Below, in pieces: positions 1 through 64,000 of a stretch of DNA of 64,000 nucleotides. Made by a program: the position numbers and the translations under genes. Under the pieces are notes generated by a model that was given only the letters and a program-made list of their open reading frames with translations, did not search any database and was not told where the DNA came from. Position 1 is the stretch's first letter; the number at the start of each line of letters is the position of its first letter. The stretch comes from Trebouxia sp. TZW2008 (taxonomy: Eukaryota > Chlorophyta > Trebouxiophyceae > Trebouxiales > Trebouxiaceae), in the NCBI GenBank assembly GCA_002118135.1, contig BDIU01000035.1, positions 1 through 64,000 on the forward strand, written 5' to 3'.

Positions 1-68
1 AGGGTTCTGCAAATTGCATAATTAATTCAGGTCGACCCAAAATAATTCTGCCACGTTCCCTGTAATCG

Positions 69-114
69 GCAGGGCGAAAGCTTTCGGCCCCTTTCGCTGC
101 CGAAAGCTTTCGGC
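69..114. repeat. Pair of short palindromes upstream of gene 1
   Basis: A perfect 16-bp palindrome, GCCGAAAGCTTTCGGC, lies at 99-114. A second copy of its 12-bp core, CGAAAGCTTTCG, lies at 75-86. They sit about 350 bp before the proposed start codon of the first gene. Paired palindromes like this could bind a dimeric regulator, but nothing else supports that. I see no gene in 1-464. Confidence 0.4.
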
Positions 115-464
115 TATCTGCCCGCTCACTGCCGGACCTCATAGAATGTGCTACTTTTGACCAGACGCTTGACTGTGTGAGCAAACATTCGCCGATACGT
201 GAGGGCCCGGGCTGGAAAGTAGCCCGGTCCTGGAGAAACTCAATGTGCTAGTCGATTTCGGCAGGGTTTGAGACGCTCACGAGAAGGGTTGTTGCATCAG
301 CAGCACTGGGGCGATAGTATTGTTGACCGGTGGCCACGTAGCGTGCCTTCTTGCTGCACGAGTCGCCACAGGTCCTTTGAAGTCTCAGTAGACCAAGATC
401 TTCAGCCTGTTTGTGCTGTACCACTTATTGTTGGTCGTTGTCAGCCAATACAGCACTGTCGCCT

Positions 465-3216
465 ATGATGCTGGACAATACAGTAAACGAGGCAGGCCGA
501 TCTGGTGGCCCGGTCCGCACAGATCCAGACATTGAAGGAATCAGTCCTCTGGTGATGTCGGGGTCTGCAGCCAACAAGGTCCTTCAGAACACACAGGTTT
601 GCGCCTGTTGTTAACTTGGTCTTACAAAAGCGAGTTGCCGCTTGTTTTCGCTCTTTGCAGTTGCAGATGTGTGAGTTGCACATGTGTGGAGAGTGGTGCT
701 GGTAACGAGTGCACGGCAAGGCATGCAAGCTTGTAGTCAGTTGTGCTGGCATATGCAGCAGCACGGCTCACTGCTGTGCTGGCCTGGGGAAAACACTAGA
801 GAGCTGCAACTGCAAGCTGATATCAAAAGCCCAACAAGGCTGACACCTAGTGTGCTATGTTCAGGAAGAAGCTTTCGTGGGGCAGAAGCGAGATGCAAGG
901 TCACACATAGCTAAACAGCCTCAGCAGAAGAGGACCAAGGTATGCTGTGCTGCATGCACCTAGTGGTTGCGCAGTAGGAAGTGCATGTGCAGGGCCATTC
1001 GAAATTGCCAGTTCTAAACTCACATTCGATTGTGCTGAGCTTGTCATGGCATGACAATGTCCACTAGTGTGTAACTGTGCTGCTGCTTGGTAACAATAGA
1101 AACTGCGTCCTCTCGACTGCAGACGGTTGACTACCTTAGGCCCAAGTCCATGCCTCATTCTGCTCAGCAGCTGGTGATGCCTGAGCTCAGCTACGCTCAC
1201 CAATATGAGGGCCTGCCATCTACTGGATTTTACTCCAGTTTCGATCTGCGTCAACTACCTGCTGAGCGTTTTTATGCTGGCTTCACGGTAAGCACCATGT
1301 TGTTTTGGCTCGTCGCATGATGCTAAAGACAGCTGCGTTGTGTACAGCATGCATGCTTTGCGGTACAGGTCCCTGCAAATGTTTGATATGTGATATGTTC
1401 CTTGCCAGCTTGCAACAGTATTGCATCTCGACCCCTTAGTTTGCAGGCTGTGAAACACTCTTGTCAAAGCAGGTATGCTACATACAAATGTGCTGATTTC
1501 TTATTTCCATAGTGTTGTCACACCTCTAATTCATTACCTTTTTGGGTGCAATGTGACGCGTGAAGGAGCAGCTGGCAGTATTCATGCAAGGTCTGCTACG
1601 ATGTCTGCAGCGATGTTTTGCCTGCATCTGGATGTGATGACAACATGCTTTTGGTAACATGCTTTTGACTGCAGGCATTGGATTTTCCTGGCCTGCCTTT
1701 CGAACCCACCTCGGCTCTACTACCTCATCAGGGCTGGCCCCAGCTTCACCATTCACCCATGTCTGACGGCTTTTCCCAGCCATTCCTTGGAGGGCGCTTA
1801 CCCATGCTGCCTGAGGTGTGTCAATATCATAATGGGCAGTTGCCTGACTTGCTGATCTGGTCATCACACACTGATTTGTAATGCGCTTTTATGAGTATCA
1901 TGAGAGTTGTGCGACACAGTGTCTGAGATGCACCCCTGCACTGTAGCAGCATTTGAAATGTCTCCAAGGTCTCCTGGTTGAACAGATTGTTCATTGTGCG
2001 GAGTTCTGACTGCCATCCCAAATTCGATCCATACTTTGCTGAACACTGGCATGTCTATGGCTGTTGATGCTTGTTGGCAAGTATCCTGCATTGTGCTTCT
2101 GACAAGCTTTGCGTTGTTGTGAGGTTGAGGTTGTGCGCAAGCAAATGCTGCTGAGCATGTTGCATGTATCTTGTGTGCAACAGCTATACAGAACCCAGTC
2201 GGCATCAGGATTGTGCATTCCTGTGCATCCCTGACTGAGGCTGCTTGTACACTGATTGTAGAGTCATCAGCAGGCTTTGCATGGGCAGGTGCAGATGAGG
2301 TCAAGAGGACTGCCTGCTGGTCAGCACGTCGATCATCAAAATGTTTACGGTTGGTCTGGCAGGCACTCAGATGCGCAGCAGCATCAATTCACTCAAGAGG
2401 CTCTCATCACAGCTCGCAGAGGCCCTCATTTGACCTTGCAGGTATCTTGATTTATGCATTGTACATGAAAATGTCATGGAAGAAACATAGGTCTCTCCCT
2501 GAAATTGGTGGACGTGATGTCAATCGAAAGTGCAAGTTCAAAAGCTGCACTACAGTCGTCACGCATGCAAAGTTGAGCAGCGTTGTAGGCAGAACTCCTT
2601 TGTGTGAGGCTGCTGACAAGATTTGCAGTTGCTGTTGATTTGGCATGGGCATGAGTGTGAGGTCCCATGTGTTAGCACAATGCGCACAGCTTGCATGAGC
2701 ATCAGCATGTTTGTGGCACTTGTTGCTGCAAGCTGAATCATGATTGCACATGCTCGCACAGCATGACATCCAGTGCTTCAATCAACATCACGACATCAAT
2801 GTTACATGTACTTGTTACACTGCCAAGGCTCATGTGGTCACCTTGCAAGCTGCACACACATGATCATTATGCCATACTTGAAGCAGTAAGGGGGGCAATT
2901 CAGGTACTGAAGTTACATACTGCTCTGCTAGCCCTGCTTTCTGTGCAATGCAGTCAGCAACCCATGTCTCCTGCTGCAAGAACAGATGTTCACCATGTTG
3001 AAGATCTTTTGCTTTGTAGAGCAAAGCAGGGCAAAGTTTCCATTCAAGGTTGCACCAAAAGGCAGGGTGTGGCCAGGAGCTGAGCACCCCAATTCATCAT
3101 TCTCAGGCAATATAACAGAGGAGATCAGCAGGGGGCAGCTTTCTGCTGGCATCAGTTGGGGCTGCTGATGCCAACAAGGTACAACATGGCAAGACTAGGC
3201 AGATCTGCGCTTGCTC

Positions 3217-3284
<68 letters not shown>

Positions 3285-6200
3285 GCCTGTCTGTCTGCCT
3301 GTCTGTCTGTCTGTCTGTCGGTCGGTCAGTCAATAGTTGTTTGTATCTGTCTTTTCAAGGCAAGCTCCAGCTTCCTGTCGGGCTCCTACTGGCATGCGCG
3401 CCTACCAGTGTTCCTGTGTCCATACCCTTGAGGCCTTTGCATGACACAAGACAAAGCCTTTCAGGCGAAGTATCAGATAAAACTATCTTGCAGTGCCTTG
3501 TGACAACTTCTGACGTGTGAAAATCCTGGTGCAGATGCCACCATCACCTGTGAAGCCGAGCAGCCGAGTGCTTGTGTCAGACCACCAGTTGAGCTGGGAG
3601 GATGATCCTCTATCAGACTCTGATGCAGACGCAGGGGACCCTGCAGCAGAGCTGGCTCAGCAGGTGCCCTAGATTTGCGCATTCTGCATCTGAGTGAATC
3701 CACCTCACTTGTTTCAAGTATGCTTGATTGTCTAGTGGGAGTAAACACGCTGTCACTGTCAAGAAGATACCTGCATGCCTGCAGCAGCAGTTGTGCAGTT
3801 TTGGCTGTGACAAAAATGATCATCTGTGTTCTGCTGTGTAGTACAATCGTCTTAGGCCTGCACTATGCCGCTCCTGACAGCCTGCTGCCCTTACAATGTC
3901 TGCCTCTATGCATGCAGGATTGACTTGCATGTTGGTGTCGTTGCAGTACCCTGCCTTTTGCGCCAGTTGTGATGGGTCATGGGCATGTGCAAGGATTGTA
4001 GTGAGTCAGAGGCATTGCATGGTGTCTAGACTTGGTGCTGTTGGCTGTTTCTGGCAGCGTGACATGAACATGTCGATATATGTGAGTGCAGGTACAGGAG
4101 CCGTCACACCTTGCTCACCGTGCCCAAGACCAGCAAAAGGGTCCACCAGGCTTTGAGCTGTCTAGCCAGCCTGCTGCTGACCTGCATCAAAGGCAGCAAG
4201 CAAATTGCACAGGAACCTCTTCTGGCAAAGGCATCTGCTCAACAGCACCAGATGGAGCACAGGGTGTCAAGGTCAGGGTGATGTCTACTCTAGGCCTGTT
4301 TGTCAAACGCATGTGAGACATTTCTATGTAACCCTTCATGTGCTCTGAAGTCAGCTTACCAAAATCGTATTCACATGCTGGACCTGGTGCAAGTTGACCG
4401 TTGAATGTAACATGCGCATTTTGGCTTTTACAAATTCATTGATGTCCTATCTTCTTTTACCCTGCCAGACCTTGCCTGCCTTGTGCTCAACAGCCTGCCT
4501 TGTGCTCAACAGACAGGAAAAGGGAGTCCTGCCCAGCATTGGCCTACTCAACACACCATCACCACACCCTGCAGTACAAACTGCTCTGCGCAGTCATTTC
4601 TGAGCAGGCAATTACTTAGACCCACACTGTCAACGGCCTTTGCTTGAATAATTTGCAAGGCGCAGTCCCAGGAGCAAACAACTGCACACCAGGCCTGAGG
4701 CTGCCTGCCCAACATCACCACAGTCAAAGCACTGCCTGACCACCACTGCATCCGGCAGTATGTCTGCCAGCTTGTACACCACGAAATGGCAAAGCTTGCC
4801 GCCATTGTGGAATCAGTCATGTTGTCAATGCTCCAATGAATGACCATGTGCCAGCAAGGCGCCTGCGAACTGCATGCTATGAAAGCTGTCCCAGTTGTCC
4901 ATCAGCCTTGCAAGCCCACCAGCTGCAGCACATAAACTTGAATGGATGCGTGTGAGCTTGGACCACAGCAATAGCAAGCGCATGCAAAGACTCACATGTG
5001 ATTTTTGTTGTGTTGCTGCTGGTTCTGGCTACTGTACGCCAGCTGCCAAGTTGTTGGCAGCTGCAGGCAAGTACACAGATTACCATGTCCAATGTATCAC
5101 TGGTTGTGATCGGATCCGATAGCACTGAGCGCTTAGCAGGGCCTTGATGTCGTTTCAAACAAACTTACCCTGCTCATTCACATTGCTTAAGTGCTTTGTA
5201 GGGTGTTATCAGTGCTTCTACAGCAACAGCACAGCCAGCCTTAACTAGATCCCCTTCTTCAATGATGCGCACTTGTCAGTCAAGGGCAGGATACGCTGGG
5301 CATGACGGTTCAAGGCGGCTCAGCCTAGCTTCACCTGAGCCCCGGCTTGGTGTTAGTCTGTGGCATGAGAACCCCAAGCCAAACAATCGCGCTTCAGTCA
5401 GCAAAGGCGCTCACGCAGTTCAGTTCCTCTCACGCCTACTGGACATTGATGAGGTAGCTCAGCTGCGAATCACTGCCTAACTTGGGCTTGCAAGCTGCAT
5501 TATGCGTGAGAGGGGTTCCCAGAAGCACAGCAATTGCATGCTGTGCAACTCTGATCACACAGTATAGTGTGCATACCATGTGATGCATGTACAATAAGAA
5601 TGAAAAAGGGGGCGCTTGAAGCGCATCTTTGTCAACTGTCAATGCTGTGCAAAGCAACTCAGCATCACCTTCACAGCATCAGCCTGCATTTGCAGCGTAT
5701 GCATACCTGGAAACCTACCATGAAACAACTGCTTTTGAGTTATGTGTTGCAGGAGCCCAAGCTTGCTGGACAAGCTGCATATGTGCAGTCCCCTGAGATT
5801 AAGTACGACAAGAGCAGCTCACATCATAGCTCGCCAAATGCACATGATGACATCAGTGAAACGAGAACTACCAAGAATCCAAGTTCACCACAGACATTGC
5901 CAAATCAGGCGCCGTTGCAGTTGGACCCATGCAAGGTAAGCTTTTTCCTTCACCCAGATTGCCAGCTTGCACAAAGGTGAACAGCGGCATCAATCAGCAG
6001 TCATCAACACGCAAGCACCAAGCATAGCTGTCGCTTTGCAGCTGCACAAACTGTCAGTCTGTCAGCATGTTCATGCACAGTGACTACCCTTATCATCAAC
6101 TACTTGTCGTTCAGATTGCATGCAGTTTTGCCATATATAGGCTGTTGCTGAGACAGTGTGAATGGAGTTCTTGTGCAATCCTTGCCAATTGTCTGGGAAC

Positions 6201-9200
6201 TGATGGATCATTTTGGCATCAAGTCCAGCACCAGGCATCATGCCGACGCAGACGTCTTATTTACACAAGTTTGGCTGCAGAGTTGGCTATTGTGCTGTCA
6301 ACTCTGCACTGTTCAGCAGACTGAGACTTTTGCTGTGTAGCTAAGACTGTAATTGTTTAGCTTCCCTGTGTCGGCGCAGGTGAGTGCACCTAGCAATGGC
6401 GCCCGTATGATTTTTTCAACACAGCTACTGCAGCAACAGCAGAAGTTGCGCACTGTGCAAAAGATCTCAAGGCGGCACACAGTGCAGCCAAAATCTTACC
6501 AGGTACAGAACCCACAGCCAGAAAATGCTCAAAATGTGCCTCAGCAGTCATGTCATCAGACAGCTTCAAGCCTGCCCAAGCAGCCCAGCTTGCGTGAGCA
6601 GCTTGAGGAACAGGTCATCAACAGCTGGGAGGACATCAGCAGTGCAAGGCCGCGAAATCATGCCTTTCTTATCCAGCTCAAGGACACCTGCTGCAGTTTT
6701 ACAGACTTTGCAATTGGGATGGCCAAGGTCTGGCGAGGACGTGCTCGGACTGCTAAGCGACAGGGTGAGGGTCTTAGCAACTTCAGGCATTTCCAAGACA
6801 TTTCTTTTATGTTCGTCAGCTTGTTGTGTCTGGTTTCTTTGCCAAGTGAGACTCAACCGGTCTGTTCTCCTGTGAGCTAATGCGCTGTACATTTGGCAAT
6901 GCAACATCAACGGGCATGTTGTTCAGCTATTGTCAACAGGGTCAAGGCTGATTTTTGTTCCACAACAAAATCCTGTACATCATCTGCTCAAGCCCTTGGG
7001 TATAGGTATAGCTTCGGACTTTCAGGTTGCATGTCGCATGACCATTTCTGTGCTGACAGCTGCAACCTTTTGCTCAATCAAGGTGGTGTGTTGCTGCAGG
7101 CAATGAGAACTTGAAGAAGGTGTCCTGGAACCAGTGTGATTTCTGGTTTCTGACAGCCCGAAACTCACAGCAGCAAGACCTGTGTGAGGCTCCAGGGGCG
7201 GGGCGCTTCAGCAATATTGTTGTGGTAAGCGCCACTGCACTGTAAGGTGGCCAGCAAGGTGTTTGCAAGAAGCATCAATGCATGCACTAGCAGAATTGAA
7301 TGAACTTGCTCTGCTTGTCTGCTATAGTATCTGCCTGATGTGTTGTGACACCGTGGGGCATGTACAATTATCGCAATGAGACATTCTGCAAACCACAGCA
7401 ATTTGCAACATTGGGTGCAGCTGCATTTCAGCCTTTGGCGATTTTGCTTGCTTGACTGACTTGCATACATCTGGGCAAGCTTTACGATGCTTTGCTTCAT
7501 GCAAATTGCTCCACTACTGGGCCTGTTGAGCCTGTCTAGCATGCGTTTTGCTGAATGAAAGAAAATGAATACCATTGCTCCACAACTCGCCATTGCAGAT
7601 GCAGTGGACAGACAAATGCATGTCAGATTATGTCAATGAGGCTTTCTTATGCACCATACCCTCGGTGTCATTCAGAGTTTCTTGATACAAACCCGCATTT
7701 TGTGCATGTCACGTATTGCGTATGACATACTCCTATCAAGTATTGTGCAATTGTGCTATCAAGTGACGCAGGCAGTTGGGCAAGATATGGTGCAATTGCG
7801 AGCTTGCTCAATTGACTAACTTGCGTGATGTGTTTGTTGGTTGGTCGATGATCCTCTGACTGGTTTCCTTGGTCCATTGTCTTGCTGTTGTGGCCGGCTA
7901 CTTGTGCATTTGCTATGGTCAGTCATTGCTGATCAAGTGCAACATGCAACGGCTTGCATCGTCATATGCCTCTCTGACCTCTTTTGCTCTTTGCATTGCT
8001 GCAGTTGGAGCTGCATGGACTGGGGTTGGAACCAGCCTTGAATCAGGTCTGGGACGCCGCAAATGACCTGCTAGAAATCAGCTACTTGGGTGATCATGTG
8101 TTGCTGGTGAGTTGGTCTGTGCCCTTCAGAGCGCATGCAACAAGTTTGTGTACTGAGCCATTGCCTCTGGGTCACAGCATCACCATTGCCGCTTGCTCTG
8201 TACGTCAGCAGCTTACTGTTTGAGCTCTTGCTAGATGCCCGAGCAGAGTGTCACCATGCGAGTTGATGACCTCAGCAGCATGCACCACCTTAAGCTGTTG
8301 GTGCTGTTGCTGTTGCGACAATAACTCTGTTGATGACTGTTGCCCAGCTCAACAAGCTGCAATCTAGCTATTGCAGAAACATGGTCATGTATGCTTATTG
8401 TGCATGAGCCTTTACATGCAACGAGCAAGGGCCGGCAGTATTTCAGCAGGAGGATATCGTCACCAAGCTGCCATCAGATCAAAGGCTCTTACGGGCGTTG
8501 TAGTATGTACAGTACAGGCAGGTGGAGACTGAAGCATGCATTGCTGGTGTACAGATTAGCACTGCACCCCCATAGCCAGCTATGGGGGTCACAGCCCCGT
8601 TCAGGCAGTCCTGCAGCCAGCTGTGAAGGAGCTGCTTGAGGAAATGGGCTTCACTGGTCGGATTGAGCAGTACCCAGAAAACCCTGGAGTGTGGGTTATC
8701 ATCATCACACCAAGGCGGCTGTCCGATGAGCAGCATTCATCACAATGGGAGGCTTTGAAGGCAGAGCGCAACTATCTGGAGGCTAAGGGGAAAGCGTTCA
8801 AGATTGACAATGCCAGCTGGAAACAGCTGCTTCAGCTCTCAGATGCCTTTGCTGCCAAGATGGAGGCGTATGTGGATGCCCTCATGCGGCTTGCCCACTA
8901 CTACTTTGATCTGGCAGAGCAGCTGCGTCAAGCTGCTGAGCAGCTGCGACTCAAGGCTGAGGCAGGTGAGATGCTTTTGAATCTGCTCTATGTGTTGACC
9001 GTCCACTGTTGTGTTCTTTGTTTCGACTGTTCACTGCTCTGATCTTCGTTTTTGCTCTGATCTTCGTTTTGACTCTTCACTGTTCTGTTCATGGTTTAGA
9101 CAGTTGCCATGCCACTGTGCTTGCTGTACAATCGTGCTGCAAAACAAATTTGATCAGTCTGTAGTGGTGCATACCTACATGTGGTACACTGTCTCTTTCA

Positions 9201-10704
9201 CGCTTGTGGCTCCCAACCTGTCAACAGCTCTGCGTCTGGTTTGACAACATGCAGGTGAGTCATGCAGGTGTTCTGCATGCAGTTGCAGTACTGGCTTTGA
9301 CATAGCATATGCCCTCACACAAAGCATGCCACAACACACCTGTGTGTCTGCAGAGCGCTCACGCCGAATCAGGCGAGTGCACAAGTCAGACACAAAGAAG
9401 GAGAGCAAGTTGGCAGAGTCAGCTTTCAAGTCTGCTTCAGATGCAGTGCAGAGAGCCAACACCAGGCTTTGGGCTCTGCCACTCACGGTAAGCCTGTTGC
9501 CTTACACCATGACTTCTCATTGTCAGGACAGTCGATGTAAGGACATCCCCCTTGTAATGACAATGCAACTGGGAACCAAGCACTTTGTTCTGACGGGAAT
9601 GGCACCTCTCAGTAAGGACACTCCAATGAAGGGACAATCTTCTTGGTAACCAGCTGTAGTCAAGGAATGTCTTGCACCTGTAGTCATGGGATGTCTTGCA
9701 GCTGTAGTCATGGGTTGCGACACTGAAGGTTTCCAGGTGTTTTGGCCAAGTATATGCTCTGTCTTGCGTTCTTTGCAATATGCCATCAAAGCCCGCTGCA
9801 GCATACAGAGCATACTGATTCTGCATGCAGGGCGTAGCTGCAAAGCTGAGACTTGCCAGCAGCCAGGAAAATTCATGGCCATGTCGGACACTTAGCAAAC
9901 TCCCCAGCCATGCCTTTGTGACATTGCAGCAGGCTGCAAACTTGCTCTGGCGGTTGTGATGGGGAGTTGCCTCATGCCAGCTTATGCATTGTTGTATACT
10001 CTTACTGTCATGCTGAGCTACGCTGTCCTATGCAGTATGATCTGAGCGATGATTCGACAGAAGCTTTGGGCAAGAAGTATGTGGATCACCCTGTCGATGT
10101 GTTCGACAACTTTGCAAAGCATCGTAAGGTGCAGCTTGAGGTGAGCTGTCTGTGACTCAGTGCAACGATTGTGCAGCATCTTAAGATGATGTGCTGTCCG
10201 TAACATGCCATGAGATGTTGCAGTCATGACATGTAGGCGCATGACCCGCTGCAACTGTCTTTGCTTCTGCTGCCACAATTCATTCTTTTCTTGCAAACAG
10301 CTATAGGAATATTGCTCAGGCAGCGTTGCTTGTGTCTGCCAACGCACGCCCTGTGTGAGTGCCCAATGCATGCTGCATGCAGAAATGTGTGTTGTGCTTG
10401 TGTGCTAGCTGTTGTCACCTGCTGTCATACTCTCCAGCTAGACATATGTTTGAGGCACTGCATGCATTACCTGCAACCTTGCAGTGCACTGATGAACATC
10501 TACAAGCAGGAAGTTGATACACAGCGCTGTGTTGACCTGCAGCTCCTGACAGAGTCACACAGGCACACAAACAGGGACGCCTACTTGTCCTTGCAGCTGA
10601 AGGAGCATCTGGAGAACGAGCACAAGGTGGCAGTGACAATGACAGAGCGATGCAGCGACATGGGCTTGCTTCAGTTTGCAGTAGGCTCACAGCATGAGCT
10701 CTGA
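465..10704 (+). CDS. Uncharacterised multi-exon protein (partly resolved model)
   Basis: I do not recognise this protein. Exons with good splice sites that stay in frame are 465-596, 865-939, 1123-1287, 1675-1815, 3535-3663, 4092-4271, 5280-5453, 5753-5935, 6380-6764, 7100-7224, 7599-7664, 8005-8106, 8235-8300 (weak donor), 8617-8965, 9354-9487, 10036-10140 and 10510-10704 (stop). The stretches 1816-3534 and 4272-5279 probably hold further exons I could not settle. The first half is Ser/Pro/Gln-rich and looks disordered. From about 6590 the protein looks folded: a block ending in SFTDFAIGMAKVWRGR, a Cys/Trp block (VSWNQCDFWFLTARN), and an alpha-helical region in 8617-9487 rich in Ala, Glu and Gln that is probably a coiled coil. 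Exon phases agree from 6380 to the stop. An internal ATG at 3535 follows an acceptor, so this could be two genes. Function unknown. Confidence 0.5.
3217..3333. repeat. Compound tetranucleotide microsatellite (GGCT)n(GTCT)n
   Basis: About six GGCT units run directly into about twenty GTCT units, with occasional GCCT and GGTC variants. The array lies in a putative intron of gene 1, between the candidate exons near 2954 and 3535. It should be highly length-variable. Confidence 0.9.
7511..7545 (-). repeat. Dispersed repeat family A, copy 1 (reverse)
   Basis: The reverse complement of this stretch shares the family-A core (TAGACAGGCTC followed by CAGGCCCA) with copies at 16880, 31000, 34160, 38770, 45888 and 62290. 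It lies in an intron of gene 1. Confidence 0.6.
8566..8589. repeat. Perfect 11-bp inverted repeat
   Basis: ACCCCCATAGC at 8566-8576 is repeated in reverse complement at 8579-8589 with a 2-nt spacer. It lies in the intron just before the exon at 8617. It may be incidental. Confidence 0.5.
8985..9095. repeat. Short degenerate repeats after an exon donor
   Basis: Units around TCACTGTTCTG and CTGATCTTCGTTTT recur several times directly downstream of the 8617-8965 exon of gene 1. This is an intronic local duplication. Confidence 0.5.
9648..9720. repeat. Three tandem ~26-bp repeats
   Basis: The unit built on CTGTAGTCATGGGATGTCTTG occurs three times in slightly varied form, ending at GTAGTCATGGGTTGCGAC. 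It is intronic, in gene 1. Confidence 0.6.
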
Positions 10705-11812
10705 TGCAACAGACAGGATGGGAACGCTCTACAGGCCAGTAAAAGGCGCCCAAATTGCTGCAGCAGACATTTGCAGCTCAGTGTGTGCAGCAGAAATTGT
10801 GCTTTGTATGTCACACCTCAATGGCTTTGTGATCGCTGCCTCTGATAGCTTGCAAATTGAGACAAGCCCACCTTGTCGGCCCATGCAAAATCTGAGTCAG
10901 ACCTTGTTATGCAACAAGTGCCTTCGTCTGTTGTGCTTGAATTTAGACTTTTCAGGCTGAAGGCATGCAGCAACTTTTCCAGCGCTTATTTTTGGCGCCT
11001 TTTTTGGCAGACATACACTGGCTTTGGCGTACAAGAAGACAAATATGACAGCTCAGCATTGCTCAAATAAGCTGCTCCTGAACTTGCAGATCATAATGCA
11101 TGTTTACAAGGATTTATGTGTCAGGTTGAACAGCTTACGCTGCATGCATGAGCTGCTGAAGCATGCTGTGTGTGCAGTGAGGTTCACAGCTGCCCCTTTT
11201 TCAAAGCAATTTTGAAAGTCATGCAGCAGTCACTTGCATTAGCTTTGGTAAATGCTGCATGCCAACATGCTCAGCCCTGGCTTACCATCACCAACCTGTA
11301 AACTATCAGACAATGTCACAAAGGCAATCTCACTGCAACGTCAGTGGACTGTAAGCAGCCTGAGTCTTGTTGCTCGGTCCGCTGAAGAGGTGCCGTGTAG
11401 AACGACCTGTTCATGGCTGTTTCGACTGCTAAGTCACTACGCAGCAAGTTCAAAATAAGCTGGTAAACTCACACTGAATTCATGAAGTCTCAACTGTTGT
11501 TATGCCTAAGTGCACCTCTGTTGTACACCACTCTTGCTTGGCAGATATCAATCAACATAGACAGACACGGGTCTGAAAATCAGAGTGTCGTATCGTGAAG
11601 GGTGATCTGTCCTGTCGAGCAGCCTGCAGCATCATGCAGACTTTGCTTGCAGTCTGCACTGAGCTGAAGCAAGTTGCTGATGGACAAGGGCTCCGAAACC
11701 AACGGTTTGCTTGGCCATGGCTTGGCCTTACTCTGGGCTTGAGCGCCGCGCCGTATATTGATGCACTCCGTAATTTACGGCTTTGTGTAGCAACCCAGGA
11801 CAAGCTCTTGCC
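10705..11812. other. Intergenic region between gene 1 and SKIP31-like gene
   Basis: No convincing coding exon, RNA gene or repeat was found in this 1.1-kb stretch. The part after about 11540 probably contains the 5' untranslated region and promoter of the downstream F-box gene, but I see no diagnostic motif. Confidence 0.5.
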
Positions 11813-14480
11813 ATGTCGGAACACGCAGAAACTTCCGCAAGTCGAGCAGACGCTGAGTCGTCCCATCAAAGCCGAGAAGACTTTGAGGCAGAGTTTCTTG
11901 CAGATCTAGAGCGCAGCAGTGAACAGGTCAACAAAAAAACGCGCCTGACAAGCAGTTCAGGTAGCTTTGGTGCTAACAGATGTTTGCCCTCCTTTCAGGC
12001 AGAAAGTGATCTGGTGCTTCCAGCCCCAAAGCGGCAGAGACAGGAGGCGCCTAGAACCCCGGACTTGTCAGAGAGCAGCTGGATCAGGCATACAGGCATT
12101 CTGGGGCAGCTACCGCCCGAAGTTGTTTTGAGATTGTTTGGCTTTCTTTCGGCTGAGGACTTAGCAACTTCTGCCCAAGCCTGTCGCTACCTGGCCTCAA
12201 TCAGCTCACAAGATGAATTGTGGAAACGCCTCTACTGCGCCAGGTAGGCCAGTCAAATCGCGCAAAGCTAGCTTTGACATCAGGATGGTACCTGCAAATT
12301 TGACCCCAACCATCGGCTTGTCTGAAAGCACATGCTTGTGGAATTGCATTTGACATTGGGTACAGTCAACTGCCTTGCGTATCTTGCCTTATCAGCCACA
12401 CTTCAAGTGGCTGATAAGGTCTCTGCTTGATGCTGCCTGCTGCAATATTGCTGGCCGCTGTGCAGCTCGGCATGGGCTCTGGTACACATCTCCTGAGCAG
12501 CAAGGGATGAGGTCAGAGCGAGCAGGTGTTACAGGGCGCCCTCAGCCAGTCAGCTGCTGCCTCAGGATTTCAACCCTTGCTGATTGGTGGCCTGTTTGGC
12601 TTACGCTGCCTGTCTTGCTCTGACTGCCCCTTGTTGCATGCCCTATGCATCTCACAGGCTGTGCTCGTCACGTTTGACACCTAGGACGCACGTCCATCGA
12701 TGTCTTGCGCACACACCTTTCTTTACAGGGCTGCTGACTGTCTCTTGAAGTGAGCACATTGCACAAGCAAAGCTTTGTGACGCTGTTAATTGCCCTGGAT
12801 GCAGGTGGGTTGACACTATACCCGCCATGACATCCTCTTGGAAGGTGAGCAAAATCACACTCTTCATGAATTGAGCCTCACTTCTGCAAGTAACAATATT
12901 GTTGTACCTTTCCCCAATGCACATACAGTCTGCTCTTTTGTTGACCCTGAGTCCTTGGGCTGCAAATGCATGCCATGCATAGAGGAGCTGTACACCCAAC
13001 ACCTTGTGATTGAGGTAAAAGGGGTGAGTATGCTGCAGGCTGCTTACATGACCAAGGATGGAATGGAGATATCAGAAGTGCTGAGCGGTGTACCTGAGCC
13101 CTTGCAGCCTTTGTACAGAGAGGTGGCTTGCATGCACAACCTCTCTGCTTCCCACTTAGACCGCACCTGCTCCTATAGTGCGCATCTTTCCGTGTAAAAT
13201 TCATACGCGCCACATTGACCACCTTGAGCCTTGATGATGCTGAACACGTAGCTGTGACACTGCCTTTTCTGACGCATCATTATACAAGTCTGATTGAATT
13301 TGTTGGAGACTGCTGACCATACAGCATGTGCAATGGCACACATGTCATTCAAAGACATGTGTGCAAATGTCATCCAGCTGAATGGTTTGCTGAATGCAGA
13401 TGGCAGTCTCAAAGCGATCATTGGCATTGGGCAGAGAGCATGCTGGTCAGTCTGCTGGTCCTGCTGCTACCAGGCACAATCACAGCCCTGTGGCTCAATG
13501 GCGCGTGGAGCACGGCTTCACAGAAACCCCTGATCCAGACCATACATGCACAGGGAGATGTGCTTTTGTCAACATCCTTGACAATGTATACTTGTGTGAG
13601 AACTGCGGGCGAGAGCATGTCTGCGATGAGTGGTGTAAGGAGCGCGTGATGGACACAGCGAACGGCATGCCAGTCTGTCCTATCAGTGGCATGTGCTTTG
13701 ATCAACTAGATGCCACTTGGGAGGTACGTACGCCGCAGATACTGCTATGCTCATTCAAAAGCTGATACTCAAAGAGGCCAACCCATCACCTTTCATGGCA
13801 TGCACAAAGGTATCTTGGGCAAAGGAGTGTCTGCAGACATTCACGAATGCCGCAGTCAATGCATATCAACAGGGCCGCAGCAATCTGTTACAAAGTTGAT
13901 AGTATCTGTGGCTGCTGCTGTCGCTGACACTGATGCACAAGGCTAGGGCAGCTTGTTTGCATCTCATACGCATGCTGCAACTGCACCAGCATCATCAGCT
14001 GCTGGCATCATGCATTTGTTGGCAGTCATGCTGAAACTTCTGCTTGGTGCAGGATGATTCTGATGGAGGCAAAGCTGATGACGCACTGGAATGGGGAGAT
14101 GAGGGGTTCAGCTTAGCAGGTCAGCTATCAAGTACATGCCCTAGCATATACTGTGCACAATTACAGCATGAGTGTTGCAGCGTGTTTCAGGCTGCTTCTG
14201 CTCACAATTGGTCCTGTTATGCCGCTTAACGGCGTAGACTTTTCTTTTTTGCTCACAGTGTGGGCATGAAGACAGTGCTTGCATGATATTGCAGCATACA
14301 CCATGCACAGTCTTGAAAAAAAAAACATGACAACACTGATTGCAGTGTCTGCAACACACTGCTGATTTGGTGGCTGATTCAGGGAGGCTCGGCCAGGCAT
14401 ACGTGGCTGGATACAATTGCAACACAGAGGAAGAGTTGCAGCAAGTCTGTGGGATCAGAATGGGCAGGTCCTTCTGCTGA
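11813..14480 (+). CDS. SKIP31: F-box protein, SKIP31 family
   Basis: Likely substrate-recognition subunit of an SCF (Skp1-cullin-F-box) ubiquitin ligase. Exons: 11813-12243, 12805-12844, 13039-13122, 13400-13723, 14053-14119 and 14383-14480, all in phase, giving 347 residues. The F-box occupies roughly residues 100-143, starting at LPPEVVLRLFGFLS. A Cys-rich C-terminal module at about residues 235-284 includes CENCGREHVCDEWC and CPISGMCFD. This CxxC/CxxxxxC pattern with the ISGHCFD-like ending is characteristic of plant SKIP31 and probably binds zinc. An acidic linker and a final AYVAGYNC block follow. The start is the first in-frame ATG; the N-terminus is acidic and Ser-rich. The target protein is unknown. 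It converges on Nup54 with about 360 bp between stop codons. Confidence 0.88.
12387..12419. repeat. Perfect 13-bp hairpin in first intron of the F-box gene
   Basis: CCTTATCAGCCAC at 12387-12399 pairs perfectly with 12407-12419 across a 7-nt loop. It is intronic. No poly-T tract or other terminator-like context is present, so it is only a short foldback. Confidence 0.6.
14217..14260 (+). repeat. Dispersed repeat family B, partial copy
   Basis: The segment with TAACGGCGTAGACTTTTC matches the 3' half of family B, whose fuller copies are at 32785, 34788, 45415 and 50354. It is intronic in the F-box gene. Confidence 0.5.
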
Positions 14481-14843
14481 TGCTGCCAATGGACTGACTT
14501 TGGCTGCATTGCTAGCGCCTGAAGTCTGATTGATTATGACTGATGGCATGCATTGCTTCAAATAAGGGACAACACGGACATGACACCTGATATACATGAT
14601 ATATATATAAGTCTGTACGCTGACGACCATTTCAAGTCCTTTCTGTATCATATGGTTGGAACACAATCAGGTTGAGCTGAGTCAAGGTGTCGTCAGGTGC
14701 TGCCGGTTCAATGTATCCTTGTGTACCAACACAGATCATACTATTTGCCTCAGCCAACGAATCCTTCCGCGTCTTACTGCCAGTACATACGGCAGCTCAT
14801 CAGATCATAGGTCAAAACAGTTGCAGTTGTATTAGACAACATG
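14481..14843. other. Convergent intergenic region
   Basis: The 3' untranslated regions of the SKIP31-like gene and Nup54 must share this 363-bp space. I see no additional gene. An AT-rich TATATATATA tract lies near 14598. Confidence 0.6.
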
Positions 14844-17633
14844 TCATGTCACCATGAGGGCCAGGCTGTCATCTTGCTGAGCATTGGTCATGATAGCAAT
14901 GTCTCTGTTGTCTTTGCGCAGCACTTCTTGCAGATTTGCCAGTACTTTTGTATTCTGTAACAACAACTGCTGGACGTTGCTGATGTCGTCCTGGGACAGT
15001 GCTTGTGACTTGCTCTGAGCAGGGACATCCCCTTGCATTGCTGCTGCTGCTGACAAGGCCTCTGCTCTACTTAGCAAGCCAACTGCATCACATGAGAAAC
15101 AGTGAGGAGCATTAGCAGCAGACCAGCTGTCATATACAGAGTACAGCGGCGCCCCTCCAGGATATCTACAGCATGCAGCTAAACAGACAGAACGTGCTCA
15201 TGAAACACAATCAACACTGACTTTGATGCTTTTGCATTGAAGAACAAATTGGCTGTGTGCATGTAAGCCGTGCAAAAGGAGGATAGGTAGAGTGACTGAC
15301 CTGCAGAGTTTGGCGCCAGACTAGCTTCCACCAGATTAAGGTCATGAGACAAAGCTTCATGTGTCTGGTATGTTTTGCTGTTGTGCTGATGACTAGCGAC
15401 AGCAAATTGCCCCTCCAAAACATCTAGAGCACGCATGATGTGCAGCAGCTGGTCACTCAAGTTGGCATGATTCCTTTTCACCTATACAGCACCATGTGCT
15501 CGACTCAGTGCGAGCAGATCTCAGATGTGATCAAGCAGGTTAAAAGAGAAACTGCAGCACACCTTATTCAGGCAACATAGTTATCAGAATCCAGAAGTTA
15601 GCAAGCATTAGCCCCGCATAAGCAGGCAGGTGTGCAAAGCTGAATATGGGTGTGATGTGAGCTGCATTGTGGCATTTGCAAAGTGCAGTACAGGCTCACC
15701 GCTGCTATTCTGTCTTTCAGCAAGGTTTCCTCACTGCGCTGCAAAGCACGTGCCATATTGACAGCATTCTCCAGCCTGTCTGTGTGCTGTTTCAAGACCT
15801 CATCCTGCGTTTGAACACAAATTAATCAAGGCTGTTGCATCAAGGACAATACAACATGAACAAGGCAACACTTTGCTTTGCGCATTGATATCTACATGAA
15901 CGGGCTGTGGTCATAACATTTTGACAGAGTCCTGAGGAGTGGCAGACATGCACAATACTGTTCACAGGAGGTCTCAATGTGCAATGCCAGGAACTGTCCA
16001 CTGCATAAAACAGAGTCTGCCAACATGCATGTTGGACTGTCAGTAAGCTGCAGACCTGTGCATTTTTACGCTTTAGTAGCTCATCGAAACCACTGACAGC
16101 AACTGGCCACAGCCTGTTGGCATTGTTCACTCCACCTGCCCTGTTGATGGCTTCCCGCCAATCCAAGTCACCAATGCCTGCCAACAGCAAAACGATATCT
16201 AACAAAACAGCATAGACAGATTCTGGGCTGCAGGTTGTATAGCAGCTTTGCTCAGGTGGTCTTGAGTTCTTACGCTGGCCTGTGCTGACAAGCTCCTGAA
16301 CTCTAGCACAAAAATATTAGCTGAGTCAGCTTGGCTTTCTCATCACAGAGCCGTTAGCTCCACACTACAGACGGCTGCTTGGTGCTGTTCATGCCCCTAT
16401 ATTAGACTTCTGGTTTATTACTCTATTGCATGCAGTCATGCATGAGCATGCCCTGCTGATGGCATGCATATGATGCTGGGCCTGTGATGCATTTAGCGGA
16501 GCTCATGATAAGTTGTGACCCAGAAGCTCACCTTTGGGACAGCCATATCTCTGTGGATTATCCACCACGTTCAAGAACAGATGCCGGAAACGGTGTTCAT
16601 TGCTGTTCTTGTCAAAGGCGCGGCTGATGGCTGCAATCTCCTGAGAGGCAGGTGCGACACCAGCTGTGAGCTGGGCTGCATTGTATGATGCTTGCTGCTG
16701 CCCCTGAGGTGCACCGAATAGGTTGCCTTGCTGCTGAGTGCCTTGCTGAGGCTGCTGCGATGTGCCAAACAAGCTGAGCTGCTGTTGGTTCTGCTGCTGA
16801 GGCTGTTGTGTTGCGCCAAATGGCTGAGCAGGTATGGAGAATCTGCAGGCAGCGACACAGGACATGACTCATTCATAACACATGCTAGACAGGCTGGGCA
16901 GGCTCAGCTAGGTACATATTGGAGCATTCAGGACCTGAACAGGACATGATGCGTCACCTTGCTTGTTGTTGGGTGGACACAACGCAGAGATATGGTCAAA
17001 CACTGAGTTGATTGACATTGCAACTATGTGAAGCATGTATAGAGTCAATGACTGCTGCCTGTGTATGCTGTGCCTACAGCTGCTCTGCACGAAATCATGT
17101 CCAACTTTTGGAATGCTTTTGCTAAAGGACTTGGCAAACCTACCCTGAAAAGCCTGGCGTACTAGATCCAAAGACAGGTGTGCCGGACTGCCCAAAAGCA
17201 AAACCACCAGAGGAGGCACCAAATGTGTTGCTAGCAGAGCTTGCTCCAAAGATGCCTGGACTGCTGGCGGCACCACCTGATGCAATTAACAGACCATGAT
17301 TGCATTACTTGCATTGCAATGGTGCTGCCAAGAGCAAAAAATTGTCCATGTTTTCGCACCAAATGCTGGAGTTGCTGCTGAAGATGCACCAAAGCCACCA
17401 AAGCCAGCTGCTGGTGACGGGCTAGGACCAAAATTAAATCCGGAGCTCTGCACCAAGACCAGCTGCCTTGTGTCAAGGATATAAAGCACATTCTGCCAAG
17501 TAACCAGAGCATGGAAGCCCGTTTTCGTGAGATCAATAGGCGGATGGCGTTGAGTGTACAAAACAGAAGTTGTTGACGCGAAGGCATGGATGCAGACCTG
17601 TGCGCTTGACGATCCGCCGAATGAGAATGACAT
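14844..17633 (-). CDS. NUP54: Nucleoporin Nup54
   Basis: Component of the Nup62-Nup58-Nup54 channel subcomplex of the nuclear pore, which lines the transport conduit. Exons in transcript order: 17633-17598, 17447-17360, 17276-17144, 16842-16532, 16177-16056, 15804-15700, 15481-15301 and 15082-14844, all in phase, giving 404 residues. The N-terminal third carries FG dipeptides (FGG, FNFG, FGGFGASS, GTPVFG, LFGTS, LFGAP) spaced by Ser, Ala and Gln. The conserved Nup54 region follows, with HLFLNVVDNPQRYGCPKG and then DWREAINRAGG and LWPVAVSGFDELLKRK. The C-terminal exons are helical and probably form the coiled coil that binds Nup62 and Nup58. Length matches plant Nup54 (about 375). The exact acceptor before residue ~99 was chosen for phase. 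Same strand as the USP gene upstream. Confidence 0.92.
16880..16940 (+). repeat. Dispersed repeat family A, copy 2
   Basis: Family-A core: CATGCTAGACAGGC, then GGCTCAGCTAGGTACAT and GGAGCATTCAGG. It is intronic in Nup54. Confidence 0.7.
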
Positions 17634-18545
17634 GCGGCAAGCTCAGTCTGTTTGTGTGTTGCTTGGCTACAGCTGGCAATCAGCAGCAAACTTGGGTCAA
17701 CGTGAGCAGCGTGTGATGCAAAAGCGACCGGTCTTTTGCTGCAAGGACGCTGGACGGCCTATCTGCAAGTTGTCAAGAAACCGCTGAGCTTAACTCAGCG
17801 CAGCGCAGGAGCCTCGCTCTGTGCATTAATGCAGCATGCAGTTGCAGGAACGAAGCAGAAGAAAGGCATCTGCATCATATGTTCAGGCCTGCACTTCAAG
17901 TCTTGAAGTTCAGCAGAGCACATCAGACTGGTAACTACATGCACACTGCAGTGCGAGAACATCAGAAATATACAGACTAGTCAGGCTGCATTGTGCGACA
18001 GAGCTTGGCGTAGTTGCGTCCATTTAAAATGCTGTGCACCAACAGGATGTGACGAGGAGCTTTCAGTGGCAGCAAGCCGGACCTCAAGCTCATCGTGGCA
18101 TTGCAAGAGCAAAAACACAGAGACTGCATATGAGCTGAACTTGAATGACACCACCCTCCTATAGCTAACGTTACCATTGCATTGTTGATCATAATATTAC
18201 TTAGCTACACACTGTCATATGATTGAAACTCATGAGGAAGGCAGAGCAGCTGCAGAGCAATGCTTGGGTACTGTCTGCTCACACAGCTACAGTCTACTGA
18301 GGCAAATTTCCTGTGCAGCAGATGGTCAACACTCAAACGGCGCTGGAACTCACTAGGTAACAAGTCATACGCATAGCAGTGCCAACAGTTTTGCCAGTGG
18401 GCAAGATGTCAAGATGACAAGCAGGGCAAGATGCGCATCAAAGGGACGTAAGTCACTCAACAGCAAGATTGCTGCTGCAGGTCTGACTGCAGAAATGTAT
18501 GTTACAATGCAACCAGTATCGCGATGACTGGCTAAAGCCTTAGAC
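17634..18545. other. Intergenic region between Nup54 start and USP stop
   Basis: About 0.9 kb with no supported exon. It must hold the Nup54 promoter and the 3' end of the USP36/42-like gene, both on the minus strand. No recognisable regulatory motif was found. Confidence 0.5.
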
Positions 18546-21500
18546 CTAATGTCGCCCTCGACCCCCTGACTGCCCACCCCTACCCCTGCCCCTGCCCCTG
18601 TGCCCACCCCTACTTCTACCTCTGCCACCCCTATCGCTACCCCTTCCCCTGAATCCACCGCGACCCCTACCATGTCTGACAGCCTTGCCAAACACATTTG
18701 TACCCTGCTGCCATGCGTCAGGCCCACCCCTCTTGCTTTTCACCTTCTTGACTCTGCCTTTGTCATACTCAGCATCCCAGTCATCAAGCCCTTGCTTCCT
18801 TCTGGGCGCTTGCTGCCTGCAAATGCCATGCAGCAGCTTTATGTGCCAAGACTAGCACAAAACATATGGTGAAAGTTTATCTTGACAAGACTTTTTCTGA
18901 GTTCATCTAGGTAACGACAATGTTTTTGAGGTGGAGAAGTGTACAATATGCAGTTCATTGTAAGGCAAGGCACCAACCATGCTGAGACTGTCAGCAGCTG
19001 AGTCTTATAAATTGTACTGATGATTGATCGATGCTTGTGGCACAATAAACAGAAGCAACGTGCTGCGAATGTTCACAGCCCTGACTCATCAATCTGCTGT
19101 GAACACAGATCCTCAAAGACATTAAGACGCTGTGCAGCGCGTGCTCTGTTGACTACCAGTAAGATTGAAGCAGGCTGGCTAACACAATATGCTAGACGTT
19201 GCAGCTGTGTGAACAGGACAAAGCTGGCTGTGAATAGGCTCATGGTAAGCTTTGAACAGCATGCATCAGCAGGCAAACTGCTGTAGCTGCTCACCTGTTC
19301 AAAGCTGCAGCATGCTTGGCCAAGTCAGGGTCAATGTCATCCCAAGGGGCAAGCTGACCCTGCAGCGCACCCTGCAAGAACTCCTTCACACTGGCAGGCT
19401 TGGCTTGCCGGTGAGCACCGCTCTGCAAATCCACAAGCTGCTGCTGCTGCTGATGTTGCTGCTGGTGGTCTGCAGAGTGCCTGAAACCATTGCTTTGCAA
19501 AGCCAAGTCCTCTTGCTGCTGCTGCTGCTGCCCTTGCTGTTGGCTCCTGGCCTGTTCCAAATTCAGCGCAGTTCCAGTTGCAGGCTCTGTCAGAGTGACA
19601 TTGCCAGCAATGCTGTCTGTAAGCCTGCCATTTGCCGGCTTTCTGCCATTCAACAAGGCTGGCTCTGCTGAGCTTTGCAAAGCTTGAGTCTGTGGGGAGT
19701 CAAGCCTGCTCTTCTGGTGTTTCAGTTTGCCCATGTGCTTGCCATTGGCCAGCTGTGGAGGCTGCTGGTGCTGCTGCAAATTGGACTGGGCAGCACTGTC
19801 ATCAGCAGCTGTTGAGTGCAACAGCTTGCGCTTGACAGCTGGTTTGTGAGCCAGATTATCAGCACCATTAGCCTCAGCTTTGGCTAAGTGCGACTGCTGC
19901 TGCTTGATTGGGCTGACGCCATTTGCAGCAGCTGCATGTAGAGCTGATGAAGCCTTGTGAGGGCTTTGAAGGGCAGGCTTTTCAGGTGAGGCAGAAGAGG
20001 AACGGCGAGGCAGGAAGTGAGGATGGCTGGGCGAGGACAGCTGATGCGAGCGATGGAGCTCTCGGTGCAAGTTGTACCGGTTCCAACTGCGCCCTTGCAA
20101 GTCCTGCAAGACATGTCAGGATTGCAAATTCTTACAACAATGAAAAGACCATACACCCAGCTTCAAGCTGGTTGCATCTGACGCAAGCTTCTACATGGCA
20201 GCTCTGCAACATGCATTCAGTGCATCAAGACAGCACCTTCAACTTTGACCTAGGAGGGTTTGTCATGACATTGTCCCAACTTACTTCCAACAGTTGGGAC
20301 ATCACACTCCGTGTCGTGACGCGCAACATAAGCCTGCCTGGCGAGACAGGGCTTGTGCCGTACACACTTAGCAATGAATCCTACAAAGTGTGATAATGAT
20401 CCAGTATTGATCAAGATACCCCAATGCTCTTACATGTGCACTTGCCATTATGCTGTCCATGTTACTTGCATCTTGTTCAACATGTAGTGGGCATCAATTG
20501 TAGTGAGCATGAATGCACAACACTTACCACCTGCAGTGAATGATCATAGAATTGCAAGAAACACCTACATGGTGTGGTGACAAGAATAGCACATGTGCAG
20601 CTTGGCGCCGTGTAGGGCTGCGAATTGCTGAGGGGTGCCTTGCTGGGCTACCCTTGACCATCAAAGGACTAGCTGGTCCTGTTGCCTGATTGTCCTGCCT
20701 GCACTTGCAATGCAATCTTGAGAATGGCATTGGTTCTAGTCCAACGGTATAGCACGCATGCAGGACTTCATATGATGTGCAAGGCTCACAACACACTGAA
20801 CCTGTGCCAAGGCAGTGTCAAATGTGTAGGCATGCATGAAGACCATATGACTGTGCTTCAAATTCACGTGTACACAACGCATGGAGTAACTCAGTATGAT
20901 GCACGTTGCGCCTCAAAGTTACAACAATTTGTAAGACACTGTCGAGTGCATGCGTGGCTTCTTAAAAGGCTTGATCCTTTAGTTATGTATCGCATCTACC
21001 AGCTCATAGCAGCAATCTTATCAGGAGGTATGCAAGAGGGCAGATCGGCAAGAGGTCAGTTGTCGGGTTTTCTAGGCCCGGTTTGCATGTGCATCATATA
21101 TGATCAGTGCCCAGTGCACCTCATCATCCCTCTGCCTGCCATGCACCCATGACATCCTGTCTCAATAGATTCTGTTGCATGCAACATACACGACAATTGC
21201 AGCCTGCCCAGATGCACATGAGATCACAGCAATCACCAGGGGTGTGCTTGCCCTGGCTACCAGATTTCTGTGAACAACAAACATGTACATGAATAGATGT
21301 GTACTGAGTGCGCACCTGGGGAGATGCTCGTCTGCAGGTCCACTGCTAGATGGCTCCCTATGTGTTCCCTGTTCAGCAGTAGTCTTAGGAGCCTGACTGG
21401 ACTGCGTAGCATTGTCAGGAGCATCAGCTCTGACAACAGACTCAAGACCGTCCTGTGGAGATGCCTTTGCAGACTTCTTCCTCTTCTTGGACTGGTCAAC

Positions 21501-24500
21501 ACCCTCATCTGCTGCACTGCTCAAAGCCTCGGCGTTCATGCGCTTGAGCACGCTGGGCCTTGGATTGCTGCTGCCCAGAACATCCGACTTCCTCTTGCCT
21601 GATGCTTTAACGTCAGTACTGATGTTGCCCAGCACATCAGAGTTCTTTTTGCCTAACGCTTTACTATCAGTGCGGCTGCTATCTGCTGGTACAGGCTTTG
21701 CTATCTGTGAGGGCAGGTGCCTAGGCCGCTGCTGTGTCTGCTGAGATGACATACTTGGCACCCCCTGCAGGCGCTGTTGCTCTGACCTCTGCTGAGCGTC
21801 AGATTTGACACCCTGAGCTTGCTGTGTGGCCAGCGCTGCTGCTGGAAGTTCAGCAGCAGCACTGGCAGCAGCTATGGCAGCATCAGCTTTAGGTCGTGCT
21901 TGTGCAGCCTGCTGCTGCTTCTGCAGGATGCTGTCTGAGGGTGCTACTGGGGCAAGCAGCTGTTCCCGCAGCTCTGCAGCAGCTGCCAGGCCTGTGCGTG
22001 GCCTCTCAGCAGGTCCAAAGACAGGCGCAGCAGACTTGCTGCCCTTGCCATTTGCAGGCACAGAGGACTTGTCAGCCTTGCTGGCTTTGCCATTTGCAGG
22101 CTCAGTGGGTTTGTCAGCTTTGCTGGCTTTGCCACTAGCACTCACAGTAGCTTTGTCAGCCATGCTGCTGGCATTGGCAAGGGTTTGTGGCTTAGCAGGC
22201 GGCGGCTGTAGGTGAGATGCCTCAGCTTGAGAGGCCTGCTGACCCTTAGGAGGTGCTGCTTGACCCTTCTCAGCAGGACCATTGGCTGCAGCTTTGCTGG
22301 GCTTGGGCTGAGCTGGCATACTGTGACCGTTTGTTGGGCTCTTGATGTAGAACAGGATGTAGGCCTTCTGGCCAAGCACCATGCGCTCGCTGACCTGTAG
22401 CATGATTGTACTTGTTACTGAGCCAAAGGTGAATGGCGCACTCATTTGTCAGAAAATGATACTCAACTATGTTGCTAGACTTATTGAGCTACCAAGTGAC
22501 AGACTAGTCAAGGAAGCGTTTGCACATGCCGATGCAGTCAAGACACGCTGGTTTCAGCAAATGTTTAGTTGGTTAAACAACCACAACTTTCAAGACGAAT
22601 TAGCTGAGGGCACTTTCTCAGATCATCTGCTGTTGACATCTCACGGGACAACTGGCTGAGTGCAGTCTGCCCCTCCTCCACTAGAAAGGTCAGCTTGTAT
22701 ATTGAAAATGTGTCCATTGACGCTGATCAAATGGCTAGCTACCTGGGTCTATTGCCACCATCAGCCCCTCCTTTTGCTCTGTTCAAAGGTACATTAGGAG
22801 CACATAACCCTCAGAATTGAGACTGACAGCTTGTTAGTTCCCACTCCACCAGAGAGTCACGCATTTGCTGTCGTTGTGCCATGCAAGCTGTTGAGGATGT
22901 ACAACACCCCCTGGTTGGTTGCCCAGTTTACAGTGTCGTCAGAGGTCAACACTTTTATTTTGTTTGGTTTCAGCCTTTCATCAGCGGGACATTCGCCTTT
23001 TCAATTTTTTTACACCAATCAGCTGCCTTTGCTTGCCAGACACATTCATCTGTGCTTTCAAGCTAGGAAGTCGGATGAGTCACATCTAGCTCCCCACCCC
23101 GGACTGATTAATTGATTGAGTTGGTGCAAGGCCCAGAGCTTCTCACATTAAGCATGCCTACCGCAAACCGATACGTGCACATATGCATCATCTGCTGGAG
23201 TTCAGCTGACTCATTTCAACAGATCTGTCCGTGCCATTCACAAGTGCTGTGTTTGCACACTTGAGGCAACATTAACATGGGTTTGGTATGATCAAGACAA
23301 TGGACACTCTGCAAATGCCGGCAAGGACCAAAAGGCAAGGTTTCCACAATGATGAAATTTGTAGAAGCAGTCAGGGTTCAGGAAAAACATCATTGTCATG
23401 CATCAAGGGAGAAGGCACATCCATGTGACATACCTGACTGACACGGTCGTCATCTTGTTGGTGCCACAACCCATTTGGTGCCTTGACAAAGGCAAAGTAG
23501 TGACCTGAGTGCACCGAGTGGCCAGAATGGACCAAGACACCGTACAGGCTGTAGGGCTGAGGAGGGCCCCGCCTGTTGGACATGAAGGGACCCAAATCCA
23601 GCTCAGTCTCAAACTCAACCTGCCATTTAACCAATTTGGCATGTCTCAGTCTCGCAAGACCTTGGGCACAAACGATGTACAGCAATCTAGGGCGTTTTGA
23701 TTGGTTTTGTATGTGCATTGCAACTTGTCACGTGCTTGCAAGGCATGTGCGCGACGCTGTGGTGGCCAAAAAGTTGACAGGTGCACGAACGAGTATGATG
23801 TCAGGCAGGAGTGCTACCAGCAGGGAGCATAAACTTGCAGTTGATATTGTGCCTGCAGAGCTACAGCTGTTTACATGATGCCAGGCACTCACAGGAGTTA
23901 GGTGTGACGCAAGGCGTGAAGGTTTGCAGTCAGCCATGTGCAGGAGACTTTCTGCAACATGATGGTGCTAGCTATGTTCAAAGCCATGCATGCATTGTCA
24001 ACACCGCCAATGCCTGCTGTGACCAGGCTCACCTGCTTGTTGATCTTGTGCCCAAACATGCTGAACTCAAAACGCTTGAGCTGCACAACAAGCACAGCTG
24101 GCGCCTGGTCAATGGTCATGCACTTGACAGCCCGCACTTTCTGCTTCTGCTTTGGGCAGATATACTTGTTTGCCCCATCCAGATGTTCACTGCTGGTGAA
24201 GCGCTGCAGCGCCTTCAGTACTGAGCTAGCTTTGTTGATCTCCAGGCTCAAGTCAAGAAACATGTCATATGTGTTTGACTCGTGCCCACACTCGGTGCAC
24301 TTGACCTGTGCAACCAGGAATAAACATGACTCACGCAGCAGTGCTGGCAACCTTTTGGACTTGATGCGAAGTCCCTGGCGTCAGCAATCAACAGTAGTGA
24401 TATGCGCATGAAGCTAGGCCAGACACACCCAGCATGTCTGATCTTAGCTGAGGAATGGGTGCTGCAGCAACATTCAAGCCTGCAGTGCTACACTCAACCA

Positions 24501-25651
24501 GCGTAGCTTAGCAACAATCCAGCCTGGCAAGCATAAACTTATGCACATGTACAGCAGCTGCTGGCGTACATGTGTAGCTGGGAAAACTGACCTGACTGCG
24601 TATCCTTCCAGCAAAGATGCGGTATATCATGGAGGTCTGTGACAGCTCTGGCGAAGGCTTGGGCCGGCACATGTTCAGGTAGCTCTCATGCATGGCGTCC
24701 AGCAATGCCACCAGGTACTCATGTGCGTCCTCTTGCCGCCCAAACCGGAAACTGCACAGACAAACCCACAGTCGCCTCAGGCTTGATGCAGCTGCACAAC
24801 ATGGCTGGTGGGTATCAAGTTGGAAGGCAAGATGATCATAGCAAGTCACCTTGTATGGTGATTCTGTAACAGCAATATGCTCCTATAAAGAGACTGACCT
24901 TCTTGAGATCAGCTTGAGAGTCTTGGCATGTGCCATGGGAGTGACCGGCTTGTTTTTGTGCCTGTTCTGCAAGGAGGTGATAACCTGCTGCTGAGTGAGC
25001 CGCAGAGGGTCAGCAACCTTGTTGCTTCCAAGCTGCTTGCCAGCAAGCATTGCCTCGGCTAGCGGAGGGGTGTGGGTAAGGCATTGAAGCACGGAGTTCA
25101 TGAAACAAGTGTTTCCAAGATTCTCCAGACCAGCACCCTGCAAAGTCCAAAGGGGAGTCTCTGCGCACTGCCAGGAGACACTCGAGGTCACAACAGGTCT
25201 GCCCAACCTCACTACTTCCAGTGCAACCACAGATAGACTCGATTGCAACCTCACACACTCATTGCTGTCAGTGTCAACACATTGTTGACAATGCATTGTC
25301 AGGTTTTGTAGCCTGGCAGCAGGTGAAAGCATACCGCGCGCTGTACAGTCTTCCAGCGCAGGCTGACATCCTGCTCCCTGAACAGCTCCTTTGTATTTTT
25401 GGATATTGAACTTGGCCCTGGCTTCATGTCTGGGTCCTGTGCTTCCTGTGAGCAAATTGAGCGTCTATTTGGGGCAATACTTGGTGACTTTTCAGGTCCT
25501 GAGCACCAGAAAACAGTGAACACACCGGTAAGACACCGTTGAGCACAATTATATCTACTCCGGTAGGCACAGGCGTGACGTCAGGGCGTCTTGCAGGCAC
25601 AAAATGAATTCGCCGCAACTGGAAAGTCTCAGTCGGGGTGTTAACACCCAT
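18546..25651 (-). CDS. Ubiquitin-specific protease, USP36/42-like
   Basis: Cysteine deubiquitinase of the UCH/USP family; nucleolar USP36/USP42 and plant UBP23-type proteins share its plan. Exons in transcript order: 25651-25526, 25445-25335, 25137-24899, 24751-24592, 24305-24033, 23619-23434, 22394-21316, 20086-19295 and 18816-18546, in phase, about 1078 residues. The Cys box [13 protein letters not shown] places the catalytic Cys near residue 90. [13 protein letters not shown] follows. The His box SGHYFAFVK places His near 343, and [11 protein letters not shown] ends the domain near 381. A long disordered Ala/Ser/Gln/Lys region follows. The C-terminal exon has [16 protein letters not shown] and an RGG-rich tail, typical of nucleolar RNA binding. 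One zinc ligand is missing: CTEC is intact but the second pair reads CPKQ. The 20086 acceptor is the least certain. Divergent from EGY. Confidence 0.9.
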
Positions 25652-26001
25652 CAACTGACACAGTAAGAGGCTGGCCTAAGGCTCTGTACCATACCGCATA
25701 GCGCAGCTACCGAAAGACGTCAGTACAAGCCGGCATTGCAGGTGCAAAGTGCCTGAATGCACTGAGCTTTGCTGAACACTTTGACCGTGCTTGACTTCTC
25801 GCCGCAGCGTAATGAAAAGTCGTGACGGTTTCGGAGCTGTGGATCAATTGATCCCATACCTGCGCTCATATACAGCCGTGAACAGACCGCAGCAAGCTTT
25901 TTCACGTCCGCTACCCTTTGGAGCTGTGATTCAAACGCGAGGTGCCCTGCTTGCGGCAATTTGGTGGCTTGTTGAGTCGTCATAGTGACGTTGTGACTTG
26001 C
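25652..26001. promoter_or_regulatory. Divergent promoter region USP / EGY
   Basis: The 350 bp between two opposed start codons must contain both promoters and 5' untranslated regions. This follows from gene layout only; I do not see a TATA box or other defining element. Confidence 0.6.
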
Positions 26002-29000
26002 ATGCGTAAACTTTTTGCGCAGCTCACTCACGCACAAATGTCCACGATGCGGCCGTGCACATGTCAGCAACCAAGCAGCACACATGTCGGTCATGCTACC
26101 CTGCTGCAACGGCGGCCACTTGTATCAGCAAAGCCTTTCAGCAAGCAACAAAGACAGCACAGCAGATACAACCAGCGACCCAGTCGCTGCCCTTGCAGAA
26201 ATAGCGCACAGGATGATCACAACACGTCCAAAGACAGCAGCAGTGCTGGCAAATCTGGTGGCAGGATACAAACAACCTTAGCAGGCTTGGATGCTTTGCT
26301 TGGGGTACAGGAGGAGAAGAAAGAAACTGAGGAGCCGAAACGCTCAGATGTAAGGCAGCACAGCCATTCTTGTTGTTTCAGATCATCATCAAGACTCAGA
26401 AACTTATCAAGACTCTGCAGCAATCTGGAAATGGACACTGTGCTGATGCTTGTAGGACACAAAGAACTCTGACAAAGTCAGTGTGGACATTTCTCCTGAG
26501 GTTGTCAAAACCATCGCCCAAGCAGATTTGGGCAGGAAGCTAGCTCAGCAAAGTGGAAGCAAGGAGTCCAAAGAAGTTGAGAGGCAGCTCTCTGACCAAA
26601 TGGTAGTCACATGTATTGCTGAGTATGGTATGGTTACATTTCACAAGCAATGCGCATGCCTGACAATCTTGATGTTGTTCTGCCAGACGCGGATTGTGGA
26701 AAGGGCAAAGCAGCTGGCGAGCCAGGACAAAGAACAAGGTACGTACAATTGGGGTGAGTGCTTGCTGCAATTGACACGAGTTCTTCGGTCATGCGCATGC
26801 AAAGGCACAAGATATGCAGCAATGTCATGTTGATGTGGCTCCTGAGACACAAGGTGCTGTTTTCTACATGTCAATGCACATATGCATCATGTTGCATGCA
26901 TGCACATGTATTGCAGGACGCCTATATGTGCTTTGTTTTTTCAGGCAAAGTCACAGAGGATAACCTTGGCAAGGACTTTGAGGCTCTTTTAGGCATGCTG
27001 CGTCCTGAGGAGTCTGTCAGCAAAGACGATGTCAGGGTGATGAAGGAGCAGATATTTGGCCCAAACGTGTTTTGGGTAACAGAAACTAGGGCTACAGATG
27101 ACGTGTTGGAGGGAGGCATTGTGGTGAGTCACTGCTAAATTACCTTCTCTCAAACTTGCTTGTGCCTCACCTGCCTCGCGTCTCACAATAGTCAGATCAG
27201 TTGTCCCATGCGATTTCAAATGCCGCAAGATGTCTGCTCCCTGAAGCAGGATGTAGCCTTGTTGCGTGTATTGGGTCAAGTAGCAGTATGGTTTGCCAGG
27301 TTTGCGATGAGTTGACCCTCTTTGCTTGTGTGGCTTGGCTGGGCAGCATAGGGTTTTGCCCACATAGGAGGCGTGTAGTTCAGGGTCAATCTTCAAGAGT
27401 CTTGCATTTGAGCACAGTCGACAAGCAACACATCAGTCAATGGAACGATCAACTAAACAATCATTCAAACCATCAGTCTGTCAGTCATATAGTTAAAGCA
27501 ATCAGACAGTTGATTTCACAACAAATATGGCATGCAGGTTAGGGGCAACCTCAGAGCGCCCAGGGATCAGGTGCTTGACGTTGTGTTTAATGGCTTCAAG
27601 CAGACCTTCCAGGACAAGTACCAAGTGTTTTTGGTGCAAGATCCAGATTCAGAAGAAGAGGATCCCAAGGGTGGTCCTCGGTATGATCAGCTCTTGCACA
27701 TGATGTTCGACATGACCTGGCCTGATGCAGTTGTCTGAATATTGTGAGACCTATACAAGCACTGGTGCTCAGCAAACTTAGCATATGCTTGCAACCATGC
27801 ATCAGCCAAAGCTCCTCATGTTTCAGGCATGTACTTTTCTCATGCTGTTGGTGAGTGATTCATGTACTCCATGCCTGTAGTCGTGTCATCATGCATCTTG
27901 TCAAACAGAAGCACCAGCTCACATGCCTTTGTGGTTCAGAAGGCACAAAAATGTTATCTCAGGATTACATCCACTCACGAGTCATGCATATGTTCTCAGG
28001 GTGGCGTTTCAAGTGCTCCCCAATATAGTGGCTCAGCCCAAGCCCTCAGTACGGTGGCAATATGCAGCAGCAGTCGTGCTTTTTGGGCTGACGTTGTTGT
28101 CAGCCACACAGCTCGGGCTTCTGGCAAATGTCTCCAAGTTACCTAAGGTACATTACTGCAGCCTTACGGTTATCAGGCTCTACTCTTTGCAAAGCATTTC
28201 TTGCTATACCTCCACAAAACAGCAAGTTCATTCAGAGTGCTGAAAGCAAATTGTGTTTTGTACATGTGTGGTGCTTTCTGATCGGTGTTGCGCACAACGC
28301 AGCTGCATTTTGTTCAGCTCACGGAGACGCAAAGCTTTGTTGCGCACTTTAGAGCTGTCTCCATGCAAGCTTCTTGTATATCAGCTGACAGAGCAAACAG
28401 CAAAGCTTTGACATGTGCATTATTGCTGCCTGCTTGCATGCTGATTCATGCGTGCATTGGACTTGGGCTGATGCGTCATGCTATGCATGCTGCAGGAGAC
28501 GGTTGAGTGGCTAGCACGGGCTGACAACTTCGACCCAGACAGATCAGTACCAGGCCTGCAGAATTTTGACCCTCTGCCATTTGTGCTCTCCTCCCTGCCC
28601 ATCACAGCCTCAGTCATGGCTACACAGATTGCCCATGAGCTAGGTCACAGGGTTGCGGCTTTCCAGAGAAAGGTCAGGCCTCCTGCTGTCGTAGAGCGCG
28701 TGATGGCATCTAGATTGCGTAGCAGTGCACAGGTCTTGCACTGCTTCAAGTCCCTTGTGAGCTTCTCAACATGTGCTGCAGTCAATTTCCAGCAGATCCC
28801 ACACATACTTCTCGACTTGGACATCAATTGGAGTTATTCCAGCCTGTTGGCATTGAGGTTGCAAGGCAACACGAGCGTCATTTTAACTAATTGGTCATCC
28901 CCCCCGCTACTTGTGGTCAAGCTATCATGAGTACATCTGATGGTGTCTGATCATTCTCTGTTGTATGCAGATCAAGTTGGGGCCAAGCTTGTTCATCCCA

Positions 29001-31542
29001 AACAGCCAGATTGGCACATTTGGAGCAGTGACACAGTTTAAGAGCTTGGTGAAGAACAACACAGATATGTTTGATGTCTCATTCTCAGGGCCTGCAGCTG
29101 CAGCTGTCACCTCCCTAGCGCTGTTTGTGGTAGGCCTGGTCTGGTCTACAGGCGGTGACATTCCAAAGGTGAGGCAGGGCACCCTAAATCAGCACAAACA
29201 TTGGTCACACACTTCGCAGTCTTGTTCCTGCCCATCTCAACAAGAACATTGAAAATGAAACAGCAAGAAAGATATCAACATTGGCGCTGATGTCATCAGC
29301 AATAGTCGTTATGCATTTTTGCATAAGAGCTGGGTCCCTTGGCTGGAGTCCTGTCTCGCCAGACTAGCTTGTTTCAGGCTCAGCCAGTCTGCATTTCTCC
29401 GCTGCCAGTATGCTGAGACGGAGGAGAACGACTGCCTGTAGAACTGCCACACCCTCACAACGCATTGTCCAGCTGCTGCACAGTGACCTTGCTCGGCTCT
29501 GCATTTGCAGGATCCCTTGGTGCCAGTACCCACACAGCTTTTGGAGGGCAGCTTGCTGCTGGGCACCACAGCAAACAGCTGGAGCCATAAATCCTATATG
29601 CAACAACAGTGCTCTTATAGATGTGTTGGACAAAACACCACCACAAGCAATGCAGCTGAACAAATGTGGCCATGCTTGGCTCTGCATTTGCAGGAGTCCT
29701 TGGTTCCAGTAACGACACAGCTATTCCAGGGCAGCTTGCCGCTGGGCCCTGTGGCAAACACATTTGTGGAAGAGAAAGCCATGCCGAGCGCAGCAGTAGT
29801 GCTACCTATAGATCTGCATATCTGCTGAAACTCCTTCCCAGAGCAATGTCCAGCAGCGTCCTGTCGATGTGAGCATGCTTGGCTTTCCCTTTCAGGAGTC
29901 CTTGGTGCCAGTACCGACACAGCTATTCCAGGGCAGCTTGCTGCTGGGCACCATAGCAAACACAGTGTTGGGAGAGAGCGCCATGCGCAGTGCAAATGTG
30001 CTCATACATCCCTTGCTCATTGGCGGCTGGTGCGGCCTAGTGGCCACCGCCCTCAACAGCTTGCCTGTCGGCTCGCTTGACGGTGGCAAGATGACTCAGG
30101 TATTGCACAATGTTTCCCAACGATAACTTTGATAATATCAACACTGGCCTTTATAGCATAAATTGCTAGCTGTGTGTGGCGCAAGTCCAATCCTGCCAGG
30201 TAGACTTGTTTTGAGAGCTTTCCTCATGTGATTGGTCGCAATCATGCTGGATTCCCACATGCTGGCACAAGTGCTTGGTGTGTCTGGTACATGCCAGGTG
30301 TCACCGCAGTCGTGGCTACTCTGAGTGTCTTTGCTTGCTTACGAACATGTTGTCTGTGCACATGCACTACGGAACATGGCATTCGCATGGGGCAAGCAGG
30401 CTTTCCACAGCTCAACAGTCCATCACGCCAGGCATGATTGCTGCCGGGGAAGGTGTCAAAATGAACTTGGTGACACACAGAAAGTCTTCTTGATCGTGTA
30501 TCATGAGCTTCATCTTGTCACGCTCCAGGCGCAATCACGTTTGACCTGACAGGCTGGCCAGTCAATGGTGCCTTCGAGTGGTTTTTAATCTTGATCACAA
30601 TCACCACCTTTGTCACCATGGGACATGCTAGCTTCTTGAACAAGACTTGAAGACAATATTGGAAAGTCTAAACAAGCAAGCAGCAGATCTTGTATCCACA
30701 TATGAGCAATACACCTCTGTTTCTTGCAGGCAGCGTACGGACAGAATACACTATCTGTATCATCCTTCTTCACCTACGTGGGTCTTGGCCTTGGGTTTCT
30801 GGGCAGCTCGCTAGCGCTGCCTTTTGGCCTGTATGTCCTGATCTGTCAGAGATCGTCAGAGAAGTATGTGCAGGTGGGTATTTGTTCTTTGGTTCTGCTT
30901 GTTTTGTATCAATTTTGCCAAACTTTCCATATCCTGGGTAAAATGCACAATTTCTTCATTCATTCCCCCATTTGTCCACTACATTCATTCATCCAATATG
31001 CATGTTAGACAGGCCCAGCTGAACCTGCACTGGCACCTGTCTCCAATCTTTTCGGTCTTGTGCTGACCTGATTTGGTTACCGTCGCCAACAGGTTGAGGT
31101 GAACACAATGTTTTTTGCTTTGATACGACTGCTGAGTTTGAGCTCCAAGGCTGACAATGGAACGCACATATCCAACACATGCATGGCACATAGGCCTTGT
31201 CACAGGTGCTCAATGTCAGGGACGTTGTCTTGTGTGTATTGCACACTAACAGCTGGAAAACATGACCATGCATCTTTGGCATGCTGGTCTTGCTTGCTGA
31301 GCATTAGCAGCATTCATCAGGCTTGATGTTGAGTCCCTGCTTGTCTGTTGTGTCATGAGCAGAGCCTATGGATGTGACCCATTGCAAGAAGTGCTGTTTC
31401 TGTGCAGGATAAAATCACGCCTGCATCCAAGGGACGGCAAAGAGCCTTAGCTGTGCTCCTTATTGCCTCAGTGTTGATCCTTCTACCTATGTTGCCCAGC
31501 GCAACAGACACAGCTGCAGTCACTCCTGGAACGTTCTTGTAA
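26002..31542 (+). CDS. EGY: EGY-type site-2 metalloprotease (plastid)
   Basis: Membrane-embedded zinc protease of the S2P/M50 family. In plants EGY1 and EGY2 act in chloroplast membranes and are needed for normal thylakoid development. Exons: 26002-26349, 26456-26602, 26687-26738, 26945-27123, 27538-27680, 28000-28147, 28496-28672, 28971-29168, 29896-30099, 30730-30873 and 31408-31542, all in phase, 624 residues. The Ser/Arg/Gln-rich N-terminus fits a plastid transit peptide. The EGY-specific domain includes IFGPNVFWVT and RGNLRAPRDQ. The zinc motif HELGH is at residues 386-390 and the second motif NSLPVGSLDGGK starts near 518, so both catalytic signatures are intact. Several hydrophobic segments surround them, and the C-terminus has a final membrane helix. 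Whether it is EGY1 or EGY2 is unclear. An upstream in-frame frame extends past 26002, but 26002 is its first ATG. Confidence 0.95.
29511..29610 (+). pseudogene. Decayed echo 1 of EGY exon 9
   Basis: After the acceptor TTTGCAG the sequence encodes DPLVPVPTQLLEGSLLLG, matching the start of the working exon at 29896, then diverges. Homology also covers the upstream intron bases with the acceptor. No sensible donor follows. Confidence 0.85.
29694..29825 (+). pseudogene. Decayed echo 2 of EGY exon 9
   Basis: After acceptor TTTGCAG it reads ESLVPVTTQLFQGSLPLG and continues aligned as far as the AMPSAAVV region, then reaches a stop near 29825. It is closer to the functional exon than echo 1. Starts of echo 1, echo 2 and the true exon are 183 and 202 bp apart. 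Confidence 0.88.
31000..31078 (+). repeat. Dispersed repeat family A, copy 3
   Basis: The start GCATGTTAGACAGGCCCAGCT and the end CTCCAATC..TCGGTCTTGTGCTGACCT match other family-A copies. It is in the last EGY intron. Confidence 0.65.
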
Positions 31543-31997
31543 TCAGCCTCAGAGTCTTCTGCCACGCACAGCCGTTTTGGGTGCAGAATTCTGCTGTTCT
31601 ATACATCACGCATCTCTCTGAGCCCTGCCAACATAGGAAGCCGTTGTCTGTAGCTGCGGTGTGCTCGCAGGGCAAACGCTGCCCTAAAAGTTTCGCCAGC
31701 AACGTCGATCATGGCGTGATTGTTGAGGTTGTCAGCTTTGCTCGAGCATTCTTAAAGCTCTAGTTTAGAACATTTCATTCGGTCAATCATTTCGGCAGCC
31801 CTTTCATTTCTTGAAGAGTCAAAACAAATCGAGTTGTGACTGCAGTTCCGTTCCACAAGCACACAATGGCAGGCCACAATGCGAGATGACGGCGGCGCTC
31901 ATGCCAATATGAACATCTGGCGAGCGCTGGACATCTATAAGGCGCTGCAGTTTGATGCTGTTGCCGCTTGTGACCAGACCGTTCGGCACCCATCTGC
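31543..31997. other. Intergenic region EGY / CCR4-like gene
   Basis: About 450 bp between two plus-strand genes. It must hold the 3' end of EGY and the promoter of the next gene. No coding exon is supported. Confidence 0.5.
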
Positions 31998-34900
31998 ATG
32001 CTTGCAAAGCAGTCTTGCCTGTACAAGCCTGTCAGCCAATACTTGACCTTCAGTCGTCTCTTACCATCAGTTTCCAGTGCCCGAGGAATAGTCATGTCCC
32101 TTGCGACGCGAAAGTTTGAGCGTTGCAACAATACAGTCGAACAGACAAGTCCTGGGTTGACCTTTTTGACCTACAATTTTCTGGCTCAGAAGTACATAGA
32201 TGCCGGGTGAACTGGTCTAGCGAACTTCGGGAACAATCCTTTGCATATGACTGCATCTGGCAGCTTCAGGACAGGTCGCTGAGAATTTGATTTCAGCTGC
32301 AGTGCAGAGCACATCAATATTGCCCTCCACAGCACCGAACTTGGGACAGTCGATGGCAGCGGCTGAGCAAAGAGTTGCAGAGATATGATGCAGACATCCT
32401 ATGCCTGCAAGAGGCAAGAAAGCTCAAGCCTGCGGCTGTGTCGCTGCAAGCAAAGGTCACAAAACAACCAAATCATAGCTTGTGCTGCACAGGTCGAACA
32501 GCCTGTATTCACAAATCAATTACAGCCATTACTTGCTGAAAATCAGATGCAGGTAATAGTTTTACATGCGTCTGCTACACCAAACTTGTGCCCAATCAGA
32601 CTCTCATGTCCGCATTTCAAAATCGAATGCCAAGATGTTGGCATACATGACTGCCCAACTTGTTCCTTCAGCCACTTCCCGTCATTTGGTCGTACTGCTG
32701 TGACCTTCACATTGACAGTGAATTCAAAGGGCTGCTGTATGCATGTGTGCATGTTCTAATCATCTTGACCCTCACATCATACCCAGGCTGCTCCCACTCA
32801 CAGAGGCTCCCATGTTTACGCCCAATGACATAGCCTTTTGTTTTGTTTTGTATGGCATACTATCCAGACAGTTTTGCATCACAGCAGAATAGCATGATCC
32901 CTATGTGGAACAAATGGTATTGCAGGGTCTTTACAGGCCCAGGGAAAGGAATGGGTATGGGCCGCCAGAAGGCGTGGCATTCTTCTTCCGCACTTCCTGC
33001 TTTGATTTGGTGAAGGCACGTAGCGTCAGGTGCTGCCCTGCTGCTTCTGCTTGGGCTGCGACCTCATGAAAGATTGCAACAACGAGTTTGCTGCCCTGCT
33101 GCTTCTGCTTGAGTCATTGTCACATGCAAAGCTGCAGGGCATTATTTGCTCTGCTTTGACAACTGGCTTGCACCAGGCACAGCTAGCACCTGTGGCAACA
33201 CAATGAATCCATATACTGTTGAGACAATAGTACTGATCAATGATGGTATTGAGTCAAGTATTGATCAGTGAGAGCTCTTTTCAACCCTGAACTGCCAGAC
33301 TGTCTCCAAACTTTTGCATTGGAAACGCATTTCAGCGCACCTGATTGGGCTGCCCTTAGAAGCCTTCGGCTTGCTGTCAACGCCTGCATTCAGGCGTCTT
33401 GTTGAGGCGTCTTATGCTGTAGTGCAAGCTGAATAGTCCCTTGGCAGGAGGCTTTTGTCATTGTCTGAGACCTTTGAACTCTGGTGCCCTGTGGGCTTGG
33501 TGATCATGTTTCAGGTCCTTGTGCTATTGTGCTGAGCCACCTTATGCTGGCGTGCAAGGTGTATAGTCTGTTAGCAGGAATTTCTGGTCTATGTTAAAGC
33601 TTGGAGGCTGTGGTGCCTACAGGTTGGGTGATCATGTTCCTGGTTCAGGTCCCTTTTGGGAGGAGGTGCAGCGGCGAGGGGAAGGACCCATACTTGCCTT
33701 GCTTAAGCACAAACTCACTGGCAAGATCATTCTAGCAGGTAAGTTGACAGAGTTCAAAGCTTGCTGTTCTGAAGTTTGAGCTTTTGTTGATGCATTGCTG
33801 GCGTTTCAGTGCGTGGTCTCGCCTGGTGGCAGATGCAATGCAGACAGGCTTCTAAAAGTGCTTGAATTTGTCAACTTAAGTCATGAGCTTGTCTTCTGAT
33901 GAAGCCGTTCATGCAGCATGCCTTCAACAAGCTGTGCTATGTCATCACCAGAAACCATGCAGCATCCTTATGCTTGCGAGTAGCGTTATACGACCCTACA
34001 AGTTGCACACAGAAGCAGTGAACTGCCTCCTGAAATTTATCTTGATAGACATGCTTGCTACTGAGGTTCAAATCACCCTGTTAAGTGCACACAGAAGCAG
34101 TGGACTGTCCCCTGCTAGGTGCATACAAACGTAAGGAATTGTTCTCTGACTTAATTGCCCCAGTATGTACCCAGCTGGCCCTGTTGACCCTGTCTGGCAT
34201 GCGCTTCCAGGGAATGAAAAGAAAAGGACGAATGAAACGTTTCCAGCTGGGCTTCGCTTGTGCAGGCAGCGTGCACCTCTACTTCCATCCTGAGTGGCCA
34301 GACATCAAATTGGCTCAGGCAGCCATTCTGTGCAAGCAGGCGGCAGACATGATCCACAGTGAAGGCTTGAAGATTGCAGATGTGCCTGTTGTGTTTGGAG
34401 GGGACTGGAACAGCCTTTGGCGCAAGTATGCGCCAGATTTGTATGATGACAAGGTGCGGCCCACAATCCTTCTGACGCCAACCAGCTTTTAGAGATTCAC
34501 CTACTTGATGACTGAGGCATATCCAGTATTTGCACTTTCATGTCCCAACATGCCATCAAACAATTTTCAAAGCAAGCCAACTGCCGTCATGTTGAATGTA
34601 TGACAGCTGAATGTGATGCTTAACAGCTTGCACCTTGAGAGCAGAGCCATGCTTGCATATAGCAGTTTATCTGCATGCTCTTTCACAAGAATAGGCTTTG
34701 CCAGCTGAGCATACACAGCTTTGTGGTCATCTCACGCTTGTCAAGGCTAGCTGCCCACATCCAATCATGTTGCCGATCATACTCCCAGGCTGCCTCTTCA
34801 GACGTAGGCTCTCACATATGACGTACAACGGCATAGACTTTCCTTTATCTTGTCTTGCTTTTGCTGGTCATACTGCTGCATGCTGCCATGCAGATTCCCG

Positions 34901-35298
34901 AGCAGGGTTACCTGATGAGTGGGGTGTACAGCTTGTTCACCTCTGAGAACTGCACCGTAGACGCGACACACCATGACCATCCAGCTACACGGCACAAAGC
35001 TTACAAAAGCATGTCTCAAGATGTCTTCACAACCTCGGATTTGAGATTTTGCAGTGCCTATGCTGCTGGTAATCGAGGGCAAGAGCCGCCTCTAACCACT
35101 CAAACAGACTTCTTCATGGGTTGCTTGGACTATGTCTGGCTCAGCAGAGATCACTGGACTGTGACACATACTTTGAGCATGCCGTATGATGTGGACAGAG
35201 GGCCACCTCCTCAGGGAGTAGGCTTCAGGCCTATTCCAGATGATGAGTTTCCATCTGATCACTTAGCTATGGGCTGTCGTGCCATGCTGCGCGTGTGA
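31998..35298 (+). CDS. CCR4-like endonuclease/exonuclease/phosphatase protein
   Basis: Metal-dependent phosphodiesterase of the EEP superfamily, closest in pattern to plant CCR4-homologue nucleases of the nocturnin/Angel type; the RNA substrate cannot be told from sequence. Exons: 31998-32206, 32308-32413, 32493-32552, 32926-33019, 33649-33738, 34266-34453 and 34894-35298, in phase, 383 residues. Motifs in order: LTFLTYNFLAQKY, HQYCPPQHRTWDSRWQRL, DADILCLQE (catalytic Glu), GVAFFFRTSCFDLV, VHLYFHPEWPDIKLAQA, VVFGGDWNS (Asp/Asn pair), DYVWLS and PSDHLAMG (catalytic Asp-His). All core residues are present. The intron after exon 2 has a GC donor (GAG|GCAAGA). The first ATG gives a basic, Ser-rich leader that could be a targeting peptide; a second ATG at 32094 is an alternative start. 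Confidence 0.9.
32785..32860 (+). repeat. Dispersed repeat family B, copy 1
   Basis: AGGCTGCTCCCACTCACAGAGGCTCCCATG..CCCAATGACATAGCCTTTTG matches copies at 34788, 45415 and 50354. It is intronic in the CCR4-like gene. Confidence 0.7.
33380..33648 (+). repeat. Tandem duplication before CCR4-like exon 5 (exon echo)
   Basis: A unit of about 134 bp occurs twice. Each holds GGTGATCATGTT, an acceptor (TTTCAG at 33509-33514, GGTTCAG ending at 33648) and GTCC. The first copy's coding part is badly decayed after GTCCTTGTG. The second is the acceptor of the working exon. Confidence 0.7.
34160..34204 (-). repeat. Dispersed repeat family A, copy 4 (reverse)
   Basis: In reverse complement this reads GCCAGACAGGGTCAACAGGGCC then TGGGTACATACTGG, the family-A core. 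It is intronic, directly before exon 6 of the CCR4-like gene. Confidence 0.6.
34788..34865 (+). repeat. Dispersed repeat family B, copy 2
   Basis: AGGCTGCCTCTTCAGACGTAGGCT, then ACGGCATAGACTTTCC and a T-rich tail. It lies in the last intron of the CCR4-like gene, 29 bp before the final exon. Confidence 0.7.
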
Positions 35299-36094
35299 CT
35301 TTGCTGCAAAGGGTTGAAGATTTGCATGTTGATGCATACAGCTTTCAGGCATGCATGGCGTGCACCAGAAAGTAGAACTACTCAAGCATCAGAGGCTTGC
35401 AGATCAGTCACACCGCTATTTGACCAGTCATGTAGTGACAGTAATTCATTGGCTTGATGGTGGCATAGGCACCATCAAGCAAGGGGTTTGTGATCACTGA
35501 CGAAAAAATTCAGCAGCAGAGCTTGAGAGTGTGAATGATATATGTATATCCAGCCAGACAGCTCTGGATGCCTCTCTTACAAAGAAGTCTGTTTGCTCTG
35601 CTGGCACTGATGACAAAGACACAAGAAAGCGCTGCCTCAATATGTTAGTACCACTTGCTTCGTGTGATAGACTTTGTGTCTGTGTTTGAAGTGTTGAGTG
35701 CAGCTCTTATGCTTCTGGTGCTGTCATAGCCATTCATATCTTGCTAGCAGTATCAAATAAACAGTTGGACGGCAGCAGTGTTCCGTATGCTGTTGGATGG
35801 GCAGTAAGTGCCAAGCAAGCTCATATTGCAACCCTTGCTGCGAAATTGCGAAAAGGAGCTGCTGCATTCTGGGCATACCATGACAGGAGTCTGGCGCTTG
35901 CATTTAGCTGCTACTGCTGCCCTTGTGTTGGATACATTGCTTTGGGTTGTTGAGTGTGCAAGAATCAAAATACAACACGCGCTTGTGACTGCAATGCCTC
36001 TGGCAACTGCACTGGTGCAAAGCAGCTGTATTGCAGCTGGCTGTGTACCTCATTTGGTCAACACAGCAACTGTATGTACGGTCAACATAAAGCC
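35299..36094. other. Convergent intergenic region
   Basis: About 800 bp between the stop codons of the CCR4-like gene and FAM136A (less the FAM136A echo at 36095). I found no further gene. A short TATATGTATA tract lies near 35539. Confidence 0.5.
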
Positions 36095-36170
36095 AGCCAG
36101 CTGTCAATGGTGTAATTGCTGAAGCTGATGCAGAATCTGCTGCTGCAGCTTAGGTGCTTGTTTCTCATCA
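36095..36170 (-). pseudogene. Decayed echo of the FAM136A last-exon end
   Basis: On the minus strand this copies the last ~75 bp of the FAM136A coding sequence (the GAGAAACAAGCACCTAAGCT part to the stop and the following AGCTGGCTGG). It lies directly downstream of the working 3' end. Several substitutions separate the two copies. Confidence 0.75.
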
Positions 36171-36183
36171 AGTCAGCTGGCTC

Positions 36184-37879
36184 TCAATGATGCAACTGCT
36201 GTAGCTGCTGTAGGGTCTGCTGCCTTAGCTTAGGTACTTGTTTTTCATACTCCTCCGCGCAGTCAGCAAAGCAACTGCTGAGGTCATCCTGCATAGCGTA
36301 ACAAGTTCTTGAAACTGACTGCAAAGCCCTTTTGTTACACAGGGCTAAACTGATGTTGACTGCAGGGAATGGCAAATGATGGGCTTGCACTCGCAAGTAG
36401 GTCTGCCATAGCCTGCAGTCAGATGAGCGCAGGGCCATACTGGCTGGAGACACTTGGTTGCTGCAGTATATACCTAGATGGGCCTGCAGAGCCTGCTAGT
36501 GTGCGCTTTTAAATCAAGGAGAATGGATAGCTTGCATTGCAGCTGGCAGAAAACACAGCAAATTGAGTGGCCTACTTTTCAGTTGCTTATGCAAGCCTAC
36601 ACACGAATTTCTCTATATAATGACTGCTTTGGTGAGCATGACATTTGTTGTTGTATTGAGCTGTCCTTACTCAGAGCTACCACTGCAGTCAGATTGCAGT
36701 GATTTGATCCCAATTGCAATGCACTTGCATCAAGAATGTCTATACATTCCAAGTCCTAAGAAGAAAGTATTGTACCTGAGCTTTGGCTATCTGGCTTTGA
36801 CTTGGCTGGGATGGTAATTTCTCCTGCATTGAGAGAATTGCACATCAGCTGACAGCACAACATTCCATCAGCGTGAACTGGGGCCATTGTAAGCAAGCAG
36901 CAAGAAATGTTCAGTCAGATCAATTGCACATGTCCACTGTCATGGGACTGTGTTATTGTGAGCAAGCTGCAAGAAATGTTCATTCAATTCATTTGCACAC
37001 ATCCACTGTCCTGACGTTGTGCCATTGTTAGCAAGCAGCAAGGACTGATCTGTCACTTCAGGTGCACATGTCCATTGTGTCTGGGACTGTGGCATTGTAA
37101 GCCAGCAGCATGGACTGTTATGTCAGTCGAAATGCACACCCACTGTCTTGGGACTATGCCAGTGTAAGCAAGCAGCAAAGATTGTTCAGTTACTTCAAGT
37201 GCAAACAAGCCTGCCACGCTTGTGCCACGCACACCCAGCAATATGTGCTAGAAAGTGCACTCGTTTATTGTGATTATAAGGGCATATAGAAGTACCTGGG
37301 CTTGATCTTGACACCTGATGGTACAGCGCTGCAGTCGAGCCTGGATAGAAACAGCAGCTTCATGGGTATGTTATAAGTTTACTACAAGCTGTGCTGCAGC
37401 ACACACTTGACTCAGAAGTTTCTTGCAGCTCAGCTTTTTCTGTTTGCACATGGAAAGTAGATGTGATAGTGAGCGGAAGCGGCACTCACTGAAAAGTCTT
37501 GCAGAACTTGGTTGACGTGGTTCTGTGCAGCTTGAGTGGGACCCTGGCATCGGTCGCAACTGCAACATCAAGGCATGAGATCTGTGACTTGACCGCGATG
37601 GCTGCTGTTTGCTTGTTACGCATGCATACCATCTTTGCAGTTCCTCCTGCGTTGCGGCTGTGTCACAGCAGTTTGCCCCGCATAGGAAACCCTGTTTCTG
37701 CAAGGGACGGAGCTCAGTACGTTCGATCTCGTCTACGAACTCCTTCATTGCCTGCACGCAAGTGGTTTTGCAATTGCTGCCGCTGTTCTCTGTGCATGCA
37801 CTGCTGATCAACGCTGTACTTGACAAAGTTTGCCCTGACTCACCTGCTTGACTCCCTCGGCCCGCTGGCTGGACGTCAT
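36184..37879 (-). CDS. FAM136A: FAM136A-like mitochondrial protein
   Basis: Small conserved Cys-rich protein (DUF842). Animal FAM136A is a mitochondrial intermembrane-space protein; its biochemical role is poorly known. Exons in transcript order: 37879-37844, 37751-37620, 37543-37490, 37340-37296 and 36318-36184, all phase 0, giving 133 residues against about 138 in human. Conserved parts include EIERTELRPLQKQGFLCGANCC, then CTIRCQDQAQ and SCFADCAEEYEKQVPKL. The CxxxC pairs (CGANC, CTIRC, CFADC) fit twin-CxxxC oxidative folding. The helical C-terminus is Gln-rich. The intron before the last exon is nearly 1 kb and holds a minisatellite. The 45-bp exon 4 is small but fits both family sequence and phase. 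Confidence 0.88.
36880..37200. repeat. Minisatellite, ~75-bp unit, in FAM136A intron
   Basis: About four to five degenerate tandem units. Each has CCATTGTAAGCAAGCAGCA, a variable middle, and GCACATGTCCACTGTC..GGGACTGTG. The array lies in the last intron of FAM136A. Confidence 0.8.
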
Positions 37880-38477
37880 GACCACAGCGCGGATGCGTGC
37901 GTACTGCTGCACACTTCGATGTGTACGCCGCTGAATTTCCGCTGAAGTCACATCATCGAGCAAGTCATTTCGGCTCGTGGGTGCTCACATGCTTCCATGT
38001 GCAATGTTCACGTGAGCTCAGTCACTTGAGTAATTGCATGCAGCATTTTCTTGCATTTGAATGCGACTTGCAGTCAAATGTTGTGATGAAGCGTTTTGAA
38101 AGTTGCTAGAGGCGACACCGTGTAGTCCTGCAATCTGGCTATCTTACCCATGTCAGTAAAAGTTGCTGCGAGTGAATTTCCAGGGTCTGATGAACTCTGC
38201 TGAAACAACCAAAACCCAGATCCTGTGACTGTCATCAGCAGACGCCAAAGCAGCGTCTGCTTCACATGCTGATCATATGTAGGTACTGCTCGAACAAGAG
38301 CATCCATGACCAACGGACACTGACGCACAACTACAACTGACCTATGCTGTATCACAACGCAGATTGTCTATTCAATTCGACCTCAGTACTAATTTCACAT
38401 TGTGCAGGACTCATGCGCGGCAAAGCATCGGTCATGGCGTCACCGACACACAAGCAGTGTGTGCCGCCATCTTTCAG
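37880..38477. other. Intergenic region FAM136A / ITPK
   Basis: About 600 bp between the FAM136A start and the ITPK stop, both on the minus strand. A minus-strand open frame spans 38074-38355 but has no family resemblance and no splice link, so I treat it as chance. Confidence 0.5.
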
Positions 38478-41098
38478 TCATTCGCTGTCACTGGCATGCT
38501 CATCAAGGCAACTACTCAAATGCCTTGAAAGATGTCGCTGCTGGTCCTTTTCAGGCCTCAACAAGCTCTGCAGGAAGTCAACCATCAGGGTTGCATGGTT
38601 GGGCAGTTTCTCATAGCCTGGGAAGTAGTTGACATCCACAACAAGGAAGTCAGCACCCTTGCTGCCTGCATTCAGCAATACCAAAGAGACTCAACAGTCC
38701 TGTCATGCTGCACACATACTGTGTGTGCAGCACTTCGCAATGGAGTATTCATTCATTCATTCATTGTAAACGTGGGCTAGGCAGGCTCAGCAGGCCCATC
38801 TAGGTACATACAGAAGCAATTGATCAGAGTATGCAGACATCTGCATGACAGAAGTTACCTTGCTTCTGTATCATGCAGCCTAGATGACACCTTGATATGC
38901 ACGTTGCCTCAGGTGAGTGACACATGCTGCAAGGCTGTGCTGATGCATCAGGCAGGTCTCAAAGTCGACGTGCATTAGCAAAAGCTTCTGGAAAGTTTCT
39001 AGTCCCAGCATGAACTGCTGTCAAAGGCTCACCGGGCGCGTTATGCTTTGTTGGGCGGACCATGTCAAAGTTAAACAGCTGCAGATGGAGCCTGTTACGC
39101 AGTGTGGCAGCAAGCTGATCCAACAGCCAATCAGGCGGACTCTCAACAGCTTCACAGCCCATTGGTGATGTGCTGTTGAACGCTGACACCCTAGTCACCA
39201 TCTGAATGCCACCCCTTTGTGCTGTTACGTCTTCATCCTCTGGAGGGACTTGCAGTGATGGTCTGTGGACAACAGAAATTGAGCGGCCCAGCACATACAC
39301 CTGCATGCCCATACCACCAGCTGTTCAGTCTCTGGCATGCAATGGTGATGACATGATTTGACATCCTGCAAAGGGACTTGCAGCAATGGTCTTTTGACAA
39401 CTGCAATTGAGCAGCCCAACACATACACCTGCATGTCCAGATTGCTGGCATGTCAGTTATCATGGCAAGCCCATGTCTCAGGCTGTTGACTTCTCCAGCA
39501 TGCAGTGGTGACGACTTGATGCAATAACAAGTTCCCAGTCAAGCCCTGCCAGCCAATATGCTGGCTGACTTATCTGTAGAAGCTGAGCATGAGGGTGTTT
39601 GCGAACCTATACTGTTTTGCAGACAATGCGATGCAGCTGCCATCGACTCAAACCAATGCAGCAAGGGTTGCAAATACATCATCACTGGGAGTGCACAGAC
39701 TGCTTACTGACTCAATGCGAGAAAGGCATTGCTGAGACCGGCATGAGATCCAGGTGTGCTGCTATTTCTCAAGCAGCAGATATGCAGGTGTCATGGTGCA
39801 TTGAGATGAGAATCTTCTCTATATGCCTAGCGGGGTCAAAATTTCATCAACACACATGTCAAGGTTCATTTTGATTGATGATTCAGACCTTGAAAAGGCA
39901 GCCCCTGTGCTCAATGAAGGGCTGCAGCATCACAGGCAGTGTGACGCCTGGGGGGCCTGTTCCTTTCACCAATTTCTTCAAGCCTTCCATGTTGTTGATC
40001 AGTGCCAAACCATGGGATCCTTGCCGCCCATCTGTGAAGAATGGCTTTGCCAGCAAAGGGAACTGCATGTGTTCGCTTTGCAGGATTTGCGCTGCATCCT
40101 CCTCTGTGCATCCTGAAAGAAAGCAAGCAGCAGTGACATGTGCATCTCACTTGCAGCAGACCTCAGATGCGACAGCACAATATGCAGCAGTGTATAACAA
40201 CTGCGTCCTGCTGATTGCCAGACTGCAAATGGCCTGAATGCTGGACACTCTGTCTGACTCTGCATTAGTGATGGGTTTGCTCACTTACGCAATCTATTAC
40301 ATAGGCTCAGGCAGACTCAGGGACTCAACCAGGTATTGCGACAAAAGCTGAGCGCACATGCAAGCAATGAAATCCTCGCGGCAATCCCTGTCTTGAGGGC
40401 TCCATGTGCCTGTATCATCTGTGAAGGCAGTTGAGATGTAGTAGCAAAAAGGTGTTGGGGTGTATATACCTGGCCGCAGGGGAGTTTGCACAGGGGCAGC
40501 ACATGAGAGTGTATCCAACTCAGCCGTGCTTGCGTTTTGCCTTGCATGCTTCGGCTGATGCAAGGTTACAGGTTCTAGAAGTGGCTTCAGCATCTCCTCC
40601 CTTGTTAGCAATGATGCCTCAGCTTCAAATGGGTCTATCAGCCTGGTGCTGTGATGCTGCTGCAGGTAAACTTCAAGCTTTTGGCGCCAGTCTGCATTCG
40701 TGCATATATTGTCAGAGAACACTGTATGACGGGCTGCAGACTTGCTGCTGTATTCAATCACTATACAGCAGCAGCATGCTGCAACAAGGCTGCAGGGGTA
40801 TCATTTCAGCAGGTAGAAGTCATGCTTCGTGCAGAGCTGTACCAGCATCTCTGCACTTCTGAAGTATCAGGTCAAATGGGCCTTGCTCCGCGACGGGTCT
40901 TTCGGGATCGATTGCCCGCAATTCGATATTCGCTTGCTGTGCCTTCTCCAGAAGCTCTGCGCTCAAGTGCTTCTTGGCCTGCAGTCACTGCTGAATCTTC
41001 TTGAGAAGGCAGGCTCAATCCTGCAGAGCACATGAACGGCATCTTGCCTTCTCTGGAGATATGGCAAACCCCACGACCCTCTGCCCATCTGCTGGCAT
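38478..41098 (-). CDS. ITPK: Inositol-tetrakisphosphate 1-kinase / inositol 1,3,4-trisphosphate 5/6-kinase
   Basis: ATP-grasp kinase that phosphorylates inositol phosphates on the route to phytate and inositol pyrophosphates. Exons in transcript order: 41098-41048, 40978-40843, 40691-40470, 40103-39889, 39300-39033 and 38665-38478, in phase, 359 residues. Motifs in order: VVGFAISPEK, IDPERPVAEQGPFDLILQK, DWRQKLEVYLQQH, a nucleotide-binding block with FPLLAKPFFTDG, VMLQPFIEHRGCLFKVYVLG, LQLFNFDMVR and FLVVDVNYFPGYEKLPNH. The Asp in FNFDMVR and the Asp and Asn in DVNYFPGY are the family's metal ligands and are present. The first intron has a GC donor (AAG|GCAAGA). Exon 3 adds a Gln/Ala-rich insert after the conserved core. 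Divergent from the STPG gene. Confidence 0.93.
38770..38830 (+). repeat. Dispersed repeat family A, copy 5
   Basis: GGGCTAGGCAGGCTCAGCAGG, then CCCATCTAGGTACATACAGAAGCAAT. It is intronic in ITPK. Confidence 0.7.
39333..39428 (-). pseudogene. Decayed echo of ITPK exon 5
   Basis: On the minus strand, after an acceptor like that of the true exon, the sequence encodes VYVLGCSIAVVKRPLLQVP. The working exon at 39300 begins VYVLGRSISVVHRPSLQVP. The copy is upstream in transcript order and has no good donor. Confidence 0.88.
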
Positions 41099-41407
41099 TG
41101 CAACTGTCTTGAAAATTGGCAAATTGATTGCTTGTCACGCCGCGACGGCAAGCATGTCGGGTAGAAGCAGCATTGATCAAGCAAAAGGAATAAGAGTCAA
41201 CATGTTGTCATAAATGCTGTGGGGCTGAGGGCGTCTTGAGTACGCCCCATGCCTTGATGCGCCCTACGACAGCTCAACCTTGCGTCGCAAGGTCGTGCTT
41301 ACGTCGTAAACCTATCGCTAGCAGACTTTGGTCATGCATTAAGCAGCCGCAATAAGCTAGCGGTTTTGCGCGGCCCGAAAAGGAGCGACGTTCCCTGGAA
41401 GAAACAC
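41099..41407. promoter_or_regulatory. Divergent promoter region ITPK / STPG
   Basis: Head-to-head start codons are 309 bp apart. Two odd-centred palindromes lie inside: ACCTTGCG-T-CGCAAGGT at 41277-41293 and TTACG-T-CGTAA at 41299-41309. They may be protein-binding sites; this is inferred from position and symmetry only. Confidence 0.5.
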
Positions 41408-43856
41408 ATGCAGCCATCCCTTTCTGGTGACGACGCGCCCAGGCTGAGTCCTATCGGTGGCAGCTTCCAGCCTAGCCCCAAGAAAGACTACGTCAGCAGT
41501 TACCACGGCACATTCTCGCGCGCGGCTCGATGCAGTCCTGAGCTTCGCGTCAGTCCGCATGGCAGTGCGGGGCAGGACTTTCACAGCCAGCACGAAGGCT
41601 TCGACTGGAAGCACGGGTCAGTCTCAAAGAAAGGATACACATCAGGATTCATATCTCGAGCACCTCGACTAGGCAGCAGCTTCAGGTATACAGGGCCTGG
41701 ACCAGGTATTCAGACATTTGAAGCTGTTTGCACCCGCATAATTCAATTCACAGTTTGTCAGAACATGATGTGCGCACTTGCGCAGGCTCATATCAGTGTC
41801 CAGGCTGGGGCAATAAGTTCCACTTCTCTACACCAAGCTGCACCATCTCAGGACCGCCTTCAGCACAGGTGCATTCACAATGTGGCACATTGGCAGTTCA
41901 GCTATTGTAACAGTACAGACAGACTGCTGACCCCAGTGTTATCAAGGCTGCCAATGCCGTGGACTGTTTCAATCTGCTGGAATACACAACAAGGCTGTTC
42001 TGATACAGGCAGTGTTGCTTGCCAGCATCAAACAGAACAGAAGAGTCCTGCAGCATTTACATGGTCCTGATGTACCTCCACCAGGCTTGTACACCACTAC
42101 CAGGTGCGCCAGCTGTCAAGCATGTATGCATATGAGTAAGTGGTCGATACCACACGACCACTGCTTCGTGCACAGCAGTTTGAAGACTGCAGGGCAGGGT
42201 GCACTAAACAATTTTGTGCTGACTGCTTCTTTGTACCATGCTGGCATCAGACAGGCTGATTTGACATGACAGTCGATGATGCACATTGAAACAGATTACA
42301 ACCAATCATCAGCCTCAGCAAATGAGTTGATCAGATCTGAGCCTGTTTGCAGCTAAGGATATTACAATCTCCGCTATATTACAATCTCCGCTGTGTTGTC
42401 AGTCGATATGGCATTTGTGATGTTTTGCTCAGCCCTTCCCCACAAGCCACAGCTTATGATGGATCATGCAGAACAGCCAAGGGAGCTGCACTGGACTGGA
42501 AGGCGGTTTCAGGCCACAAATCCTCTTTCAAGACATCAACGAGGCCTCCTTTGGTGGAGCCTGCTGATCAGCCTGCTCCTGGTGCATATGAGACTGTAGG
42601 GATTCATCTTTTCTGTGCCTTACTGTTCAGTACCCAAAGTCAAACAGCGTGCATAGCAGTCTGTGTCTGCCCATGCACACAGAGCGCCAGCAGGATGCAG
42701 CAATTTGGCAGCATAGCAGCAGCAGGCCTACGTCACTCCACCCTGCTCGCATATGCTTGCTCAAGTGTGGCAAGTCTGGTTTTCTGCCGAGTTGCCCGCC
42801 TTGTGTTCAATGCATGCAGTATCAGCACCCACCCTCACAAAGTTTTGGTGATAGAGCACCTGTATGTGCAATTCAGCTGACCCTCTGACACTGCTGAGCT
42901 GAGAGTTGTTCACACCGTGCAGGGTAAGCAGTGGGGTCAGCATGAAGCAGAGCACAGCAACTTCAAGCTGCAGCCTGGGCACAGCAGGGCAGGGCGCATT
43001 GCCAAGCATGGGGCTTTGCCAGCAGTGCTGACTGCTGATATCCCCCCGCACGCCCCTGCCCTACCCCCCTGGTGCTCCCTGGAGGTCACCCCAGGGCCTG
43101 GAACATATCAGCTGCAAAAGGAGGGCAATGAGACGGAGCTTGTAACAGCGCAGAGGGCTGCTTTTGGGGCCACTGGAGACGGCAAGGGGTCAAGGTGAGG
43201 CTGTAAACCATGGCAGAGCAGTTCAGCGGCAGTGTTGTTTGCTTGTCTCACCTGAGTGCATGCTAGCCAGATTTGTTTTTATTGTTCGCATCGTGGTTCA
43301 GGATGTCATCATCATGAAGTATTTATCAAACAGAGCAAGCAATGCTTAAAATTTGAGATTGAGACTGTCCTTGCATGGATTTGCAATCTCAACGGTGTGT
43401 CATACCTTCGTTGCTTCCGTTTACTTAGTTGGTGATCTGCTTCCGTCTGAACGTGCCATTGGGAGTGCCCATCATCACCAAACTCGCACAGCGTGTTGTC
43501 TATTGTTCTTCGATCGTATCCCAATGCACTGAATTCATGGTTGCAGTATGATCAGCAAGCCAGAGGCGCCTGGGCCAGGAGCGTACGAGCCAATCACAGG
43601 CAACGAACTTGCCACAAAAGTTGCGCTGAAGTCCACAGGGTCTTCTTCATCATTCAGAAGCAAGGCTGCAAGAAGCACAATGATGGGCCCCAAAGCAATG
43701 CTTGGCAAACCACCTGGGCCTGCCTTCTATTCACCTCAGCTGCCTTTTGGTCATAGATCCTTTCATTTTGGTGCAGTGCTAGACAGCTTTGTCCCAGCTG
43801 GTGCTACAATCTGTGATCTAGACGCCCTGAAGCAGAGAGCGCCTATCAGGCAGTGA
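41408..43856 (+). CDS. Sperm-tail PG-rich repeat (SHIPPO/STPG) protein
   Basis: Protein built from short Pro-Gly-rich repeats of the sperm-tail (SHIPPO/ODF3/STPG) family, usually associated with axonemal or other microtubules. Exons: 41408-41705, 41786-41868, 42054-42103, 42472-42595, 42923-43194 and 43547-43856, all in phase, 378 residues. The repeat signatures are TGPGPGSYQ, VPPPGLYT, QPAPGAYE, TPGPGTYQ, APGPGAYEP and KPPGPAFYSP, so about six units. Several are split by introns within the motif itself. Between them lie SFxF-type stretches (SSFKTS, RSFHFGAVLDSFVPAG). The start is the first ATG of an open frame that extends upstream. In flagellated green algae such proteins occur in or near basal bodies and axonemes; whether this organism has flagella cannot be seen here. 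Confidence 0.9.
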
Positions 43857-44180
43857 TTATTGTGGCAACCGTACTTTTCTGGTTTCTGAACTGAAATGAT
43901 GGTGATTTAGCTAAACGAGAACCCAGGGCCTGCAAGATTCATTTGTCACAGCATTTGACACTAAGCATAACGCAAATTGACATGGTGGAAAGATATCGAT
44001 GTCCAAAAGTCCTTGCTTACAGTGTTCATCCTGGTTAGCTAGACTCATTTAGCAGGTGCTGCTTGTCTCTGAATAGCTGCAAATCAATGCAGCACTCTGT
44101 CTGATGCTCTTCAAGCGCAAACATAACGCACACTCCAGAAGCAGTCAGAGCTTGACAGCATCTGCACAGGGTCAGAGAAG
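43857..44180. other. Convergent intergenic region
   Basis: 324 bp between the stop codons of the STPG gene and ataxin-10. It holds both 3' ends. No gene or repeat recognised. Confidence 0.6.
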
Positions 44181-47100
44181 TCATCGCTGGCGTGCTACCA
44201 ACTTTGGCTTGCCCGTCTGGCCATCAAGCTGCAACTTCATGCCCATTTGCTGCAACTCTGCGTTGTCAACTGTACTGCATGCCCTGAGGCTACTGATGGA
44301 CTGTTGAATGTCCTCATTGCCTTCACAGAGGTTCCGTACAGCCCACAAGCCATACTCTCTGACCAATGGATTGTCGTCGTCCCACTGCAACAGACAGCAA
44401 CAACTGCATCCAGCGTCCAAACCAACAAACAAGGCAGAATGATATGATTCTGTACTTAATTGTCATGGGCAGTGTTTGGCATACACCAATCTGATAAAGC
44501 AGAAGACCATATCAGAACACAAGGCCTGTATGGTTCTAGAACAACTTGGTGCAACAAGAGGAAAGGTCTGACAACCAAATGCTGCAAACCTGCTTGCACG
44601 CATTGACTAAGCTTCAGCACGTTTCAACAGGGGTAGCTTTCTGGGATGCTGCAAAAGGACAGAAAGAAGGCACGACATCACCTGGCATTGGGATAATATG
44701 AGCTCCACACAACCAAGCTGCTGTACCTTCTGCTGCACCGCTTTCTGTCTGAAGCATAGATTTGCAAGCAATGCCACCAGATCGCACCTAAAGCCCTTGT
44801 AGGGGGGTTGCTTGAGGTACTGCTGAGATAGGTATGCCAGCTGCTCAGGCGACTCAGCATGCATTCGATCCAGAAGCTGACCAACTGGCAACTCCATCAG
44901 ACTGCAGCGCTGTTGGTGACTAGTTATGCTCTGAATTGCATCAGAATTGTCATTGTGACCTGTCAATGCACCCCTTGGCTCTTCTGCCTGCTGATGTTCA
45001 CAGCCATTGGCATCTGAGTCTGATGCAAATGGCTGTGACAGGTCTTGGCTGCTGCCTTCAGCTGCCATATGTTGAGATTCTGTGCTGAGATGCTGATTGT
45101 GCAAATCAAGACTTTGCTGCTGTTGAAGATGCGTATCTGTGTCTGACACTGTCACTTGGTGGGTAGCAGGTGCTGCATGTTCCAAGCTTTGATTTGCACC
45201 TGAAGTGGATGTGTGACTTTCCTGAGCGGCTGAAGTAGGCCGCCGTGGGGGCTGAATAGGTTCCAAGGCTGTCAACATGGCAAGAGTCATGACCAGCATT
45301 GGCATGTTGGCATTGTTTGCGCCATGTACTTCAGCAGCTGCGTCCTGAGCTGTCAAAGCACGAAGCACCTGCAAGCAGAGCAAAAGCATTGTTTTGGGTT
45401 GCTGTGACGTTCCCGGGCTGCCTCGTTAGACAGAGGCTCCCATTATGACGCCTGACAGCATGGACTTTTCCTCTTCTCTTCTTCCTGTCAAGGCCAGCCA
45501 CAATGACACTTGACTACCTACCTCTTGTGTCTGACGGGGACAAGCATAACTTGCAAACATCTGAGGAGAAGTGGGAGCACTACTATTTCAAGCTTACTTC
45601 TTGCTCAGAAGAAGCCTGCCTGGCGAGATAGGACGTGGGCCACACACGCCTAGCACATGTGCTGGAAGGTGCGATGACTACGATTTATTCTACTTCTTGC
45701 ATGCCTGTCAGCTGAGTGAGAGCACGCCCATGCCTGATTTGACATGCTCATGATCTGCAGTGTTTTCAAACTGAGGGCACGCCCGTGCCTGATTTGACAT
45801 GCACAATGTTGATGCTGGCAATACATGCTTGAAATAAAGCTTGTGACAGGCATTCACCCTCACAACCCATTCGGTTTCACTCTAAATACATGCCAGACAG
45901 GCTCAGCAGGCTTAGCTAGGTGAATACTGGAGCAGTCAACTGTCTCCAACCAGTTTGGTCCTGTGTCACAACGCATGTCATGCACTTGTCTCAGCATGCT
46001 GTTGTATGGATCTGAGCAGGCTCACCTGTAAGCCAGCTTCCAGGCTATCTGATTTCACTTCAAATCTTGTATAGGGCGGCTGGACCAAGCTGGCGCACAT
46101 GGCATGCACCCAGCAGATCAAGAAGCGTGTGCCGACTGATGGGTCCACAATGTCTGTGCGCCTGAGACAGCAAAAGCTTCTTGTGTTTTCATTAGAAAGG
46201 AACTGAAGAAAAAGTTAGGCTAGTGGACGTTACAACAGAAGCTTTACTGAGTAGCAAGTATAAAATGAGCAAACAGGTTGATTGCATGCACAGAGCAAGT
46301 CTGGCATCACTAGCTGCACTGAAGATGATTTGAGGCCGCTGATGCACCACATGCTGGATGATCCACAAAGCAGCTATGCCAGTGCAAGCATGCGCTGGCA
46401 CAGTAGTACGCAAGGCAATGCCAGATGCAATGACGCAAAACCACGACTAGCACAGCTCAGTCCTCACAACTTCCTGGCTGGTCGTTGGCTTGCAACATTC
46501 AATGCACTGTGACAGTGCGTTACCTGTTTGCTGTGGGTTGCTGCAGCTCATCAGCCAGCAGTTGCAGCATGGTCACGTGCTCCTGGCACACAGCTGAATC
46601 CACCTTGCCCTCAAAGCAAGCTGCTGCATCTTTGCTGTACAACACTGATAGTGACGCCATAGCTGAACCCATCAAGTCTGACTGCCAAATGACATGGTGC
46701 ACAATGAGGCCCAATGTGCTTGCTGCTGGTGACGGCTGTTTAGTAATCCTGACGTAACACAGGAGTGCATGGAGGGCTGCAGCAGCAGGACCTTGGCAAA
46801 GCTGCTCCTTTCTGGATTTGCTACTCTTGGTGGCTTGCAGAATAAGGTTGCTGAGAGGTTCTGCTGTGAACTCTGCATGCAGATCAACAGTGAGCCAAAT
46901 ACCTGACATGACTGGTGGCATGCAGGGGTACCAGCAAGATTGTGCAGGGCACTGATGTGTTGGACACAGGCTTCAAAAGGCAGTGCTAGTAAGCTAGCTG
47001 CAATATGTCGGCTTGCAGAACGAGGTTGCTGTGGGGCTCTGCTGTGAACTCTGCATGCAGATCAGCAGTGAACCAAATGCCTGGCCTGAAAACTTGCATG

Positions 47101-47916
47101 CAAGGGTCATCAAAGCTGCAAAGGACACTCAATTTGAAGAGACAGGCTTTGTAGGGCAACTCCTAGTGAGCTGGCTGTAATGTCAGCTCCCTTTGGGTGC
47201 TCATCCCCACCTGTGACATGTTGGGCTAGGGCAACAAGAAGCTGAGGACAAATGTCATCCCAGATGTCTTGTAAGCAACCTGGATTGGAGGCAGCCATGT
47301 TCAGCAGCAACTGTAAAGCTGTCTTGTATAGGACCCCAAACTGCTCATCATCTGCAGTGTGTACAAATGGTTTTGAGCATGCCTGGGCTGCAAGTAGACT
47401 GGTGCGAGGTGAGCAAGGGACTGGGACTGACTTGCTCACAGTGGTCTGTCTCATGCACCTTAGCCAGAAGGGACAGCACACTCAGCACCACTCCCTGATC
47501 AAGGAAGGCCAAGCAGGCTGACTCTTCAGCTGTACACGTGTTTCTGAGAAGCCGCAGGGTCCATGTGGTCTTGTATGTGAGCAAGGTATCAGCACTGGTG
47601 CTGTATGCCGCTAATTGACGATCAAAGACAGCTGGAAGCGAAGTGGTAATGCCAAGCTGAATCAGCTGCTGCCTTCCTAATTGCGTCTTTGCCCGGTTCA
47701 GGGCATGTAAGCCCCACATTGTGAGGTCTGAATCGTCTGTCGTAAAGTCTGGCTCCAGCATTTGCATCCCCTGCAAGCAGGAACTGGACCCCGTCTGCCG
47801 TGCTGAAAATCAGAAAGCACCTTAACTGCAAGAGCGCAATGTGGAAAGCAGCATACCTTCGCTAACGCCATATCACCAGCTGAGGCATCAACCGCCACAG
47901 AATTTGTGTCGTGCAT
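44181..47916 (-). CDS. ATXN10: Ataxin-10 homologue
   Basis: Armadillo-like helical protein with the ataxin-10 C-terminal domain. Animal ataxin-10 works in cytokinesis, cilia and neuron survival; its role in algae is not established. Exons in transcript order: 47916-47857, 47770-47432, 47382-47211, 46872-46524, 46161-46026, 45368-44682 and 44384-44181, all in phase, 648 residues. Helical repeats lie across exons 2-5 (TMWGLHALNRAKTQLGRQQL, TWTLRLLRNTC, YKTALQLLLNMAASN). A Gln/Ser/His-rich low-complexity insert occupies most of exon 6. The diagnostic C-terminal domain has FRCDLVALLANLCF and then DDDNPLVREYGLWAVRNLCEGN. The acceptor of exon 4 was chosen because it keeps phase and is repeated in a decayed copy upstream. 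Divergent from importin-5. Confidence 0.9.
45415..45495 (+). repeat. Dispersed repeat family B, copy 3
   Basis: GGGCTGCCTCGTTAGACAGA, GGCTCCCATTATGACGCC, CAGCATGGACTTTTCC and a pyrimidine-rich tail. It is intronic in ataxin-10. Confidence 0.7.
45888..45966 (+). repeat. Dispersed repeat family A, copy 6
   Basis: TGCCAGACAGGCTCAGCAGG, CTTAGCTAGGTGAATACTGG and TCTCCAACCAGTTTGGTCC. It is intronic in ataxin-10. Confidence 0.7.
46950..47050 (-). pseudogene. Decayed echo of ataxin-10 exon 4
   Basis: On the minus strand, CTGCATGCAG followed by AGTTCACAGCAGA repeats the acceptor and first bases of the working exon at 46872, 178 bp away. The copy then reads AGCCCCACAGCAACCTCG in place of ACCTCTCAGCAACCTTAT. 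Weaker similarity extends across the end of exon 3. Confidence 0.8.
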
Positions 47917-48187
47917 GTTTGTCTCGTGCAAATCAGCGCAGCTTGACAAACAGCATGAGCCTGCTGATCAAATGCTTTCACGGGCTTTTCCTAGAACGCG
48001 CTCCGTGCAGCCCTGTGCGTGCCATCCAAGTGTACAATCTTTGCCTGCACCGCGCCACGGCTTATAGTTTGTCGGATAATCAATTGTCGATCATATAGTC
48101 GCAACACAGCTGAAGACGATCCCAATCACTGCAACATACCAAAATTGACGCTCAAACTGATTGTAAGGGTTGAGAGGGGCCTCCTAC
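47917..48187. promoter_or_regulatory. Divergent promoter region ataxin-10 / importin-5
   Basis: Opposed start codons are 271 bp apart, so the two genes must share this promoter space. No element is diagnostic. The call rests on gene arrangement. Confidence 0.6.
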
Positions 48188-51100
48188 ATGATGGAAGCAA
48201 GCTACCAAGCGCTCCTCGCAGGGGATGCGGCGGCCTTCGAGGCGCTGATCCAGCAGCTCATGTCTGCTGACAATGATGGCCGCAAACAGGCAGAATCGCT
48301 GCTCGAACAGCTCAAACAGCACTCCACTGATCTGGTTATCGGCAACTTGATGCGCGTAATGCGGACATCACAGAACCCAGCGTCTCGGGATATGGGAGCA
48401 GTCATGCTGCGCAAGGTGTTCCTGCAGTTTTGCTGTTGCTTTTCACATCCTCACATGGCTATCAAAGGTATCTAACATGTGCCTTATTCCTTCAGGCTGT
48501 AGTCAAGGACTCATTGTGGCCCAAATGCTCTGGCAATGTTCAGGTACTGATTGCCTCTACATAGATTGTTGAATTGATCAAATGGTGATACCTGAGAAGC
48601 TAAACAAGCACCAGCCTGCCAAGTCTTATCAATGAAAAGGGGTCCTTTGTGCCGCTCAGGGTGCTGTAAAGACAGAGCTACTCAACTGTCTGCGTCAGGA
48701 GCAGAAGCACAGCACGCTCAAGAAGGTACATATGCATCCACAAAGCTCCTCAAGCTGCTTCATATTGCATACTACAACTGTATGTGGCAAAGTCAACAAT
48801 GCATACCATACAACGAAGGGTGCTAAAACAAGACTTATTCCTTGTGATGTTTAGCCTTGTGAGATGCCAAATCCCAACACTCTCATGCTTTGAATGTCAA
48901 CACTTGCATGACTGTGTTGTGAGCTGGTGTTGCAGAACAGTTCTCACCACCCTGAATGACTGACCCCAAGGCTTGTGCCTTCTGCAGATTGGAGATACTG
49001 TATCTGGTCTAGCAGAGAGAATCTACGACCTTGGCTCAGACTGGTCAGAGCTGCTGCCATTCCTCTTTGAGTGCGTACAATCTAACCAACCAAGGCAAAT
49101 GGAGAGCGCACTGCGCATCTTTGCCGACTTGGCCGGTTTCATTATGTCAGTGTTGCTACCTCACGTCAATGTCATGCGTGAGCAGCTAGCTAGGTGCATG
49201 TCACACCCAGAGACAGATGTCAAGATTGCTGGCCTCTCAGCCACCACCTGCTTCATCAGAGAACTGGAAGAAGACAGCGACAGGAACAAGTTCCAGGACC
49301 TCATACCAATCATGCTGCAGACAGTGAGCAACATTTTGAGCACTGAAGAGCAAGACTCAGCTGAGGAGGCTCTAGAGGCTTTTATTGAGATTGCTGAGGC
49401 TCACCCAACCTTCCTGCGCCGTCAGCTTGATGTTGTGGTCAACAACATGCTGCAGGTAAGCATCTGCTGCAGGGAAAAGAAAAGGAAACATTTACTCCTT
49501 TTAAAAGCCCACTCTGTGAGGCACCCTCAAGGAGCATCTGTGAGTAGATGCTGCTCTGGATCTGTTTCATGCATGTGTGCGTCAGTTTGATGTCTTGGTC
49601 ATACACATGCTGCAGGCGAGCACCTGCTGCATGACAAGAGGAAAAGCAAAGAAAAGAGAAGCCTGCGTTGTCAGGCGTCCTGGCAAGCCGCTGTGAGTAG
49701 AAGCAGCCTGAGAGCTGCTGCATGCATGTGGGTATGAGTTTGATTTTATGGTCATCAACATGCTGCAGGCGTGCATCTGCGACATGCACATCAGCTGGGT
49801 TTGCGGGCTATATATGTGCAGGGTGATGCGGACTTGCTATGCCCGGCCCATAGAAGGCTGCCTTTGTCATGTCCAGAGGTGTTGCTGACAAGAGGATGCC
49901 AGCAGCGTGCACAAAGGCTTTGACACACATAAACAGCACATCATTGAGCACAGCACAAAGCATGCGCTATGCAACAAACTCATGTCAAGCCCAATGCCAG
50001 CATCCAGTTGCTGCATGCTGAGACCTCCTTTTGAATGCACCTAATTTCAAGCACCAATGCTGCTCACTTGCACCAAATCTGTATAACATAAACAGCATGA
50101 GACGCTCTTGCTCATCAAGACAGCGACAGAAGCTGTAGGTGCCATCGCACCTTCCTTTCCAAGGGCATCGGTAGGCAGCAAAAGTGGCAGCAATGCAATG
50201 CTTGCAATGATATGCATTTCAAACTGGCAGCAATGCAATGCTTGCAATGGTATGCATTCCATTGCTGCCAGTATTGCTGCCTACTGATGCCCTTGGGCAG
50301 GGAAGGTGCGATGGCACCTACATAGGATATGCTTGTGATCAACAGCAGCATCCTAGGCTGCTTCTACTCACACAGGCTCCTTCTATGATGCTTAATGGCC
50401 TAGTCGCAAAAAGTTTCATTTTCTTTGCTCTGTGTTTGTACAGACCCTCTGTAACCTGTTGCATGTAGGTAGCACAATCCTCCCAGTTTGCAGAGGGTAT
50501 CAGGCAGCTGGCTGCAGAGTTCCTGGTCTGTCTGTGCGAGGCCAGGGAGAAGGCACCTGGCATGATGCGCAAGCTGCCACAGTACATCAGCCAGCTCTTC
50601 AACTGCATGCTGCTGTTCCTGCTGGATGTCACAGTAAGCAGCTGCTGTAACCATTTTGAGCATTTCAGCTTGTCAACTTCGTGCTGTCTGCTTTATGTCC
50701 AGATACACTGCTGTCTTCATATGACGTCTGCATTTATTGTCAAGAAAATTGTCCTTATCTCATATAGTCTGTATTCCACAAGGCCACTGCAGTCTTGATG
50801 CATAGATGGACCTGCCTGCAATATACATGGACTGTCTTCATGTCAAGACTTCACGATGTTTGGGTTGTGAGACACTCAAAGCTTCTGAGGCCTTGACCAG
50901 ACTTCCAAAAGCTTCCTTGCACCTTGAGACCTCTCAGGTGTAAGCTTGACAGGATGCTTAGTACACACAGCAGTAAGCCACACTTTTCAATTCTTGAGGT
51001 CATTCACTGTTTTTCCTTGAGCAGCAACATGGTATGAGCAAAGGCACATGCAAAGTCTGCTGTAGCCAAATTGTGCTGCAGTGTAAAAAGGCCTCAGCAG

Positions 51101-54100
51101 CCATTGCCTGTGCCTTTCTCATACAGCATATTGGCCAATGATGCTGCTCTGAAGAAATGCTGCTCAACAAATCACCTACACTTGCAGCATGCAATTGCTG
51201 GTGATCAAGCGGTCAGACAAAAGTTGCACACTGCGCTTTTTGTATTCTTGCAAAATGCTGATTGTGACGCGTGGGAAGTTCTGCTCTGATGGCTTGTCAT
51301 AAAGTTAAATTTGTGAAAGTCCATCAGAGCAAAACTTCCATGTGTCATAAATTGCAAAACTGTGAGAATCTATCAGAGCAGAACTCCCATGCGTTCCCCC
51401 AGCATACCTTCATGTGCTATGACGCCACTAGCAAGCATCAGTGTAATGCTGAACAAATGATGCATTGGTTCAAGCACATTCAAGACAGCCTATCTGCATG
51501 ACAGGTCAAGCCAGACTAGCACTCACTGAGAGTAATGCGTGACTGCATCACAGGAGGACCCAGACTGGCCACAGCAGATTCAGACCAGGATGAGGTCCCA
51601 CATTCAATGATCCCACCAGCAGCATGTGGTTGAATAAAACAAAATTTGTGGCAGGTTCAGTCATGGACAGAAGAGCATGTTTGCATTACAGGATGAGCCA
51701 GATTGGCACTTAGTCGACTCAGAGCAGTATGACTCCCCAATCAGCAGACTCAGAGCAGTATAAGGCGTATCAACAAGAGCGTATGTGCTTTACAGACCAA
51801 GCCAGATTGATGTGAGCAGAGGAAGAGCACTATCAAGCATACTCAAATCACAGGATGGACGAGACTGGCACTGAGCCAACTAGGAGCAGTACAAGTGCCC
51901 GTGTTCAATGGCCCAAGCAGCAAGCACTTGCTTGACCTGGAATGAAAGATGAATTGTTTTGGTGTCAATTGTCGTCAGGAGAGCATGAATGTATTGCAGG
52001 ATGAGCCCGATTGGCACTCAGCAGTTTCAGAACAGTACGAGGCAGAAGGCGAGGGCGAGCTATACGAGTTTGGTCAAGAATGCCTGGACAGGGTTGCCCT
52101 AGCCCTAGGCGGCAAAACCATGGTGCCCTTGGCGGAACAGGCCCTGCCCCAGCTGATGACTGATAGCCGCTGGGAGCAGCGGCATGCAGCCCTAATCTGC
52201 TTAGCCCAAATTGCTGAAGGCTGTGCCAAAGTGATGCTGCAGAATAAGCAGGTCACAGGGTTGGTGCAGATGTGTCGACAGGCAAGTTGATCTCACTCCC
52301 CAGAGCACATGCTGCAAGTGTGAGCGAAAGTGATGCCAAATTGATGCTGCAGAATAGGCAGGTCACAGGGCTGGTGCAGATGTGCAGGCAGGCAAGCTGC
52401 TTTCACTCTCTCAAGTAGACAGGGCTGCAAAACACTTTTGCTCTCAACATGGGCACATGCAGTGAATTGTGTGCGAAGCTGATGGCCCTCTCTTGTGCTG
52501 CCTGTGCTGCGAACGTGCGCCCTGTCATGCGGAACCTGGGCATGCTGCGCCACAGACCCCATGGGTGGTGTTTCAAGCTGATGCCACTCCTTTGCGCAGA
52601 CTATACTTAAAGTGTGTGACTTGTTTTAGGAAGTCTGGGTGTTCTGCATCATTGCCTCCTTCTAGCATACTCCAGCCGCTGTTATGCATTGAGCAGACTG
52701 ATCTGAAAGCATATGTCTTGCTCTGGGAAGCCTGGGCACATGCTGCGCTGTGGCTGGTATGTTTGAAATGAACAATGGTTGTGGACTACAAGGAAGAGGT
52801 TATGTCTGGACCGCCTATATGATTCAGAATATAGCGCCTACAAGTTCTGTATGGTGGACCGCCTTTTGTGAACCAGGTGTTCACCCCTAATGCATGCCTT
52901 CCTATGATGTATTGACAAACTGTCATGCTGACTCATAGGGCCTGCAAGACGCTCATGCCAAGGTCCGCTGGGCAGGGCGCCAAGCTGTAGAGCAGCTGTG
53001 CACCCCTGACACATGCCTTTCTGAATTGTTTTGAAACAGTATCATGCTGACCTGTAGGGCTTGCAAGATCCTCATGGAAAGGTGCGCTGGGCAGCCTGCC
53101 AAGCGGTCGGGCAGATGTGCACAGACCTAGGCCCAGACATCCAGAATGACGAGCATGCCACCATTGTGCCTGCCCTAATCAACGTCATGAAGGATTTCAG
53201 CGAGCCCAGAGTGCAGGCCCATGCTGCTGCTGCCATTGTCAACTTCAGCGAGAACTGCGATGAGGAAATATTGACTGGCTACCTGGATGACCTAATTACG
53301 CAGCTGCTGGGGCTGCTGCAGAATGGGCAGAAGCTTGTCAAGGTATGCGTTGATGATCAGGGAGTGCTGGGTATGCAACGCTTGTGAGGGAAGCAATCTG
53401 CAGGTGTACCTCATTTCAGGCTGGATGCTGATGCGTGCTGCGCATTTCTGTGTGCCTCACATGCAAGTGACAGTGCAGTGTTATTGTGCCCATTAACACT
53501 GCACTGTCACTTGCATGTGAGGCAGGAGCAGGCATGAGCCACGAATAACAAAGTCCATGTCTGTCAGGGGAAAACTCTGCTCTGCATGATGGCAGTGTCC
53601 AAAATCAGCTGTCAAAATTGTACAAGCAAACCACGCACTGGATGGGCCTGCTCAACAATTGTAGTGTAGTAAAAGAGCAGCTGATAGCCTATGCCTTTGT
53701 CTGTTCTGCAGGAAGGAGCTTTGACAGCCCTAGCGTCTGTAGCAGACGCAGCAAATGGGCATTTTATCTGGGCTATGACACAGTGATGCCCATGCTGAAG
53801 CGCATCCTGTAAGGTGCTAGCAGCAAGGCTGAGCAGCTGTTGAGGGCCAAGGCTTTGGAGTGCATGCCCATCAGGGACACTTCATCTGATAGTACGCCAC
53901 ATTGATGCCGGTCACTCTTTTGCTGAATGCAGGAAGGAGCCTTGATCGCCCTAGCCTCTGCAGCAAGTGCCCACTTTGTCTGCTATTGCAATACAGTGCC
54001 CATCATGCTTCTTGTTTTTGCTAAATCTGCTGTCATCTGTACTGCAGGAAGGAGCTTTGACAGCTTTAGCCTCTGTAGCAGACGCAGCCAATGCCCATTT

Positions 54101-57100
54101 CATTCGGTACTATGACACGGTGATGCCCATGCTGAAGCGCATTCTGTACAGCGCTAGCAGCAAGGCTGAGCAGCTGTTGAGGGCCAAGGCTTTGGAATGC
54201 GTCTCACTGGTGGGCATGGCTGTTGGCAAGGATCGCTTCAGGGCTGATGCACAGGAGGTTATGGCCTTCATGCAACAGCTACAGGTCAGCACACAATCCG
54301 CCATCTAGTAACACTTAGACTGATAGTAATGTTGATATGACACTGACAAACCACATGGCAACAGTGGCAATAACAACAAGTCCCTGGTGGGCATGGCTGT
54401 GGGCAAGGAATGCGTCAGGGCTGATGCACAGGAAGTTATGGCCTTCATGCAGCAGCTTAAGGTCAGTACACAATCTGCCATAGTGACAATAAGACCAACA
54501 GCAATTCAGATACGATACTGACCAATTACAGAGCAATAGTGGCAATGTCAATCAGTCCCTAGTGGGCAGGGCAGTGGGGGAAGAGCGCTTTAGGCCTGAT
54601 GCACAGGAGGTCATGGCTTTCATGCGGCAGCTGCAGGTCAGCCCACCAGCCGTGATACCAAAGTTGACACCCATCAAACACATAACAGTAACAATAACAG
54701 CAGCAAGGCTGCGCAGCTGTTGAGTGCCGTTGCTTTGGAATGTGCCTGACTGCTGGGCATGACAGCGGGTAGAGAGCGCTTCAGGGCTGATGCTCAGCAG
54801 GTCATGGCTGTCAAAGGCCTTACAGCTGAGCCCTGGGGCACTTGCTCTGAGCTCCTGCCTTCATGAATTTGACCTAGAGGGTTGTCTTAAAGTTGAGCTG
54901 AGAGCCACAACGGCATTTTTGCCTTTGAACTTGTGCCCTCATGCATTTGCAACAACCGTGACCTTGCAACTGGGCTTAGAGACAGCGTCGCCTTTGAGCC
55001 CTGCTCTCTTGTATACTTTGCAGCGGTTGCGCTGGCATTGGGCAGCAGCACAAAGGAGGCGCTGGCTTTGAGGCTTGGGTCTTATGTATGGCACAAGGTG
55101 GCCCTGCAATTGAGCCCAGGCACAAAGGCGGCATTGACTTTGAGCTCTTGCCCTGATGTATGCCACGCAGCAACTGCCCCGTCATTGGTCCAAAAGCACA
55201 CAGACAGCATTGCCTTTGAGCTTCTCTTGATTGGGCACACAGAATACCTTGTGGGCTGAAAGGCATACAGCCATGTCTGGCTGTAAGTGCCAGATCATTG
55301 TCTGGCGCAAGGTTGCCCTGCTGTTGAGCTCAGGCGTAAAGGTGGCATCGACTTTGAATTCTTGTCCTCACGAATTCAACACATCAATTGCCCTGTCGCC
55401 GCACCAAGAGGCACAAAGGCATTGTTGCCTTTGGGCTGCTACCCTATGTCTTTGACGGGAAGGCAAGCATGCAACTGGGCTCAGAGGCACAAAATAAGGA
55501 TCGCCTTTGAGCTTCTGCCTTCGTTTGTACAGCACAGAGGCTGCATTACATGTGGGCCCAGAGGCATAGAGGCAGCCAGAAGCTGCTTGCTCACAACAGT
55601 GCTTTGCCACCGGAACTGCCACCTGAGACTGTATGACACATCTGCCGAGCCTTTTCAGCAGCCATAAGCTTGCACCAGCTCTCGTCCAACAATATGGCTG
55701 CGCAAGAGGCTCAGTAGGTACGATATACATCAGAGGCATGTCACATGGCACGGCTCCCCTGGGTCTTGGCAACAGAAAACAGTAGCTGATATGTGCCCTT
55801 ATTGCTGTTGCTCTGACGCTCAGACCCACATGGCGCGGCAGGCAGATACATGCTGCAAGCTAGGGCATGTGCTGAGTGGGTATTCTCACACTTCACATCA
55901 TTTGTTCCCCAAGAAGTGCTTGTGAAGTGTCTGCGCTGCCGTTTGGATTGGCACACACTCATGTCTTTGTTGCAGAGCTCACAAATGGACCCTAATGACC
56001 TGACAGGCAGCTACATGCTACGAGCTGCAGCATGTTTCTGCAAATGTCTACGGGCAGAATCCTTTGCTCTGCCTGCCAATGGTCATGAATCACAGCAAAC
56101 AAGGCACAATGAAAGTCGTCAACGCTGTTGCTGCAGAGCTCGCACCTCAACCCAACACCCAACAGGCAGCTACATGCTGCAAGATTCTGCAAATGCCTGG
56201 GGGCAGAATTCTTGCCCTACCTGCTCATGATTTATCAAGGGCGCAAATAATGTGCACAAGGAACCCAGAGCTCACATCTAGACCCTGATGGTGCCCTGAT
56301 GGCAACAGGCAGCTACATGCTGCAAGCTACGGCGCATTTCTGCAAGTGCCTTGTGTCAGAGTTTCCACCTTACCGCACAGTCAATACAGCAAGCAAACGA
56401 CGCACATGGCCTGACTTTATAGAACTAAGCTTTGCATTATGTTGCTGTTGCAGAGCTCACATCTAGACCCTGATGACCCAACAGGCAGCTACATGCTGCA
56501 AGCTGGAGCACGCTTCTGCAAATGCCTCGGGGCAGAGTTCCTGCCCTATCTACCCATGGTCATGCCCCAGCTGCTTCAGTCAGCCAGTCTTTCACCAGAT
56601 GTGACTGTCAGGGAACAGGACGACACTGGTGAAGACATTGAAGAAGATGACGAAGATGATGATGAGGTGAGGTGTTGTCCTGCTGTAGCATTATGTGCTA
56701 TTTTGTTCAATGCAGTCAGCCTGACCAAGCATCCTATTTTGCACTATGAGAAATCACTGCGCTGAAAACCCATGTTTGCCACGCTTTCCTATGCAACTGC
56801 GCTTACCCAGCCCCCTGTTGTGCATTAAGAGAGAAACGCCATAAGTCCAAATTTGCAAATTTGATCCTTCCCAATGCAGCTGGGCTGATCAGAACTCTTG
56901 CTGTGCAGACTGAGACCCTGTACTATGGTGACCGTAAGATCAGCATCAGGACCAGCGTCCTGGAGGAGAAGGCAACTGCCTGCAACATGCTTTGTTGCTA
57001 CGCTGACGAGCTTGAAGTTGGCTTCTTCCCCTATGTCGAGCAGGTGACCTGCAGCCCTGCACATCTGCCGCAGATTGATGTCGCAAACTAGCAGCAGCAG

Positions 57101-60100
57101 CTGCTCTCCTGCAACCTGTGTTTGTTCCTCTGCCTTTCATCAACCAAGGCTGCTGCAGCTTCACCCGTCCTGGTCGACATGAGGCAGCCTGCATGACGAA
57201 GTTTGTACCTTCATCATGATGTTGCTGCATCAAGATGTTGCTTCAGGTTTGACTGCTTATGCTTCAGCATCACCCAGAATTTTCTGAGCACAGCAATCAC
57301 TGACATGCAACCTCTGGCAAGTCAGACCCTTTGTTTTCAATGTGCTGTTCATTAGCAGTTCCCGCTGGCTCATCAGCATTGAGGCGCACAATCATGACTG
57401 TACGCTGATGCACATGCTGATGTATCCATTAATGATCATGAGCACCCATGCCCGCAGGTCACGCAAATCATGGTGCCGCTGCTGAAGTTTTACTTCCATG
57501 AGGAGGTGCGACAGGCCGCCGTTCAAGCCATGCCAGAGCTGCTCAAAAGTGTGTATATGGCTGTGTCGGAGGGCAAAGCTGGCGGAGCTGACATGCAGTA
57601 TGTCAGAGACATGCTGACGTACCTGTGGCAACCCCTTATTGACTCCATGGTCAAGGTCAGTCTTGATCCTCTGTTTCCCCGTGACTTGCGTCCAGTTCAT
57701 TGTGACGTTGTCCTCAATCATTGTTTAGAATTCCATCATGTCTAGAGTTTCCATGTCCACATTTGCATTTTGCATGTCAAGTTTGAACTTCACACTTCCA
57801 TTTTGCACGTTTCCATGTTTCACATCATGTTTATACTTCTAGTTTCCATATCATGTGCATTAGCTCAAGAGCTGGTTGTATGATGACTTCATCCACTGCT
57901 GTTGAGGGTGACCATTGTCATCTTCCACTGCTGTTCATGACCTTGCAATGCGCCTGTGTTGTACATCTAAACTTTGCAGCACGTGTGGCATTGCTTAGAA
58001 CGACTCCTTGAGTGCGCTTGATTGCCGACAACGACTTACCCACAACAGTGCCTCCTTCTCAAACCCCTTCTGGATAGAAGGTCCTGTAGCACCATCTGAG
58101 TGTGACGCATCAACTGATCTGTCTATCACATACATAATGCATGTGGCTGCTCAAGGCTCAGCATGTACACCTGAAACCCAATGTTGACTTGCCACAAACA
58201 GGAGCCTGATTTGGAAATCCTGGCAACTCTGCTAGAAGCAGTGCAAGACATTGTGCAGCTGGTGGGCCCAGAGTGGATGACCCGGGAGCAGCTAGGCTTC
58301 AGGGCTTTGAGCACTTCAGGGCACTTTTGCAGCATTCAGCACACAAAGTAACATCTCCAGCTAAATACTAACATGTGCCCTTCAAACGCAGGAGCCTGAT
58401 TTGGAAGTGCTGGCCAACATGTTGGAAGCAGTCCAGGACATTGTACGTCTTGTCGGCCCAAATTTGATGACCATGGAGCAGCTAGGGCAGGGCTTTGAGC
58501 GCTTCAGGGCAGTGTTGCAAGACAGCGCCAAACGACGCAAGGACAGATCCAACATCGAGACTGGAGAAGACTTTGATGAAGACGAAGCAGAGGCCCTTGA
58601 GGTGTGCCTTGCATGTTGCCTTCAGAGGCAAATTGACTTACATAACAGCAGTGTCATTGCGTATCATGGACATAGCAGCACAAGGACAGGCCCAATATCA
58701 CCACTGGAGGAGGCTTCAATGCAGATGAAGCATGAGCCCTTGAGGTAAGTCATGGATGCCCATTAGACAGTGTTTGGCATATGTGTTAACATTGCATTGT
58801 CATTGCTTGACGTTGAGCAATTCAGGGCGCTGTTGCAAGACAGTGCCAAGAAGCGCACAACCAGGCCCAACACCACCATTGGAGAAGGCTATCATGAAGA
58901 TGCACATGAAGCAGAGGCTCTGGAATTGTGCCTTGCATGCTGTGATCAACACCGCTTCAATGCATTTCGCATCTTTATAAGTCTGAGGCCCTTGCAGCTG
59001 GGGTCGCATCCTGCAATACTAATCATTGAAATGTTGTTTGACTGCAATGACATAATTCTGCCCACAATCTGTGCTGCTGACACAGCAGCTATGTTCTCCG
59101 TATCAGTCTGTGAGCAGGCCCTGGCATTTGGTCAATAAGCTGCATGGGAAAGTCCAGAATTTCTGATGTAATGGGCATGCAAAATTGCTGAGTCTGTTAT
59201 TGCTGCTCTGAAAATTGTTTTGATAGTGGGGTATGGTACTGAACCATAATTGTGATGTTCACTGAGCTGTTCAGGACAACACCCAGCTTCAAGAGCAATT
59301 ACTGGATCCAGTGCGAGTTGTTTCTGCCTTTGAAGGGCTGCACTCATCAGCAGATTTTGTGCTGCATATTGCTGTGACATGCTGGTCTGCTCCAGGGTGA
59401 CAATGAGCTGGAAGAAGAATTGTTGGATCAAGTGCAGAGCTGTCTAGGCGCTGTCTTGGAGCAATTTGGGGACCAAGCCATGCCCCTCATGGAGGGCCTT
59501 ATGCCACAGATAGGGGCCCTGCTCACCCCTAAGAGCAGTGTAGAAGAGAAGAGAGTGGGCATCTGTATCATGGACGACATCATGGAGCATACGCAAGAAG
59601 GTCAGTGTTTTGCCACTTGTTAGCACTGATCTGCCTTGCTTATTGTCAGCAAGTGCAGTGTACAGACTCTTGTGCGGCATTACCACAAGTCATCCAGGGT
59701 GTCATGTGTGTGTGATGCTGGTGAGACTCTGTTCCCAAGTGGTGAACCCAGCTCTTCTAGCATTGTCATTGATGAACTCTGTGGCTGTGCAGATGCCAAC
59801 AAGTTTGCTGCACAGATCCTGCCATTGCTGTTGGATGGCTGCAGAAGCATTGAAGCCAGCATCAGGCAGTCCGGCTTGTAAGGCCTAGGCACTGTTCAAG
59901 AGATCTTCTGATCAGCAACACATGTGGCTGTGCAGATGCCAACAAGTACACTTCATAGAGCCTGCCCTTGCTGTTAGATGTCTCTGTACGGCCTGGGCAC
60001 TAGCATGACTTTGCTACATGTGTGTAAGGCACCTCATGCAGCTCTTGATAAGCGCAGTGGTTATGCACGTGCCAACAAATACGCTGCACAGATCCTGCCC

Positions 60101-63100
60101 TTGCTGTTAGACGGTTGCAGGAGCAGTGAGACCAGCATCAGGCAGTCCGCCCTGTATGGCCTGGGCACTATGGGACACCACCGCCCACAGCTCTTCCAGC
60201 AGACACACCAGTGCTAGCTCTTTCATGCAGGTCTGGACGTGCAATTGTGGCTGCCAACAGGGTGCCAACAAGTGCGCTGCACAGATCCTGCCCTTGCTGT
60301 TGGACGGTTGCAGGAGCAGTGAAGCCAGCATCAGGCAGTCTGCTCCATACAGCCTAAGCACTCTGGCTGTGCTCCTCTGAGAAGAAAAACCTGTGGCTGT
60401 GCACTGCTGATAAGCAACACATGTGGCTGTGCAGGTGCCAACAAGTATGCTGCACAGATCCTGCCATTGCTGTTGGATCGGTGCAGAAGCAGTGAAGCCA
60501 GCATCAGGCAGTCCGCCCTGTATGGCCTGGGCACTATGGCACACCACCGCCCACAGCTCTTCCAGCAGACAGCACCAGTGCTAGCTCTTTCATGCAGGTC
60601 TTGACGAGCAACTGTGGCTGTGCAGGTGCCAACAAGTACGCTGCACAGATCCTGCCATTGCTGTTGGATGGGTGCAGAAGCAGTGAAGCCAGCATCAGGC
60701 AGTCTGCCTTGTATGGCCTAGGCACTGTTGCACAGCACCGGCCACAGCTCTTCCAGCAGATAGCACAGGAAGCACTGACCCGCATCATGGCTGTCATTAC
60801 TGCGCCCAACTCTAGGTACTGCATCTACTCGCTCACTCACGCTCATCAAGATTTTTAAGGCTGTGGCATTTGCACTTGGCTAATGCTGTGGCATCATTGC
60901 CAGGCATCATGACTGACATCACAGCATCAAACTCTAGGTGATATGGTTTTGCCCTTTGTGCAATGCTGTAACCATGTAATTGCTGCAGATCTTTCTTGTA
61001 GCAGTCGGTGCTCTGAACATCTCATTTCCAGTCAACAGCTGAGGCCCTGGGCCCAGCCTGAAGCAGAACTGTGTGTCTTGTCCATAATAGGCAAACAAGC
61101 TGCTATTCCGCACAAATCCAAGTGCTCCGTCTGTGCTCATTGCAAGTTGGGCAACATGCATGTTGCAGAACCAGCTGTGACAGCAGCCCTGTGCATGCTT
61201 CACATTCAAAAGGCAAGCTGCCATCGCATTGCAAGGCAGAACCAGTGGCCGTTTTCTTCCTTTGAGAAAGTCAATGGTTGCTGCAGGGATGACACAAATG
61301 GTCATGCCACAGAGAACGCCATTGCTGCGCTGGGGAAGGCTCTGCAGCAAACGCACAACATCCAAACATTGCCAGACAGCATGGGTGTGGCAGACCTTTG
61401 GGTGCAGTCCCTCCCACTTACTGTGGACTCAGAAGAAGCAAAGATTGCGCATAAACAGCTTGTTGGCTTCATACACAGCTCTGACCAAGGGTGAGCGCTA
61501 ATACCTCATTTGTCTGATCATGTGGACAGTCACCGGTCGATTCTCTTCCCCCTCACTGTGGACTCAGAAGAAGCAAAAATTGCATATAAACAGCCGATCG
61601 GCTTTGTACAGAGCTCAGACCAACAGTGAGCGGCTTGACTTACTTGGTTATTGGATAGTGCAAGCAAGCCCTCGCTCTCTCACTGTCCTACACAGACTCA
61701 CTCACTCACTCAGACTCACTCATTGACCCACCTACTCCTCCACTCACTCATTCACTCACTCACTCACTCAGACTCATTCATTGACCCACCCACTCACTCC
61801 CCCCCCCACTCACTCACTCACCCACTCACTCACTCACTCACTCACTCATATACATCTAGTCATGCACTCATGCATTTATGTGTTTACTGAGGCAAGAATG
61901 TATGCACCCAATTGAAAATATATGACATGGCATTTGCTGGCTACAAAAACAACATACTGCCTCCTCTCAGAATTGGCTCAAGGCGTATGTTCACATGCTT
62001 GTCAGATTCTTGGGCACTCTGCAGGCAGACGACATATTTCAACCTTATCTTGACGTCTGTCCAGAACTTCTTCTTAGAGCACTCACTGTCTTCTGTGAAA
62101 AAGTTCTGCGCAGGCGTCAAGATCGCTGCTTGTTTCAGCGTGACATCAGAACACAATAACTGACTGCAATGTGCCCATCAACACATGCGCATTGGCACGC
62201 AAACTGCCATCTTGGACAGGCTGTGAGCTGGCTATCAGTACTTCTGCCTGATGCTGCAGCCTCGTACAGTTCATTTTGCAAGTATTATACACGTTGGCTA
62301 GGCAGGCTCAGCAGGCCCAACTAGGTACGAACAGAAGCAATCAAGTGTCTCTTAACCAGTTCGATCATGTGCTAACCTAATCCAATTATATTGGACATGA
62401 AGGGCAAATCATAGAATGTACATTCTTCTGTGCTCAGTAAACCTCTGCTGCATTCTGGCTGTGATTGCACAGTACGACAGCCAATCTTGAGTTGCCACAT
62501 GGTCTGATCATCCTCTGTGACCCACATCAGTGCTCACAATGGACAATATCAAGGGCTCGCAGCAACACCTGAGCTCTTGAGACACAGGCAGTGTGACAAA
62601 ATGAGCAGGCTTAGGTGCTTGTTTGTATGCTGCAGAATAATTGGGGCCGGCAACAAAAATCTGAACAAGATAGTGGAGATATTTGTCAAGGTGTTAGGCC
62701 ATGGCACAGAGCTTGCAGAGGCCGAGACAGCTGACCAGATGGTTGTGCTGCTGACACAGATGCAAGGCTCCCTGCCTCCCCAGGTACTCACTGCTCATCT
62801 CAATTGTTGACCGACCAACTTGTCATGGCCACAGCATCTGTTGCAAGCTGAAACATGATCGCAACGCCTGCTGGGACTATTCTGTAAATGTTGTTGACCC
62901 AAATGCAAAGCTCCCTGCCTCCTCAGGTACTGCCTACTGATAGTTCATGTTTTGCAAAACCAAGCATCATTGCAATGCCTGCTAATGTCACGTCAACACT
63001 GCTACAGCATCACTTGCAACACCAGATGGTTGTGCTGCTCACACAGATGCAAGGCTCCCTACCCCCTCAATTATTTTGGCAACTTGTTCCAAAACAGTCT

Positions 63101-63644
63101 TTGGTGCCTTTTCTTTTTGTCAACTAGATGTTGTAAGTAGTAGAGCCTCAATCATGTCATTGTCACTTCTGAAGCACTGATGCAAAGAGCATCAACAATG
63201 GCTGGCCATGCTCTGATCCAGAGTCTGTGCTTTGCCTTTGACAAAATCAATTGCCTTGTCTTCAAGAGCAATAAAGAGACGCCACGGTCTATATCCGAGG
63301 CAAACATGCCTAACGGCAGAGAATTTTTCTTTTCTTTTCTGTTGAATTGCCTCTGAGCATCGCACCCTTTCATCAGCTGCACAGATCACTGCGTGACACG
63401 TTGGGAGAAATTTGTGCCTGATTGCAGGCCGCTGCTGTCAAGCAGTCTGTCTTGCATCACAGCCGGACTGTAGAGATGTCAGCTCCAAAACCGACAAGAT
63501 CAGTCACTATTGCCAATCATCTAAAGTCACTCCTGTACATGAACACATGTCTGCCTGTTGCAGGTATTTCAAGGCTTCTTCAGCAAGTTATCAGCAAAAG
63601 AGCGCAAGGAACTGCAGAACAGAATGTCTCGAAATGGCACATGA
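48188..63644 (+). CDS. IPO5: Importin-5 (karyopherin beta-3)
   Basis: HEAT-repeat nuclear import receptor that binds cargo and Ran-GTP. Exons: 48188-48415, 48496-48543, 48660-48725, 48988-49455, 50487-50633, 52000-52281, 53058-53342, 54048-54284, 56454-56666, 56909-57043, 57458-57655, 58392-58601, 59396-59600, 60626-60815, 61287-61490, 62636-62783 and 63564-63644. All 17 join in phase to 1114 residues, the usual family length (about 1100). Landmarks: [71 protein letters not shown], the acidic loop [63 protein letters not shown] and the C-terminal helix region. Exon 6 ends in a GC donor (CAG|GCAAGT). Coding is 3.3 kb of a 15.5-kb gene; the introns are filled with decayed copies of exon edges. 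Confidence 0.96.
49575..49775 (+). pseudogene. Two decayed echoes of the importin-5 exon 4 donor edge
   Basis: Downstream of the working exon end (49455) two copies repeat the last coding bases and donor: CACATGCTGCAG|gcgagc ending near 49616 and CAACATGCTGCAG|gcgtgc ending near 49770. Each keeps the following CATCTGCTGC-type intron bases. In both, the donor GT has become GC, without the extended consensus needed for GC splicing. Confidence 0.8.
50136..50320. repeat. Large foldback (hairpin) in importin-5 intron 4
   Basis: Arms at 50136-50195 and 50260-50320 are reverse complements at roughly 90% identity, both carrying TAGGTGCCATCGCACCTTCC in their own orientation. The 64-nt loop contains a repeated GGCAGCAATGCAATGCTTGC. 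A transcript would form a stem of about 60 bp. This resembles a foldback MITE or a small-RNA precursor. Confidence 0.85.
50354..50430 (+). repeat. Dispersed repeat family B, copy 4
   Basis: AGGCTGCTTCTACTCACACAGGCTCC, then TATGATGCTTAATGGCCTAG and a T-rich end. It lies in importin-5 intron 4, just after the foldback. Confidence 0.65.
51265..51395. repeat. Mixed inverted and direct repeat
   Basis: GAAGTTCTGCTCTGATGG near 51280 returns in reverse complement as CCATCAGAGCAAAACTTCC near 51320 and again as TATCAGAGCAGAACTCCC near 51371. It is in importin-5 intron 5. Confidence 0.65.
51554..51900 (+). pseudogene. Four decayed echoes of importin-5 exon 6 start
   Basis: Copies begin at 51554, 51692, 51796 and 51854, each after a CAG. 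Each resembles GATGAGCCCGATTGGCACTC and the following CAGAACAGTACGAGG of the working exon at 52000. All break within about 50 bp; the copy at 51692 has an in-frame stop. Confidence 0.85.
52320..52400 (+). pseudogene. Decayed echo of importin-5 exon 6 end
   Basis: The end of exon 6 (AAGTGATGCTGCAGAATAAG to the CGACAG|GCAAGT donor) is repeated downstream with changes, including AGGCAG|GCAAGC. The copy keeps the unusual GC donor. Confidence 0.85.
52939..53025 (+). pseudogene. Decayed echo of importin-5 exon 7 start
   Basis: After an ATAG acceptor the copy reads GCCTGCAAGACGCTCATGCC and CCGCTGGGCAGGGCGCCAAG, parallel to the true exon at 53058 (spacing 119 bp). It is frameshifted at its first codon and carries a stop (CTGTAGAGCAG). 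Confidence 0.85.
53453..53524. repeat. Perfect 31-bp hairpin in importin-5 intron 7
   Basis: Arms 53453-53483 and 53494-53524 are exact reverse complements around a 10-nt loop. The arm contains CATGCAAGTGACAGTGCAGT. A perfect 31-bp stem without decay suggests it arose recently. Confidence 0.92.
53712..54010 (+). pseudogene. Two decayed echoes of importin-5 exon 8 start
   Basis: Copies start at 53712 and 53933, each after TGCAG and GAAGGAGC, and are parallel to the true exon at 54048. The first aligns for about 170 bp but has a frameshift in the ANAHF region and a TAA where the true exon has CTGTACAGC. The second has lost an internal segment. Confidence 0.9.
54375..54830 (+). pseudogene. Three decayed echoes of importin-5 exon 8 end
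   Basis: The segment beginning TCCCTGGTGGGCATGGCTGT and ending AGCAGCTTAAG|gtcagt or GGCAGCTGCAG|gtcagc is repeated at about 54381-54461 and 54556-54636, and again with more decay near 54700-54830. The first two keep good donors. The last has an in-frame stop (TGTGCCTGA). Confidence 0.9.
54830..55600. repeat. Degenerate minisatellite in importin-5 intron 8
   Basis: About eight to ten units of 70-75 bp share CAACTGGGCTCAGAGGCACA-like and GCCTTTGAGCTCTTGCCCT-like blocks. They follow directly on the decayed exon-8 echoes, so the array may have grown from the same process. Confidence 0.75.
55976..56380 (+). pseudogene. Three decayed echoes of importin-5 exon 9
   Basis: Copies begin at 55976, 56137 and 56269. 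Each has AGCTCAC-like sequence, ACAGGCAGCTACATGCT and TTCTGCAAATG, as in the working exon at 56454. The first keeps the TTGTTGCAG acceptor and is open for about 30 codons. The others carry deletions or shifted frames. Confidence 0.9.
57735..57860. repeat. Low-complexity TTTCCAT repeats
   Basis: Variants of GTTTCCATGT and CATTTTGCA recur through importin-5 intron 11. Confidence 0.5.
58202..58350 (+). pseudogene. Decayed echo of importin-5 exon 12 start
   Basis: Starts GAGCCTGATTTGGAAATCCT after AACAG, 190 bp before the true exon (58392). It encodes [17 protein letters not shown], then a deletion shifts frame and a stop follows. Confidence 0.9.
58640..58945 (+). pseudogene. Two decayed echoes of importin-5 exon 12 end
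   Basis: The distal part of exon 12 recurs at about 58670-58746 (ending in CTTGAG|gtaagt) and 58817-58935 (GCGCTGTTGCAAGACAGTGCC onward). The second reads [12 protein letters not shown] against [12 protein letters not shown] in the true exon. Confidence 0.85.
59270..59345 (+). pseudogene. Decayed echo of importin-5 exon 13 start
   Basis: TTCAG followed by GACAACACCCAGCTTCAAGA and TTACTGGATCCAGTGCGAG parallels the true exon start at 59396 (GACAATGAGCTGGAAGAAGA). The similarity fades after about 45 bp. Confidence 0.7.
59793..60600 (+). pseudogene. Five tandem echoes of importin-5 exon 14
   Basis: Copies begin at about 59793, 59936, 60069, 60262 and 60435, before the working exon at 60626. Most encode a version of [20 protein letters not shown]. 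Copies at 60069 and 60435 stay open through YGLGTM and [10 protein letters not shown]. Defects: a stop in copy 1, a large deletion and stop in copy 2, no clean acceptor in copies 3 and 4, and a changed tail without donor in copies 3 and 5. Confidence 0.92.
61524..61628 (+). pseudogene. Decayed echo of importin-5 exon 15 end
   Basis: CTCACTGTGGACTCAGAAGA to AGCTCAGACCAACAG|tgagcg repeats the end of exon 15 (donor at 61491). The copy has lost the donor GT by one base. Confidence 0.85.
61675..61860. repeat. CACT/ACTC microsatellite
   Basis: Long runs of CACT with inserts of CAGACTCATTCATTGACCCACC. It is in importin-5 intron 15. Confidence 0.9.
62290..62389 (+). repeat. Dispersed repeat family A, copy 7 (longest)
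   Basis: GTTGGCTAGGCAGGCTCAGC, CCCAACTAGGTACGAACAG, TGTCTCTTAACCAGTTCGAT and GTGCTAACCTAATCC. It is in importin-5 intron 15. This copy has the clearest A-box-like (TGGCTAGGCAGG) and B-box-like (GTTCGATCA) stretches, about 70 bp apart. Confidence 0.7.
62885..63075 (+). pseudogene. Two decayed echoes of importin-5 exon 16 end
   Basis: TTGTTGACCCAAATGCAAAG..CCTCCTCAG|gtactg near 62890-62926 and CAGATGGTTGTGCTGCTCAC..CCCCCTCAA near 63024-63070 repeat the end of exon 16 (donor at 62784). The first keeps its donor; the second has lost it. Confidence 0.88.
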
Positions 63645-64000
63645 AGGCTGCTGCAGAGTAGATTTGATCAGCTGCTATGATGTTTCTGAGATGTCACTGC
63701 CTTATCTTGTCAAGTAGTCAACATCTCCGGTCAGTCTGTCTGTCTTTCGTGTTCAGGTTGAGATTGCGTTGAGTTTGTGTGTCTTTTGCCCACAAGCTGT
63801 AGCTACTACTGCCAAGCATTATGCTGGAAGGAGCGGCTTCTCTGCATCAGGTAGCAATGAAGCATCAGAGCAGGTCTTGACTGGCTGCAGTTGTGGTCAG
63901 AAACAGCCTGTGCCTGAGGTCACAACCTAGCTGCTTCAATTGAGCAACTGCATGCATGCAGAACACAAAGGCATGCTCGTTTGCGATGCAGACGCTGAGA
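63645..64000. other. Downstream of importin-5
   Basis: Probably the 3' untranslated region and the start of the next intergenic region. No gene recognised before the window ends. Confidence 0.5.

Follow-up and report, generated by a model that had tools for sequence, protein, structure and literature searches.

Partial copies of exon edges in introns of Trebouxia sp. TZW2008, probably relics of short tandem duplications

Introduction

How do partial copies of exon edges come to lie in the introns beside those exons, and do the underlying duplications favor exon borders? The question arose from the first 64,000 nt of contig BDIU01000035.1 of Trebouxia sp. TZW2008 (assembly GCA_002118135.1, positions 1–64,000), hereafter the window, where such copies, which we call echoes, had been predicted from the sequence.

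Related events are known. Gao and Lynch are said to have found in 2009 that internal gene duplications are common in eukaryotes, and these resemble echoes in being duplications within genes. A more specific case is a tandem duplication over an intron-exon boundary of a potato RdRp gene (Ma, Lan and Niu 2016, PMC4974935). As here, a direct tandem copy comprises intron end and exon start, and the splice site falls within the unit; a duplication of 83 bp inside an intron is mentioned there as well. In potato, however, the duplicate gave rise to an additional intron and an extra piece of exon, whereas the spare copy of an echo is apparently all intronic, and echoes occur at many edges in several genes and at donors as well as acceptors. 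The original prediction knew of no standard description of echoes, a statement that the potato case qualifies, although our search of open-licence PMC texts, by titles and abstract openings, found no description of exon-edge echoes at this scale.

Sequences and Analysis

The assembly comprises 527 contigs, eight of which formed the main sample. Nearby direct and inverted matches of at least 40 bits were counted over 244 kb, with only BLAST's own filter for simple repeats. Exons of the importin-5 gene (IPO5) were delimited by spliced alignment with a protein of 83 % identity (P0001) and the model was then cleaned: pieces 52000–52251 and 52362–52391 were joined as 52000–52281, because the second falls in an echo, and a 6-nt exon (54631–54636) was removed. 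Two further genes, KAP3 and COG5, were checked against proteins. None of the three was a random pick, since IPO5 came with the original finding and the others were selected for holding many duplicate families; together they provided 39 introns and 51 echoes with a flank test, in which z>3 denotes clear intron-flank homology and z<1.5 none visible. The models of the three genes pass through the working copies without stops, although the aligner penalizes stops, and its added micro-exons were removed. An IPO5 edge was scored as copied above the level reached by 2 % of null comparisons, and a pair was counted as exon-holding when either copy contained 10 or more exon nt. For length shares, a unit was taken as the exon part plus spacer. 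Exon edges outside the three genes are predictions, those of the peptidase and kinase genes of the window from a gene finder.

Results

Echoes are real, local and almost always direct

Nearby matches were overwhelmingly direct (218, versus 3 inverted) and, with comparisons made within contigs, they were local inside every sampled contig; in the window, 48 of 53 direct HSPs lay within 3 kb, a distance at which there was one inverted HSP. A copy occurred within the adjacent 600 nt of 110 of the 582 predicted exon edges, where about 3 were expected, at equal rates for acceptors (56/292) and donors (54/290). Exon sequence was present in 24 of the 26 independent pairs from the three protein-checked genes. 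Echoes are thus real, and such local copies are widespread, but uneven, across the sampled genome. The window also contains arrays wholly outside predicted exons (36086–36248, 36883–37203 and 54901–55489). An introner or other mobile intron element would show dispersed copies, nearly identical, in genes of no relation; the matches within contigs were local, as described, and the genome does have a dispersed repeat, separate from the echoes.

Most echoes of the window are in IPO5 (Table 1), whose identity is supported by the Pfam domain TPR_IPO5 (E 9.5e-34) and by homologs that include a protein from Trebouxia sp. A1-2 (82 %); its spliced alignment to P0001 had no stop and no frame break, in agreement with a repeat run. 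Relatives of this importin were sought in viral contigs and none was confirmed. Above-threshold copies were found for 14 of its 32 internal exon edges (16 introns), seven on the donor and seven on the acceptor side, bearing out the predicted presence of tandem partial copies. The unit matching exon start 53058 includes 65 intron nt; intron flanks were not clearly similar for the two echoes of exon start 54048 (z 0.4 and 1.4), and were unlike the working copy in the three tested echoes of exon start 56454 (z 0.6, 0.0 and −0.2).

Elsewhere in the window, echoes accompany genes named by Pfam as an M50 peptidase (Peptidase_M50, E 1.3e-13) and an inositol 1,3,4-trisphosphate 5/6-kinase (Ins134_P3_kin, E 5.4e-28); the gene finder miscalled one echo of the former as an exon. 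The probable ataxin-10-like gene has an Atx10homo_assoc match in 44610–45425, and a Pfam search with 46523–46915 gave no match. Echo-bearing genes in the window are therefore five at most, and not the at least seven originally proposed: IPO5 is protein-checked, the peptidase and kinase genes are named by Pfam, and the ataxin-10-like and a nuclease-like gene are predicted only.

Table 1. Echoes and related tandem copies in the window (positions on BDIU01000035.1).
Feature	Coordinates	Strand	Remarks
Two upstream echoes of predicted exon start 29896, M50-peptidase gene	29472..29994	+	Acceptor side; gene-finder edges only
130-bp tandem pair reaching predicted exon start 33623	33400..33644	+	Exon without Pfam confirmation
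Echo of exon start (predicted acceptor 39300), inositol 1,3,4-trisphosphate 5/6-kinase gene	39372..39439	-	87 % over 68 nt
178-bp tandem pair adjoining probable ataxin-10-like gene	46832..47181	-	75 %; exon overlap inferred from open frame only
Importin-5 (IPO5/importin beta-3 like) gene	48191..63641	+	17 exons after cleaning
Two downstream echoes of exon end 49455	49580-49615, 49737-49768	+	Donor type; 91 % and 88 %; span 49580..49768
Upstream echoes of exon start 52000	51554-51595, 51692-51732; weaker 51738-51766	+	Acceptor type; first two 79-80 %; span 51554..51766
Echo of exon end 52281	52334..52391	+	Donor type; 90 % over 58 nt; 110 bp apart
Echo of exon start 53058	52939..53003	+	Acceptor type; 80 % over 65 exon nt; flank z 6.2
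Two echoes of exon start 54048	53712-53859, 53933-53965	+	90 % over ~149 nt; 82 % over 33 nt
Three echoes of exon end 54284	54381-54457, 54556-54636, 54699-54813	+	80-91 %; period ~177 bp
Four echoes of exon start 56454	55822..56372	+	79-87 %
Echo of exon start 58392	58202..58347	+	83 % over 141 nt; flank z 1.3
Two echoes of exon end 58601	58681-58744, 58813-58924	+	79-81 %
Weak echo of exon start 59396	59285..59333	+	78 %; score 36, close to threshold
Five echoes of exon start 60626 (array)	59794..60575	+	86-93 %; spacing ~130-195 bp
Weak echo of exon end 60815	60890..60937	+	73 %; second alignment 60904-60939, 81 % over 36 nt
Echo of exon end 61490	61521..61632	+	83 %
Two echoes of exon end 62783	62889-62926, 63021-63069	+	84 % and 92 %

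Echoes lie beside their own exon and decay neutrally

Copies of acceptor edges had been predicted upstream and those of donor edges downstream, and this position rule held throughout the checked introns with one exception, a weak internal match in the seventh intron of KAP3. The nearest copy of the upstream exon lay no more than 146 nt from the donor in 10 of the 11 introns concerned, that of the downstream exon at most 291 nt from the acceptor in all 15 and, in the six of the 39 checked introns with copies of both neighbors, upstream-exon copies always preceded downstream-exon copies. Units had a median size of 153 bp (10–90 % range 110–208 bp; 51 checked echoes). The proposal that the unit spans the splice site was clearly upheld for 33 of the 51, with intron flanks like those of the working copy (z>3), but 14 showed no visible intron homology (z<1.5). 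A separate class copying exactly the exon was considered, and is weakened by anchored alignment, which gives a continuum in which those 33 clearly include intron.

The predicted graded decay was also borne out. In the 26 pairs with both parts measurable, identity was 84 % in the exon part and 78 % in the intron part, close to neutral decay with one copy protected. Among 61 pairs, mismatches by codon position were 12.9, 10.3 and 22.3 %, and 51 of 58 gaps were not multiples of three; with copies that are partial and gaps that break the frame, the echoes do not correspond to mutually exclusive exon duplication. Echoes therefore decay as expected of neutral sequence, whereas the exon is under constraint. 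Near-identical pairs were rare, with only one of the 61 above 92 %. Silencing of echoes through their splice sites was rejected, as AG was retained in 29 of 38 acceptor echoes, at the neutral rate, and GT in 15 of 27 donor echoes, slightly below it (neutral expectation ca. 0.73); the tract to the left of 12 spaced acceptor echoes scored 0.63, versus 0.52 for working acceptors and −0.59 for random sequence. Echo-bearing introns were roughly double the length of the others (median 806 versus 373 nt; 20 versus 19 introns, P=6e-5), and in the three checked, duplication-rich genes echo units added up to 31 % of intron sequence.

The excess of pairs at exon edges depends on the null model

The main sample contained 75 edge pairs, versus 59.8±4.8 under a shift null, and 23 non-coding pairs, versus 42.4±4.9; the three protein-checked genes had 24 edge pairs, versus 14.7±2.2. 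A forward model of uniform duplication with neutral decay predicted an edge share of 0.33–0.42, far from the 24/26 of the checked genes and the 75 of 98 edge-or-non-coding pairs of the main sample. Correcting the shift null for decay left P=0.014 for the main sample and 0.027 with fresh data added. Fresh sequence of 60 kb showed no apparent edge excess (4 edge versus 4 non-coding pairs), and neither did the 18 duplicate families of the window, 13 of which touch predicted exons versus 12.0±2.2 by the shift null (P 0.43).

Since protection of the exon copy makes edge pairs diverge more slowly, part of the edge excess is ascertainment. Pure ascertainment might lead one to expect a greater excess in more diverged pairs, but it was no greater there (22 versus 15.6 at ≥85 % identity, 22 versus 17.1 at 78–85 % and 31 versus 27.2 below 78 %, by the shift null), in identity classes that are not age-matched. 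What remains is strong against the forward model and weak against the decay-corrected shift null. Additionally, at an exon-block identity of at least 0.80, 19 of 56 echoes were without intron homology (ca. 6 expected), and 15 spaced blocks of at least 80 % identity, in 108 observed pairs, ended −2 to +12 nt from the splice site, versus 0.7 per simulated sample of ca. 59 pairs. Geometry plus decay was rejected as a complete account, because simulations yield far fewer edge pairs and splice-site block ends; plain duplication and decay does not account for everything.

Discussion

We consider it rather probable that echoes are the redundant copies left by short tandem duplications, and they are best read as densely recorded events of a familiar type by which introns become longer. 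A short duplication would arise, direct and head-to-tail; those within one exon, or adding a whole exon, would be lost to selection, and those across one splice site would persist, with an intact exon to one side and the spare copy intronic and spliced away. Tandem duplication over one splice site, together with selection for an intact exon, leads to the position rule, as only one copy remains joined to the complete exon, and that copy is the one retained by selection. The predicted direction rule and whole-exon working copy consequently stand as a pattern, and they call for no special mechanism. With one copy protected, exon-edge pairs would be recognizable for longer than intron-only pairs, and repeated rounds may build arrays and extend introns. 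The residual edge excess in duplication-rich genes falls outside this explanation and could reflect a duplication rate that is locally higher at exons, or edge copies that are lost more slowly. Fill-in of staggered breaks by CST-Pol alpha yields small tandem duplications, direct and head-to-tail as here, and could generate such units, although the system described in PMC8355091 used Cas9 breaks with overhangs of ca. 50 bp in mouse and human cells, and the algal units are ca. 150 bp.

A true exon-edge mutation bias is possible, if clearly less probable than the above: duplications would be initiated preferentially within exons or next to them, for instance at breaks associated with transcription, splicing or the placement of nucleosomes on exons, and selection would spare only the ones that cross an edge. 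The excess over both nulls in the checked genes, repeated in the main sample and seen also in the most similar pairs, argues for it, and so do the equal acceptor and donor rates, which would follow if the process depended on exons and not on a motif. Conversely, the fresh 60 kb and the window families show no such excess, the decay-corrected P values are modest, the checked genes were not random, and the scarcity of near-identical pairs means that origin is not directly observable. The wider duplication bias originally suggested has some backing from the shift-null and forward-model excesses and is tempered by these same points and by the share due to ascertainment. Intron-only duplications might collapse freely by recombination, whereas collapse through an exon block would be harmful; such retention, or exon-to-echo gene conversion, could keep edge pairs alike for longer, accounting for both the excess and the blocks ending at splice sites. 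We find this improbable, because there was no clear mosaic (clumping z 1.02±0.33 in 33 spaced edge pairs versus 0.55±0.37 in 16 non-coding pairs), full-tandem pairs show a plain neutral ratio, and frequent conversion should give the near-identical copies that are rare here.

The remaining alternatives are very unlikely. Copying of exon pieces from an RNA template, or the action of a nuclease or element recognizing TGCAG or splice motifs (consensus here TGCAG at acceptors and CAG/GT at donors), would explain why blocks in spaced pairs often stop at the splice consensus, and CAGGT lies near 3 of 61 exon-side ends versus 1 % of random positions, too few to rest on. Nevertheless, copies are almost always direct, echo flanks are unlike the adjoining exon (mean z 0.27 in 20 pairs, one of 3.8), and most units clearly include intron. 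The TGCAG-targeting proposed originally finds no backing in donor and acceptor rates that are equal, or in the 2 of 61 exon-side breakpoints near TGCAG versus 9 % of random exon positions. Scarcely any credence attaches to the Rogers/Hellsten model of intron gain (Hellsten 2011, as described in PMC4974935), in which the intron itself consists of the exon pieces of a duplicated coding segment: it shares with echoes short genic tandem duplications that leave the protein unchanged, and would set splice sites within the unit, but the arrangement of copies is the reverse of its prediction in 6 of 6 checked introns with copies of both exons, and in the other echo-bearing introns tested each copy adjoins the exon that it derives from, with the exception of one weak match. 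An apparent counter-example, in a KAP3 intron considered as such a birth, is a piece of the same exon. Assembly error through collapsed or chimeric repeats is just as implausible: tandem repeats are hard to assemble and there are 527 contigs, yet the best copies differ by 4–35 % in families on all eight main-sample contigs, with changes that look neutral.

Echoes therefore seem to be one way in which the introns of this genome grow. That introns grow largely through tandem duplications of ca. 150 bp arising preferentially at exon-intron borders, donors and acceptors alike, is a tentative extension that we regard as doubtful; if true, exon borders would keep seeding new intron sequence, and a bias at birth, if true, would indicate a mutational process tied to gene structure. 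As a practical warning, gene finders take echoes for exons, as seen here against spliced alignment. The origin of intron sequence is rarely visible, and a sizeable part of it is traceable here to the neighboring exon (31 % in the three checked genes), with each echo providing its own clock against a constrained reference exon. This genome could thus serve to quantify tandem duplication, decay and splicing selection together.

Genomic samples and gene models

The window covers the initial 64 kb of contig C35 (252,753 bp), from a 68.5-Mb assembly of 527 contigs with 50 % GC; the genome of Trebouxia sp. A48 is described as 69.1 Mb with 49.7 % GC (PMC12712428). The importin-5 protein encoded at 48–64 kb shows 80–83 % identity to its three best matches, two from contigs of transcript size (83 and 80 %) and one from Trebouxia sp. 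A1-2 (82 %). A main sample of 244 kb, consisting of the window plus 180 kb (40 kb adjoining on C35 and 140 kb from seven other contigs), served to train a small custom gene finder, which learned sensible splice signals (donor CAG/GTgaGc, acceptor TGCAG/G). Because it also labels as exons some echoes, the decaying direct copies of exon edges inside adjacent introns, the exons of IPO5, KAP3 and COG5 were fixed by spliced alignment to related proteins. All three models are stop-free through the working copies, those joined to the whole exon; micro-exons and one exon inside an echo were removed from them ahead of counting. A fresh sample of 60 kb (20 kb further on C35 and 40 kb on two new contigs) was taken later, with fixed annotation parameters.

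Checked genes, and repeats of the window other than exon echoes
Feature	Contig or region	Coordinates	Strand	Description
IPO5	window	48191–63641	+	spliced alignment to related protein
KAP3	C223		−	spliced alignment to related protein
COG5	C5		−	spliced alignment to related protein
Dispersed repeat	window	38763–38820		core ~66 bp
Dispersed repeat	window	62284–62341		core ~66 bp
Dispersed repeat	window	16871–16928		weaker copy
Dispersed repeat	window	45879–45936		weaker copy
Dispersed repeat	window	34161		weaker copy
Dispersed repeat	window	36459		weaker copy
Array	window	36883–37203		~69-bp unit × 4.7, in or beside the inositol 1,3,4-trisphosphate 5/6-kinase gene, outside predicted exons
Array	window	36086–36248		80-bp unit × 2, in or beside the same kinase gene, outside predicted exons
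Repeat in long open frame	window	22031–22168	−	42-bp unit × 3.3, ubiquitin-hydrolase-like gene
CTGT microsatellite	window	3219–3331		28 copies
ACTC microsatellite	window	61696–61848		~37 copies

Local direct copies and their position

Compared with itself, the window yielded 53 direct matches, of which 48 lie no more than 3 kb apart, and a single inverted match at that range. Among matches scoring 40 bits or more and separated by up to 1.5 kb, the main sample had 218 direct and three inverted ones, and 23 direct matches lay more than 5 kb apart despite the much larger far search space; once simple sequence was filtered, 96 families were left, with a median offset of 148 bp. At a threshold passed by 0.5 % of random pairs, 110 of the 582 predicted exon edges (18.9 %) had a copy in the adjacent 600 nt, similarly for acceptors (56/292) and donors (54/290), versus 77/582 for intronic control segments and 33/567 for the intron flanking the opposite end of the exon. 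From the uneven spread of local duplications along 304 kb (mean 3.83, variance 8.42 pairs per 10 kb; 4/30 bins empty), certain genes seem to be duplication-prone; the three 10-kb bins of window positions 1–30000 held 1, 0 and 2 pairs, and C35 104–124 kb none.

The original prediction placed copies holding an acceptor upstream of the working copy and those holding a donor downstream, and this rule held in the 39 introns of the checked genes. One or more copies occur in 20 introns: 11 contain copies of the end of the upstream exon, 15 of the start of the downstream exon, and six both, the upstream-exon copies lying ahead in all six. The nearest upstream-exon copy is at most 146 nt from the donor in 10/11 introns, the exception (KAP3 intron 7) being a weak match to the inner part of the exon, and the nearest downstream-exon copy is at most 291 nt from the acceptor in 15/15, with arrays sometimes extending far back into the intron. 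The rule is unsurprising in itself. A tandem duplication of intron end plus exon start would leave only the downstream copy joined to the remaining exon, and one of exon end plus intron start only the upstream copy; since selection keeps the exon whole, the spare copy must sit where it was seen.

A possible preference for exon edges

Whether duplication is targeted to exon edges, as also predicted, is less clear. The 108 independent pairs of the main sample comprised 75 edge, 23 non-coding and 10 exonic pairs, versus 59.8 ± 4.8, 42.4 ± 4.9 and 5.9 ± 2.2 under a shift null (annotation displaced relative to the pairs), which is over-lenient towards edges in permitting placements that selection would remove. 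The excess was not limited to diverged pairs (22 edge pairs versus 15.6 by shift at identity of at least 85 %), and exon sequence was present in 24/26 pairs of the checked genes versus 14.7 ± 2.2. On the other side, predicted exons were touched by 13/18 families in the window alone (null 12.0 ± 2.2), and the fresh 60 kb yielded only eight pairs, four edge and four non-coding (shift null 4.0 and 3.7).

Edge shares of 0.42 in the main sample (24.7/59.4) and 0.33–0.42 in the checked genes came out of a forward simulation, dependent on the assumed rates, in which duplications fell uniformly, selection acted on exons, and sequence decayed neutrally and was subject to deletions; this result speaks for a preference. 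Against one, edge pairs stay visible longer because exon copies diverge more slowly; simulated detection was 579/1135 for edge and 688/1829 for intron-only pairs, a factor of 1.36. After this correction the edge excess had P = 0.014 in the main sample, P = 0.027 with the fresh data and P = 0.0015 in the checked genes, a non-random set in which IPO5 was part of the original observation and the other two, KAP3 and COG5, were picked for their many families. With evidence in both directions, a real exon-edge bias is possible but not established.

Decay and origin of the echoes

Where one member of a pair is a working exon (61 pairs), mismatch rates were 12.9, 10.3 and 22.3 % at codon positions 1, 2 and 3, and 51/58 gaps were not multiples of three, which fits a neutral spare copy compared with an exon whose silent sites drift too. 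Identities of 84 % in the exon part and 78 % in the intron part (26 pairs with both measurable) approximate the prediction of neutral decay with one protected copy. AG was retained in 29/38 acceptor echoes and GT in 15/27 donor echoes, for a neutral expectation of about 0.73, so that there is no strong sign of selection removing or keeping echo splice sites.

The matching block in spacer-separated pairs often ends some 12 nt or less from the splice site, which seldom arises from simple decay in simulation. By anchored alignment at exon identity of at least 80 %, 19/56 echoes lacked intron homology versus about 6 expected, their intron identity declining gradually over about 20 nt in a continuum with intron-homologous pairs; in the checked genes, intron homology was clear in 33/51 echoes and not visible in 14/51. 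For 12 spaced acceptor echoes, the tract on their left has a score similar to that of working acceptors, and in some of these echoes it overlaps the matching block. These block ends probably reflect mainly tandem units, with the intron part lost faster in a minority whose size is unaccounted for. Copying of exon pieces from mRNA templates is argued against by the echo flanks, which do not resemble the adjoining exon (z averaged 0.27 over 20 pairs, with a single value of 3.8).

Intron gain by duplication of a coding segment (the Rogers-Hellsten model) was rejected, the copy order being the reverse of the model's in 6/6 introns with both kinds, and the pairs contained no clear mosaic indicative of gene conversion. 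The proposed role of TGCAG at breakpoints was not borne out: it lies near 2/61 exon-side ends versus 9 % of random exon positions, and CAGGT near 3/61 versus 1 %. Fill-in of staggered breaks, a known route to small tandem duplications (PMC8355091), is a plausible candidate source of the echoes. Among the 61 edge pairs of the main sample, donor-type blocks start with TG in the exon in 11/26 cases; acceptor-type block ends lacked the mirror CA, and part of the signal may come from alignment-end effects.

Other repeats in the window

The dispersed repeat has 40 scored matches in the genome (query included; 94–100 % identity) out of 793 candidates, and occurs at 10 places in 304 kb, on both strands and never in predicted exons; it resembles a short, non-coding mobile element. 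Both arrays at the kinase gene depart from the exon-echo pattern, and the 42-bp unit is an in-frame repeat kept in what is probably coding sequence.

Contribution to intron length

Introns with echoes have a median length of 806 nt, versus 373 nt without (20 and 19 introns; P = 6e-5). Counted as exon part plus spacer, the 51 echo units of the three checked genes sum to 8,285 of 26,378 intron nt (31 %), the median unit being 153 bp, with an exon part of 60 nt and a spacer of 87 nt. A tandem duplication across an intron-exon boundary is described for potato RdRp (PMC4974935), where it created an intron, whereas the Trebouxia echoes appear to lengthen existing ones. We found no prior account of such density or intron lengthening in the open-licence full-text literature, covered mostly at listing level. 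The density of the duplications and their part in lengthening existing introns seem to be new, and the echoes amount to a genuine variant, dense and useful, of an event already known.
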